From: Pseudomonadota bacterium
Lineage (GTDB): Bacteria; Desulfobacterota; Desulfobacteria; Desulfobacterales; RPRI01
Length of the DNA stretch: 48,394 bases
NCBI GenBank assembly: GCA_018817425.1
Contig: JAHITX010000139.1
Coordinates: 1 to 48,394 of the forward strand
Reading direction: 5' to 3'
Position 1 is the stretch's first letter. Every line of letters starts with the position of its first letter. Made by a program: the position numbers and the translations under genes. The notes beneath the pieces were generated by a model that did no database searches, had not been told where the DNA came from, and saw nothing but the letters and a program-made list of their open reading frames with translations. Shown here piece by piece: positions 1 through 48,394 of the stretch.

Positions 1-93
1 GATAAACCATAAAGTAATCAGTCCCAAGCAATTTTGGTTGCAATATTTACCCCGAAAGTGCAAAATCCTATATAACATAAATACCATAAATTA

Positions 94-235
94 GAGCCAC
101 TTTCAAAACGTTTCAGTTTGGTCAAGGTCAAGGCGGGGGAAAATTTTAACCGCAGGAATACATGGAGTATTTCGAGGATTATAATTTTCACCCAACGCAG
201 AGATCGGCCAAAATGGGACGTTTTGAAACTGGCTC
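94..235 (+). mobile_element. MITE-like element, copy A
   Basis: This 142-bp element has ends GAGCCACTTTCAAAACG and CGTTTTGAAACTGGCTC, which are inverted repeats matching at 16 of 17 positions. It is flanked by a direct ATTA duplication at 90-93 and 236-239. Copies at 17858-17999 (inverted) and 28114-28277 share the ends and most of the interior. It has no coding capacity and lies 43 bp upstream of the RND fusion-protein remnant. Confidence 0.85.
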
Positions 236-278
236 ATTACTTTATAACGGCTTTATATCCAATGGGGGTAGTTTTAAA

Positions 279-774
279 ATGAAATCGGGCAGGTCTAAAA
301 TTATTATTGCAGATATTTTGCTCGGTATTATTGCAGGATTAAGCGTACTTTTCTTCAGGCAGTTTCGGGATAAGACCGAATCCGACAAAAAAGATAAGGC
401 TATACAGCCCCAGCCGGTTGAGGTGGCTCAGATTCAGCGTGTGCCGATAGTTTTGCGGCGGACTTTTAGCGGAACTTAGAGCCACAGTGGTTTTGGAAAG
501 GGTGCAGGAGGCCACGATTATTTCTCAACAAGCCATAACCACTCGTGATGATAAAACGGGGGTTTTTATTGTAAGCAAAGACGGTAAGTCTGTGGCCTGG
601 TGCGAGGTAAAGACAGGTATCATCGAAGGAGACCGTGTCCAGGTGGAAGGGGAAGAGTTATCCGGCAGGGTCGTGACACTTGGGCAGCAGTTGATCAAAG
701 ATGGCTCAGCAATCATTGTTGGTTCCAATCAGCATAAAACTGTTTCCGGCCCCAAGGAGAGCGATTTAAAATGA
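279..774 (+). pseudogene. RND efflux membrane fusion protein remnant (HlyD/AcrA family)
   Basis: Two reading frames make up one broken gene. The first, from the ATG at 279 after GGGGG at 264-268, encodes a short cytoplasmic start, one membrane anchor and the PVEVAQIQR...FSGT strand that opens periplasmic adaptor proteins; it stops at 479. The second frame, about 487-774, encodes the C-terminal beta-barrel and membrane-proximal part of the same family (SQQAITTRDDKTGVFIV, then a GIIEGDRVQVEG-type turn). The roughly 200 residues of hairpin and lipoyl domain that should lie between are missing, and the frame changes at the join. In the family this protein links an inner-membrane RND pump to an outer-membrane channel. 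This copy cannot do so. The RND pump start follows directly. Confidence 0.75.
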
Positions 775-821
775 ACCTTCCGGGATTCAGCGTTCGGCGG
801 CCCGATTTTTACAACCATGGA
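771..821 (+). pseudogene. RND transporter (AcrB-type) N-terminal stub
   Basis: An ATG at 771 overlaps the stop of the adaptor remnant (ATGA), the usual coupling in such operons. It reads MNLPGFSVRRP, the typical start of an RND permease. A shifted frame continues as PIFTTM, so at least one base is out of place. Homology ends near 821 and nothing of the roughly 1000-residue pump follows. This is the last trace of a deleted efflux operon. Confidence 0.65.
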
Positions 822-1272
822 TAGTGCGGGACATTCTATACTCCTTATGTCAAGCAAAAATGTGTAAAATATAATTCAAATATAATCAGTTGTTTATATT
901 CTTAGCCAAATTGAGAAAACAGTTCTATTGCTGCACTTTTGGTAATATGCACTTTGCTTCCGGCGGTTCTCTCATGCGGCGAACTCTTTATCTAATCGTT
1001 ACGTTTATCCGGCATCCCAACTATTAGCTGACCGCCACATCATTCCTTATCCGGATTAAAGAATTCAGAGAGAAGCCCTTAAATTGTCCCTCCAGGAGTT
1101 GTTTCGCTCCAACGTCCTTGACGGGCTTTCTCGCCGAAAATGCTCAAAGCAGTATTTGCTTTGATGTAATTAAATTTTAAGCTGTTTGATGCTAATCTAA
1201 ATCCGTCGTTAAACGGCTTACATCAAACGGTTCATTCTTTTCTCACATTGCGTATTCTATCAACTATCATTT
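822..1272. other. Gene-free stretch with an inverted repeat
   Basis: No supported coding sequence. The only structure seen is an imperfect stem: GTTTGATG at 1184-1191 pairs with CATCAAAC at 1221-1228, with a smaller CCG/CGG stem inside. The left half of the transposase may once have lain here, but no readable remnant of it is visible. Confidence 0.5.
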
Positions 1273-1877
1273 GTGCTTCAAATACTGTCGCTGAATTTAA
1301 CGGCAAGCCAACCGAGTTTTCGGCGTCGTCATATATTTTCTCTTAAGGGGAATCAAAGCAAATTGCATGATGACATAAAGTTGTATTTTCAGGAACAGTT
1401 TTCCAGAAATTTTAGGGATTCGATATACGACTATTATGAGAGCGTTGATGGCGGACATGGTAGAATTGAGATACGGCGATATTGCACAACATCAGATATA
1501 GATTGGCTCCAAGGCAGAGAGAACTGGAAAAATCTGAATACAATTTGTATGGTTGATCGAGAAAGGCAATTCGACGAAAAGACAGAAAAAAAACAAGCTA
1601 TTACATTGGCAGCATAGCAAATGATTCAAAAAAATTTGGCAATGCCGTCCGTAGTCATTGGGGTATTGAAAATAGCCTTCACTGGGTATTAGATGTTACG
1701 TTCCGGGAAGATGAGAGCAGAATTAGAATTGGAAATGCACCGGAAAATTTTGCTGTGCTCAGACATATTGCCTTGAATATGATTAAAAAAGAAACAACAC
1801 CGAAAAAGAGCATAAAATCAAAACGACTTAGGGCTGGTTGGGATAATGATTATCTTATGAAAGTCCTGGCAGGTTGA
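1273..1877 (+). pseudogene. ISAs1-family transposase remnant (H-repeat type)
   Basis: The C-terminal half of a DDE transposase is split over two frames. The first frame, best from about 1318 to 1620, contains FSLKGNQSKLHDDIK, the conserved ISAs1 LALKGNQ segment. A frameshift near 1605-1620 leads into the second frame, with YYIGSIAND, HWGIENSLHWVLDVTF and EDESRIRIGNAPENFAVLRH, and a C-terminus KRLRAGWDNDYLMKVLAG that stops at 1877. These are hallmark motifs of the family. The N-terminal region with the first catalytic Asp residues is missing, so the copy is dead. A 16-18 bp sequence right after the stop recurs elsewhere in the window and may be the insertion-sequence end. Confidence 0.85.
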
Positions 1878-1880
1878 TTT

Positions 1881-1898
1881 CTAAATGCGGTTACCCTG
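1881..1898 (-). repeat. Possible insertion-sequence end, copy 1
   Basis: CTAAATGCGGTTACCCTG lies 4 bp after the ISAs1 transposase stop. Its reverse complement (CAGGGTAACCGCATTTAG) recurs at 32324-32340 and 48254-48271 with one or two changes, with no transposase nearby. The position fits a terminal inverted repeat; the assignment is inference. Confidence 0.5.
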
Positions 1899-2449
1899 TG
1901 CGTATTGCCGAACGAAATTGACAAAAATAATTATACCTGCTTACGTCATCAATCATTTAAATAGCCTCCTTTTATCAAATGGTAGTTTTCGATAATTCCC
2001 CGTTATGCTATCAGGAGGCTATTTTTTTATCTACACGATAATTAATTATTATTATACTACTCTGAGATGCATATTCTATTGTTATTTTAATATATAACGC
2101 CCTTTAGTTTTATAGTTTCTTTTAATTCAAGCCATAATGCGCTTTTTTGTTTGATTGATTCCCGATTTGATAAATGTTTCTACGGCCGGAAAGGTACAAC
2201 TTGCCGGTGAACGAAAAACAAAAGGTCCGTCATAATTTTGTTTCAAATATAATATCGATTCATAACCTGGATGCCCTCTGTCAAGTAATTAAATGATATT
2301 TAGATGAAGAAAGCCGGCTGTCATTCGATCTTATAAGTTTAATTTTATACGCCCATAATATAGCCACACGGGTTGACAAATTAAAAATAACACGCATTTT
2401 AGAGTATATTTTTATATTATTTGAAAACAGACTTTTGACTGGAGGAATT
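1899..2449. other. Intergenic region upstream of htpG
   Basis: Apart from the stem-loop at 1959-2030 there is no supported gene. TTGACA at 2373-2378 could be a sigma-70 -35 box, followed by an AT-rich stretch ending in TATATT at 2405-2410. The spacing to that box is too long for a clear promoter. No CIRCE operator (TTAGCACTC/GAGTGCTAA) and no convincing sigma-32 element was found. Confidence 0.4.
1959..2030 (+). terminator. Stem-loop with T-tract, possible terminator
   Basis: AAATAGCCTCCT at 1959-1970 pairs with AGGAGGCTATTT at 2013-2024, and the run of T continues to 2028. The loop is about 42 nt, longer than usual. No intact gene lies immediately upstream, so it may terminate the old insertion-sequence transcript or simply be a repeat. 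Confidence 0.4.
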
Positions 2450-4378
2450 ATGAGTAATCAAGCAGAAACCCACGAATTCAAAACGGAAGTTAAGCAGCTT
2501 TTGAAGCTGATCATTAACTCTCTTTATTCAAACAAGGAGATATTTCTCCGCGAACTGATATCCAATGCATCGGATGCCATCGACAAACTGCAATTTGAGG
2601 CCCAAACAAACCCCGATATTCTGAGTAACGACACGGAATTTAAGATTAAGCTCACCCCGGACGGAATCAAACAGACATTTGAAATCTCGGACAATGGCAT
2701 CGGTATGACCTATGACGAGGTTATGGAAAATATCGGAACCATTGCTCAAAGCGGAACGGCTGCTTTCATGGCGGCCATGGAGCAGAGCAAGGGAGACACC
2801 CTTACCCCTGAACTGATCGGCCAGTTCGGTGTCGGATTTTACAGCGCCTTTATCGTAGCAGACAAGATCACCCTCCTGACCAGAGCGGCCGGATCGGAAA
2901 AGGGGGTTCGCTGGGAATCCCATGGAGACGGAACCTATACCATCGAAGAAGCTGAAAAGGAAAGCCGGGGAACTTCAATAACCCTTGAACTAAAGAAAAA
3001 AGAAGACGGGGAACAGGATTTTACGGATGAATGGGTCATCAGGCACATTGTCAAGCAGCATTCCGACTTTGTCAGCTACCCGGTGGTTATGGATGTTGAA
3101 AAAGAAGAACCCCTTCCGGAAGCGGAGCAAATCAAGGACAAGGACGGCAAACCCCTTGGGAAGACCACCCGCAAGGTTGTAAAGGAAGAAACCTTAAACA
3201 CCATGAAGGCGATATGGGCCAAGGCTAAGGAGGAGGTCGACGACAAGGAACATGAAGAGTTTTACATGCATATCAGCCATGACTGGAATCCTCCCCTGGC
3301 GAGGCTGCACAGCAAATTCGAAGGAACCACCGAATACACTGCCCTTTTGTACATACCTTCCAAAGCGCCCCTTGACATGTTTAACCCTGATGCAAAACAT
3401 GGTATCCACCTTTACTGCAAAAGGGTTTTTGTTATGGACGACTGTGCGGAGCTGATGCCGGAATACCTCCGATTTGTAAAAGGGGTTGTAGATTCATCGG
3501 ATCTCAGCTTGAATATCAGTCGTGAGATTCTCCAGCAAAACGCTTTGGTGAGAAATATCCGCCAGAATCTTATCAAAAAGATTCTGGAACTGCTGAAAGG
3601 TCTGGAAGACAAAGAATACGAAAAATTCTACGAAGAATTTGGGCCCGTTCTCAAAGTTGGTATTCATTCCGACTTTGAAAACAAGAACAAAATCGCCGAA
3701 TTGGCGCGATTTAAGACAAGCAAATCAGACGGCAAGTGGGTTTCACTCAAGACGTATGTGGACAACATGCAGCCCGATCAGAAGGAAATCTACTACATTA
3801 CCGGTGATAATATGACCGCTCTTCTGAACAGCCCTCTTTTGGAGCAGCTCAAGGCAAAGAATTATGAGGTCCTGCTCATGTCCGACCCGATAGATGAATG
3901 GGTGGTTCAATCTCTCACCGAATACGAAGGCAAATCGTTAAAAAGTGCTGAAAAGGGCGACCTTACGTTAGACAAGGTCGACGATGACAAAAAGGATAAA
4001 TATGATGGCCTTTTCAAGCAACTCCGTCTGCTTTTGGAAGAAAAAATAAAAGAAGTAAAACCGTCCACCCGCCTCACCGATTCGTTGGCCTGTCTTTCCG
4101 GGGACAGCTCTGACATGAGCGCCTACCTGGAAAAAATTCTCAAGGCCTCGGGTCAAAAAACACCCGACGCAAAAAGGATTCTCGAACTGAACATGGACCA
4201 TCCGGTTGTCGATAAGATCAATTCGATCTTTGAAAAGGATGCTGCCGCGCCGGTTCTCATAGATTACGCCCACCTTCTGTTTGACCTTGCCACCATCAGC
4301 GAGGGTGGCAAAATAAACGACCCTGCCGGTTTCACCCGACGGGTGGGTGAGCTTATGACCAACGCTATAAAATCGTGA
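2450..4378 (+). CDS. htpG: Molecular chaperone HtpG (Hsp90)
   Basis: This is a full-length bacterial Hsp90 of 642 residues, a cytosolic ATP-dependent chaperone. The N-terminal GHKL ATPase domain shows [18 protein letters not shown] and [11 protein letters not shown] (the ATP lid). The middle domain follows with [12 protein letters not shown] near residue 360. The C-terminal dimerisation domain ends in a plain FTRRVGELM helix with no organelle or MEEVD tail, as expected in bacteria. An earlier TTG in the same frame at 2435 exists, but the ATG at 2450 has GGAGG at 2441-2445 and gives the family start [14 protein letters not shown]. It stands alone. No heat-shock operator was recognised upstream. 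Confidence 0.97.
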
Positions 4379-4586
4379 TCGTTTCAAGGATCGCTTAACC
4401 CATATGTTTTTTTGCCTTTCGTTTTAAAGATGCCCAACGTTTCGGGCAGGCCCGATTTGCTTGTTTTTCGTGCCTGCCCATCTCGATTTTTGGGAAGAGC
4501 AAATGGCGTCACCCAATATAGTCAAGTAGTTCTAACCAGCGGCATTCACAGGAGTGACGGTATGGGAGATCTATTGCAAAACCATT

Positions 4587-5790
4587 TCAGAAAACATTCA
4601 AGCTTTTTTTTCTCTTGATAAATTTTTCGATCTCTACCGCAATAAAAACCACAGACGACAATGCAAGGGTAAACAATAATTCATTGATAGTCATGATATA
4701 CTTTATAAACTTCCGGATGTTGTCAACATTTTCAGGAACTAAATCGTCAGGCAATGCAGCCCACTTTCTAATGCAAAGACAAAGAACCCTCATGCCATCG
4801 GCAGCCATCGCATCGTTAATCTTGTTAATCTCACCAATATCAACTGCCGTTACTCCCTTAGATGTTAAGACATCAACCGACTTTTCAATTAAAACATCCA
4901 GGGCTCCTTTTGTAAAAGAGATGAAAGCAACTTTATCTTCCGGTTCCGAACTTGATGCCTGCCACTTATGAAAGGTGGTCATACACTTTCTGTCTGAATT
5001 AAAGGGAATTTCGGCAACGCGGGGGAAATTTTTTTCTAATTCTTTTTTATCAAAACCGTTAAGCTTCGCGGCAGTGTACAAAGCAGTTTCAGTGGGATCA
5101 CCGATAATATTGTTTTCTCCATCCGTTTCGGCATCATTGCTAAGGGCAAGTCCCGTCATGAAATAACCGAATACAGATATTTGATCGCTCCCAATTTTAC
5201 TTTCCAAACCTTCTAATGCACTGACCTGCTGACATACCATCAGTAAAGGAGCTTCCCCCCTTAAAATGCCTGCTATAAAGACAATAGCGCATATTGCAAG
5301 AATGGCAAAGGCGAGTTTTTTACCAAAGCTTAAAAGCCTTTTCTGAAGCGGTGTCTTTACTTCTTCCTCATCCTGAAGCATGGTTGCGATTTTGCCGAGT
5401 TCAGTATTCATGCCTGTTGATGTAACAATCCCTGTGCCACGGCCATAAGTAACAAAAGTACCTTTATATGCCATGTTCTTCCTGTCACCAATCGGAAGAT
5501 GTTCATCATGCAGAGCTTTAGTTTGCTTTTCAACCGGGACAGATTCGCACTGTAAGTGCGGCTTCTTCAATCTTCAACCGTGATGACTCTATTACCCTGA
5601 TATCGTCGGAAATAATTATTCCTGCTTCAAGAATTACAATATCGCCAGGGACAAGGTGTGAGGCCGATATACGCTCGTGCACGCCGTTTCTGATTACGGT
5701 TGCAAATGGAGCCGTCATTTTCTTTAGGGCCTCCATAATTGTTTTTAAGGTTGGAATTAATTCTCTCGGCACTTCTTCTTTCCGCAAAAC
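4587..5790 (-). pseudogene. Broken P2-type (calcium-type) P-ATPase
   Basis: Read on the minus strand, the N-terminal part (about 5787 to 5557) carries the actuator-domain start VIRNGVHERISASHLVPGD and EEAALT. A single extra base near 5556 shifts the frame in what should be ALTGESVPVEK. The next frame (5570 to 4587) continues with ESVPVEKQ, a TM hairpin, part of the nucleotide-binding domain (GDPTETALYTAAKLNGFD, FNSDRKCMTTFH) and the last membrane helix ending VEIEKFIKRKK. The phosphorylation motif DKTGT, most of the P domain with GDGxNDAPAL, and membrane helices M5-M9 are missing, as is the first membrane hairpin. It resembles PacL-type Ca2+ or cation pumps but cannot function. Confidence 0.85.
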
Positions 5791-5906
5791 GAGACTTTGT
5801 TCCAGTGTCCATATGGATCTTTGTTACACGCTTTGGGTTGTTATAAATGATCGGCTTATGGAGTAAATTGAAATCATGTAGTATTTTGGATTGTCATTAG
5901 AAATTC

Positions 5907-7460
5907 TCACACATTATTTTTACGGCCAAAAGGAATGCCAAGTTTGCGCATTTTCGTCCTGAGAGTTGAAGGGTTTATATTCAACAACTTTGCAGCACCT
6001 TTTTCCCCTCCCACACGGCCACCAGCCTTGTTCATGGCCTTTACAATTGCTTGTGTAGTTGCTTGTTCAAGATTGAGGGGGTTTTCCATTTCACTATCGG
6101 GTATTATTGTTTTTGCGCGAGGGATAATGTCGCCCAGATTGTCGAAAGCCAGTGGTTGTTCCCTGCCGAGGATAAGGGCGTGTTCAACTGCATTTTGCAG
6201 TTCCCTTACATTGCCGGGCCAGTTGTAATTCATTAGTTTTTCAATTGCTCCTGGAGCAAGAGAGGGGATATTTACAAAACCCATCTCTCTGGTTTTTTTC
6301 ATCATGAAATATTGGACCAGTGCAGGAATGTCGGCACGACGGTCACGAAGTGGCGGAATAACAATTGGAAAAACCCGAAGGCGAAAATAAAGGTCTTCGC
6401 GGAATTTGCCCTCAGCCAGCATGGCCTCAAGATTGCGGTGCGTGGCGGTTATAACACGAATGTCAACCTTGATGGTCTCTGTTCCGCCAACACGTTCAAT
6501 CTCTTTTTCCTGTATTACCCGCAATAGCCTGATTTGCGCTCCGGGCGTTAACTCACCAATCTCATCAAGAAAGATCGTACCGCCCTGGGCCCGCTCGAAA
6601 CGTCCCCGTTTTTGTAAAAAAGCTCCTGTAAATGCGCCCTTTTCATGGCCGAAAAGCTCGCTATCCATAAGTGATTCCGGAATTGCGCCACAATTCACCT
6701 TAATAAAAGGACCGTTTTTGCGTAGCGATAGATTATGAATGGCCGTGGCCATGACCTCTTTTCCGGTTCCGGTTTCTCCCAACAGGAGAACGGGGCTGGC
6801 CAGGGGTGCTACCTGCCCGGCCATTTCCATGACCTGCTTCAGGCCGAAATGAGCACCTACAATTTCTTCTCCCGTTTGTTGCCGCAACTCTTGTTGCAAA
6901 TACCGGTTGTCATCTGCCAGGCTCTCCTTGAGCTTCAAGACCTCCCTGTAACGCAGATAATTGGAAAGAGCGATGGTAAAAGGCTTATCCAAAAGCGTAA
7001 ACAGTCGCACATGCTTTTCCGAGTATTTTTCTCCTTTGTTATTACCGATAAAAATACCTGCAATTAAATCCCATTCAGGATTTGAACCAATTCCCATAAA
7101 GGCGGCATCAGGATGGCCGATTACTTCAGACATAGGCCCCATTATAGGATGATCACCGATTCGGTCAGCCACCAAAACTTTTGATAGCATATCAGACTTT
7201 TTTCTTGTTTCCTCGATAATCCGTTTCGTATCTTCCTGGGCAATGGTTTTGACGGATGTAAGTTTTCCTCCGTTTAAATCTGCTTTTGCAATGGTTTCAC
7301 CTATTCCTGTATCTGTGTCATAAACATCTACAAGCATAATATCTGCCGGGATATAGTCACGGATATACATAAAACAATCCCACAGTGCTCTTTCAATCTC
7401 CAGGCTTCCGCATATGCGTAGTGTGGCTTCCCGAAAAAAAATATTTTCATCAATATGCAT
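5907..7460 (-). CDS. Sigma-54-dependent activator with GAF sensor domain
   Basis: This is a 517-residue enhancer-binding protein. Residues about 15-170 form a GAF-like sensor, followed by a short coiled linker. The AAA+ domain has Walker A GETGTGKE at 228-235, the sigma-54 contact loop GAFTGA at 275-280, Walker B GGTIFLDE at 293-300 and an arginine-finger region LRDRRADI. The C-terminus is a Fis-type helix-turn-helix (GAAKLLNINPSTLRTKMRKLGIP). The layout is that of NorR/FhlA-type regulators without a phosphoreceiver, so a small ligand bound by the GAF domain is the expected signal. AGGAG precedes the ATG at 7460. It is divergent from the gene run starting at 7710, which has a sigma-54 promoter, so it is the probable activator of that run. 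The ligand is unknown. Confidence 0.92.
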   Translation of the reverse strand: MHIDENIFFREATLRICGSLEIERALWDCFMYIRDYIPADIMLVDVYDTDTGIGETIAKADLNGGKLTSVKTIAQEDTKRIIEETRKKSDMLSKVLVADRIGDHPIMGPMSEVIGHPDAAFMGIGSNPEWDLIAGIFIGNNKGEKYSEKHVRLFTLLDKPFTIALSNYLRYREVLKLKESLADDNRYLQQELRQQTGEEIVGAHFGLKQVMEMAGQVAPLASPVLLLGETGTGKEVMATAIHNLSLRKNGPFIKVNCGAIPESLMDSELFGHEKGAFTGAFLQKRGRFERAQGGTIFLDEIGELTPGAQIRLLRVIQEKEIERVGGTETIKVDIRVITATHRNLEAMLAEGKFREDLYFRLRVFPIVIPPLRDRRADIPALVQYFMMKKTREMGFVNIPSLAPGAIEKLMNYNWPGNVRELQNAVEHALILGREQPLAFDNLGDIIPRAKTIIPDSEMENPLNLEQATTQAIVKAMNKAGGRVGGEKGAAKLLNINPSTLRTKMRKLGIPFGRKNNV

Positions 7461-7510
7461 GAGAATCTCCTATGTTGGTCAAATAAAGCGTATCTTATTT
7501 CGCACTTTAT

Positions 7511-7547
7511 CACAATAAGTGTGAATAACAACACATATAAGTGTTGT
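7511..7547 (+). promoter_or_regulatory. Two similar dyads, probable activator sites
   Basis: CACAATAAGTGTG (7511-7523) and CACATATAAGTGTTG (7532-7546) are near-repeats starting 21 bp apart, two helical turns. The second lies within a 7-bp perfect inverted repeat, ACAACAC (7528-7534) and GTGTTGT (7541-7547). They lie about 60-100 bp upstream of the -24 box, where sigma-54 enhancer-binding proteins usually bind. The link to the divergent regulator is inference. Confidence 0.6.
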
Positions 7548-7607
7548 ATTCCATATTCGCAAAAGCTTTAGTTGTTTATATAATTGTATTTATTAGTATA
7601 ATTATTT

Positions 7608-7623
7608 TGGCACATTTTAAGCA
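7608..7623 (+). promoter_or_regulatory. Sigma-54 (-24/-12) promoter
   Basis: TGGCAC at 7608-7613, five bases, then AAGCA at 7619-7623 matches the consensus TGGCAC-N5-TTGCA, with the essential GG and GC pairs at the right spacing and a perfect -24 box. It points towards the gene at 7710, about 75-80 bp downstream of the expected start of transcription. A sigma-54 activator is encoded divergently next door. Confidence 0.75.
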
Positions 7624-7709
7624 TAGGACATAAGGATTAGTTGGAAGTTGTTTTGTTGGCAAGAAGAAACGGGATTTGAAAAATTATACTGCTGAAGAAG
7701 GGGGTAAGG

Positions 7710-8624
7710 ATGTTTAACAAAACTTGTCTTTACGGTTTCATGATTCTTTTTATTGCCCTTGTTGCATATCCGGCCATGGCGGCAACGGATATTACCGTGC
7801 CTTCGAGCCAACAGTTAGAAAGTGGGACCGCTGGTGCCGTAGTTGATAATATGCAACTGCCGCCGGGATTCAACAATCCTAATCTTTCTGCAATTTGGGT
7901 GCAGGAAAAACTCATGCTTGTTGTTTTTTTTATTGTACTCATATATCTTATTCGTAATAGCCGTCGTGCCAGGGAGCTGACTTTCGGCACGCTGCTGTTC
8001 ATTGCCACAACAACCATGTTCTGGCAGGAACCATACGCTGATTGGGGCTGCTACCTGCTATTCAATCCAAAGCTTACTCTTATGCCCTGGGGTTCTACTT
8101 TGTGGACTTCACCAAACAAGCCCTTGAATCTGATCTGGCAATATGGAGCTTTTTTTGCCGGCATATATTCTGTAATGCTATGGCTTGTCAGAAAACTGCA
8201 TGCGCGGTATCCGCAATTGAGTAATCTCGGTGCGGTGCTTGTTATCGGTATTCCGATATTCTATCTCTTTGACTTGTTAGTGGAGGGACTTTGCGTAAAA
8301 AACGGCATTCACTCCTATATAAAACCTCTGATCGGCCCGGTGTTTGTTATGGCTAAGGGCAACTTTCCGCTTGTTTATCCGGTAGTGCCTTTCGTTTTTT
8401 ATGCCGTAATTACCCTATGGGTGTTGAGATTGCGAGCTGCAAACGGGCATGTGCGATTCGAATCATGGTTCGGTGCACAGCGTTTTGCTGCCGGTTGGCA
8501 GCGGGAACTGGCGCGTGTTATCATCTGGATTTTGGTCATGAATGGGCTTTATCTGCTTCTTTTCACGGGTCCTGCTGTTGCTATACGGGTGTTTCTTGGA
8601 GGGCCTTGCGCACTTGTGCCGTGA
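7710..8624 (+). CDS. AveC-like (spirocyclase AveC family) membrane protein 1
   Basis: A 304-residue membrane protein. It starts with a cleavable signal sequence (cut likely after AMA, about residue 24) and has about six membrane helices (near residues 50-68, 77-93, 130-155, 165-187, 215-235 and 268-292). The pattern of WQEPYADWGCYLLFNP, MPWGS and an NGIHSY segment between helices resembles the AveC-like family. The family was named for a spiroketal-forming polyketide enzyme, but most members are uncharacterised, so no reaction is claimed. RBS GGGGGTAAGG precedes the ATG. It is the first gene behind the sigma-54 promoter, and a related membrane protein follows 60 bp downstream. A role as membrane anchor or partner of the downstream oxidase is inference. 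Confidence 0.6.
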   Translation: MFNKTCLYGFMILFIALVAYPAMAATDITVPSSQQLESGTAGAVVDNMQLPPGFNNPNLSAIWVQEKLMLVVFFIVLIYLIRNSRRARELTFGTLLFIATTTMFWQEPYADWGCYLLFNPKLTLMPWGSTLWTSPNKPLNLIWQYGAFFAGIYSVMLWLVRKLHARYPQLSNLGAVLVIGIPIFYLFDLLVEGLCVKNGIHSYIKPLIGPVFVMAKGNFPLVYPVVPFVFYAVITLWVLRLRAANGHVRFESWFGAQRFAAGWQRELARVIIWILVMNGLYLLLFTGPAVAIRVFLGGPCALVP

Positions 8625-8684
8625 TTTGCTTTACCATTAAAAAGATTGATTATTATTTGAGTCGTGAGGAGGCTATCAAATATC

Positions 8685-9623
8685 ATGAAAGAGATAAGAA
8701 ATTATAGCATTTTAGGATTGTTACTGGGCTTATCTTTTCTGTTTTTTTGTAGCGGAATCTTGCAGGCTGAAGAAATAGCTGATTACGGGAACATATTTCC
8801 AATGCAAGTGGATCAATTAGCGTCCGATTCCATAATGATTTATCAGATTGTCTGGATGTCTGTAATACTCGCGGGCATAATCGCTTATGGGGTATATAGA
8901 CTCATACGCCATAAAGACCCGATACTACTCTTTACGATGGGTTCCGGGATTATAGCTTTTTTTAATGAGGGGAACCTTGAAGTACTTGTACATGTTACAA
9001 TGCCGGTTAACTCAATAATGCCTGTATACCAGGCATATGGAATAATCATGCCCTTTTGGATGCTCATTGGTTATACCGCTGTATTTCCGCTCTTGTCTTA
9101 TATTGCCTACAGTTATTTAAAAAAAGGACTGGAGACCAAAGGCTTTATCATTTTATGGGTTTTGTTTTGCCTATTTGACTTTGTAGCCGAAGTCCCAGGT
9201 GTCGCCATGGGGGCGTATGTATACCAACCGCCACAAATGCTGACATTTCTGGGTTTTCCGATATATAATATGTGGATAAACGGAACTTCATGGCTTTTTG
9301 GTGGTGTTCTGATGTACTTTTTTGTACCGATTCTGACGGGCTGGAAACGGCCTCTCATTTCACTTTTACCGTTCTTTGCGTTTGCCACAGGATGGGGTAT
9401 AATAGATGTCCCGATCGTAATCGCACTGAATTTTGCCGGAATGCCCGTCTGGGGCAAGTGGGTGCTGTGGTTTGTTTCGCTAGGGCTTAGCATCCTCATT
9501 GTAGTCACTCTGAATAGCATGGTCACGACAACTTCCAAGACAAGATGGAAATTGCCATGGGCTACATTGGATGCGGAGATAGCAGCAGAGGCATCGGTGA
9601 CTGCACCCGTCTTAGTCCGTTGA
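8685..9623 (+). CDS. AveC-like membrane protein 2
   Basis: A 312-residue protein with a signal peptide (cut near LQAEE, residues 26-30) and about seven predicted membrane helices. It has the same layout as the preceding gene: a short periplasmic start, then alternating helices with conserved aromatic and Gly-rich loops (FNEGNLEVLVHVTMP, GAYVYQPP, NGTSWLFGG). The ATG at 8685 is preferred over the GTG at 8664 because it begins directly with the signal sequence MKEIRNYSILGLLLG and leaves GAGGAGG (8666-8672) as the ribosome site, though the 12-nt spacing is long. The two genes look like distant paralogues and probably form one complex. The function is unknown. Confidence 0.6.
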   Translation: MKEIRNYSILGLLLGLSFLFFCSGILQAEEIADYGNIFPMQVDQLASDSIMIYQIVWMSVILAGIIAYGVYRLIRHKDPILLFTMGSGIIAFFNEGNLEVLVHVTMPVNSIMPVYQAYGIIMPFWMLIGYTAVFPLLSYIAYSYLKKGLETKGFIILWVLFCLFDFVAEVPGVAMGAYVYQPPQMLTFLGFPIYNMWINGTSWLFGGVLMYFFVPILTGWKRPLISLLPFFAFATGWGIIDVPIVIALNFAGMPVWGKWVLWFVSLGLSILIVVTLNSMVTTTSKTRWKLPWATLDAEIAAEASVTAPVLVR

Positions 9624-9688
9624 GTCTTATGTTACAATTTAAATATTATAAAACGATTTAACCATTTATGCATAGAAAGGAGTAAAAA

Positions 9689-11134
9689 ATGAATGTAATG
9701 CGAGTCAAAGAACATCATCCATTGTATGGTGAATTGGCGATGATTGTTGGTTCCAAATTTACAACAGACAGCGACTTTGCTTTGTGGGCATATTCCCGCG
9801 ACTCAAGTCCTGTTCCGGGAAAGGTTCCGGGGATAATAGTAAGGCCCGGCAGCACCGAAGAAGTATCGGAGATCATCAAACTTGCAAATCTGACTCATAC
9901 TCCGGTAATCCCGCGGGGTGGAGGCGCTTCTATTTTTGGTTTTCCGGCAGGCATACCCGGAAGAAGTATAGTAATTGATACTACACGGCTGGACAAAATA
10001 ATTGAGATAAATGAAGAAAACATGACGGTAACAGCTGAGGCAGGCATCGGTGTTTGCGAGCTGGGAACCAAGCTGACCGAAAAGGGATATTATGCAAATC
10101 TTGTCTGGGCGCCCTATTATGCGGATACGCTCGGTGGCTTGATAGGCGGCGTTATGGGTGGAGGATGGTCGACGCGAACGCAAGTTGTGGGACCCAATGC
10201 GAATCATATACTGGGCATGAAAATAGTTACGCCCACCGGAGGCGTGATCCAAACCGGGGGAGGTCCGGGGACTAATGTGCATCGTAAAACCACCTTCATG
10301 CGTGATGGGGGCGGACCCGATACAACCGGTATATTCATCGGTGATGGAGGAACATTCGGCATCAAGACCGAAGTAACGCTTTCAATTTACCCCCTCGAAA
10401 CGGTTGCCAAACCAAGAGGCTTTCTTTTCAAGAGTTTTGACGATATCTGGAATGCCATGTCCAGGTTGATGGCGATAGAGCCCTTTCCTTATACTAATCT
10501 TGTCGGACTTGCACCCAATGCTACGGCGCTGTTTATGAAAGACCCATGTTGGGTTTTATTATGCTATACCAGAGGATATGAGGAAGAGGAGGTAACAGGC
10601 AAGATTAAGGTAGTAGATGAGGTTTGCAAGGCGGCAGGGGGTGAAATGGGTTCGGAAGCGATTCATATGCAGGCCAGTGCAGCCGGCACCGGAGAAATGT
10701 ATCGTGAAATGGGAAAGCTTGCTTCGATAGGTATGTGGGTATTTCTCGAGACGCATGTTCCCAAAGAAGATCTTCCGAGACTCTTTAACAAGTATGCTGA
10801 GCTGATTGATCAAAGATTCGAAGAAAAAGGCATAAAGGAATATGGCGGTGTCAGAATGGATGTTATGTTGCCTGTGGGGCACGGCGAGTGCTATCTTTCG
10901 ACAAATGTTTACTGGCAGGTTAATGTTCCGGAAGCAAGAAAGAAAGTTATGGAAATAGCTGACGAGTTTGTTAATGTCACGATAAATGACGGGCTGTTTG
11001 CAACAACCGCCCAGCGTATACCCGCCGGAGTTACAGGCGCCAACTGGTCACCTTCTTATTATGAATTCATGCGCACCTTAAAGAAAGCAATGGACCCCAA
11101 CAATATAATTAATCCCGGACATTGGGGTTTGTAG
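9689..11134 (+). CDS. FAD-linked oxidase 1 (GlcD-type, PCMH fold)
   Basis: A 481-residue flavoprotein. The FAD-binding PCMH domain (about residues 45-235) has the pyrophosphate-binding RGGG at 76-79 and the GGLIGGVMGGGWSTRTQ and GDGGTFGIKTEVTLSIYP segments. The FAD-oxidase C-terminal domain follows and ends in the standard MDPNNIINPGHWG. The family oxidises 2-hydroxy acids (glycolate, D-lactate) or phenolic alcohols; the substrate here cannot be read from sequence. RBS GAAAGGAG lies just upstream of the ATG. The next gene, 15 bp on, encodes an Fe-S reductase of the GlcF type, so the two should act as a dehydrogenase pair. It belongs to the sigma-54-controlled run. Confidence 0.9.
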   Translation: MNVMRVKEHHPLYGELAMIVGSKFTTDSDFALWAYSRDSSPVPGKVPGIIVRPGSTEEVSEIIKLANLTHTPVIPRGGGASIFGFPAGIPGRSIVIDTTRLDKIIEINEENMTVTAEAGIGVCELGTKLTEKGYYANLVWAPYYADTLGGLIGGVMGGGWSTRTQVVGPNANHILGMKIVTPTGGVIQTGGGPGTNVHRKTTFMRDGGGPDTTGIFIGDGGTFGIKTEVTLSIYPLETVAKPRGFLFKSFDDIWNAMSRLMAIEPFPYTNLVGLAPNATALFMKDPCWVLLCYTRGYEEEEVTGKIKVVDEVCKAAGGEMGSEAIHMQASAAGTGEMYREMGKLASIGMWVFLETHVPKEDLPRLFNKYAELIDQRFEEKGIKEYGGVRMDVMLPVGHGECYLSTNVYWQVNVPEARKKVMEIADEFVNVTINDGLFATTAQRIPAGVTGANWSPSYYEFMRTLKKAMDPNNIINPGHWGL

Positions 11135-11149
11135 AGAGGAGGAAAAGAT

Positions 11150-12328
11150 ATGCTAGAAAAATATCGATATAATGTTGCCAGATGTGCAAGGTGTGGTATC
11201 TGTCGGGCAAAATACTCTGAAAAAGTACGTTATGTTTGCCCCGTAAGGGAACATACCGGAGGATTTGAACATTATTTCAGCAGGGGAAGAGTTGCAGTTG
11301 CCGCGGGAATTCTGGAGGGCGCCATTGATTATTCTCCCGAGCTTGTTGAAGTGCTTTATACCTGTCTTGGATGTAAAAGTTGCGTGGAGCAATGCGGGTC
11401 AGTAGATATGAGAAACGGCAAATCCTTAGTTGATACGGCAAAAATAGTCCGGGAAATGAGAGAGGATGCGATTGCACTGGGGTTGGAACCTAAAATAATG
11501 CAGGAACTTCATGCTACCGTATCCAAAAACAAGAATACCTTCGGGGGAAGCCTGGAGGAAAAGAATAAACTGGCTAAAAAGTTTGAACTTCCTGATAAAG
11601 GAGATACTATCTTCTTTTCAGGGTGCTATGGCGTCTATCGTGATCGTAAAGAAGCAGAGGCTACAATAAAAATTCTCAAGGCTACAGGAGCCGCGCCTGC
11701 ATATCTGGCTGATAAGGAGTGGTGCTGCGGAGTAATGGAGTATTGGGGCGGCAATACCAAAGTGGCAAGAGATATGGCATTGCATAACATGGAAGCCTTG
11801 GATGCGGCAGGTGTTAAGACATTGGTAACCGCATGTTCAGGTTGTTTGGATACCATCAAGGATATATATCCTGAGATTATAGAAGACAAGCTTCCCTTCA
11901 AGGTTATTCACATAAGTGAATATCTTGCGGATCTGGTTAAAAAAGGGGAGTTGAAATTTACCAAAGAAATAAATAAAACTGTGACCTACCATGACCCATG
12001 CCATTTGGGAAGGCATGCAAGAATATTTGATGCACCCAGGAAAGTGATCGAAAGCATTCCCGGCATCACCCTTAAGGAAATGGAAAGAAACAGAGAGGCT
12101 TCCGGTTGTTGTGGTAGTGGCATAGGGGCTGTTAGGGCATTGGAACCTGATTTGGCATTGGCTATTACCAATGACAGAATTAAAGAGGCTGTAGCAACCG
12201 GCGCAGAAGTCCTTACATCGGCCTGTCCTATGTGTGTAGAACAACTTACGCTGGCAGGTAGAGCAGCGAAGGCTAAATTGGAATATATAAATCTTCCGGC
12301 ATTGGTAGCTGAGGCTATGGGACTGTAA
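11150..12328 (+). CDS. GlcF/HdrD-type Fe-S oxidoreductase 1
   Basis: A 392-residue protein with two N-terminal [4Fe-4S] motifs (Cys 12, 15, 18, 30, the last widely spaced, and Cys 72, 75, 78, 82). Two CCG domains follow: first FFSGCYG, EWCCG and CSGC; second DPCHLGRH, SGCCGSG and CPMC. CCG domains in HdrB/HdrD and GlcF bind an unusual [4Fe-4S] cluster or mediate electron and disulfide transfer. With FAD oxidase 1, 15 bp upstream, it forms a GlcD-GlcF-like pair that could pass electrons to quinone or to a lipoyl disulfide. RBS GAGAGGAGG precedes the ATG. The spread fourth Cys of cluster 1 differs from a normal ferredoxin motif. Confidence 0.9.
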   Translation: MLEKYRYNVARCARCGICRAKYSEKVRYVCPVREHTGGFEHYFSRGRVAVAAGILEGAIDYSPELVEVLYTCLGCKSCVEQCGSVDMRNGKSLVDTAKIVREMREDAIALGLEPKIMQELHATVSKNKNTFGGSLEEKNKLAKKFELPDKGDTIFFSGCYGVYRDRKEAEATIKILKATGAAPAYLADKEWCCGVMEYWGGNTKVARDMALHNMEALDAAGVKTLVTACSGCLDTIKDIYPEIIEDKLPFKVIHISEYLADLVKKGELKFTKEINKTVTYHDPCHLGRHARIFDAPRKVIESIPGITLKEMERNREASGCCGSGIGAVRALEPDLALAITNDRIKEAVATGAEVLTSACPMCVEQLTLAGRAAKAKLEYINLPALVAEAMGL

Positions 12329-12349
12329 TTTGGTTTCGGGTGTCAGGCG

Positions 12350-12382
12350 TCAGGTGTCAGAAACTAAACTGCTGACACCTGA
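12350..12382 (+). terminator. Intergenic hairpin within the gene run
   Basis: TCAGGTGTCAG (12350-12360) and CTGACACCTGA (12372-12382) form a perfect 11-bp stem with an 11-nt loop. No T-run follows, so it is more likely a transcript-processing or attenuating element, or a repeat, than a true terminator. It separates the AveC/FAD1/FeS1 block from the lipoyl-carrier block. Confidence 0.55.
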
Positions 12383-12426
12383 ACACTGAAAACTGATCCC
12401 TTATTTATATTTCGAAAGGAAAGAAA

Positions 12427-12867
12427 ATGGCAGAAATTAACGGATATGATATGCCCGATGATTTGCACTATCATAAGGAACACATCTGGGCCAGGGTTGA
12501 ATTCAAAAAAGTTAGAGTTGGAGTAACAGATTTTGCGCAGAAATCGGCTGGTGATATTGTATATGTCGACCTTCCGTTTGAGGGAGATGAAGTAAAACAG
12601 GGTGAATCATTCGGCAAGATGCAATCCGCCAAGTGGATCGGTGAGCTATATGCGCCAATTAGCGGTGAGATTATTTCAGTCAATGAGATCCTGGAAGGAA
12701 AACCGACATTGATAAACCAAAGCCCGTATGAATCCGGCTGGGTAATTGTTATCAAGCCAAGCAATCTTGAAGAAGAACTTAAGACTCTGATGACGCATGA
12801 GACCGGTTTGGCGGATTGGTTAAATGGAGAAATAGAGAGAGTTAAAGCTCAAACGGAAGGGGCGTAA
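12427..12867 (+). CDS. GcvH-like lipoyl carrier protein (LbpA-type candidate)
   Basis: A 146-residue single lipoyl domain of the glycine-cleavage H family. In GESFGKMQSAKWIGELYAP, Lys69 aligns with the lipoylated lysine of GcvH, where the usual motif is ESVKA; here it is QSAKW. The following SPxSGEIISVNE-type turn is conserved. No gcvT or gcvP lies nearby; instead it sits between two FAD/Fe-S modules and upstream of lipoate-assembly genes. That is the context of LbpA proteins, the dedicated lipoate carriers of sHdr sulfur oxidation. A role as diffusible dithiol/disulfide electron or substrate carrier for the neighbouring reductases is inference. CGAAAGGAAAG precedes the ATG. Confidence 0.88.
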   Translation: MAEINGYDMPDDLHYHKEHIWARVEFKKVRVGVTDFAQKSAGDIVYVDLPFEGDEVKQGESFGKMQSAKWIGELYAPISGEIISVNEILEGKPTLINQSPYESGWVIVIKPSNLEEELKTLMTHETGLADWLNGEIERVKAQTEGA

Positions 12868-12877
12868 AAAATACCTG

Positions 12878-14347
12878 ATGTCTGTATATGAAGATATAGC
12901 GGCAATTGTCGGTAAGGAAAAGATAAGCGAAAGCAATCTTGATCGTATTTGCTATAGTCATGATCTGGCCCCGCTGCCGGATGATTTGCTTAAGGGATTT
13001 GGTGTAGCTAAGCCTGATGTTGTTGTAAGGCCCGCCAATTTATCACACATTGCAGACATCATGAAATATGCTTTTCAAAAAAACATTCCCGTTACACCAA
13101 GGGGTGGAGGTTCATGGGGGCTTGGTGGAGTCCTGCCGATTGGCGGAGGCATAGTTTTAGATCTAAGCGGTATGAATCGTATTATAGAAGTAAACACTGA
13201 AGATGATTATGTGACGGTTGAAACCGGGACAGAGTGGAAACGTCTATCAAATGCCGTTGAAAAGTATGGCTTTCATCTGGGCGCTTGTCCTACAAGCGCC
13301 CCTGTTGCTACAATCGGCGGTTATATTGCAACAGGTGGTTCTTCCGGAATTGGTGTTTCCCAGCACGGGCCACTTGGTGACCATATAATATCTCTTAAAG
13401 TAGTACTCCCTGATGGAACGGTTATACAAACCAATCCTTGGGATTCATGGATTTTTGTTGGTTCGGAAGGGACTTTGGGAATAGTTTGTGAAGCAACTAT
13501 TAAAATATTTAAAAAAAATAATATGAAACATATGTTGTTTAGCTTTGACAGTTTTGATGCAGGATTGGAGGCTGTTATCAAGTTAAACGAAATAAGTCCT
13601 TATTATTATAACATCATGGATGAAGGCTTTATCGGATTGTTAAGAGAAAAAGGAAGCCGGTTACCTGAAAGTAAAATGATATTAGCAGTTACTTTAAATG
13701 ATATAAACGGTAAGTTGCAGGAAAAAGAAAAAGCAATAAACACTATTTGCCGTGGCACAAGATTATCCGATGAAATGGCAGAAGAAGAATGGGGAAACAG
13801 ATATAAAACAGCTCTTAGCATTAAAAGCCTAGGGCCGACACTATTGACTCAGGAGATCAGACTTCCTGCAAGGTTCCTGGGACAGGCGCTTAATGAGTGG
13901 AAAACCGTTTTAAAGGGAAAAAGATTCGCTTTCAAAGGTGTCTGTAGTGATAATGGCGCCATAAGTGTTTTTCCTGTAGTACTGACAGATGAAAGAGAAA
14001 AATATGAGTTTATGAAGACCCTTTCTTATACCCGTGAAATAGCTGAAACAGGGAAAAAATATCATGGCGCAGTTTATGGGATTGGGCTTTTCAACTCAAA
14101 CCAGATGGCAGATATTCATGGCAAATCACTTGATGTAATGAAAGAGATAAAAAGGACTTTAGATTCAAAAAACATACTTAATCCGGGCAAAACAGTTGAA
14201 AGCAGAATCCCTGATATCTTTTTGTCTCTTGTTTTTATATTGATGAAACATGCGACGCCTCTTTTTGCTTTTCTTGCAAAAAGTGCAAATCGCCTTCCGG
14301 ATAGTTTTATAAATAATTCTTTAAAGCTTCTAAAGGGCAGAAAGTGA
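12878..14347 (+). CDS. FAD-linked oxidase 2 (GlcD-type)
   Basis: A 489-residue flavoprotein of the same fold as FAD oxidase 1 but only distantly similar. The PCMH domain has RGGG at 75-78, VATIGGYIATGGSSGIG and FVGSEGTLGIVCEA. The FAD-oxidase C domain ends with LDSKNILNPGK. About 45 extra residues then follow, rich in Phe, Leu and Ile (FLSLVFILMKHATPLFAFLA), a likely membrane-association helix absent from oxidase 1. It starts 10 bp after the lipoyl-carrier gene, and its stop overlaps the GTG of the next gene by 4 bp, so it is translationally coupled to Fe-S reductase 2. The substrate is unknown; a 2-hydroxy acid or related compound is the family expectation. Confidence 0.9.
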   Translation: MSVYEDIAAIVGKEKISESNLDRICYSHDLAPLPDDLLKGFGVAKPDVVVRPANLSHIADIMKYAFQKNIPVTPRGGGSWGLGGVLPIGGGIVLDLSGMNRIIEVNTEDDYVTVETGTEWKRLSNAVEKYGFHLGACPTSAPVATIGGYIATGGSSGIGVSQHGPLGDHIISLKVVLPDGTVIQTNPWDSWIFVGSEGTLGIVCEATIKIFKKNNMKHMLFSFDSFDAGLEAVIKLNEISPYYYNIMDEGFIGLLREKGSRLPESKMILAVTLNDINGKLQEKEKAINTICRGTRLSDEMAEEEWGNRYKTALSIKSLGPTLLTQEIRLPARFLGQALNEWKTVLKGKRFAFKGVCSDNGAISVFPVVLTDEREKYEFMKTLSYTREIAETGKKYHGAVYGIGLFNSNQMADIHGKSLDVMKEIKRTLDSKNILNPGKTVESRIPDIFLSLVFILMKHATPLFAFLAKSANRLPDSFINNSLKLLKGRK

Positions 14348-15456
14348 AAGAAGATATAAAAGATTTAATTTCCAAAAATGTTTATACCTGCGCCAGTTGC
14401 GGCTTCTGTCGTTTTGGCTGTCCCGTATCAAAGAATGTGGGTTTTGAAAGCCAAACGGTAAGGGGCAGGATGTATCTTCTGAAAAAATATATTGAAGGCG
14501 GACTGGAATATGACAAGGATCTTATTGAATCATTTTATACATGTGCTTTATGTGGAAACTGCAATGAGATTTGTCCCACAGGAGTTGATTATCTTGAAAT
14601 TGTCTCACAATTAAGAAAACAGTTCGTAGAAGCTGGGAAACTTCCTGAATCCCAAAAAATGCTAAGAGATAATCTGGTAAAATGTGGAAACCCTTTTTCT
14701 AAAGATAAAGAAGAAAGAGGGGCATGGCTTCCTCCCCAATATCGTGAGCACAAAAAAAGTAATAATATGTATTTCGTTGGCTGTTCATCTTCATATTCTT
14801 CCAATAGGATTGCCAAATCTATTATAAAGGTTTTAGAAAGTGTAGGGTTTGATTTTAATGTGATGGGAAATTCGGAAAGCTGCTGCGGCGATCCTTTATT
14901 TCGAATGGGTGAAGAAGAGAAGGCAAATGAATTTATGCAGCAAAATATCCAAGTATTTGATAAGCTTGAAGTTAAAACTGTTTTTGCTTCATGTGCCGGA
15001 TGTTATAAAACTTTAAAAAACAAATATCCTCAAAAATATAAAGTGTTGCATATAACTCAACTTCTCCATCAGTTGGTTGAACAGGGCAAACTTGTATTCA
15101 AAAAAGAATTTCCAAACAAAATTATTTACTTTGACGGGTGCGATATCGGAAGACATTGCAAAACTTATGAAGAACCCAGGGCTTTGTTAAAAGCAATTCC
15201 AGGAGTTGATTTGCTTGAGTTTGACTATAACAGAGATGAGGCAATGTGCTGCGGAGGTCCATTTGCTGCAAGTGATCCTGATCTGGCGGCAAAAATAGCC
15301 GAAGACAGAGTAAAAGAAGCAGAAGAACAGGGTGCGCAAATCATTGCCACCGCCTGCCCCACCTGTATGGTTAATTTAAGAGAAGGGGCAAGAAGAATAG
15401 GAAGTGAAATAGAAGTTCAGGATATCACATTGATGCTGCCAAAATTAATCCGGTGA
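14344..15456 (+). CDS. GlcF-type Fe-S oxidoreductase 2
   Basis: A 370-residue protein starting at the GTG at 14344, which overlaps the previous stop (GTGA). It has two regular [4Fe-4S] motifs (Cys 16, 19, 22, 26 and Cys 67, 70, 73, 77) and two CCG domains (VGCSSSYSS, SCCGDP, CAGC; then FDGCDIGRH, AMCCGGP, CPTC). It is the electron-transfer partner of FAD oxidase 2 by position. It differs from reductase 1 in its compact first cluster motif and its more GlcF-like N-terminus. The CCG domains make exchange with a lipoyl disulfide chemically plausible, but this is inference. Confidence 0.9.
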   Translation: MKEDIKDLISKNVYTCASCGFCRFGCPVSKNVGFESQTVRGRMYLLKKYIEGGLEYDKDLIESFYTCALCGNCNEICPTGVDYLEIVSQLRKQFVEAGKLPESQKMLRDNLVKCGNPFSKDKEERGAWLPPQYREHKKSNNMYFVGCSSSYSSNRIAKSIIKVLESVGFDFNVMGNSESCCGDPLFRMGEEEKANEFMQQNIQVFDKLEVKTVFASCAGCYKTLKNKYPQKYKVLHITQLLHQLVEQGKLVFKKEFPNKIIYFDGCDIGRHCKTYEEPRALLKAIPGVDLLEFDYNRDEAMCCGGPFAASDPDLAAKIAEDRVKEAEEQGAQIIATACPTCMVNLREGARRIGSEIEVQDITLMLPKLIR

Positions 15457-15459
15457 AAA

Positions 15460-16263
15460 ATGAATAAAATACTTACATGGATAGATACTGAAATTGTTGA
15501 GTTAAACGGCGACGCTACTATTAGCGAGGTAAATGCCGAACTGGGAGAATATTGTCTTCCTGTTGAGCCGTTGAGCGAAAAAAAAACAATCAGCAGCTTT
15601 ATTAAAGAAGGTGGGATAGGTTACAATTCTTTGCATAACAAAACTCTTGGTTCTTCATTATTTGAGTTGTCCTCAACCTTTTCGGCAATAAAATTTACTT
15701 ATGGCAGTAAATATAAAACACTTTATAATGCCGGTTATCCATTGCACAGGATTATTGAAGGCCCATCATTTTCAAAAGAACTGTCTGATAAATTTGATGG
15801 GATAGAAAATATAGTATTGCCTGTCAGGAAAAATAAAGAAGTAGAAGTGCTTTTTCATAATGGAAATCTTGATCAATTCCATCAAAACCAAATCCCTGAC
15901 AATGCATCCAATATTTTTTTTATTAATGATTTTGGCGCTAAACTTATGGGTTTGGAAGGCGAAGGAATTGTTACAACTTATCTTAATCCAGGGGAAAAAA
16001 GTCTTAAATCAAATATGAAAATCTGGGAAAAAAGATTTCTGGAGGATCTGATTCCTGATGATCATGATACCATAAAGTTTCTTACAATGAACAGCCGCGT
16101 TCCGGAAATATATAAGGTTTTTAATGAAAACTCACAAGGTCTTTTTTTTGCTTTAAGCGTGCATAAAGGCATCCTTCTTTTGATGTCCGGGGCAAAAAAA
16201 CAGCTTGATACCGTATGCGAAAATATTCGAAGTATTCCTCTGACCTTTGAAATAGGGGCTTGA
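15460..16263 (+). CDS. Half-size FAD-oxidase-like protein (GlcE-like, degenerate)
   Basis: A 267-residue protein with no obvious domain at first sight. Its N-terminal 110 residues align with the second half of the PCMH FAD domain. MNKILTWIDTEIVELNGDATISEVNAEL corresponds to the MNRIIEVNTEDDYVTVETG region of oxidase 2, KTISSFIKEGGIGYNSLHNKTLG to the ATIGGYIATGG segment, and YPLHRIIEG to the FVGSEG turn. The first beta-alpha-beta part with RGGG is absent. GlcE of glycolate oxidase is likewise a shortened relative of GlcD, so this may be a third, structural subunit of the 12878-15456 dehydrogenase. It starts 3 bp after the reductase stop and overlaps the next gene region. The rest of the protein (110-267) was not recognised. 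Confidence 0.55.
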   Translation: MNKILTWIDTEIVELNGDATISEVNAELGEYCLPVEPLSEKKTISSFIKEGGIGYNSLHNKTLGSSLFELSSTFSAIKFTYGSKYKTLYNAGYPLHRIIEGPSFSKELSDKFDGIENIVLPVRKNKEVEVLFHNGNLDQFHQNQIPDNASNIFFINDFGAKLMGLEGEGIVTTYLNPGEKSLKSNMKIWEKRFLEDLIPDDHDTIKFLTMNSRVPEIYKVFNENSQGLFFALSVHKGILLLMSGAKKQLDTVCENIRSIPLTFEIGA

Positions 16264-16265
16264 TA

Positions 16266-17825
16266 ATGAAAAATTGGCGCTTATTGGATACGGGAGTCTT
16301 GAGTGCAGCTGAAAACATGGCCTTAGATGACTTAATATTAGAAGCGAGAAGTAAAGAACTTGTTCCAAATACTCTTCGTTTTTTACAATTTAGCCCACCA
16401 GCAGTCCTTGTTGGCTACTATCAAAGTGTAGAGCAGGAAATCAGAACAAGTTATTGCAGAGAACAAAGCATTGATATTAACAGACGAATGACCGGGGGCG
16501 GAGCTATATTTTTTGATCGTTCCCAGCTTGGGTGGGGAATATATGCTTCCAAAAAGGAATTAGGAGCTGCAAATCCTGAGATATTATTTAAGAAGATATG
16601 TCAGGCTGTTATCCTTGGGTTAAAGAGGTTTGGTATTGATGCTAAATATCGTCCTAAAAACGATATAGAAGTAGCAGGTAAAAAGATTTCCGGGACAGGA
16701 GGAACTGAAGAAAAAAACGCATTTTTGTTTCAGGGAACCTTACTTATGGATTTTGACGTGGATACCATGTTAAAATCCCTTAGAATCCCTACAGAAAAGT
16801 TAATGGATAAAGGGATAGAATCCGCCAGGGAACGCACTACAAGTCTTAAGTGGGAACTGGGATACCTGCCAAAATTGAGCGAAGTAAAGGATGCGATAAA
16901 AGAAGGTTTTGAAGAAACATTAAAAATCAAATTTGCAGAAGAGGGCCTTACAGAATATGAACAAGGGCTGTTTAAAAATAAGATAGATAGATTTAAATCG
17001 AATGAGTGGATTTACCAAAGAAAAGGATCTGTTGAAAAACTTCCGATCTTAACCTCAAGTTACAGGACAAAAGGCGGATCAATTCAGGTCTCTTTAACGA
17101 TTAATGTTGAGACCAATATCATTCAGAGTGTTTTAATTACGGGTGATTTCTTTGCCCATCCGAAAAGCGCCTTATTTGATCTGGAAGCGACCTTAAAATT
17201 TACACGGGCGGAAAGAGCAAGAATACAGGAAGTCGTTTTTGATTTTTTTGAAAAGGGAAAGGGATTATTCCCGGATATTTCTCCCTCGGATTTCGTCGAT
17301 GCAATATATGAGGCGGTAAAAAAAGTTGAATGCTTAAAACATGGAATCTCTTCGCCTGAAGCTAACAGGATCTTTACCGTAAATGGTACTTTTGATCAGA
17401 TAATCAAAAAGAAACCATCTTACTTATTGCTTCCTTATTGCGCCAAGCTTGTTGATTGTGAACATAGACACAAAAGGGAGTGTGTGGACTGCGGGGAATG
17501 CAGTGTTGGAGATGCTTATCGTTTGGCAAATGAAAAGGGGTTAAATCCTGTTACTATTACCAGTTTTGAGGACTTGATGGAAACATTTGCCGATATGGAA
17601 TCTAAAGGGATAAAGTCTTATATCGGAAGTTGTTGCAGACAATTTTATGTCAAACACCGGAAGGATTTTGAGATGGCCGGGCTTTCCGGCATATTGATCG
17701 ATATTGAAAATACTACCTGTTATGAGCTGGGGAAAGAAAATGATGCCTATGTCAGTGTTTTTAAAGGTCAGACCGAACTGGATGCAGGATTGATCAGTAA
17801 GATATTAAATAGCTATCGACCTTAA
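16266..17825 (+). CDS. Lipoate-protein ligase fused to DUF116 domain
   Basis: A 519-residue protein with three parts. Residues about 1-240 form an LplA/BPL catalytic domain with RRMTGGGAIFFD and KNDIEVAGKKISGTGG, the lipoate/ATP-binding motifs. Residues about 240-330 resemble the accessory C-terminal domain of LplA (sLpl(AB) layout). Residues about 350-519 are a DUF116 domain with a cysteine cluster from Cys392 (LLPYCAKLVDC, ECVDCGECSVGDA, SCCRQFY) and may bind a metal cluster. The predicted job is to attach lipoate or octanoate to the GcvH-like carrier encoded 3.4 kb upstream. The ATG at 16266 follows directly on the upstream stop; a TTG at 16260 is also possible. The role of DUF116 is unknown. 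Confidence 0.88.
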   Translation: MKNWRLLDTGVLSAAENMALDDLILEARSKELVPNTLRFLQFSPPAVLVGYYQSVEQEIRTSYCREQSIDINRRMTGGGAIFFDRSQLGWGIYASKKELGAANPEILFKKICQAVILGLKRFGIDAKYRPKNDIEVAGKKISGTGGTEEKNAFLFQGTLLMDFDVDTMLKSLRIPTEKLMDKGIESARERTTSLKWELGYLPKLSEVKDAIKEGFEETLKIKFAEEGLTEYEQGLFKNKIDRFKSNEWIYQRKGSVEKLPILTSSYRTKGGSIQVSLTINVETNIIQSVLITGDFFAHPKSALFDLEATLKFTRAERARIQEVVFDFFEKGKGLFPDISPSDFVDAIYEAVKKVECLKHGISSPEANRIFTVNGTFDQIIKKKPSYLLLPYCAKLVDCEHRHKRECVDCGECSVGDAYRLANEKGLNPVTITSFEDLMETFADMESKGIKSYIGSCCRQFYVKHRKDFEMAGLSGILIDIENTTCYELGKENDAYVSVFKGQTELDAGLISKILNSYRP

Positions 17826-17857
17826 GACAAAGCTTAAGACCTATATGAAAGTAATTT

Positions 17858-17999
17858 GAGCCACTTTCAAAACGCCCCATTTTGGCCGATCTCTGCGTTG
17901 GACTCAAATTCCAATCCTCGAAATACTAAATGTATTCCTGTGGTTGAAATTTTCGACCGCCTTGAGTTTGACCAAACTGAAACGTTTTGAAAGTGGCTC
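17858..17999 (-). mobile_element. MITE-like element, copy B
   Basis: A 142-bp copy in the opposite orientation to copies A and C, with perfect 17-bp terminal inverted repeats (GAGCCACTTTCAAAACG). ATTT is duplicated at 17854-17857 and 18000-18003. The flanks joined without the element match 21586-21624 closely (15 of 15 bases on the left and 22 of 24 on the right), so that site is an empty-target relative. Confidence 0.9.
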
Positions 18000-18003
18000 A
18001 TTT

Positions 18004-18105
18004 GAATATCGAATATAGAACAAGGAATAATGAATGTCGAAGAAAAAGAATAATTTTGATATAGAGGATTATTCCCAAAGACAAAAACAGGAAGCATTCG
18101 TGGCG
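18004..18105 (+). repeat. Interspersed repeat GAATATCGAATATAGAACAAGGAA
   Basis: GAATATCGAATATAGAACAAGG at 18004-18025 recurs with two changes at 21601-21624. It is followed by a 25-codon open frame from the ATG at 18034 (MSKKKNNFDIEDYSQRQKQE), too short and unsupported to call a gene. Confidence 0.6.
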
Positions 18106-18315
18106 ATATAAAATGCCGCCCTACGGCAGATGATGTAGGGCGGGGATTTATACCACGCCAACTATTTCATAATTCGAAATTATTTGTTCGATATTGGATA
18201 TTCGTTTTTATAGATAAACTTCATAAATTAGGGGATTGCGGCGGAGTGTAATAACCCCCTTTGTCCCCCTTTTATAAGGGGGAATACAGTCCTGCCGTAG
18301 GGTGGCATTTTATAT
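18106..18315. repeat. 210-bp element with 24-bp inverted ends
   Basis: The left end (18106-18129, ATATAAAATGCCGCCCTACG then GCAG) and the right end (18292-18315) are inverted repeats matching at 23 of 24 positions. Inside are a 9-bp hairpin (CCGCCCTAC 18116-18124, GTAGGGCGG 18135-18143) and a CCCCCTT/AAGGGGG hairpin (18255-18282). No coding capacity. It ends 44 bp before the start of the flavoprotein gene and gives its false N-terminal extension. Confidence 0.6.
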
Positions 18316-18358
18316 GCCTCCAATTATGCTTGTAGTAAAAGTGTGGAAGATGATTGGA

Positions 18359-19444
18359 ATGAGGAATGAGAAGTTGAGTCAGATATTAAACTATGATTTA
18401 GTGATAATAGGGGCAGGACCTGCTGGTACAACTGCAGCCAGGGTTGCATCCGAGAAGGGAATTCGCACCTTAATTATCGAGAAGAAGGCTTGTATAGGAT
18501 CGCCGGTTCAATGCGCTGAACACATTCCCAAGCTATTGATGCAACAGGTTAATTTTAATAGCCGCTGTATCACTCAGGAAGTCGGTATGATGATAACATA
18601 CATGCCGGGAGGTGATGTAGTAGAAACAAAGGCGCCGGGGTATATAATTGACAGGTCGCTATTTGATAAAGGACTGGCCCTGGATGCAATCAGTAATGGT
18701 GCTGATCTGATGATCAAAACTATTGCTCTTTCCCGTAATAAGACAGGGTTAATTGCCAGAACGGGAAACAAAGAAATATGTATTGAGGCAAAAGTGATTA
18801 TCGGGGCTGATGGGCCAAACTCCACAGTAGGCGGATGGATAAACAGAAAAAATAAAGAATTTGTATCTGCCGCACAATGTGAAGTACTTCTCAATAAACC
18901 GATAGAAGCAACATGCATCTATTTCTGCATGGAATATATGGGTGGATATGGCTGGTTGTTTCCCAAAGGCAGAACGGCAAATGTTGGTGTAGGAATAAAC
19001 AATAAGATAGGCCGCATAAAACTATCAACATGTTTAAAACATTTATTGGATAGATTACAAAAGGAAGAAAAGATCAAAGACAAGAGCGCAGTTGCTTATA
19101 CTGCCGGGTTGATTCCGGTGGGCGGGTATCTTGATACCAGCCCACATGAAAACATATTGATAATTGGAGATGCCGCCGGACAGACAGATCCAATAACCGG
19201 TGCAGGCATTTCCCAGGCCATTTCCTGCGGAAAGATCGCAGGAGAAGTTGTTGCCAAAGCTATTCAAGAAAAGGATCTGACGCTTCTTGGTGAATATGAA
19301 AAAAGATGGAAGGGTCTGTTTCAAAGATCACTTGATAATGCTCATCAAAAAAGAAAGTTATTGGATAATCACTGGAAGGACGATCAATTAGATCAAATCT
19401 TGCGAAAGACATGGGTGGGCTTTGATGGGTATTGGAGAAAATAA
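18359..19444 (+). CDS. Geranylgeranyl-reductase-family FAD oxidoreductase (LipT-like)
   Basis: A 361-residue flavoprotein. The Rossmann motif DLVIIGAGPAG with EKGIRTLIIEKK opens the protein, CAEHI follows in the active-site region, and the second FAD motif ILIIGDAAGQTDPITGAGISQAI lies near residue 265. The family reduces isoprenoid double bonds in archaea. In lipoate-assembly loci a member called LipT occurs with LipS1 and LipS2 and is proposed to supply electrons. The ATG at 18359 has GGAAG nine bases upstream; frames open further upstream but run through a repeat, so longer starts are unlikely. It overlaps the following radical SAM gene by 20 bp. The LipT role is inferred from family and context. 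Confidence 0.8.
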   Translation: MRNEKLSQILNYDLVIIGAGPAGTTAARVASEKGIRTLIIEKKACIGSPVQCAEHIPKLLMQQVNFNSRCITQEVGMMITYMPGGDVVETKAPGYIIDRSLFDKGLALDAISNGADLMIKTIALSRNKTGLIARTGNKEICIEAKVIIGADGPNSTVGGWINRKNKEFVSAAQCEVLLNKPIEATCIYFCMEYMGGYGWLFPKGRTANVGVGINNKIGRIKLSTCLKHLLDRLQKEEKIKDKSAVAYTAGLIPVGGYLDTSPHENILIIGDAAGQTDPITGAGISQAISCGKIAGEVVAKAIQEKDLTLLGEYEKRWKGLFQRSLDNAHQKRKLLDNHWKDDQLDQILRKTWVGFDGYWRK

Positions 19445-20381
19445 AGATGTATCCGGGCTGCTGTCAGAAGCCAGAGAACTTTCCTGGGAAAAATGGGGAA
19501 AAAAAATAGATTTCTATCTTCCGGGGATGATAACCTTAAATAAAGAAAAAGGGAAATATCCTGCTATTTCAATTACCGGAGAAAGCTGCGAATTAAACTG
19601 CGACCATTGTGGCGGTAAACTTTTAAAATCCATGATTCCTGCTACCACCCCGGAGAAATTGGTTGAAAGATGCATAAAGATAAATGAGTCTGGCAATTCA
19701 GGTTGTCTGATCAGCGGCGGTTGTCTCAAAAATGGGAGAATACCGTGGGAGCCTTTTATTGATGCCATTTCTGAAGTTAAAAGACTTACTGACTTAAACA
19801 TATCTATCCATTCCGGTCTGATAGATCTTGAAACGGCCAAAAGATTCAAGGATGCAGGAGTAGATCAAGCATTAATTGATGTAATCGGAGACGATGAAAC
19901 CTTTAAGAACGTTTGCCACACAAATGCAGGTATTGAATCAATAAAAAATTCATTAAAGGCTTTAAAACAGGTAGGGATTCCTATCGCCCCTCATATTGTT
20001 GCAGGTTTAAACTATGGAGAGATTAAAGGGGAATGGGATGCATTAAAGATGATAGCCGAATTTGAACCCCCGATTTTGGTTATTGTAGTATTAATGCCTT
20101 TGGCTGGAACCCCGATACAAAATGTATTACCGCCTGATCCATCTGAGGTGGGAAGGCTCATAGCTATGGCAAGAATAAAGATGCCAAATACCCTGATTTC
20201 ACTAGGTTGCGCCCGCCCGCGAGGAAAGGTAAGCGAAGAATTGGAAGTTCTGGCTATAGATTCAGGAGCAAACCGGATCGCTATCTGGTCTGATGCAGCG
20301 ATAAAAAGAGCAAAGGAATACGGCTTAGAAATCGAATTTCATAAGACTTGTTGTAGTATTACAGGAGGGGCTTGTGTCTGA
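19425..20381 (+). CDS. Radical SAM protein, LipS1/LipS2-type lipoyl synthase candidate A
   Basis: A 318-residue radical SAM enzyme. The cluster motif is CELNCDHC (CxxxCxxC, Cys near residues 54, 58, 61), followed by the GG region SGGCLKNG. A C-terminal TCCSITGGAC offers further cysteines for an auxiliary cluster, as needed for sulfur insertion. It overlaps the LipT-like gene by 20 bp and the next gene by 8 bp. A pair of such radical SAM proteins (LipS1, LipS2) replaces LipA in the newer lipoate route, each adding one sulfur to the octanoyl chain. Which of the two this is cannot be decided here. No LipA-type protein is encoded in the window. Confidence 0.78.
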   Translation: MGIGENKDVSGLLSEARELSWEKWGKKIDFYLPGMITLNKEKGKYPAISITGESCELNCDHCGGKLLKSMIPATTPEKLVERCIKINESGNSGCLISGGCLKNGRIPWEPFIDAISEVKRLTDLNISIHSGLIDLETAKRFKDAGVDQALIDVIGDDETFKNVCHTNAGIESIKNSLKALKQVGIPIAPHIVAGLNYGEIKGEWDALKMIAEFEPPILVIVVLMPLAGTPIQNVLPPDPSEVGRLIAMARIKMPNTLISLGCARPRGKVSEELEVLAIDSGANRIAIWSDAAIKRAKEYGLEIEFHKTCCSITGGACV

Positions 20382-20730
20382 GTGTACTGGTTGTATGGAT
20401 TGCGAAAAAGTGTGTCCCCTCACTCCTTTCGGTTTTGGAATCGGCAATATAATCAGAAAGCATCTTGCCGGAAAAGAAGAAGATCTTATTGATACTAAAG
20501 AGATATGGCATTGTACCATGTGCTTTGCCTGCGATGATGCCTGCCCAACAGACTTTAGGCCCAGAGACCTTATGATTAGTCTTCGGAGAAGATCCGAAAA
20601 TTACCCGAAAGCTTATAAAAGATTGATAGCCGGGATAATAATTTCCGGTAATGCTTTTTCCATGAAAGAAAAAGAAAACAATGATTATTTGCAATTGTTT
20701 GAGATATGTATGCCCAAGGACTTTCAATGA
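20374..20730 (+). CDS. HdrC-like ferredoxin protein
   Basis: A 118-residue protein with two [4Fe-4S] motifs, Cys 4, 7, 10, 14 (CTGCMDCEKVCP) and Cys 47, 50, 53, 57 (CTMCFACDDACP), the layout of heterodisulfide reductase subunit C. The GTG at 20374 follows GGAGGGG at 20363-20369 and lies inside the end of the radical SAM gene. It overlaps the HdrB-like gene by 4 bp (ATGA). It should transfer electrons to that HdrB-like partner. No HdrA is present, so the electron donor is open. Confidence 0.88.
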   Translation: MSECTGCMDCEKVCPLTPFGFGIGNIIRKHLAGKEEDLIDTKEIWHCTMCFACDDACPTDFRPRDLMISLRRRSENYPKAYKRLIAGIIISGNAFSMKEKENNDYLQLFEICMPKDFQ

Positions 20731-21566
20731 AATACGCTTTTTTCAGAGGTTGTATTATACCTTACAGGCTTTCATATTATGAAATTTCCGCCAGAAGAGT
20801 ATTGACAAAATTAGGCATAGAACTGGTTGATCTTGATTTTGGTTGCTGCGGTTCACAAATGCTTGAATCAAGAAATGAGGATTTATGGCTTGCGGTAGCC
20901 GCAAGAAACCTTGCCATAGCGGAAAGTAAAAATTTGGATATATTGACTCTTTGCGGAAGCTGCACCAATACCTTATCCAGAGCAAAGCAGCTAATGGAAA
21001 GTGATATGGACAAAGCTCACCATGTGAAGCAGATTCTAAGAAAAATAGGGCTTGAATTCAATAACAAGACAAGGGTCATACATATTTTAAAACTTCTGGC
21101 TGAAGAAATTGGAATTGGGAAAGTAAAAAATCATATTAAAATAATCCTGGATTTTAAGGTTGCCATGCAGCATCCTTGTCAGATCTACCGGCCAGCCGAA
21201 ATAATGAATTTTACAAAAGATGCCGTTAAAGATTTTGCCTCTGGCTTTATATCTGAAATCTTTGATTTGAATGCCTGCTGCGGGGAAACTTTGATCGCTA
21301 CAAACCAGGATGCATGCATTAATATCTTGAAACAAAATCTGCAAACCTGTTTTGCCAAAGATATAAGTATGATTTTAACAGCCTGCGGAAATTGCCAGAT
21401 GACCTATGATGTAAATCAGATGGGATTAAAAGTAAAAGATAAAAATACAAAGACTCTGCCTTCCTTACCCATAACTCAGGCATTAGGAATTGCCATGGGA
21501 TATGGATATGATGAATTGGGGTTGAGGCAGAATATAATCAAGGTAGATAAAAAGATTTTCGGATAA
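20727..21566 (+). CDS. HdrB-like CCG-domain protein
   Basis: A 279-residue HdrB-family protein starting at the ATG at 20727, directly coupled to the HdrC-like gene. The start MKYAFFRGCIIPYR is the typical HdrB opening. CCG motif 1 is DFGCCGSQM with CGSC; motif 2 is HPCQIYRP, NACCGET and CGNC. HdrB binds two noncubane [4Fe-4S] clusters that split disulfides. In sHdr loci HdrB/HdrC copies accompany a lipoate-binding protein. Here the pair is nested between the two radical SAM genes, which suggests a role in lipoate assembly or in redox exchange with the lipoyl carrier (inference). Confidence 0.88.
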   Translation: MKYAFFRGCIIPYRLSYYEISARRVLTKLGIELVDLDFGCCGSQMLESRNEDLWLAVAARNLAIAESKNLDILTLCGSCTNTLSRAKQLMESDMDKAHHVKQILRKIGLEFNNKTRVIHILKLLAEEIGIGKVKNHIKIILDFKVAMQHPCQIYRPAEIMNFTKDAVKDFASGFISEIFDLNACCGETLIATNQDACINILKQNLQTCFAKDISMILTACGNCQMTYDVNQMGLKVKDKNTKTLPSLPITQALGIAMGYGYDELGLRQNIIKVDKKIFG

Positions 21567-21585
21567 CCTTCCCGGACAAGATGGC

Positions 21586-21657
21586 ATATGAAAGTAATTT
21601 GAATATCCAATATTGAACAAGGAAACAACCCCCTTAATCCCCCTTTGTTAAGGGGGA
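21586..21657 (+). repeat. Empty MITE target relative and CCCCCTTAA hairpin
   Basis: 21586-21624 matches the two flanks of MITE copy B with no insertion. A perfect 9-bp stem follows: CCCCCTTAA at 21629-21637 with TTAAGGGGG at 21648-21656. The hairpin could act in mRNA stability between the HdrB-like and radical SAM genes. Related hairpins are at 18255-18282 and 48311-48335. Confidence 0.7.
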
Positions 21658-21678
21658 ATGAATATCGAAGGAAGAAAT

Positions 21679-22704
21679 ATGGAACAACAAAGCCCTGAAT
21701 ACTTGAAGATGAGTATGGCTGCTGCATTAACTCTTGGTTTTAAAAATGGGCGTTTCTATAGAAATGCCAGGTTATATTGTATCAATTTGCTGCAAATTTA
21801 TTCCAATGGATGTACTGCTAATTGTGCATATTGCGGTCTTTCAAGAGACAGGTTAATTAATTCTAAAGAAAATAGTTTCATCAGGGTAGACTGGCCCATC
21901 TACGCTCTGGAAGATATCATAGAAAAGATGAACGCAAGTAAAAATTTGTTCAAAAGAATCTGCATCTCCATGATCACCAGAAAGAAGTCACCTCAAGATG
22001 CAGTTTACATTATAGAAAAAATAAGGGCCAAACTGGATACTCCCATCTCGGTTCTTATATGTCCTACAATTACCACGGAAGCTGATTTGCTTAAATATAA
22101 GGAAAGCGGTGCTGATAAGATAGGCGTAGCCATAGATGCAGCTACACCGGAGTTGTTCGATAAATACAGGGGCAAAGGAGTAAGAGGCCCTCATCGATGG
22201 GAACAGTACTGGGATACTTATCAGAAAGTAATTAAAATATATGGCGGCGAAAACTCCGGAGTTCATCTCATTGTTGGATTGGGTGAGACAGAAAAAGAAA
22301 TGGTCGAAACTATCCAAAGGTCATCCGATATGGGTGGAGGCACTCATCTCTTCTCGTTTTATCCTGAGCCTGGCTCACAAATGGAACAGCAACAACCACC
22401 TCCTGTCGGACAATATCGAAGAATTCAACTGGCCAGGTATCTGATTGATGAAAATATTACCGGCATCAATAATTTCGATTTCGATAACTTGGGACAGATA
22501 AAAGATTTTGGATTACCGGAATTTGAATTGAATCAAATTATTAATTCCGGGCTACCCTTTATGACCAGTGGTTGTAAAGGAAAAGACGGAATGGTCGCAT
22601 GTAACAGGCCCTATGGTAATTTTCCTCCTCCGAAGATAAGAAATTATCCCTTCCATTTGAAGACAGATGATATTGAGCTTGTAAATAAACAGTTGTGGTC
22701 ATAA
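21679..22704 (+). CDS. Radical SAM protein, LipS1/LipS2-type lipoyl synthase candidate B (BioB-like)
   Basis: A 341-residue radical SAM protein related to biotin synthase. The SAM cluster motif is GCTANCAYCGLS (CxxxCxxC, near residues 46-53); ICISMITRK, TEADLLKYKESGADKIGVAIDAATPELFD and GLGETEKEMVE follow the BioB-like barrel order. The C-terminus has SGCKGKDGMVACNRPYG with two more cysteines. The ATG at 21679 with GAAGGAAG upstream is preferred; one at 21658 in the repeat is possible. With candidate A, the LipT-like flavoprotein and the ligase it completes the gene set of the alternative lipoate pathway. Assignment to S1 or S2 is left open. Confidence 0.8.
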   Translation: MEQQSPEYLKMSMAAALTLGFKNGRFYRNARLYCINLLQIYSNGCTANCAYCGLSRDRLINSKENSFIRVDWPIYALEDIIEKMNASKNLFKRICISMITRKKSPQDAVYIIEKIRAKLDTPISVLICPTITTEADLLKYKESGADKIGVAIDAATPELFDKYRGKGVRGPHRWEQYWDTYQKVIKIYGGENSGVHLIVGLGETEKEMVETIQRSSDMGGGTHLFSFYPEPGSQMEQQQPPPVGQYRRIQLARYLIDENITGINNFDFDNLGQIKDFGLPEFELNQIINSGLPFMTSGCKGKDGMVACNRPYGNFPPPKIRNYPFHLKTDDIELVNKQLWS

Positions 22705-22841
22705 GAATTAGTTAATCTATACTATCCTCAGAATATAGCGCCTTTTGATAAATGCCGCGTTCTTTGATGGCAAAATATACTTATATAATCAGCAAGCATA
22801 ATTCGCCTGTTCCTTATTCTTATGGCGAAATGCTTGAACGC

Positions 22842-22872
22842 CGGCCCAAATGGGGCGTTTTGAAACTGGCTC
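22842..22872 (+). repeat. Solo right end of the MITE-like element (copy D)
   Basis: CGGCCCAAATGGGGCGTTTT then GAAACTGGCTC matches the right 31 bp of copy C almost exactly. No left end is found upstream, so it is a truncated copy. It lies just past the stop of glnE. Confidence 0.75.
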
Positions 22873-22879
22873 TAAAATA

Positions 22880-25762
22880 TTATTTATTTATTAAAGAATC
22901 CCAGATTGTTTTAACTTGCTCCCTTATATCAGTAAAAAGGCTTTCTTCTACTTTTGCAGCCTTTTCCTGGAGGCCAAGCCTGTGAGATGTCAATCTGTAT
23001 GTTAGATAGGCTTCTTTTAAAAAGTGAGCAGTGTTTTCATCGATTATTTTCGTCTCTGCGAGCGTTTGAAGGATTCTAACATTGTCGGTCCATTTTGTAA
23101 GCTCGATAAATTCACTCGATTTTAACAAAACGAGATATTGAACCAGAAACTCAATATCTACTATACCCCCCGTATCCTGCTTCAAATCAAACATACCCTC
23201 TTCAACTTTTAAATGTTCCTTTCTCATTCGCTCACGCATTTCAGTTACTTCTTTTCTAAGTTTTTCTTTATCTCTTGGGCGTGATAGTACTTCCTGACGG
23301 ATTTGTTGAAATCTTTCTGCAAGGCTGTTATCTCCGCCTACATGTCTAGCTCTCACAATTGCCTGATGCTCCCATGTCCAGGACTCGTTAAGCATGTATT
23401 CTCTGAATCCTTCAATATTGCTGACAAGAAGTCCTGCCCCTCCGCTTGGTCTGAGCCTCATGTCGGCTTCATAAAGCATTCCTGCACGTGTATAGGATGT
23501 CAATATGTGTACCATTCTTTGTCCGAGCCTTGCAAAAAACTGCGAATTTTCAATAGGCTTTGGGCCGCCTGATGTCAGGCCATCAATACCTGAATGAAGA
23601 AACACAAGATCAAGGTCGGAACTGTAAGCCAGTTCAAGACCGCCAAGTTTTCCGTATGCTATAACCGTAAAACCCTTTTCGGGTTTATTCCGGTTTAGGA
23701 TACAATCCGGTGCTCCATGTTTTTGAGCAAGATGGTTCCATGAAAGTTTAAGCACCCTATCTATTATTACTTCGGCAATATATGAAAGATGATCGCTAAC
23801 TTTCATTAGAGGAAGACCGCCGGTTACATCTGCAGCAGCAACACGAAGAGTATTTACCTGTTTAAATATACAAAGCTGTTCAATTTGATACTCAAGATCT
23901 TCAGAAGAAACCATTTCGAGCCGTTTTTTGATTTCTAATTTGAGTTCTTCTTTTTGAGGAAGCACATAAAGAGTTCTTGGATCAAGAAGTTCATCTAAAA
24001 GTACCGGATGCCGGGCCAGAAATGATACAATCCATGAGCTTGATTTAGCCAGTTTTACAAGATGTTTCATTGCAATCGGGCTTTCTAATAAAAGAGACAA
24101 ATAGCATGTGCGTTTTTCAATTGCTTTAAGAAGATCTACAATACGATTTAACGCAACAAAAGGTTCATCGGACATGCCTGTTTCTTTAAGGATTAAAGGC
24201 AGTAATTTGTCAAGCTTTTGCCTCCCGCTGCCGCTAAGTGTCCGAGTGGAATTATCATTTTGAAAATGCATAAGCAGATTAATTACTTCATCAGGTCTTT
24301 TGTAACCGGCTGATGTGAGAATGCTTATATTATTTTCTTTCCTGTCAGGAAATTGCCAGACATCAAATAATTGATTTTCAATATTATCTTCATTATTAAC
24401 TGCACCGTTTTCTCCTGTATCAAGAAGACTGCCAAAATGGCGGTGCACATTTTTCCTGTGCCGGTCAAGCTCTGCATGAAATGCCTTTTTGTCTGAAAAA
24501 CCCATAGAAACGGCCATGCGAATTTCCGATACAGAATCTTGCGGCAAGTCATGAGTCTGGTTATCGGAAAATTCCTGTAAATGATTTTCTGCAATACGCA
24601 GAAAATAATAAGCATGTTCAAGTTCATTTAAGGTATCTTCAGGAATATAATTTTTTTCGGAAAGAATTTTTAATACTTTTATTACTTTCCGTTCCTGAAG
24701 AACAGGAATCACTCCTCCGCGTATAAGCTGAAAGATCTGGGCAAAAAATTCTATTTCTCTTATCCCCCCCGGTCCCAGCTTGATATTATCTTTCATTTCT
24801 TTTTGCCTGACCTGGAGATCTATCTTTTTCTTCATATCTCTTAAGGAATCAATAGCTCCAAAATCAAGGTATCTCCTGTAAACAAAGGGTTTGAGCCTTT
24901 CTAAAAGTATTTTTCCGGCAGTTTTGTCGCCTGCAACTATCCTTGCTTTTATCAGCGCATATCGCTCCCAGTCACGGCCCTGTTCCTGATAATAATCTTC
25001 CATGCTGTCAAAGTCCATAACAATCGGCCCATTTTCTCCATAAGGGCGAAGACGTAAATCTACCCGGAAAACCATACCTTCAGAGCCAGTTGCTCCGATA
25101 ATAGTTATAAGACGGCGACAAAGCCGGACAAAGAATTCTTCATTGCTTATTATTTTTTCCCCGCCTTTTGTTTCTCCTCTTTCCGGATAAGCAAATACAA
25201 GATCAACATCTGATGAAAAATTAAGTTCATAGCCTCCGAGTTTGCCCATAGCGATAACAACAAGTCTTTGTGGCTGGCCTTTCAAATTTAAGGGTGTTCC
25301 GAATTCTGACTTCATGCCTTCATAAAGACGGGATAGTGCGGCATCAATACATGAATCTGCAAAAATCGATAGGTCATTAACTGTTTCAGAAAAGTCGGCT
25401 GCCCCCGATAGATCACGCCAGGCAATCCGCAGCATTTCACGACAACGATATATTTTTAAAATACTTCCTATATCGGGGTCACTTTTTGTATCCGATAAAA
25501 GGTTTAGTAAATTTTTTGCATATTCTTCCCCATTATAGGATCTATTAAGATCCCCGGTACCTAAAAGGTCCACTAGTATATATGGGGTTCTTGTACAGGC
25601 TTTTGCTACAAAATCACTTAAAGCAAAAATCAGCTTGAGTTCAAAATATGTTTCCGGATCATTCTTGATATCAATCCCTGTTTGATAAAATGTGCTGTGA
25701 AAGGAATCCAGCCTGCTGTTTAAATCCGGCAGTAGTTCTTCCGGTATATTGATTGGGTGCAT
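22880..25762 (-). CDS. glnE: Bifunctional glutamine synthetase adenylyltransferase/deadenylylase
   Basis: A 960-residue protein, full length for GlnE, that adenylylates and deadenylylates glutamine synthetase in response to PII. It holds two nucleotidyltransferase halves. The N-terminal (deadenylylase) one has GKLGGYELNFSSDVDLVFAYPE and DLRLRPYGENGPIV, followed by a conserved LGPGGIREIEFFAQ. The C-terminal (adenylylase) one has YGKLGGLELAYSSDLDLVFLH, DMRLRPSGGAGLLV and TGGIVDIEFLVQ. Both catalytic Asp pairs are present. It is a single-gene unit transcribed opposite to the lipoate locus, whose last gene ends 175 bp away. No glnA or glnB lies in the window. Confidence 0.97.
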   Translation of the reverse strand: MHPINIPEELLPDLNSRLDSFHSTFYQTGIDIKNDPETYFELKLIFALSDFVAKACTRTPYILVDLLGTGDLNRSYNGEEYAKNLLNLLSDTKSDPDIGSILKIYRCREMLRIAWRDLSGAADFSETVNDLSIFADSCIDAALSRLYEGMKSEFGTPLNLKGQPQRLVVIAMGKLGGYELNFSSDVDLVFAYPERGETKGGEKIISNEEFFVRLCRRLITIIGATGSEGMVFRVDLRLRPYGENGPIVMDFDSMEDYYQEQGRDWERYALIKARIVAGDKTAGKILLERLKPFVYRRYLDFGAIDSLRDMKKKIDLQVRQKEMKDNIKLGPGGIREIEFFAQIFQLIRGGVIPVLQERKVIKVLKILSEKNYIPEDTLNELEHAYYFLRIAENHLQEFSDNQTHDLPQDSVSEIRMAVSMGFSDKKAFHAELDRHRKNVHRHFGSLLDTGENGAVNNEDNIENQLFDVWQFPDRKENNISILTSAGYKRPDEVINLLMHFQNDNSTRTLSGSGRQKLDKLLPLILKETGMSDEPFVALNRIVDLLKAIEKRTCYLSLLLESPIAMKHLVKLAKSSSWIVSFLARHPVLLDELLDPRTLYVLPQKEELKLEIKKRLEMVSSEDLEYQIEQLCIFKQVNTLRVAAADVTGGLPLMKVSDHLSYIAEVIIDRVLKLSWNHLAQKHGAPDCILNRNKPEKGFTVIAYGKLGGLELAYSSDLDLVFLHSGIDGLTSGGPKPIENSQFFARLGQRMVHILTSYTRAGMLYEADMRLRPSGGAGLLVSNIEGFREYMLNESWTWEHQAIVRARHVGGDNSLAERFQQIRQEVLSRPRDKEKLRKEVTEMRERMRKEHLKVEEGMFDLKQDTGGIVDIEFLVQYLVLLKSSEFIELTKWTDNVRILQTLAETKIIDENTAHFLKEAYLTYRLTSHRLGLQEKAAKVEESLFTDIREQVKTIWDSLINK

Positions 25763-25814
25763 AAGTTAATGTCTTTAGTTTGTTTAACGGATTATATTAT
25801 TAAGTGGCAAAATA

Positions 25815-27161
25815 TCAGTTGGACGGTTTTATATATCCCCATTCAACAAGTCGCTTGTAAGAATAAGTAGCATTGTCGCCGCTTTTTTCCATCTGAAGAT
25901 ATCTGTTATATTCGGATGCCGATTCTTTTTGCTTATTCATACTCTCTAAACAAAAACCTTTGTAAAATATTGTATTGGAATTTCCTGGTAGAGTACTTTC
26001 ATAATTAGAAAATTCCTGATAAGCAGATTCAAAGTCTTTTTTCTTCATCTTTGCAAATCCGGAGATATAAACGGCCTGGGCTTCCTGAGGGTATACGTTT
26101 TTAGCAGTTTCCGAATATTTTGATGCTTCGTTAAACTTATCCTGCACCAAAAGGCATTTTGATATCATAACCAGAGCGGTATAATCACCGGGAGCAAGCG
26201 ATAGTGCTTTTTTAAAATGATTTTCTGCTGTCTGATAATTTTGTTTCCCCATTTCCAAATCGCCTTGTTGCATCTCTTCTATCGCAGGTTTAATAGCTCT
26301 GAGTTTAGCAGTATTATCCATGTAACGTTCTCTGTAAAACTGCTGATTCCGGTAATCTTTGTAAGTGGTGCTGACTTTTTGAAGCGCAGTATCATATCTT
26401 TCCTCACTCATAGGATGAGTAGAAAACATCAGTTCTGTCGCATCGGGAGTATGTTTGGACGTGCTTTTCAGCATATCCATGAGACCAATAAAGCCATCCG
26501 GACTGTAACCGGCCTTTACCATATACTCCATTCCAAGTGCATCAGCTTCACGCTCATTATCTCTGCTGTAAGAGGCAAGAAGCATTCCCGATCCTAACAT
26601 TCCAAGGTTTTGTGCAATCTTGCCGTATGATTCATTTTTCGATCCGGCATAAGCCGCAATGCCTCCGGCAACAACAGAAGTCAGCATTCCTTTTGACATC
26701 TGTTCTGCGGTGTGTCTTGCATTTACATGACCAAGTTCGTGTCCGAGCAATGCAGCAAGCTGAGCTTCATTATCAAGATTTACAAGAATACCTCTTGTTA
26801 CGGCAATACTTCCACCTGGAAAAGCATAGGCATTAACATATGAAGCATTAACACAGCGAAAAGTATATGGCATATTGGGCCTGTGAGTTACGGAAGCAAT
26901 TTTTTTGCCTGTTTGGTTTATATAGTTATTTAAAGCATTGTCCTGAATTGTTCCGTAGTCTGTGGAAAACTGCTGGGGAGAATTTTTCTGGTCTATTTGA
27001 ATTTCAGAATCTTCTGAAACAAGCATAAACTGATTTTGCCCCGTAACAGGGTTTATCGCACAACCCGTTAATATTCCAGCTAATGTCAGAGAAGACATCC
27101 ATATAAATTTTCGACGGGTTAATCCCGGTATATTATCATTATTCAAATTATTTGCTTTCAT
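25815..27161 (-). CDS. M48-family metalloprotease with TPR repeats (BepA/LoiP-like), Tat lipoprotein
   Basis: A 448-residue zinc protease. The zinc site HELGH is at 141-145, with the third ligand in NEREADALGMEYM near residue 203. The C-terminal 140 residues form TPR repeats, the layout of BepA, a periplasmic protease/chaperone for outer-membrane protein assembly. The N-terminus has a twin-arginine motif TRRKFIW followed by a hydrophobic stretch and a lipobox LTGC (Cys34), so a Tat-exported lipoprotein is predicted. A strong ribosome site (AAGGAGG) precedes the ATG. glnE follows 52 bp downstream, possibly on the same transcript. Confidence 0.92.
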   Translation of the reverse strand: MKANNLNNDNIPGLTRRKFIWMSSLTLAGILTGCAINPVTGQNQFMLVSEDSEIQIDQKNSPQQFSTDYGTIQDNALNNYINQTGKKIASVTHRPNMPYTFRCVNASYVNAYAFPGGSIAVTRGILVNLDNEAQLAALLGHELGHVNARHTAEQMSKGMLTSVVAGGIAAYAGSKNESYGKIAQNLGMLGSGMLLASYSRDNEREADALGMEYMVKAGYSPDGFIGLMDMLKSTSKHTPDATELMFSTHPMSEERYDTALQKVSTTYKDYRNQQFYRERYMDNTAKLRAIKPAIEEMQQGDLEMGKQNYQTAENHFKKALSLAPGDYTALVMISKCLLVQDKFNEASKYSETAKNVYPQEAQAVYISGFAKMKKKDFESAYQEFSNYESTLPGNSNTIFYKGFCLESMNKQKESASEYNRYLQMEKSGDNATYSYKRLVEWGYIKPSN

Positions 27162-27557
27162 AATTCCTCCTTAAAGCTCAGGACAGAATTGAAGATCTAT
27201 ATATAAGACCTTCCTTCGGATGATTCCAATATCATGCTTATATTATATCTAACCTTATTTATTTGCAATAATAGAAAAGCGGCTTCTTTCTGTCAATCAT
27301 ATATCTATTACACATATTGGAGTTGTATCGTATGTCTTCGTCGGATGCCACAGGGGACTGGCTGGGTAGAAGTGGTGTAAACGGTTTACGGAAAGGCCTT
27401 GTCAAGGTTAACGGTAAGATAATATAATGTAGGCTTAAGTATTTTGGACTGGTTTTTTATTAAATAATACCAAAATTACACCTTTATAAAAATCAATAAC
27501 GGATTTTGGGTATAGATTTCTATCGAAAATCATGATAATTATAGAATCTAATCAAAA
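27162..27557. other. Gene-free stretch between the protease and a small ORF
   Basis: An AT-rich 396-bp region. It should hold the promoter of the minus-strand protease, but no box was convincing. A 31-codon frame from the ATG at 27332 (MSSSDATGDWLGRSGVNGLR) was seen and has no support as a gene. Confidence 0.4.
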
Positions 27558-27785
27558 ATGAAAACTCTGTTTTATAATTTAGTTAAGGGATGCGGAGAAT
27601 TTATTGTGGATGATTTAAAAAAAAGAATTATACTAGATGAGATTAAACAGAAGCAATGCCTAAATTGTAAAATTTTCTGTATCTTTAAAAGTATGAATGT
27701 AGATCAGATGCTTGAAGATTGGGGAAAAGGACGGTATGCAAAATTATTTCAGTTTATTGAAAAATATAAACGTTGTTATGTTTAG
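27558..27785 (+). CDS. Small hypothetical cysteine-containing protein
   Basis: A 75-residue protein, not recognised. It has a CLNCKIFC segment (CxxC plus one) at about residues 34-41 and two further cysteines, so metal binding is possible. It has no signal peptide and a clear C-terminal amphipathic helix. Ribosome-site match is poor. It lies 30 bp upstream of the excalibur-domain gene on the same strand. Codon use looks like the surrounding AT-rich genes, but it could also be a chance frame. Confidence 0.4.
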   Translation: MKTLFYNLVKGCGEFIVDDLKKRIILDEIKQKQCLNCKIFCIFKSMNVDQMLEDWGKGRYAKLFQFIEKYKRCYV

Positions 27786-27815
27786 GATAAACAGGCAGCT
27801 GGGTTAGTAAAGACT

Positions 27816-28100
27816 ATGAAAAAATTACTATTTCTTGCTATCGCCATCGCAATAGGCTGGTCCATTTATGGTAAATATATTGAACCAAAATATGCCGATA
27901 TGGCGGCAGAGTATGAACCCACTGAAACAGAAAGCGAACAACACTATTCACACAATGAATCGTTTAAATGTGATGGTAGGCAATATTGCAGTGAAATGAC
28001 TTCTCGTGCGGAGGCTGAGTTCTTTATTCGGAACTGTCCTGATACAAAAATGGATGGCGATAACGATGGTATCCCTTGTGAAAATGATTCTCGATTTTAA
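27816..28100 (+). CDS. Excalibur-domain small exported protein
   Basis: A 94-residue protein with an N-terminal membrane anchor or signal (residues 3-20) and a C-terminal excalibur domain. FKCDGRQYCSEMTSRAEAEFF leads to MDGDNDGIPCE, the EF-like DxDxDGxxCE calcium loop with its conserved cysteines. Such proteins are usually extracytoplasmic. The partner and role are unknown. A full MITE copy inserted 13 bp after the stop. Confidence 0.85.
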   Translation: MKKLLFLAIAIAIGWSIYGKYIEPKYADMAAEYEPTETESEQHYSHNESFKCDGRQYCSEMTSRAEAEFFIRNCPDTKMDGDNDGIPCENDSRF

Positions 28101-28113
28101 AGGCTTATTATAA

Positions 28114-28277
28114 GAGCCAGTTTCAAAACGTTTCAGTTTGGTCAAGCTCAAGGCGGGCGAAAACTTCAACCGCAGGAATACATTGAGTATTTCGAGGATA
28201 GCGCTAATGCTTCACTTCGTGCGAAATTTGAGCCCAACGCAGAGATCGGCCCAAATGGGGCGTTTTGAAACTGGCTC
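28114..28277 (+). mobile_element. MITE-like element, copy C
   Basis: A 164-bp copy, 22 bp longer than the others because of a different central segment (AGCGCTAATGCTTCACTTCG region). The 17-bp terminal inverted repeats are perfect (GAGCCAGTTTCAAAACG). ATAA is duplicated at 28110-28113 and 28278-28281. Confidence 0.9.
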
Positions 28278-28493
28278 ATAAGATATAACAAGCAGTCGAA
28301 TTCGTTATGGTTCTCCTGACATTTACCAGGCGCACTGACAAGCTCACTAAAACTTGCGTTACTCTCTTTCTATCAGTAATAAACATTTTTCAAAGAATCC
28401 GGCAGTATTTCTTTGCAGGTGAAGGCAAGGTGCAAATTATATCCAAGCCAAAGTTCAAGGTTGTTCATAAATCTAAAAAGGGAAGTAGATAAA
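28278..28493. other. Non-coding gap before the methyltransferase
   Basis: A frame runs from 28307 to 28492 and another opens at 28413 into the methyltransferase, but neither has a ribosome site or family resemblance. Together with MITE copy C it makes the 393-bp stretch from 28101 free of supported genes. Confidence 0.4.
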
Positions 28494-29075
28494 ATGGATG
28501 TTAATCAAGCAAAAGAAATTATAGGAAAACAATTTGGCTTTATAGCTGAAGATGCAAACGAAGTAATTTTATATTTAAATTTACCCCAAAATGCAAAAAT
28601 ATTGGATGTCGGAACCGGGAAGGGTTATTTTGCAATATTACTTGCATTAAATGGTTATAACGTATTGACGGGAGAACCCGAATCCGATGATTCAATCTAT
28701 TCAAAGCAAGACTGGCTTAGTGATGCCAAGAAAATCGGTGTTGATCATTTCATAACATTTAAAGCTTTTGATGCTCAGGATATGTTATTTGATGATAGTA
28801 CTTTTGATGCAATTTTCTTTTTTGGTGTATTACACCATATCCATGAAAAAGATAGAATACAAGTATTACAAGAATCTATCCGTATATCTAAACCGAATGC
28901 GGTTATTTGTTTTTTGGAACCTAACCAAAATGGAATGAAAATGATAAAGGAATTTGATTCTTCACATCCTGAAGCTGCTGATCCGGGCGAATATGCTAAA
29001 AGGCTTAATTTGTCGCTAGAAAAAAAGAAAGGGAAATTTTTTGATTCTTTTATCTTTCAAAAAGAGCAGTCTTAG
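28494..29075 (+). CDS. SAM-dependent methyltransferase (class I)
   Basis: A 193-residue protein. Motif I for S-adenosylmethionine is ILDVGTGKGYFAILLA near residue 37, the acidic post-I position is TGEPESDD, and motif IV is FDAIFFFGVLHHIHE. The ATG at 28494 with GGGAAG upstream is chosen over a frame opening at 28413, because the added N-terminus has no family resemblance. The substrate is unknown. Its last 26 bp overlap the end of the convergent LPS kinase gene. Confidence 0.85.
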   Translation: MDVNQAKEIIGKQFGFIAEDANEVILYLNLPQNAKILDVGTGKGYFAILLALNGYNVLTGEPESDDSIYSKQDWLSDAKKIGVDHFITFKAFDAQDMLFDDSTFDAIFFFGVLHHIHEKDRIQVLQESIRISKPNAVICFLEPNQNGMKMIKEFDSSHPEAADPGEYAKRLNLSLEKKKGKFFDSFIFQKEQS

Positions 29076-29985
29076 GCGCAAGGTTTTTCTTTTTGCTATG
29101 CCTTGCAATCTTTTCGGTTTTTCTTTTTATACATAAATATTGCAATCTGTCGGTTGCAGAAAGCTGTTTTTTGTTTTTATAAGTTAAGTAAAGAAAGAGC
29201 CTGTCTTCTTCAGTAAAAATAGATGACGGCAGTGTATAGTTTAATTCGGCAAAAGCTTTTATCGGCCAGCGCATGCGATTAAACGGATTTAAATCTATTC
29301 TTTGCAGATCAAAAAGAGCAATCAAAGGCTTTGGTGTATCCTGGTTTTGAAGAAGAATATGTGTTGCGTTAAAGTCTTTATGGTTGATGCCGCAATCGTG
29401 CATTCTTTTCGCATATAAGGCTATTTCACGAAGAATATTTCTTTTTTTGATATGATTTTCTTTACCATGAAGTGTTTCAGACTGATTTAGGATAATATTT
29501 TCAAGTTCGATAAAAGGGGTAAAGTCCTGCGTAATAAAAAAAGAATCAACCTTAGAAGAAGAAAACATGCTTCCGGCTGCTACTGGGGCAGCTGTAGCTA
29601 AACCGCTTTTACGAAAAAGACAGTAGTTATTAAATTCTTTTAATCCTTCAGGAAAAAAATTTGCTTTCATGAATATACTTTTTACTCTTTGCCCTAAAGT
29701 TAATTTCTGCCGGAATTTTTTAATATAAAAATAAATGTTTTTAGTCAGCTTGTCATAGTTATTTATTTTATATTCTTTTGTAAGAGGAAATTGTAGACGG
29801 AGAATACTTCTGTCTTTTTTTTGTTCAATCAATTCACTGTTCATATCAGACCAGGCTACATCAAAACTTGTAAAACCAATATCAGATAAAACATCCTGAT
29901 AGTTTCGGTTGATTATCAGCCTTTCGCCATCATTTTCCGGTTTTTCTATAATTGATATCGGGGTATTGTAATTGCTAATATTCAT
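29050..29985 (-). CDS. Lipopolysaccharide core kinase-like protein (WaaP/InaA/Kdo kinase family)
   Basis: A 311-residue protein with the eukaryote-like kinase fold of the LPS kinases. The catalytic loop is GINHKDFNATHILL (HxDxN variant) and the metal-binding segment is ALFDLQRID. The family phosphorylates heptose or Kdo of the LPS core at the inner membrane. The ATG abuts the stop of the upstream glycosyltransferase (TAAATG), so the two are translated together. Substrate not decidable. It runs convergently into the methyltransferase gene. Confidence 0.82.
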   Translation of the reverse strand: MNISNYNTPISIIEKPENDGERLIINRNYQDVLSDIGFTSFDVAWSDMNSELIEQKKDRSILRLQFPLTKEYKINNYDKLTKNIYFYIKKFRQKLTLGQRVKSIFMKANFFPEGLKEFNNYCLFRKSGLATAAPVAAGSMFSSSKVDSFFITQDFTPFIELENIILNQSETLHGKENHIKKRNILREIALYAKRMHDCGINHKDFNATHILLQNQDTPKPLIALFDLQRIDLNPFNRMRWPIKAFAELNYTLPSSIFTEEDRLFLYLTYKNKKQLSATDRLQYLCIKRKTEKIARHSKKKNLAPKTALFER

Positions 29986-31125
29986 TTACTGTTTGCCACT
30001 ATTTTTCTTTGCAATATCTTCAATAAGGTCAGCTACAATCTGGACTCGATTATAAAGATCGGTTTTATCGGCATATGCCAAAGCATTGAGTTTCCAGGCT
30101 TCTTTTTTATCTGATGTAAGCATTTCTTTTAGCATATTGTTCATTGTCTTTTGATTAAATTTTGATGAAGGCAGTATCATGCCTGCATCTGCACGTTCAA
30201 TATGTACGGCGTAACCGCAAGTATCCGTTGCCATGACCGAAACTCCTGCGGTAATGGCTTCAACTATTACATTGCCGGTATTTTCAATGCGCGAAGGCTG
30301 TAGAACAAAATCGGCTCCTGCCAGAAATAAAGGGATATCACTTCTTGAGCCTAAAAAACGAACATTATTTTCCACACCCAGTTTTTTCGCCAGTTTGGTG
30401 TATGGCTTTTCTTTACCCTTGCCTATAATAAAAAGATAAGTTGATTCCCGCATTAAAGATGGCAGGGAGGCCAATGCTCTTATTGACCGGTCTACTCCCT
30501 TGGTATGAAAATGTGATCCTATCATTAAAACAAATATATCTTTTTTATTAAGTCCGAGTTTATTGCGGATATTATTCCGGGTTTCAATGCCAAAAGATGA
30601 GCGAATATAATCTTTATCAACACCCGGAGGTGCAATATGGATTCTACTTTCCCCGGTATTATATATGGATTGATAAATCAGCTTTTCCTTTTCGGAAAGA
30701 ATGATAATTTCGGTTTTTGCGCCCCTGGAAAAAACAGCCTTTTCAAATTCAGAAAACAAGCGGTAGCGGGGTGTGTATCGGGATAAAAATGAGCGTTGTG
30801 TTTTTATTCGTGCGGCAAAACAAACATCTGCAGCATAATAAATATCAAGTCCGGGGATCCTGTTAAATCCTATTACAAGATTATAATGTTTTTGCTTAAT
30901 TAGTTTTAATAGATTAGCTGCATATGAGGCAACCTGGCTGTGGTTGCTTTTCCCCCGGTACGGTACAGAAATAACCGTTGTTCCGTCCGGTTTTTCTCCC
31001 TCCCAATTCATTGTATAAATATCAATACTATGCCCTCTAACAAGGCATTCTGTGCTGATTTTAAGAAAGTCTTGTTCAAGACCTCCGAAAGGAAAATAAT
31101 TAAATAAACAAAAAGCTAATTTCAT
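29986..31125 (-). CDS. Family 4 glycosyltransferase (WaaG-like)
   Basis: A 379-residue GT-B glycosyltransferase. The N-terminal domain starts CLFNYFPFGGLEQDFLKI with the glycine-rich acceptor loop. The donor domain has VLMIGSHFHTKGVDRSIRAL, FLGSRSDIPLFLAGADFVLQPSRIE and the ExxxxxxxE nucleotide-sugar motif (ENTGNVIVE). It resembles WaaG, which adds the first outer-core glucose to LPS, and it pairs with the LPS kinase directly downstream. It is divergent from the acyltransferase gene, so this is a small LPS-assembly island. Confidence 0.9.
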   Translation of the reverse strand: MKLAFCLFNYFPFGGLEQDFLKISTECLVRGHSIDIYTMNWEGEKPDGTTVISVPYRGKSNHSQVASYAANLLKLIKQKHYNLVIGFNRIPGLDIYYAADVCFAARIKTQRSFLSRYTPRYRLFSEFEKAVFSRGAKTEIIILSEKEKLIYQSIYNTGESRIHIAPPGVDKDYIRSSFGIETRNNIRNKLGLNKKDIFVLMIGSHFHTKGVDRSIRALASLPSLMRESTYLFIIGKGKEKPYTKLAKKLGVENNVRFLGSRSDIPLFLAGADFVLQPSRIENTGNVIVEAITAGVSVMATDTCGYAVHIERADAGMILPSSKFNQKTMNNMLKEMLTSDKKEAWKLNALAYADKTDLYNRVQIVADLIEDIAKKNSGKQ

Positions 31126-31371
31126 GCGTTATAATTGGTTGTCCTTAAAAAAAATCCTTGATAAATTACGGGATAGTTTTTATTTAAGCTATAATTGTTG
31201 ATAACAGCCTGTTTTTCTGTTTAAATTATTAATAAGTGCGTGATTGTATATCAATACTATAATATATACATCAGTGATGTGTATCATAATTTATAACTTT
31301 TGGAAATATCCCTATAAATTTGATTTTATAAACCTGATATTTAAGCTATACCGTATTATTTAAAATATTTA
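31126..31371. promoter_or_regulatory. Divergent promoter region of LPS genes
   Basis: 246 bp, very AT-rich, between divergent start codons. A short perfect dyad CATCA-G-TGATG at 31269-31279 could be an operator. No promoter boxes were assigned with confidence. Confidence 0.35.
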
Positions 31372-32322
31372 ATGAAAGAAGATATGATAAAAGATAAAAA
31401 AATGCTTTTTACAGGAAAAATATTAAAAAGCATAGTATGTGTTTTTGGTATAATTATTGGGGCTGTTCTGTATTATACGGATACGTCTCACAGGCGGACA
31501 ACAAAGAGTAATTTAAAGTTTATATATCCTGAATGGGATAATGAAAAAATAAGAAAAGTTTCTAAAAGAGTTTTTCAAAATTTTGGGATTACTATTATTG
31601 AAATCATACAAATGTCTTTTTTTAATAAGAGAAATGTTCTTGCAAATATACATATAATAAAAGGTGAGGAGCATTTGCGTAATGCGATTAATGGTGGAAA
31701 TGGAGTTGTAGTGGTTTCTGCTCACATAGGTAACTGGGAGTCAGCCTCTTTGTATATTCCCTGTTATTTTGGCCATTCTGTGACTTCTGTTGCAAGAAAG
31801 ATAGATTCTGCGATTATCAATAAATTGGCATTAAAAATGAGAACCCGGTTTGGAAATTTGATAATAGATAAGGAAGGGGCTTTGCCTGAAATGAACCGGA
31901 CCGTGCGCAGTGGTAATATTCTGGCAATTCTTATAGACCAGAGCACTACAGCTTCCGAGGGAGTTGAAGTTAATTTTTTCGGTAAAAAAGTAACAGCAAC
32001 TCCAGCTGCGGCAGTTGTCGCTTTAAGGTGTAAAAGTCCGGTGATTCCAGCTTTTTGTATCAGAGATAAAGACAATAAACTGGGAATAATTTTTGAACCC
32101 CCGATCCAGATAACAAGAACAAAAAGCTTGCGTGATGATTTGGTAACAAACACACAGTTAATGAATGATGTTGTTGAGAAGATAATAAAAGAATATCCGG
32201 ATCAATGGCTTTGGTTGCATAAAAGGTGGAAAAAGTTTTATGCCGATTTATACCCTGAATATATGGAAAGACGTAAGCGGAGAATAGAAAAAGTAATGAA
32301 TAAAAATTCAAACGGGAATTAA
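31372..32322 (+). CDS. Lysophospholipid/lipid A acyltransferase (LpxL/HtrB family)
   Basis: A 316-residue protein with an N-terminal membrane anchor. The catalytic HxxxxE is HIGNWE at about 118-123. Further family blocks are LAILIDQSTTASEGVEVNFFGKKVTATPAAA and PDQWLWLHKRWK. It transfers acyl chains to lipid A or a related lipid at the inner membrane. The Q in LIDQ and the TTASEG replace the more common DQ...GVFVPFFG. A possible insertion-sequence end begins 2 bp past the stop codon. A later in-frame ATG at 31384 is an alternative start. Confidence 0.88.
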   Translation: MKEDMIKDKKMLFTGKILKSIVCVFGIIIGAVLYYTDTSHRRTTKSNLKFIYPEWDNEKIRKVSKRVFQNFGITIIEIIQMSFFNKRNVLANIHIIKGEEHLRNAINGGNGVVVVSAHIGNWESASLYIPCYFGHSVTSVARKIDSAIINKLALKMRTRFGNLIIDKEGALPEMNRTVRSGNILAILIDQSTTASEGVEVNFFGKKVTATPAAAVVALRCKSPVIPAFCIRDKDNKLGIIFEPPIQITRTKSLRDDLVTNTQLMNDVVEKIIKEYPDQWLWLHKRWKKFYADLYPEYMERRKRRIEKVMNKNSNGN

Positions 32323-32323
32323 T

Positions 32324-32341
32324 CAGGGTAACCGCGTTTAG
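32324..32341 (+). repeat. Possible insertion-sequence end, copy 2
   Basis: CAGGGTAACCGCGTTTAG is identical in 17 of 18 bases to the reverse complement of the sequence just after the ISAs1 remnant stop (1881-1898). No transposase is near, so it would be a solo end or an excision scar. Confidence 0.5.
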
Positions 32342-32410
32342 ATTTTATTTAAAATTTAATTTAAGGCAACTGATAAATTTTACCATTTGCGATAAGGATA
32401 AGGCGTAAAC

Positions 32411-33511
32411 ATGATTGTCGGAATTCCTAAGGAAATAAAAGAAGAAGAGCATAGGGTGGCAATGACTCCCGCCGGTGTCGAATTGATGACGCAAAACGGG
32501 CATGATATTTTGATCGAAAAAGGTGCCGGTATCGAAAGCGGTTTTAAAGATTCAGCGTATGAGAAAGCGGGTGCAAGTATTATAACAACACCTGCCGAAA
32601 TTTTTGACCGGGCTAATATGATAATGCATGTGAAAGAACCCATGCCTTTAGAATATGATCTGATTAAGAAAAATCAGATTATTTTTACTTATCTTCATCT
32701 TGCTGCTTTTGAAGAATTGACAAAAGTACTTATCAGTAAAGAATCTGTAAATATTGCATACGAGACCATTCAAAAATCTGACGGATCACTTCCTTTGCTG
32801 ACCCCGATGAGTGAAGTGGCCGGGAGAATGGCAATCCAGCAAGGTGCCAAATATCTTGAGATGGGAAATGGCGGCCAGGGGGTTCTGCTGGGCGGTGTGC
32901 CAGGTGTTGACCCCGGAACAATTCTTATAATCGGTGCTGGCGCTGTTGGAACCAATGCAGCGAAAATGGCCTGTGGTATAGGTGCAAAGGTATATCTTCT
33001 CGATAAAGATCTGGATCGTCTGCGTTATCTTAGCGATGTTATGCCAAAAAATTGTTTTCTTATTATGTCTACTCCGGCTGTTATCAGAAAGCTTGTTAAA
33101 GAGGCTGATGTAGTCATAGGAGCTGTACTCATTCCCGGAGCTAAAGCACCGAGGCTGGTTACAAAAGAAATGTTAAAAAGCATGAAAAAGGGTTCTGTTA
33201 TGGTAGATGTGGCTATCGATCAGGGAGGATGTTTTGAAACTTCCAAACCCACAACGCATAAAAATCCTACATATATAGTTGATGGTGTAGTCCATTATTG
33301 TGTTTCCAATATGCCGGGCGTTGTACCGAAAACATCAACACTTGCATTAACAAATGCAACTTTGCCATATGCTATCAAGATTGCAAATAAGGGATGGAAA
33401 AAAGCATTTAAAGAAAATACCGAGATCAGATCCGGTGCTAACATAGTGTGTGGAAAAATAACATGCAAGGGCGTGGCCGAAGCATTTGGCATGGAATACT
33501 CAAAACTATAG
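32411..33511 (+). CDS. ald: Alanine dehydrogenase
   Basis: A 366-residue NAD-dependent enzyme interconverting L-alanine and pyruvate plus ammonia. It opens with MIVGIPKEIKEEEHRVAMTP, has the substrate Lys in MHVKEPMP and the His in FTYLHLAA, and the NAD fold TILIIGAGAVGTNAAKMA. Length and order match the family throughout. The alanine racemase gene starts 10 bp after its stop, so the pair forms an operon linking alanine catabolism with D-alanine supply or use. Confidence 0.96.
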   Translation: MIVGIPKEIKEEEHRVAMTPAGVELMTQNGHDILIEKGAGIESGFKDSAYEKAGASIITTPAEIFDRANMIMHVKEPMPLEYDLIKKNQIIFTYLHLAAFEELTKVLISKESVNIAYETIQKSDGSLPLLTPMSEVAGRMAIQQGAKYLEMGNGGQGVLLGGVPGVDPGTILIIGAGAVGTNAAKMACGIGAKVYLLDKDLDRLRYLSDVMPKNCFLIMSTPAVIRKLVKEADVVIGAVLIPGAKAPRLVTKEMLKSMKKGSVMVDVAIDQGGCFETSKPTTHKNPTYIVDGVVHYCVSNMPGVVPKTSTLALTNATLPYAIKIANKGWKKAFKENTEIRSGANIVCGKITCKGVAEAFGMEYSKL

Positions 33512-33521
33512 GGAGTGTGTA

Positions 33522-34682
33522 TTGGCTGAAAATATTCTTTGGGCTGAGATTGATCTAAAAGCAATTGCTCATAATATACGTGAATTAAGGCGGATTACAA
33601 ATCCTGATTCACTTCTTATGGCTGTAGTAAAAGCAAATGCATATGGTCATGGGTCTTTCGAGGTTGCGCGCTGTGCTCTTGATAGCGGAGCCGATTATTT
33701 AGGTGTTGCCCGGATAGAAGAGGCAATATTATTAAGAGAAAAGAAAATTGATGCTCCGATTTTAATTTTCGGATTTACGCAACCGGCTCATTATGAAGAT
33801 ATTTTAAAGTACAACCTTATTCAAACTGTCTGCTCTTATTCTTTTGCTAAATCTCTTTCTTTATTTGCATTATCAAAAAACAGAAAAATCAAGGTACATC
33901 TTAAGATAGATACAGGTATGGGAAGAATCGGAATATTGCCCGATTGTTTCAGAAGCTACGATAAAAACGGAATTAAACCTGAAAGCGCGCTGGCTGAAGT
34001 TGAATCAATTGCCAGGCTTTCCGGCATTGAAGCAGAAGGGATATATACCCATTTTTCAATGGCAGATAGTTTTGACAAATCATTTGCACTAAAGCAGTTT
34101 GAAATATTTACTGAATTTACAGATCAGCTTAAGTCAAAAAACATTGAGTTTAAGCTTAAGCATGCTGCAAACAGTGCGGCAATTATTGATTTGCCGCAAA
34201 CCCATCTTGATATGGTTCGTGCCGGAATATCAATCTATGGACTTTATCCATCTGAAGAAGTAAATAAAAATAAAATATCTTTACAGCCTGCCATGTCTCT
34301 TAAAGCAGTAATTGCACAAATAAAAGATGTTGCTGCCGGGTTCAAAGTCAGCTATGGAGCAACCTATGAAGCAGCCAGAAAAACAACCATTGCCACAGTT
34401 CCGGTCGGATATGCCGACGGATACAACAGGCTTCTTTCTTCGCGAGGTTCCATGCTTGTTTGCGGGCAGAAAGCTCCAATAGCCGGGCGTGTATGCATGG
34501 ATTTGACTATGATAGATTTAGGCGATATGCCGGAAGTAAAAGAAGGCGATGAAGTTGTGATTTTTGGTAAACAGCAGGGCAATTCTATTACAGTTGATGA
34601 AATAGCATCCATGCTAAACACCATTAACTATGAGATTGTTACATCGGTTTCGGATCGCGTGAAAAGAGTGTATCTGAAATAG
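33522..34682 (+). CDS. alr: Alanine racemase
   Basis: A 386-residue PLP enzyme making D-alanine for peptidoglycan. The PLP lysine is Lys37 in VVKANAYGHG. HLKIDTGMGRIG, VRAGISIYGLYP and the C-terminal AGRVCMDLTMID with the catalytic tyrosine region SYGATY are all present. The start is probably the TTG at 33522, six bases after GGGAG at 33511-33515, as the domain begins AENILWAEIDL right there. Part of its 3' half is duplicated with a deletion at 42022-42188. Confidence 0.94.
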   Translation: MAENILWAEIDLKAIAHNIRELRRITNPDSLLMAVVKANAYGHGSFEVARCALDSGADYLGVARIEEAILLREKKIDAPILIFGFTQPAHYEDILKYNLIQTVCSYSFAKSLSLFALSKNRKIKVHLKIDTGMGRIGILPDCFRSYDKNGIKPESALAEVESIARLSGIEAEGIYTHFSMADSFDKSFALKQFEIFTEFTDQLKSKNIEFKLKHAANSAAIIDLPQTHLDMVRAGISIYGLYPSEEVNKNKISLQPAMSLKAVIAQIKDVAAGFKVSYGATYEAARKTTIATVPVGYADGYNRLLSSRGSMLVCGQKAPIAGRVCMDLTMIDLGDMPEVKEGDEVVIFGKQQGNSITVDEIASMLNTINYEIVTSVSDRVKRVYLK

Positions 34683-34923
34683 TTGAAAGATCGGAAGATT
34701 TGCTTTATCAAACCGCTCAATGGTTAATTTCAATATTCATTCTTTGATTGTATCTTATAATGAAGTCTGCTATTTTAATAGTAATCTCAGAAAAAGTGAA
34801 TCGCCGATTGTGGTTGAAATAATTTCATGTCGATTTTCAATTGCTTTGTTTGGCATATCCTGAATTCTGTAAAATCACTTCACCCATACTCCCCTATACC
34901 TTTTGCTGTTGAGGAGGTTTTAG
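34683..34923. other. Intergenic region at the left edge of the possible insert
   Basis: 241 bp with no gene and no clear promoter. After TAGTTGAAAG (34680-34689) the sequence departs from that following the alr-tail copy at 42188, so the left junction of the extra segment lies near 34690. GAGGAGG just before 34924 is the ribosome site of the next gene. Confidence 0.45.
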
Positions 34924-37374
34924 ATGTTAATAAAATCTGATTATAAGTCAGGTTCAAATTCTTTTGTGATAGGACTCAAACTGCTTGGCCTCATTGCCGG
35001 TATCGAATTGCTCATTATGCTTTCTTTCTCTTTCTTACAAGTTAATAAATGGATGTCTCCCCATATGATGAGTTTTGCCGATACTTTGTTGTTGAGCATT
35101 TTGTCGGCTTTAACAATTTATATTGTGGTCGTCCGGCCCATGAAGACCCTGAATGAATTCACATGTATTGAAACAGATTTGGAAGAATCAGAAAAAAGAT
35201 ACAGACGTCTCTTCGAAACATCCAATGACGGTATCATGATTCTCGATTTTGAAACAGGACAGGTTAAGGATGTAAATCCGTTTCTTTTGAGTTTATTCGA
35301 CGCTGAACATGAAGAGTTTATAGGAAAAGAATTTTCGCAAATCCGCTACTTTAATGATTTTGATAAAAAGGGGACAGCACTAAGAGAGTTGCGGGAAAAA
35401 GGTCTTGTTCATTACGATGGGGTAATCCTTGAAACTGTTGATGGACGGCAAGTCATCACGGAGTTTGTCGGAAATGTTTATCAGGAAGGCTCTTATAAGG
35501 TCATCCAACTTAATTTCCGCGATATTACTGATAGAAAAAAAGCTGAAGATGAACTGATTGACCGGGCACGTCAAGCAACATTGGGAGCTGAAATTGGAAA
35601 AGCGCTTGTGCAGCAAGAGGACTTGAGAACTTTATTGCAACTCTGCACAGAGTCTATAGTTAAAAACCTTGATGCAGCCTTTGCGCGAATCTGGATATTT
35701 CAAGAAAATATAAATGCACTTCACTTAATGGCAAGTGCCGGAATGTATACGCATATCGATGGTAACCATAAAAGTATACCGATCGGAAAATATAAGATTG
35801 GCAAAATAGCTGAAAATAAAAAGCCACATTTGACCAATACGGTGATCGGAGATCCTCAGATAAGTGATCAGGAATGGGCAAAGCTGGAAAAGATGGTGGC
35901 CTTTGCCGGACATCCTCTTGTAGTTGGTGAAAAGCTGGTGGGTGTGATGGCGATGTTTTCAAAAAAACCGCTTCAGGAGTCGGCTCTTACGGCACTATCA
36001 TCAATTTCGGATGAAATTGCTTTAGGTATAGAGCGGAAAAAGGCTGAGGACAGGATACACTTTCTCGCATACTATGATAATCTGACAAATTTACCAAACA
36101 GATATTTCTTTAAAGAACTCGTAAAAAAGACGATTGAATATGCAAATCGTTATAAACATACATTTTCTGTTGCCATAATTGATTTAGATGATTTTAACCG
36201 AATAAATGATACTCTTGGAAATATAATCGGAGATAAATTTCTTAAGATTGTATCTTCAAGGCTTTTAAATACCTTGCGAAGCAGCGATTTTGTGTCACGT
36301 ATATTTGATGAAGAAGAACCCATAGCCCGGATGGGTGGCGATGAATTCATTGTACTGTTACACGGGCTTGATGATACCGAAAATTACGTCCATGTTGCTC
36401 ACCGTATCCTCAACGAACTGTCACAAGCCTATGAACTGGATGGCAGTGAAGTCTTTATAACCGCCAGCATCGGCATAGCTGTGTATCCTGATGACGGCAA
36501 AGATGTTGAAAATCTCATCAAAAACGCAGATACAGCAATGCATTATGCAAAGAAAAGGGGGAAAAACAACTTTCAATTCTATTCGAAATCAATGAATGAA
36601 AACGCCCTTGAACTTCTGACGCTGGAAACCAATCTTCGCAGGGCTATCGAGCGGCAGGAATTTCTGCTCTATTACCAACCGCAGGTGGATTTAGCTACAA
36701 GAACAATAATCGGAATGGAAGCGCTTATACGATGGAAAACACCGGAGGGGAATTTGATTTCGCCGGCTAAATTTATTCCATTGGCTGAAGCCAATGGACT
36801 TATCGTGCCGATCAGCAAATTTGTTTTGCAAACCGGATGCCTTCAAAATAAAAAGTGGCAGGAAGCCTGTTCAAAAAGGATTAGTGTGGCAATAAACGTG
36901 TCCGCGCGACAGTTCGGACAAAAAGGTTTCGTCCAGGAGGTCTTAACAGTTATAGAGGATATCAAGCTTGATCCACAATATCTCGAGCTGGAAATTACAG
37001 AAACAACTATCATGACAGATCCCAAAAGGGCTGTCAGTAACCTGGAACAATTGAAAGATGCGGGTATTAAGATTTCGTTAGATGACTTTGGCACAGGGTA
37101 TTCGTCACTCAATTATTTACAACGGTTGCCTCTCGATGTTGTGAAAATCGACATTTCTTTCATAAGGAACGTTGTATCAAATTCTAATGATGCTGCGATT
37201 GTTAAGACAATTATAGCTATGGCGCATAATCTGAATTTGAAGGTTATCGCCGAAGGAGTAGAGGATGAAAATCAATTAGAATTCTTAAGAAAGCATGACT
37301 GTGATATGATACAAGGGTATTTATTCAGTCCTCCGGTACCAGCGGAAGATTTTTTTGATTTATTGACCCGATAA
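34924..37374 (+). CDS. PAS-GAF-GGDEF-EAL cyclic-di-GMP protein
   Basis: An 816-residue inner-membrane signalling protein. Two membrane helices (about 15-40 and 50-72) are followed by PAS (85-205), GAF (225-370), GGDEF (385-550) with an intact MGGDEF at about 469-474, and EAL (560-812) with GMEALIRW at about 597-604 and the later ETTIMTD, DDFGTGYSSLNYL and AEGVE motifs. Both diguanylate cyclase and phosphodiesterase signature residues are present, so either activity is possible. GAGGAGG lies just upstream of the ATG. It lies in the segment bracketed by alr and its partial copy. Confidence 0.93.
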   Translation: MLIKSDYKSGSNSFVIGLKLLGLIAGIELLIMLSFSFLQVNKWMSPHMMSFADTLLLSILSALTIYIVVVRPMKTLNEFTCIETDLEESEKRYRRLFETSNDGIMILDFETGQVKDVNPFLLSLFDAEHEEFIGKEFSQIRYFNDFDKKGTALRELREKGLVHYDGVILETVDGRQVITEFVGNVYQEGSYKVIQLNFRDITDRKKAEDELIDRARQATLGAEIGKALVQQEDLRTLLQLCTESIVKNLDAAFARIWIFQENINALHLMASAGMYTHIDGNHKSIPIGKYKIGKIAENKKPHLTNTVIGDPQISDQEWAKLEKMVAFAGHPLVVGEKLVGVMAMFSKKPLQESALTALSSISDEIALGIERKKAEDRIHFLAYYDNLTNLPNRYFFKELVKKTIEYANRYKHTFSVAIIDLDDFNRINDTLGNIIGDKFLKIVSSRLLNTLRSSDFVSRIFDEEEPIARMGGDEFIVLLHGLDDTENYVHVAHRILNELSQAYELDGSEVFITASIGIAVYPDDGKDVENLIKNADTAMHYAKKRGKNNFQFYSKSMNENALELLTLETNLRRAIERQEFLLYYQPQVDLATRTIIGMEALIRWKTPEGNLISPAKFIPLAEANGLIVPISKFVLQTGCLQNKKWQEACSKRISVAINVSARQFGQKGFVQEVLTVIEDIKLDPQYLELEITETTIMTDPKRAVSNLEQLKDAGIKISLDDFGTGYSSLNYLQRLPLDVVKIDISFIRNVVSNSNDAAIVKTIIAMAHNLNLKVIAEGVEDENQLEFLRKHDCDMIQGYLFSPPVPAEDFFDLLTR

Positions 37375-37376
37375 TA

Positions 37377-37600
37377 AAATCGTCAGCAAGTATACCAATG
37401 AAAAGATTAAAGATGATATAATGGGCACAACACTTTCCGCACTTGTTTTATTGGGTAGTAAAGCACTTATTGCTCATGTTGGCGATAGCAGGATATATCG
37501 TTTCAGAGACAATGCAATGGTTCAATTAACAAAGGATCATACCTTCGTGCAGCAGCAGTTAGAAACAGGTAATGTGACTGTAATTGTGGTAGAAGTTTAA
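37377..37600 (+). pseudogene. PP2C-type Ser/Thr phosphatase remnant
   Basis: A frame through 37421-37600 reads MGTTLSALVLLGSKALIAHV, GDSRIYRF and LTKDHTFVQQQL, the middle of a PP2C (Stp1/PrpC-type) phosphatase with its metal-binding GDSR. It then jumps to NVTVIVVEV, the last beta strand of the family. Upstream readable sequence back to 37377 (IVSKYTNEKIKDD) has no start. The N-terminus and roughly 100 central residues are lost. It lies just before the kinase gene, the usual kinase-phosphatase pairing. Confidence 0.75.
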
Positions 37601-37613
37601 TCTCTTTGGACTT

Positions 37614-39467
37614 ATGGAAAAGAACCAAATGAAATTATTTAAAATCGGCGCTGTCCTGAATGATAAGTGGGTGATATTGGAATTTATCGGAAAAGGGGCG
37701 ATGGGTGAAGTCTACCGGGCTCATCAGCTTAATTTAAACAGGGATGTAGCCATCAAAGTTATCTCCCAGGAGCTTTTGCAAACCCTTGATGATGACGAAA
37801 TGATGGAAGCCGCTTTGTGCCGGTTTCGCAGGGAAGTGCAAGCATTAGCTCAAATTCGGCATCCCAATATTCTTCAAATCTATGACTATGGTTCAGGATT
37901 AGCAGATCTGGCAAAAGATGATACATTTGTTGAATTTATTGTTATGGAATATATTCCCGGCGCCACATTTCGTTATGCCATGCCGGAAGAAGGGTTCTAC
38001 CCTGATGATGATACTGAACAAGTCATTAATTGGCTGGATAAGTACTTTTTGAAGGTTTTGGACGGGGTTAAGATACTTCATGATAATGGTATTGTGCATC
38101 GGGATATTAAACCTGAAAACATACTTATGGATGATAATATACCTAAAATCGCTGATTTCGGATTGGCTCGATCCAACCGATGGAAACCTGTAACTCATTC
38201 AGTAGATAGCATGGGAACACCTGCCTATATGTCACCGGAACAATTTATGGATTTTCGAATGGCAGGCAATCAGGCGGACATCTATTCCTTAGGAAAAATC
38301 CTTTATGAAGCAGTATGCGGCAAAATGAATCAGGGCGTTATTCCGTTTAGACAAGCAAGTATAAATAATCCGGAAAAGGAATTTTTCAAGGAATTAAACC
38401 TGGTAATCCAGAAAGCAACGGCTGAAAAAAAAGAAGATCGCTTTCAATCAGTTTCTGAATTGTATAATTCCCTTCTGGATCTGATAAATGCGGATAAACA
38501 AAGAAAAGAATTTAACGGGGATAAAAACAAGACTGTAAAATCCGGATTTTATCAACCTAAATGGATATGGACAGGGGTGATAATAGCGATTGCATCTATT
38601 ATTTCAATGAGTATTTGGCACTTAATCGGCGAGCCGGGAATAAAACAAAAAGCATCCGAAATCAGCGAAAACGCAGAAAACCATACATTTAAAACTCCTA
38701 TGTTCAAACCGTACCCTATACAATTAAAACCAAAAGAACTGTTGGGTTATGATGGTATTAATATGAAACTTATAAACGGAGGTGATTTTGCTACAGATGC
38801 TGAAGCAGTCAATTCAAAAAATAGTACTTCCAAAGTACAATCTTTTTACATAGATGAATTCGAAGTGACCTATTTTAACTATGTAGAATTTTTAAATGCT
38901 GTAAAGAAACGTTTGAATGTTGAAAATGGACTTGTTAAACAAAATGAAGAAATTTGGTTTTATATGGGTGATGGAACAAAACCTTATGAACAGATCATTT
39001 ACCAGCACAATATGTTTCACTTGCGTGATCCGCAAAGAGCTGCCAACTCAGTTGTTCGGGTAACCTGGTATGGCGCTATGGCTTACGCAGAATATTATGG
39101 GAAACGGCTGTTAACTGAAAATGAGTTGGCGTATCTGATAAAAAACGACTGGTCGCCTTTGAGAAAGATTAGGAAAAAAGAAAAGACCGAACCGGTTTAC
39201 GATAATTCCAAAAATATAATGCAATCTCATAACATGACCAGTATGGGCAACGGAAATGAATCGTCGGTAGAAACAGATTTAAGCAATACACCATCCAAAC
39301 TATGGTCGGCAAAAATAAATTCCAATGATACAAAGACGCCTTATTTCAGTATAACCGTCGACAAATTGACTTCAAATGGCGTGGTTATCCAAAATGAAAG
39401 CTACCCGTGGGAAGCTTTTCCGGAGGTTGGGTTCAGATGTGCATTGAGTGTTGATAGCTATAAATGA
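37614..39467 (+). CDS. Ser/Thr protein kinase fused to FGE-sulfatase-like domain
   Basis: A 617-residue protein. Residues about 15-295 are a Hanks-type kinase with GKGAMGEVYRAH, AIKVI (ATP Lys), HRDIKPENIL, IADFGLARS and GTPAYMSPEQ, all catalytic residues present. A membrane helix at about 318-338 (WIWTGVIIAIASIISM) places the C-terminal part outside the cytoplasm. That part (about 375-617) is an FGE-sulfatase/SUMF1-like domain, recognisable from IDEFEVTYFNYVEFLNAV, VRVTWYGAMAYAEYYGKRLLTE and the end EVGFRCAL. Such domains often bind ligands without enzyme activity. The partner phosphatase is a remnant directly upstream. Confidence 0.9.
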   Translation: MEKNQMKLFKIGAVLNDKWVILEFIGKGAMGEVYRAHQLNLNRDVAIKVISQELLQTLDDDEMMEAALCRFRREVQALAQIRHPNILQIYDYGSGLADLAKDDTFVEFIVMEYIPGATFRYAMPEEGFYPDDDTEQVINWLDKYFLKVLDGVKILHDNGIVHRDIKPENILMDDNIPKIADFGLARSNRWKPVTHSVDSMGTPAYMSPEQFMDFRMAGNQADIYSLGKILYEAVCGKMNQGVIPFRQASINNPEKEFFKELNLVIQKATAEKKEDRFQSVSELYNSLLDLINADKQRKEFNGDKNKTVKSGFYQPKWIWTGVIIAIASIISMSIWHLIGEPGIKQKASEISENAENHTFKTPMFKPYPIQLKPKELLGYDGINMKLINGGDFATDAEAVNSKNSTSKVQSFYIDEFEVTYFNYVEFLNAVKKRLNVENGLVKQNEEIWFYMGDGTKPYEQIIYQHNMFHLRDPQRAANSVVRVTWYGAMAYAEYYGKRLLTENELAYLIKNDWSPLRKIRKKEKTEPVYDNSKNIMQSHNMTSMGNGNESSVETDLSNTPSKLWSAKINSNDTKTPYFSITVDKLTSNGVVIQNESYPWEAFPEVGFRCALSVDSYK

Positions 39468-39570
39468 ACTCATGCCGGGCTTGCGCCAACAGGTCTATCG
39501 CGCCGGGTCTTTCTGACGTTACACCCCCGTTGCTGACCTGAGTTAACCAAACCACAAGGGAGGCAGAGAT

Positions 39571-41991
39571 ATGAGCACAAAACTAATTTCAGAAAAAAAT
39601 CAGCATAAAGATCCTGTCTGCAACATGAGTGTATCAAGTGACTCCGAATACAATTACCTTTATGCAGACAAGCAGTATTATTTCTGCAGTGAGCATTGCC
39701 TCCATAAATTTAAAGAACATCCGCAACAATATCTGGATAAGGAAAGCTCACCATCTTCCGAAACAAATGGCGAGTTAATTTACACTTGCCCCATGCACCC
39801 TGAAATTCAACAGCAGGGACATGGCAGTTGTCCAAAGTGCGGTATGGCTCTGGAACCAATGAAAGCAGCAGCAGCTAAAACCGGGTACACCTGTCCCATG
39901 CATCCTGAAGTGATGCAAGACCATCCCGGTAATTGCCCCAAGTGTGGTATGGCTCTGGAACCGGTTACAGTCAGCGGTGAAGAAAAAAATGAAGAACTAA
40001 TCGACATGAACCGTCGCTTTTGGGTCTGCACCGTACTGGCCTTACCGGTCTTTTTCCTGGCCATGATTGCTGATTTGATGCCTGCCTGGTTACCCAATTG
40101 GATTTCGATGCAAACGGTTCAATGGATTGAATTTGCGCTGGCATCACCTGTTGTATTATGGGGAGGGTGGCCGTTTTTTGTTCGAGGCTGGCAATCAATC
40201 AAGACATGGAATCTCAACATGTTTACCTTGATCTCACTGGGTGTTTCAGTAGCATGGTTATATAGCGTAACGGCTTTATTGTTTCCACGGATTTTCCCTC
40301 CCGTCATGCAGATGGAAGATGGCTTGGTAGCTGTCTACTTTGAAGCAGCAGCCGTGATTACTGTCCTGGTGCTTTTGGGACAAGTACTTGAATTACGTGC
40401 CCGCTCACGGACCAATGCGGCCATTCAGATGTTGCTCGGCCTCGCTCCGAATACGGCACGCATCGTACGAAATGATGGAACGGAAGAAGATATTTCACTT
40501 GAAAAGGTACAACCAGGCGATATCTTGCGTATTCGTCCCGGCGAGAAAGTGCCTGTAGACGGTAAGGTCATTGACGGTGAAAGCAACGTAGACGAATCCA
40601 TGGTTACAGGTGAACCCATTCCTGTGGGAAAGTCGGCCGGTGAAAAACTCATCGGCGCGACGGTTAACGGAACGGGCAGTTTGTTGATGCAGGCGGAAAA
40701 AGTCGGCTCCGATACCTTGCTGGCACAAATTGTTAATATGGTGGCCGAAGCACAACGCTCACGAGCACCAATTCAGAAATTGGCAGATGTCGTGGCAGGT
40801 TATTTTGTACCCGCGGTGGTTGGCGTTGCCGTGGTTGCATTCATCGCCTGGTGGATGTGGGGACCGGAGCCTCGTCTGGCACATGCCGTTGTTAATGCCG
40901 TTGCTGTGCTTATAATCGCCTGTCCATGTGCATTGGGACTTGCTACACCTGTTTCTATCATGGTGGGAACGGGACGGGGCGCTATGGCCGGAGTCTTGCT
41001 CAAGAATGCCGAAGCGTTGGAGGTCATGGAAAAAGTCGATATCCTGGTTGTGGACAAGACCGGCACGCTGACCGAAGGCAAACCAAAGCTGGTCGCTGTG
41101 CAGGCAGAAGCTGGGTTTTCAGATGATCAAATATTACGTATAGCCGCAAGCCTCGAACGCGCCAGTGAGCACCCGTTGGCGGAAGCGATCGTACGTGGAG
41201 CGGAAGAAAAGGGAATTGAGCTGGTTAAGGCCAATAGCTTCAAGTCTATTACAGGAAAAGGCGTTACGGGCGAAGTTGATGGATATACGGTGGCAGCAGG
41301 TAACGTAAAACTGCTGGAAAGCATAGGTATCAACATGGGCGACTTATCACAACAAGCGGACAAACAACGCATCGAAGGTAATACAGTGATGTTGATTGCC
41401 ATTAATGGCAAAGCAGCGGGTTTAATCGGCGTTGCTGACCCCATCAAAGACTCGACAGCCGAAGCCATTCGTGATTTGCATGCAGAAGGTATCAGGGTAG
41501 TGATGCTTACCGGTGACAGCAAAACCACCGCAAAAGCCGTTGCCGGCAAACTGGGGATCGACCAGGTACATGCCGAAGTATTGCCTGAACAAAAAGCCGA
41601 ACTCATTAAGCAGCTTCAGGCAGATGGCCATATCGTTGCCATGGCAGGCGATGGCATTAATGATGCCCCTGCACTGGCGCAAGCCCAAGTCGGTATTGCC
41701 ATGGGTACAGGTACTGATGTGGCAATTGAAAGCGCTGGCGTCACTTTAGTCAAAGGCGATTTGCGGGGTATCGTCAGAGCCAGACGATTAAGCCGGGCCA
41801 CCATGCGTAATATCAGACAGAATTTATTCTTTGCTTTCGTTTACAACACGGTGGGTATTCCAATTGCCGCTGGAGTGTTGTACCCATTCTTTGGAATACT
41901 GTTGTCTCCAATGATAGCTGCAGCAGCAATGAGCTTCAGCTCAGTTTCCGTGATTAGTAATTCGCTCAGACTTAAACGTGCGCAATTATAA
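39571..41991 (+). CDS. Copper-type P1B ATPase with YHS and two heavy-metal-binding domains
   Basis: An 806-residue metal pump. The N-terminal YHS domain ([15 protein letters not shown]) is followed by two heavy-metal-binding repeats ([19 protein letters not shown]; then [19 protein letters not shown]). The membrane CPC motif is at 451-453 ([13 protein letters not shown]), the phosphorylated Asp495 is in [20 protein letters not shown] follows, and [10 protein letters not shown] is intact. CPC with these domains indicates Cu+ (or Ag+) export. GC content looks clearly higher than that of its neighbours, suggesting recent transfer. GGGAGG precedes the ATG. No chaperone or regulator gene is adjacent. 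Confidence 0.95.
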
Positions 41992-42021
41992 AACGTGAAA
42001 AATATTGCTCTCTATTGCATA

Positions 42022-42188
42022 CCATGTCTCTTAAAGCAGTAATTACATAAATAAAAGATGTTGCTGCCGGGTTCAAAGTCAGCTATGAAGCAACCTATGA
42101 AGCAGCCAGACAAACAACCATTAATTATGAGATCGTAACATCGGTTTCGGATCGCGTAAAAAGAGTGTATCTGAAATAGTTGAAAGGA
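42022..42188 (+). pseudogene. Duplicated tail fragment of alr with internal deletion
   Basis: 42022-42116 matches alr 34291-34385 with few changes. At ACCATT the match jumps to alr 34620 and continues through the stop and TAGTTGAAAG. ACCATT occurs at both joints in the intact gene (34386-34391 and 34620-34625), so 234 bp were lost between short direct repeats. There is an in-frame stop (ACATAA) and no start. It lies at the right edge of the extra segment from 34690. Confidence 0.88.
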
Positions 42189-42194
42189 AAGTAT

Positions 42195-42485
42195 ATGATA
42201 AAACATGTTGTTGTAATAAAGTTTAAAAAAGAAGTTGGTAAAAATGAGATAGATAAACTTGAAAAAAAGCTGGGAGCTTTATCCGAAAAAATTCCGGAGA
42301 TCACATATTATAAATTTGGATGTGATGTTCTGCACTCCGAAAGATCTTACGATTTTGCTATAGTATCTGTTTTTGTGGACTTGGATTCATTGGGTAAATA
42401 CACGGTGCACCCGATGCATCAGGAAGTGGGTGGAGTGATTAAAGAGATGAGTGACAGTACTATTGTTGTGGATTTTGAGTTCTAG
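42195..42485 (+). CDS. Dabb-family (stress-responsive A/B barrel) protein
   Basis: A 96-residue protein with the Dabb ferredoxin-like fold. It opens IKHVVVIKFK, has PEITYYKFGCDV and SYDFAIVSVFVDLDSLGKYTVHPMHQEV, the typical His-containing segment, and ends in a STIVVDFEF strand. The ATG at 42195 after AAAGGAAAG is the start; a TTG at 42180 lies within the alr fragment. Function of bacterial members is mostly unknown. Its stop overlaps the stop of arfB on the other strand in a shared CTAG. Before the extra segment arrived it probably followed alr directly. Confidence 0.88.
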   Translation: MIKHVVVIKFKKEVGKNEIDKLEKKLGALSEKIPEITYYKFGCDVLHSERSYDFAIVSVFVDLDSLGKYTVHPMHQEVGGVIKEMSDSTIVVDFEF

Positions 42486-42910
42486 TATTCTTCTGCCGAA
42501 GGAACATTTTTTCTGATTTTTTTTATTGTGCTTCGGCGATGCTTTGCTTCGAGCCGTTTTTTTCTTGAAGCAATGGATGGATTTGTTCTGATACGCTTCT
42601 TTTGTATCTCAGCTGCTTTTTGTATTAATTTAACAAGGCGGTCTGTTGCATCTTTTCGGTTTTTTATCTGGTCGCGGAATCGTTTGGCATTTATTATAAG
42701 TATGCCTTCAGATGAAACTTTTTTTCCTGAAATCTGAATGAGCCTGTTGCGCACATCATCGGGCAGTGAAGGAGAGTTTTTTACATTAAAGCGGAGCTGG
42801 ACGGCAGATGCCACCTTGTTAACATTTTGACCGCCCGGTCCCGAAGCCTGAATGAATTCTTCTTTTATTTCATCTTCTGAAATTGATATTTGATCTGTAA
42901 TTTGAATCAT
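42482..42910 (-). CDS. arfB: Alternative ribosome-rescue factor ArfB (YaeJ, ICT1-like)
   Basis: A 142-residue peptidyl-tRNA hydrolase that frees stalled ribosomes. The catalytic GGQ is in QASGPGGQNVNKVASAVQLRF near residue 27, and the C-terminus is the basic, unstructured tail (RKKRLEAKHRRSTIKKIRKN) that probes the empty mRNA channel. Length and layout are typical. Its ATG overlaps the stop of the NlpC/P60-like gene (ATGA). Confidence 0.96.
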   Translation of the reverse strand: MIQITDQISISEDEIKEEFIQASGPGGQNVNKVASAVQLRFNVKNSPSLPDDVRNRLIQISGKKVSSEGILIINAKRFRDQIKNRKDATDRLVKLIQKAAEIQKKRIRTNPSIASRKKRLEAKHRRSTIKKIRKNVPSAEEY

Positions 42911-43209
42911 TGGAGTATCCGGCGTGATTTCAGATAATGTTTTTTCCAGTAAGGATTGGAAAGCCTGGAAACAGTTACCCCTTTGCTGCTTGAAGTGTGG
43001 GCAAATTCTCCTTTTCCGATATAAATTCCTACATGTCTTTTATACCGCGGAGGATCAAAAAAAACCAGATCACCTGCTTTAAGCTTACGGTTTTCAACAG
43101 TTTCATTATACCTGGCTGTAGAATCTGTTTCTATCCCGTATTTTGCAGCACACCCTGAAATAAGCAACAGCAAAAAACAAACAAAGAATATATTTTTACA
43201 TGCATTCAT
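42907..43209 (-). CDS. NlpC/P60-like lipoprotein lacking its catalytic half
   Basis: A 100-residue lipoprotein: signal peptide with lipobox LLLISGCAAKY (Cys20). The mature part matches only the second half of an NlpC/P60 peptidase, with LKAGDLVFFDPP, RHVGIYIGKGEFAHTSSSKGV (catalytic His) and PYWKKHYLKSRRI. The catalytic DCSGxV segment that should precede is missing, with about 40-50 residues lost in frame between the lipobox region and the YN-x-VENRKLKAGD segment. It cannot act as a peptidase as read, and may be a remnant or a binding-only protein. It is coupled to arfB. Confidence 0.72.
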   Translation of the reverse strand: MNACKNIFFVCFLLLLISGCAAKYGIETDSTARYNETVENRKLKAGDLVFFDPPRYKRHVGIYIGKGEFAHTSSSKGVTVSRLSNPYWKKHYLKSRRILQ

Positions 43210-43372
43210 TTGTAAACCAGCATATCAAAAGTGATAATGAGAAGCAATATTTGCTTTTTCCTTATCACATAAGGTATCATGCGATCACTCGTTTGTATGC
43301 TTACTGAAATTCAAACAGGAATGGTAGGTTAAGGCTTTGAATTTAAATATAAATAAAGGGAAAAGAACCCTG

Positions 43373-43606
43373 ATGAAAAAGATTATTGTAGCATGTTTAG
43401 GTCTTATATCGCTTCTCTATCTTCTTAATATCGGCGTCGGAATAATTGAAATTATTCCTGACAATATTCCATTTGTAGGGAATTTAGATGAAGGAGGTGC
43501 CGCTTTGCTGCTTTTGATGTGTTTGCGGTATTTTGGCTTTGATCTGACGAAAATCTTCGAAAAGATGACCAAAACAAATAATGATATAATACCAAAAAGT
43601 GATTAA
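43373..43606 (+). CDS. Small membrane protein, DUF1232/YkvA-like
   Basis: A 77-residue protein with two membrane helices. The central IEIIPDNIPFVGNLDEGGAALLLL resembles the DUF1232 signature (DLIPDxIPxxGxxDD), with Glu in place of the first Asp. The ATG at 43373 starts right at the first helix (MKKIIVACLGLISLLYLL) and is preferred over an upstream ATG at 43337. The family has no firm function. Confidence 0.6.
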   Translation: MKKIIVACLGLISLLYLLNIGVGIIEIIPDNIPFVGNLDEGGAALLLLMCLRYFGFDLTKIFEKMTKTNNDIIPKSD

Positions 43607-43721
43607 TAATGCGTTATACTGATGATAAACAAATATATAGGCCTGATTTGCATTATAAAAACCAGACGAAATCAAAGGATGCTGGTATTTTTGCAACTTT
43701 AGGTTTCAAGGATAATATCCT

Positions 43722-45620
43722 ATGGCGTTAATCAGCATGCAGGATGTGAGTTGGGGCCTGGGAGGTACACCATTACTCGACAAAGTAAGCCTGCAAATTG
43801 AAAAGGGCGAACGTATCTGCCTGCTCGGGCGAAACGGTGTAGGCAAATCGAGCCTGATCAAGCTTATAAACGGCAGTCTGTTGCAAGACAGCGGAGAAAT
43901 CAGATTCCAGCAGGGTGCGACCACAGCTATTTTAGAGCAGGAAGTACCCTGCCAATCCGAAGGCTCTGTTTTCGATATGGTAGCTCTTGGCTTGGGACAT
44001 AAAGGCGAAACTCTTATCCAGTACCGCCGCTTATCCGACAACCTTGTGACAGATAACCCTGAGCACCTTTCCCTGTACGAAACGCTACAGCATCAGATGG
44101 ATGCTGCCAATGGATGGGTGTTGGCACCTCAAATCGAAGATTTGCTGGCGCGTGCAGGGCTTGATCCAGAATTGGATTTTGCCTCTCTTTCCGCAGGCAT
44201 GAAACGCCGTACAATGCTTTGCCGTGCCATGATCCGGCAACCCGATATACTTCTTTTGGACGAACCCACCAACCATCTGGATATCGACACTATCGTCTGG
44301 ATGGAGGACTATATTGCCAAAAACGTTCAAACCTTGCTCTTTGTATCCCATGACCGGGCATTTGTAAAAAGAATCGCAAACCGCATTCTTGAGCTGGATC
44401 GAGGCCGCTTGATCTCCTACGCCTGCAATTATGATACTTATTTAAAACGCAGAGAAGAAGATGCCCAAAGCGAGGCAAACCAAAACAGGCGATTCGACAA
44501 AAAGCTTTCGGCAGAAGAGGTCTGGATTCGCCAGGGCATAAAAGCCCGCCGGACAAGAAACGAAGGACGCGTTCGTGCTTTACAAAAATTGCGGGAAGCT
44601 TTTCGGGCGCGCCGGGCACAAATTGGCCGTGCGAACATGAAGACCCAGGATGTCGAACGAAGTGGCAAGCTGGTCATCGAAGCCAAAGAAATTTTATTTT
44701 CTTATGCCGATGTGCCATATATCAAGGGTTTTAGCACTGTAATTATGAGAGGGGATAAAATAGGGCTTATTGGTCCCAATGGTTCGGGTAAAACCACCCT
44801 GCTTAAAATACTGCTTAACGAAATCGCTCCGGATAGTGGCAGTATCCGTCACGGCACCAAGCTTCAGGTAGCCTATTTTGATCAATTGCGACTTTTGCTT
44901 GATGAAAACAAAACCGTAGTTCAAAATATTGGCGAAGGAAATGATTTTATAGAATTTAATGGACAAAACCGCCATGTGATTTCCTATCTTCAGGATTTTT
45001 TATTTCCTCCCGAACGTTCTCGTACACCGGTACACATCCTTTCCGGTGGTGAAAAAAATCGCCTGCTGCTTGCAAAGATGTTTGCCAAACCGGCCAATTT
45101 ACTTGTTATGGATGAGCCAACAAACGATCTGGATGCAGAAACACTGGAGCTTTTAGAAGATCTGCTGTTAGACTACACAGGAACCCTTTTGCTTGTAAGC
45201 CATGACCGTAGCTTTTTAAATAACGTGGTCACAAGCACTTTTGCCTTTGAGGGAAACGGCACAGTGCGTGAATACCCCGGTGGTTATGATGACTGGCTGG
45301 CCCAACGCCAGGTTATAGAGTCTTTACCCAAACAGGAAAATAAAACATCAAAGCCCCGTGTTTTAAAAAACAAACCGGAAAAACCCCGCAAACTGGGATT
45401 TAAGGAGCAACGGGACTTAGAAATCATGCCACGGGTAATCGACGAATTGGAAACTGAACAAAAGCAGCTTTTCGCCAATATGTCAGATCCGGCTTTTTAC
45501 AAAAAAGATAAAGTTGAAATCGATGCCATTACAAAACGCCTGAAAGTAATTGAGACGGAAATCTTAGCTGCTTATAAGCGCTGGGAAAAGCTGGATGCCA
45601 TTGCCGGGGCTTTGGAATAG
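43722..45620 (+). CDS. uup: ABC-F family ATPase Uup
   Basis: A 632-residue cytosolic protein with two ABC ATPase domains and no membrane part. Domain 1 has LLGRNGVGKSSL, LSAGMKRR and LLLDEPTNHLDIDT; domain 2 has LIGPNGSGKTTL, LSGGEKNRLLLA and LVMDEPTNDLDAET. A Lys/Glu-rich C-terminal coiled coil (about 560-630) is the mark of Uup within ABC-F; it binds ribosomes or branched DNA. Walker, signature and H-loop (SHDRxF) residues are intact in both halves. It converges on the IspH-UbiA gene with only 13 bp between stops. Confidence 0.94.
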   Translation: MALISMQDVSWGLGGTPLLDKVSLQIEKGERICLLGRNGVGKSSLIKLINGSLLQDSGEIRFQQGATTAILEQEVPCQSEGSVFDMVALGLGHKGETLIQYRRLSDNLVTDNPEHLSLYETLQHQMDAANGWVLAPQIEDLLARAGLDPELDFASLSAGMKRRTMLCRAMIRQPDILLLDEPTNHLDIDTIVWMEDYIAKNVQTLLFVSHDRAFVKRIANRILELDRGRLISYACNYDTYLKRREEDAQSEANQNRRFDKKLSAEEVWIRQGIKARRTRNEGRVRALQKLREAFRARRAQIGRANMKTQDVERSGKLVIEAKEILFSYADVPYIKGFSTVIMRGDKIGLIGPNGSGKTTLLKILLNEIAPDSGSIRHGTKLQVAYFDQLRLLLDENKTVVQNIGEGNDFIEFNGQNRHVISYLQDFLFPPERSRTPVHILSGGEKNRLLLAKMFAKPANLLVMDEPTNDLDAETLELLEDLLLDYTGTLLLVSHDRSFLNNVVTSTFAFEGNGTVREYPGGYDDWLAQRQVIESLPKQENKTSKPRVLKNKPEKPRKLGFKEQRDLEIMPRVIDELETEQKQLFANMSDPAFYKKDKVEIDAITKRLKVIETEILAAYKRWEKLDAIAGALE

Positions 45621-45633
45621 AAGAAAATATTTT

Positions 45634-47355
45634 TCAGGCAAACGGCCACAACAAAGCTATTATGCCTGCAATTATAAAATGAGATTCTACAAGAAATTCC
45701 AGCTTCGTTCCTGAAAGCATATAGCCCTCAATATGTTTTAAGAGAATCAAAAACAAAGATAAAGGACATAGAAAAAGAATAAAACCAAGATTTGTGATAA
45801 TATTAAATGCACCCGATACAAGCAAAAGCGCAACCATCGAAATAAGAATAGCCTTTAAAAGGCGTATAGTGCGTTCTTCTCCTATGATTATTGGAATTGT
45901 TTCCCTGCCTACAATGCGGTCGCCTTGCATATCAAGAATATCAAAAAAGGAGGTTCTCACAAAAGCCATGCACACAGACCATGTGAAAACCAGAATAATT
46001 CCGGGGCTGGCTTTTAAACACAAGGCAGGCAGAAGTGAAGTTACAACACCCCATGCAGCAGAAATCAGAACTGTTTTAGAGCCTGGGATATCTCTTATGC
46101 TTCTGTATTTGCCCTTTGTTATTTTTTCCGGGATAATCCTCAAATTGTAGGAAAGACCCATTATGCTGATAGATGAAAGAACAATAAATGGAGTAAGACC
46201 TATAGAATATGCAGTTAAAATGCCTGCACCTCCCGCCGAAATTGCGAGAAAGGCAAGTGGTATTTTATACTTGTTGTAAAAAACCGCTCTGTCCGGATCA
46301 TTGTAATAATCGGCGTTCATGCCTATAAGATTGTTTATTACATGCATTGAAAAAATATAAAGCATTGACATAACCACATATGGAAAATAATTTGAAGCAC
46401 CCAGCAGTTTGATGTTTGCATAACAAAGACATCCGGCTCCTATAGATACATAGATATTTCCTATAAACAAAGAATATTGTATATTGTAAAGTTGCTTGCG
46501 CCAGCCACGCGCCTTGTTATATGAAAGATCTTCTAAAGATCTGTAAACTCTTTTAATCAACCAGTTTGGTGTAGAAGCACCTGCTGTTATTCCGATATTT
46601 TTGGCAGAAGAAAGAGATGCCAGGTCAAGCTCGGATTCCGTTTCAATCTGATAAGCCGGCTTTCCGGCCTGTATAGCTGCTTCTGTAAGCCTTTGTGTAT
46701 TTCCGCTGTTATGTCCCCCAACTACAACTATTGCATCAACTTGTTCTGCAAGTTCTTTTACTTCAGCTTGCCTCATGGATGTTGAGTTGCAGATAGTATC
46801 ATAAAGCTTAAAATGAGGGTAATTACTTGCAACTAATTGCTTTACTTTTTCATAAAAATGGATGTTTTGTGTAGTCTGGGCGACAACTATTGCCTTCTCA
46901 AATTCGGGAAGAGCCTCAAGCTCTTCAATGCTTGCGACAGCATATCCGTGACCTCTGGCATACCCGAGCAGACCAATTACTTCCGGATGATTTTTATCCC
47001 CGATGATTATGGAGGTATACCCATCTTTTGCATGTTTACCGATTATAGTTTGTACTTTAATAACACGGGGACAAGTAGCATCAATTACCTTAAAACCTGA
47101 ATTTTTAAGACTTTTTTTTGTGCCTGGCGGTACCCCATGAGCCCTTATCAGCACAGTACCTGACCCTTTTTCAGGAATATCCTTGATAACTGTAATGCCT
47201 TTTTCGCGCAAAAGATCAAGCACCTGTGGGTTGTGGATAAGCGGCCCGAAAGTAAATATCGGCCATTTGTACTTATTGGGCATATCAAGAGCCATTTCAA
47301 CTGCTCTTCTAACACCCATACAAAAGCCCGCTGTTTTGGCTACAAGAATTTTCAT
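45634..47355 (-). CDS. ispH: IspH (LytB) fused to a UbiA-family prenyltransferase
   Basis: A 573-residue fusion. Residues 1-280 are a complete 4-hydroxy-3-methylbut-2-enyl diphosphate reductase, last step of the MEP pathway: cluster cysteines in GFCMGVRRA, DATCPRV and DTICNSTSMRQ, with IRAHGVPP and HPEVIGLLGY. Residues about 285-573 are a membrane domain of about eight helices of the UbiA family: a variant first motif NNLIGMNADYYNDPDR and the canonical second motif DILDMQGDRIVGRETIP. The first enzyme makes IPP/DMAPP, the second family uses prenyl diphosphates. There is no stop or frameshift between them. The acceptor of the UbiA domain is unknown. The ATG overlaps the stop of the CooT gene by 1 nt (TAATG). 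Confidence 0.92.
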   Translation of the reverse strand: MKILVAKTAGFCMGVRRAVEMALDMPNKYKWPIFTFGPLIHNPQVLDLLREKGITVIKDIPEKGSGTVLIRAHGVPPGTKKSLKNSGFKVIDATCPRVIKVQTIIGKHAKDGYTSIIIGDKNHPEVIGLLGYARGHGYAVASIEELEALPEFEKAIVVAQTTQNIHFYEKVKQLVASNYPHFKLYDTICNSTSMRQAEVKELAEQVDAIVVVGGHNSGNTQRLTEAAIQAGKPAYQIETESELDLASLSSAKNIGITAGASTPNWLIKRVYRSLEDLSYNKARGWRKQLYNIQYSLFIGNIYVSIGAGCLCYANIKLLGASNYFPYVVMSMLYIFSMHVINNLIGMNADYYNDPDRAVFYNKYKIPLAFLAISAGGAGILTAYSIGLTPFIVLSSISIMGLSYNLRIIPEKITKGKYRSIRDIPGSKTVLISAAWGVVTSLLPALCLKASPGIILVFTWSVCMAFVRTSFFDILDMQGDRIVGRETIPIIIGEERTIRLLKAILISMVALLLVSGAFNIITNLGFILFLCPLSLFLILLKHIEGYMLSGTKLEFLVESHFIIAGIIALLWPFA

Positions 47356-47549
47356 TACGAATTATGAGGTTTTAGAAATATTTTATGATCTACAAGTGAT
47401 AGAGAGTGCACCCTGGCTTTTATGAATTTTTGATCTCCGAATATGTTGACAAGTCTGATTCCATCACCTTCAGGCTCAACACTATCAACTGCTTCCATTA
47501 TAAGTTTATTGTCATTCTCTTCTATAAGATATGCATTGGCTTCGCACAT
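47355..47549 (-). CDS. cooT: CooT-family nickel-binding protein
   Basis: A 64-residue protein. MCEANAYLIEENDNKLIMEAV, PEGDGIRLVNIFGD and ARVHSLSLVDHKI fit the CooT family, whose Cys2 binds nickel in the dimer and which helps load Ni into CO dehydrogenase. AAGGAAGG precedes the ATG. It is translationally coupled to the IspH-UbiA gene. No CO-dehydrogenase gene is in the window, so a wider metal-handling role is possible. Confidence 0.88.
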   Translation of the reverse strand: MCEANAYLIEENDNKLIMEAVDSVEPEGDGIRLVNIFGDQKFIKARVHSLSLVDHKIFLKPHNS

Positions 47550-47627
47550 TTTAACCTTCCTTTAATATCTTTTTAATAGTCCATATTCCTTTGCCTGGCA
47601 TACTTAAAACAAAATATTTACACCAGA

Positions 47628-48095
47628 CTAATATTTGATGTTGCTTAAAGCTTGTTTTTTTGTAACCCCTTTAAGATTTTTATCTATCATTTCTTCAATC
47701 ATATGGGGAAGCGGAGAAGAAGAAACCCCGATTATTTCAACATTTTCCTGAGAAAGCGGAAGCAGAAGCTTTCTTGCACTGCAAGACGAAACAGATTGTG
47801 CAATTTGAGGTGTTACCTCACCCATCATGGCGTTTGCGAGAATTATCCCTATAGGTCCGATAACAATGTCAACCTGTTTTACGGTATGAACTATTGAGTT
47901 TTCACCTGATGCTCCACGATTTGCTCCGGCTTTTAACATTTGAGATGTTGCTATGGCATTTGTGCCAAGAGCAAGAATTTCAATTGTATCAACAACAACT
48001 TCCCTCAGTCTTTTAATGATTGCGCTTCCGATTCCGCCACCCTGGCCGTCTATTACGCAAATTCGTTTTATATTTAATTCTTCTTCCATACGCAT
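47628..48095 (-). CDS. DUF3842 family protein
   Basis: A 155-residue protein. ICVIDGQGGGIGSAIIKRLR is a nucleotide-binding-like glycine loop, followed by ALGTNAIATSQMLKAGANRGASGENSIV and VDIVIGPIGIILANAMMGEVTP, all hallmarks of DUF3842. The start is taken at the ATG at 48095; a frame opens back to 48191, but the extra 32 residues are Cys-rich, poorly conserved-looking and lack a good ribosome site. Function unknown. It lies upstream of CooT on the same strand, 78 bp apart. Confidence 0.82.
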   Translation of the reverse strand: MRMEEELNIKRICVIDGQGGGIGSAIIKRLREVVVDTIEILALGTNAIATSQMLKAGANRGASGENSIVHTVKQVDIVIGPIGIILANAMMGEVTPQIAQSVSSCSARKLLLPLSQENVEIIGVSSSPLPHMIEEMIDKNLKGVTKKQALSNIKY

Positions 48096-48253
48096 TGATA
48101 CCTTATTAAAAAATAAACAACTATTATCTACACACTTCTGCTTATAAGCACATTTTAATTCATTTGGTGTGTTATTAATTTTATAATGCAAATATTACTA
48201 CCAGTAAACTAACAGAATATTGAATTATCGTCAATGGAAAGAAGCATATTTAT

Positions 48254-48271
48254 CAGGGTAACCGCATTTGG
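48254..48271 (+). repeat. Possible insertion-sequence end, copy 3
   Basis: CAGGGTAACCGCATTTGG matches the sequence after the ISAs1 remnant (reverse complement of 1881-1898) in 16 of 18 bases. It may mark an IS end continuing past the window or a solo scar. Confidence 0.5.
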
Positions 48272-48310
48272 AATTCACATGATCTCCACGTAGATAAATC
48301 AACATCAATT

Positions 48311-48335
48311 CCCCCTTAACAAAGGGGGCAAGGGG
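48311..48335 (+). repeat. CCCCCTTAACAAAGGGGG hairpin repeat
   Basis: This is the same type of interspersed C-run/G-run hairpin as at 21629-21656 and 18255-18282, in the opposite orientation to 21629. Confidence 0.6.
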
Positions 48336-48394
48336 GTTGTTTAGTTCGCAGACTCCAATGCCCATAGTCGTTTCATATCATACAGTATCCTACA

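Follow-up and report, generated by a model that had tools for sequence, protein, structure and literature searches.

A lipoyl carrier encoded with hydroxyacid-type flavoproteins and Hdr-like CCG proteins: a candidate protein-bound redox partner in a Desulfobacterota operon

Thiol:fumarate reductase (TfrAB) of methanogens uses CoM-SH and CoB-SH as its thiol partners. LbpAs, the lipoyl carriers of sHdr sulfur oxidation, are described as having two cysteines near the N- and C-terminus, some archaeal LbpAs excepted (PMC6067878). LipS1/S2 are not confined to sulfur oxidisers: sHdr was recorded in 42% of the bacteria with LipS1/S2, leaving 58% without it (PMC10332631). In the account of the Culexarchaeia Ehe cluster, which combines GcvH, HdrBC and a NiFe hydrogenase, the authors suggest that the lipoyl disulfide of GcvH interacts with HdrB (PMC9723716).

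The window analysed here (the whole 48,394-nucleotide stretch of contig JAHITX010000139.1) contains a locus at 7608-22704 that was originally read as two GlcD/GlcF modules joined to a GcvH-like carrier, a lipoate ligase, a GGR-family flavoprotein, two radical SAM proteins and HdrCB, all behind a -24/-12 promoter. The locus is real: ORF and profile searches found every named gene where it had been placed, on the forward strand. They also added an AveC-like gene and Mem2 as the first two genes of the operon. The features are as follows.

5907..7460, - strand: divergent sigma-54-dependent activator (Pfam Sigma54_activat, 232 bits; HTH_8)
7608..7623, + strand: putative -24/-12 promoter, TGGCACATTTTAAGCA (position, and GG-N10-GC kept in relative L039)
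7710..8624, + strand: AveC-like protein, apparently membrane-embedded (Pfam PF17198, 56.6 bits)
8664..9623, + strand: Mem2, apparent membrane protein (ORF list; no match in Pfam search)
9689..11134, + strand: GlcD1, divergent FAD_binding_4 flavoprotein (PF01565, 97 bits)
11150..12328, + strand: GlcF1, Fe-S protein with two complete CCG domains, HdrD/TfrB-like (PF02754, 116.6 bits)
12427..12867, + strand: KW-type lipoyl carrier, predicted lipoyl lysine K69 followed by W70 (PF01597, 133.6 bits)
12878..14347, + strand: GlcD2, D-2-hydroxyacid dehydrogenase-like flavoprotein (PF01565, 125.8 bits)
14344..15456, + strand: GlcF2, Fe-S protein with two complete CCG domains (PF02754, 118.8 bits)
15460..16263, + strand: Orf15460, conserved in loci of this type, fold unassigned (no Pfam match)
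16260..17825, + strand: lipoate:protein ligase Lpl(AB) fused to DUF116 (PF21948, 159.7 bits; PF10437, 27.1 bits; PF01976, 35.9 bits; cut-offs passed)
17854..18016, no strand: palindromic repeat copy within the operon (own genome has at least 40, counting this copy)
18302..19444, + strand: LipT-like GGR-family flavoprotein (TIGR02032, 214 bits)
19422..20381, + strand: LipS1 (NF053742, 240.5 bits; cut-off 230 passed)
20374..20730, + strand: HdrC-like ferredoxin (Fer4 families)
20706..21566, + strand: HdrB-like CCG protein (TIGR03288, 161 bits, below cut-off 345)
21658..22704, + strand: LipS2 (NF053743, 238.9 bits, best family for this ORF, below cut-off 270)

The predicted single co-oriented run stands as to strand, but is interrupted by a gap of 476 bp between Lpl and LipT, compared with 22 bp in relative L147. 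This gap holds the palindromic repeat of about 145 bp, whose copy number is a lower bound taken from 40 of 354 candidates scored; an Rfam search of the window for RNA elements gave no match. The -24/-12 match at 7608, the proposed sigma-54 promoter, has two mismatches, and such matches in the window are not above chance (23 versus 24.6 expected), so a promoter called by consensus count alone was rejected. We retain it for its position and conservation only: it occupies the interval that separates the operon from the divergent sigma-54 activator, and in L039 GG-N10-GC is again present ahead of this operon. The activator is present in L039 as two copies (79% identical), and Mem2 is 79% identical in L039, with a further copy in L147. 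Orf15460 has homologues in L147, L095 and L112 (81, 64 and 36% identity, respectively), and its AlphaFold model is of low confidence (pLDDT 55), too poor for a structure search. The idea that it is a GlcE or a GlcD remnant was rejected: hhalign against the GlcDs gave 2.6% probability, and BLAST against E. coli GlcD/GlcE gave nothing useful.

The GlcD and GlcF labels hold as protein type and domain content, but not as equivalog assignments. GlcD1 and GlcD2 score 102 and 195 bits against a GlcD cut-off of 567.9, and GlcF1 and GlcF2 score 71 and 110 bits against a GlcF cut-off of 333, all far below. Instead, the top NCBIfam match for both GlcFs is TfrB (169 and 202 bits; cut-off 385 unmet). The top PDB sequence matches of GlcD2 are D-lactate dehydrogenase and glycolate oxidase, while the PDB neighbours of GlcD1 are an unnamed oxidoreductase, D-lactate dehydrogenase and the VAO/PCMH family. 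Both CCG domains of GlcF1, GlcF2 and the HdrB-like protein have the full cysteine motif (C...CC...CXXC). All ten CCG cysteines are intact in 12 KW-linked GlcF-like proteins, whereas E. coli GlcF lacks two.

Among the lipoate-assembly genes, the ligase has both of its domains (PF21948 and PF10437). LipS1 of the predicted radical SAM pair is clear, while LipS2 is the top match yet under its cut-off. The LipT-like protein is so called from its position beside lipS1 and its GGR superfamily match, its 25 best NCBIfam matches including no LipT profile. Since canonical LipA is encoded on another contig of the same genome, LipS1/S2 would constitute a second pathway. With the window LipS1 as query, 84 plasmid records were returned, all below 60% identity; of the 25 listed, those that carry a name were BioB.

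The carrier scores 135.8 bits against the gcvH profile (cut-off 115.85), so that a profile search alone would label it GcvH, and its predicted structure has an H-protein-like fold. PDB matches were GcvH-type only, with LbpA not among them. Lys69 is, by alignment, the predicted lipoyl lysine, and lies in the signature of the carrier's group, a Lys-Trp pair at the lipoyl site (S-x-K-W-x-G). In a tree of 103 rows (after dropping those with no lysine at the aligned site, fewer than 90 aligned residues, or at least 93% identity to another), 52 GcvH-type rows form a starred clade, and the window carrier falls outside it.

In an 80-locus scan, a CCG (HdrB/D-type) motif lay within 6 kb of 23/32 KW carriers versus 1/51 other GcvH-like proteins; the corresponding counts were 14/32 versus 0/51 for GlcD, 18/32 versus 4/51 for a lipoate-assembly gene, and 0/32 versus 27/51 for adjoining gcvP/gcvT. 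The pattern recurred in 395 genomes of the phylum. There, 85 carriers were high-scoring (at least 158 bits): 70 newly read, 14 read earlier (all KW, the window carrier among them) and one left out (G259:C87:27138). The comparison group was the next 32 loci by rank less G308:C27 and G153:C48, giving 30. The KW pair was present in 70/70 newly read carriers and 0/30 lower-scoring ones, with CCG motifs near 56/70 versus 2/30, GlcD near 36/70 versus 0/30 and gcvP/T near 0/70 versus 17/30. Local linkage to lipoate assembly was not higher for KW carriers in this set (23/70 versus 8/30 GcvH-type). The gcvP/T counts needed 60 bits, a weak GcvPB match (22 bits) having labelled L192 as GcvP, and the scan script missed carriers inside longer wrong-frame ORFs (e.g. 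L044). Seeds for E1, E2, E3, LipB, GcvT, GcvPB, corrinoid protein, MtrH and CrtI were labelled by eye; the labels for GcvPA, LipA, UroD, LarA, cytochrome c/b and FAD_binding_2 are profile-backed.

The linkage predicted for other genomes was found, with the entire gene set occurring again in L095, which belongs to another family of this phylum, and the carrier-CCG pairing recurring across phyla and domains, with KW carriers in archaea as well as bacteria. The other redox partners differ between loci: LarA/GlcD, multihaem cytochrome c/b, E1-E2-E3-like genes, NiFe hydrogenase, HdrA-like and MvhD-type proteins, ETF, PFOR, and thioredoxin with a thioredoxin-reductase-like protein. KW carriers without a CCG motif within 6 kb number 9/32 and 14/70 in the two sets, where some flanks end at a contig edge; the nine include those of Methanoperedens, GoM-Arc1 and ANME-2, and 11 of the 14 form a sub-clade beside LipS2 or Lpl.

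LipS1 (matches of at least 141.5 bits, 58 genomes; next score 74.9) and KW-scoring carriers also co-occur. Among the 395 genomes, 54 have both, four LipS1 alone, ten the carrier alone and 327 neither; that is, the carrier is in 54/58 LipS1 genomes and LipS1 in 54/64 carrier genomes. By family, 15 have both, two only LipS1 and two only the carrier. Model A2 was made from KW carriers partly selected for LipS linkage; with the nine sampled genomes from which its rows came excluded, the counts are 45, 4, 10 and 327. In 41 of the 54 genomes holding both, the two genes are unlinked. Judged by eye, the genes around ten LipS1 loci that lack a carrier close by seem mostly to be housekeeping genes.

These results are consistent with an operon that makes a dedicated lipoylated redox carrier together with the enzymes that use it. 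Lpl(AB) would put octanoate or lipoate on Lys69, and LipS1/LipS2 would insert the sulfurs, with the LipT-like protein as the likely electron donor. The non-cubane CCG clusters of GlcF1 and GlcF2, and probably those of HdrCB, would then have the lipoyl disulfide/dithiol as their exchangeable partner for two-electron transfer. A GlcD/GlcF pair would in each case act like a thiol:fumarate reductase in which protein-bound lipoyl replaces CoM-SH/CoB-SH, so that the lipoyl group is reduced or oxidised as a 2-hydroxyacid or comparable substrate is oxidised or reduced. HdrCB would link the carrier to another donor or acceptor. The window operon shows no evident exit to quinones or cytochromes. With a redox potential of about -0.29 V for lipoamide and about -0.19 V for lactate/pyruvate, free lipoamide cannot be reduced by hydroxyacid oxidation alone, which counts against the proposal unless the reaction runs in the other direction or the protein tunes the potential. 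On balance, we think it somewhat more probable than not that Hdr-type enzymes use the protein-bound lipoyl group as a dithiol/disulfide partner, linked in this operon to hydroxyacid-type flavoproteins. The original prediction allowed a shuttle of either electrons or a substrate fragment; we favour electrons because an HdrB/D-type CCG protein is the partner that recurs most constantly, the other redox partners being variable, and carriage of a fragment is the less probable option.

That second half resembles what may happen with LbpA in sHdr, on which an unlikely, though not far-fetched, alternative can be modelled: the lipoyl group would pick up a sulfane sulfur, or else an acyl/organosulfur fragment, for transfer between the GlcD/GlcF modules and the Hdr module. 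The partners are indeed Hdr-like CCG proteins, and LipS1/S2, Lpl and LipT-like assembly is of the type seen in sHdr-LbpA loci (PMC10332631). However, the window carrier contains no cysteine, and the pair described for LbpAs, some archaeal ones excepted, is not conserved in 120 KW carriers (17 without any cysteine, 79 with one). Moreover, none of 15 window proteins scanned has a TusA, DsrE or rhodanese domain, and the lactate racemase, thioredoxin and hydrogenase neighbours of relatives suit electrons better.

Less likely still, the carrier could be a modification scaffold that hands lipoate to E2 subunits, as GcvH does in the LipL pathway of Bacillus subtilis. E1-E2-E3-like and LipB-LipA genes adjoin the carrier in relatives L041, L042, L043, L116 and L118, but the window operon has no E2 gene, and E1/E2/E3-like genes are near only 1/70 phylum-set carriers, whose usual partner is a CCG protein. 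As for a displaced but ordinary GcvH serving glycine cleavage, fold and profile score would both fit; however, the site is K-W in place of K-A/S/T, and in a search of 40 genomes, of which 20 gave a PF02347 (gcvP) match, neither the own genome (G000) nor its close relative G006 did so. The lack of gcvP noted beside the carrier thus extends to the assembled genome. We rejected this highly improbable explanation on the missing gcvP, the tree position and the lack of gcvP/gcvT linkage in both KW sets.

Together, the bacterial and archaeal relatives suggest a widespread, little-noticed form of electron carriage on protein-bound lipoate. In its broadest form the proposal is, in our judgement, evenly balanced: KW carriers would be widespread, cross-domain, protein-bound dithiol/disulfide electron carriers that serve the Hdr-type CCG enzymes of non-methanogens in the manner of CoM-S-S-CoB and DsrC. 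They would also be the main LipS1/LipS2 clients outside sulfur oxidation, with the window as a version in which hydroxyacid-type flavoproteins connect to them. If true, this would extend the sHdr-LbpA theme beyond sulfur oxidation and add an electron-carrier role for lipoate to those in 2-oxoacid dehydrogenases, glycine cleavage and sHdr. It makes two questions testable, namely what LipS1/LipS2 lipoylate in bacteria without sHdr and which thiol/disulfide serves the HdrB/HdrD-like CCG enzymes outside methanogens. For both, a single family of small proteins, recognisable by a simple signature, is a candidate answer.

The gene combination, originally put forward as undescribed, was not found in the literature searched, but the pairing of a GcvH lipoyl group with HdrB had already been suggested for the Culexarchaeia. 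As described there, the Ehe cluster differs in its hydrogenase module and its restriction to one archaeal class, and the account mentions neither a GlcD/GlcF-LipS operon nor a KW signature (PMC9723716). Compared with the sHdr-LbpA system and its sLpl(AB)-LipS1/LipS2-LipT assembly, as the cited accounts present them (PMC6067878, PMC10332631), the window locus is alike in its GcvH-like carrier, its CCG proteins of Hdr type, a dedicated Lpl, LipS1, the LipT-like protein and the LipS2 candidate. It differs in having hydroxyacid-type flavoproteins rather than an HdrA-based sulfur system (within the operon, one HdrC, one HdrB and no HdrA, versus HdrC1B1A and HdrC2B2), and in the missing cysteine pair. 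The DUF116 domain of the window Lpl may be a further difference, and relatives of the locus also employ LipB-LipA, unlike sHdr-LbpA assembly. The glycine cleavage H protein shares the fold and the lipoyl lysine, whereas the window carrier has the KW signature, other partners and no P-protein. E. coli glycolate dehydrogenase GlcDEF likewise combines FAD_binding_4 and CCG Fe-S subunits, but the window proteins are far from the equivalogs, have complete CCG cysteines and are joined by a lipoyl carrier; Pfam recognised no GlcE-like third subunit in the window operon. TfrAB resembles each module in pairing a flavin subunit with an HdrD-type CCG subunit, TfrB being the top, sub-cut-off match of both GlcFs; the window flavin subunit is GlcD-like, and its proposed thiol partner would be a protein-bound lipoyl group, not CoM or CoB.

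The lipoyl carrier system of the window is real, conserved and interesting, and it points to something larger: a group of carriers with Lys-Trp at the lipoyl site (KW carriers) that is tied to CCG enzymes and, at the level of the genome, to LipS1/LipS2. The host draft genome measures 5.12 Mb and is 99% complete; the window comes from its contig C139, and the gene calls of the original prediction for the operon stand. From 7710 to 22704, all on the plus strand, the operon encodes two apparent membrane proteins (the first AveC-like, the second here called Mem2), followed by GlcD1, GlcF1, the GcvH-like carrier, GlcD2, GlcF2, a protein of no assigned class, a lipoate ligase-DUF116 fusion, a GGR-family flavoprotein in the LipT position, LipS1, HdrC, HdrB and LipS2. 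Adjacent genes overlap or are separated by less than 100 bp, except for 476 bp ahead of the LipT-like gene. Two further features belong to this region:

5907-7460, divergent from the operon, sigma-54 activator
17854-18016, inside the operon, within the 476-bp gap before the LipT-like gene, palindromic repeat of about 145 bp

The host genome contains 40 or more copies of the repeat, several of them at contig ends, and the repeat is also found in a same-genus relative (L039), in the intergenic region ahead of Mem2. Minus-strand fragments at 4587-5787 resemble, by eye, a broken P-type ATPase gene.

Sigma-54 control was likewise part of the prediction. The element at 7608, TGGCACATTTTAAGCA, is likely to be a -24/-12 promoter; it departs from the consensus at two positions, and sites at that level of match are not enriched in the window (23 observed, 24.6 expected). 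The gap between activator and operon in L039 contains AGGCACGTTTTGTGCT and a gap adjoining a paralogous activator there contains TGGCATGATTTAAGCT; GG-N10-GC is common to all three.

The set from GlcD1 to LipS2 is kept in unchanged order in the same-genus genome G006 (L039 and L147). In G170, from another family of the phylum, the order GlcF1-carrier-GlcD2-GlcF2-orf-Lpl-LipT-LipS1-HdrC-HdrB-LipS2 recurs with a carrier 84% identical to that of the window (L095, where the stretch ends within GlcD1 and part of the GlcD2 region is masked). G070 has a partial operon (L112) in which a multihaem cytochrome, flanked by LipS1 and LipS2, takes the place of the window HdrCB. A second layout combines a carrier with an HdrD-like CCG protein and a membrane protein that is a multihaem cytochrome c/b fusion (L040, L041, L042, L043, L114, L118-L120, L122, L124, L133). 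It often adjoins E1/E2/E3-like and LipB-LipA genes, some loci have Lpl-LipT-LipS1-LipS2, and three GlcD genes occur in L040, along with one for a protein resembling lactate racemase (PF09861).

The window carrier is predicted to have the H-protein fold, all 22 PDB fold matches with E ≤0.001 being H-proteins or GcvH-like. It occurs in a host without P-protein by PF02347 search: of 40 genomes searched, a set that includes the host, 20 have gcvP, and neither the host nor its relative G006 gave a match. Canonical LipA is encoded on host contig C59, where it adjoins a UroD-like gene (L148). Three further host GcvH-like proteins carry the motif ETSKAVREI (L052, L053 and L054, on contigs C11, C47 and C122), in clusters that encode an apparent corrinoid protein and, in some of them, methyltransferases (UroD-type, MtrH-like) along with FAD proteins; in a genome lacking a gcvP match, lipoyl carriers are puzzling members of clusters apparently devoted to corrinoid methyl transfer. 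The AveC-like and Mem2-like proteins of window 7710-9623 recur in one of these clusters (L052 1689-5176; 50% and 23% identity), which suggests, from sequence, that they serve several catabolic clusters in a common role, in uptake or at the membrane. Host contig C7 encodes two GCV_H-matching proteins of 307 and 329 aa with no lysine aligned at the lipoyl site (L051).

In a tree of 103 carriers, from which the three columns following the lysine were removed, a starred branch (96/84) encloses 52 GcvH-type rows. All 46 KW rows fall outside it, as do the host's three corrinoid-linked proteins and the archaeal rows L185_7504 and L205. The window carrier belongs to a starred set of seven (99/91) with L095, L112, L150, L151 and Euryarchaeota and Lokiarchaeota carriers. 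KW as a clade by itself has weak support (19/0), and the tree as a whole is based on few columns, with the bootstrap unsettled. That archaeal and bacterial rows are intermixed fits what PMC10332631 proposes: bacteria received this lipoate-assembly set from archaea, perhaps along with its substrates.

At the lipoyl site, KW carriers have Lys-Trp-x-Gly in common; the aligned sequence of E. coli GcvH is ESVKAAS. A scan of a species-genome collection with the carrier alignment gave at least 585 relatives, and the best 80 loci yielded 83 carriers. Among these, an HdrB/D-type CCG motif lay in an ORF within 6 kb of 23/32 KW carriers versus 1/51 others (Fisher p 3e-12), or 17/23 versus 1/40 among loci whose flanks all reach 8 kb or more. 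GlcD was near 14/32 versus 0/51 and a lipoate-assembly gene near 18/32 versus 4/51, whereas gcvP/gcvT was near 0/32 versus 27/51. KW loci carry archaeal labels (Euryarchaeota, Lokiarchaeota, Thorarchaeota, Bathyarchaeota, Thermoproteota/Thermoprotei, Methanoperedens, GoM-Arc1, ANME-2) and bacterial ones (Desulfobacterales and other deltaproteobacteria, Zixibacteria, Chloroflexi, Bacillota, Spirochaetes). Their redox partners differ: NiFe hydrogenase (L149, L170), ETF (L221), PFOR (L189), a fused flavoprotein that we read as HdrA-like from its domains (L152), an MvhD-type protein with HdrCB (L166), or lactate racemase with GlcD (L040, L153, L174). In Zixibacteria SM23_81 (L160 514-3408), a KW carrier, a lipoate ligase-like gene, thioredoxin and a thioredoxin-reductase-like protein are consecutive, possibly forming a compact redox cassette.

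Across 395 genomes of the phylum, KW model scores split into an upper group (≥158 bits; 85 matches in 64 genomes) and a lower one (≤149). We compared 70 newly fetched upper-group loci with 30 lower-group loci: KW was present in 70/70 versus 0/30, a CCG motif within 6 kb in 56/70 versus 2/30, GlcD nearby in 36/70 versus 0/30 and gcvP/T in 0/70 versus 17/30. Contrary to expectation, nearby lipoate-assembly genes did not differ (23/70 versus 8/30). The remaining 14 upper-group carriers have no CCG motif in that range, and 11 of these make up a sub-clade adjoining LipS2 or Lpl.

LipS1 (≥141 bits) occurred in 58 of the 395 genomes, 54 with KW and four without (three of these only 62-82% complete); ten had KW only and 327 neither (p 4e-51). 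Omitting the nine sampled genomes that supplied KW-model rows gives 45, 4, 10 and 327. By family, 15 had both, two LipS1 only and two KW only, the test at this level using an estimated total of 100-107 families. Since the genomes are related, the p-values overstate the association. In 41 of the 54 genomes with both, LipS1 and the KW carrier did not lie within 15 kb of each other.

A literature search, mostly without subscription papers, found no description of GlcD/GlcF combined with a lipoyl carrier and LipS1/S2, and the lipoate and GcvH terms searched for are absent from PMC10553843 and PMC3949148. PMC10332631 states that LipS1/S2 are not confined to sulfur oxidisers, PMC9723716 suggests the GcvH lipoyl group as a partner of HdrB in Culexarchaeia, and PMC6067878 is our source of LbpA features.

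The CCG subunits bear on mechanism. In 12 aligned KW-linked GlcF-like proteins, eight ferredoxin-type and ten CCG cysteines are all invariant, whereas in E. coli GlcF, a small control of one protein, Ala and Asn replace one cysteine in each CCG domain. Because they keep these cysteines, window GlcF1 and GlcF2 look like disulfide-active HdrD/TfrB-type subunits rather than plain electron wires. By sequence, GlcD2 has D-lactate dehydrogenase and glycolate oxidase as its nearest solved structures. The more divergent GlcD1 gives matches dispersed among an unnamed oxidoreductase, D-lactate dehydrogenase and members of the VAO/PCMH family, and so may act on something other than a hydroxyacid.

The original prediction cast the carrier as a possible shuttle for electrons or a substrate fragment; the mechanism that we infer is one of electron exchange. 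The CCG clusters of GlcF1 and GlcF2, and perhaps HdrB, would trade two electrons with the lipoyl disulfide on Lys69. Each GlcD/GlcF pair would then resemble thiol:fumarate reductase, with the difference that its dithiol would be protein-bound. Exchange might run either way; by redox potentials, dihydrolipoyl should reduce a 2-oxoacid or quinone more readily than lipoyl is reduced by a hydroxyacid. With two modules sharing one carrier, a short internal circuit is conceivable, to which HdrCB might be a side door.
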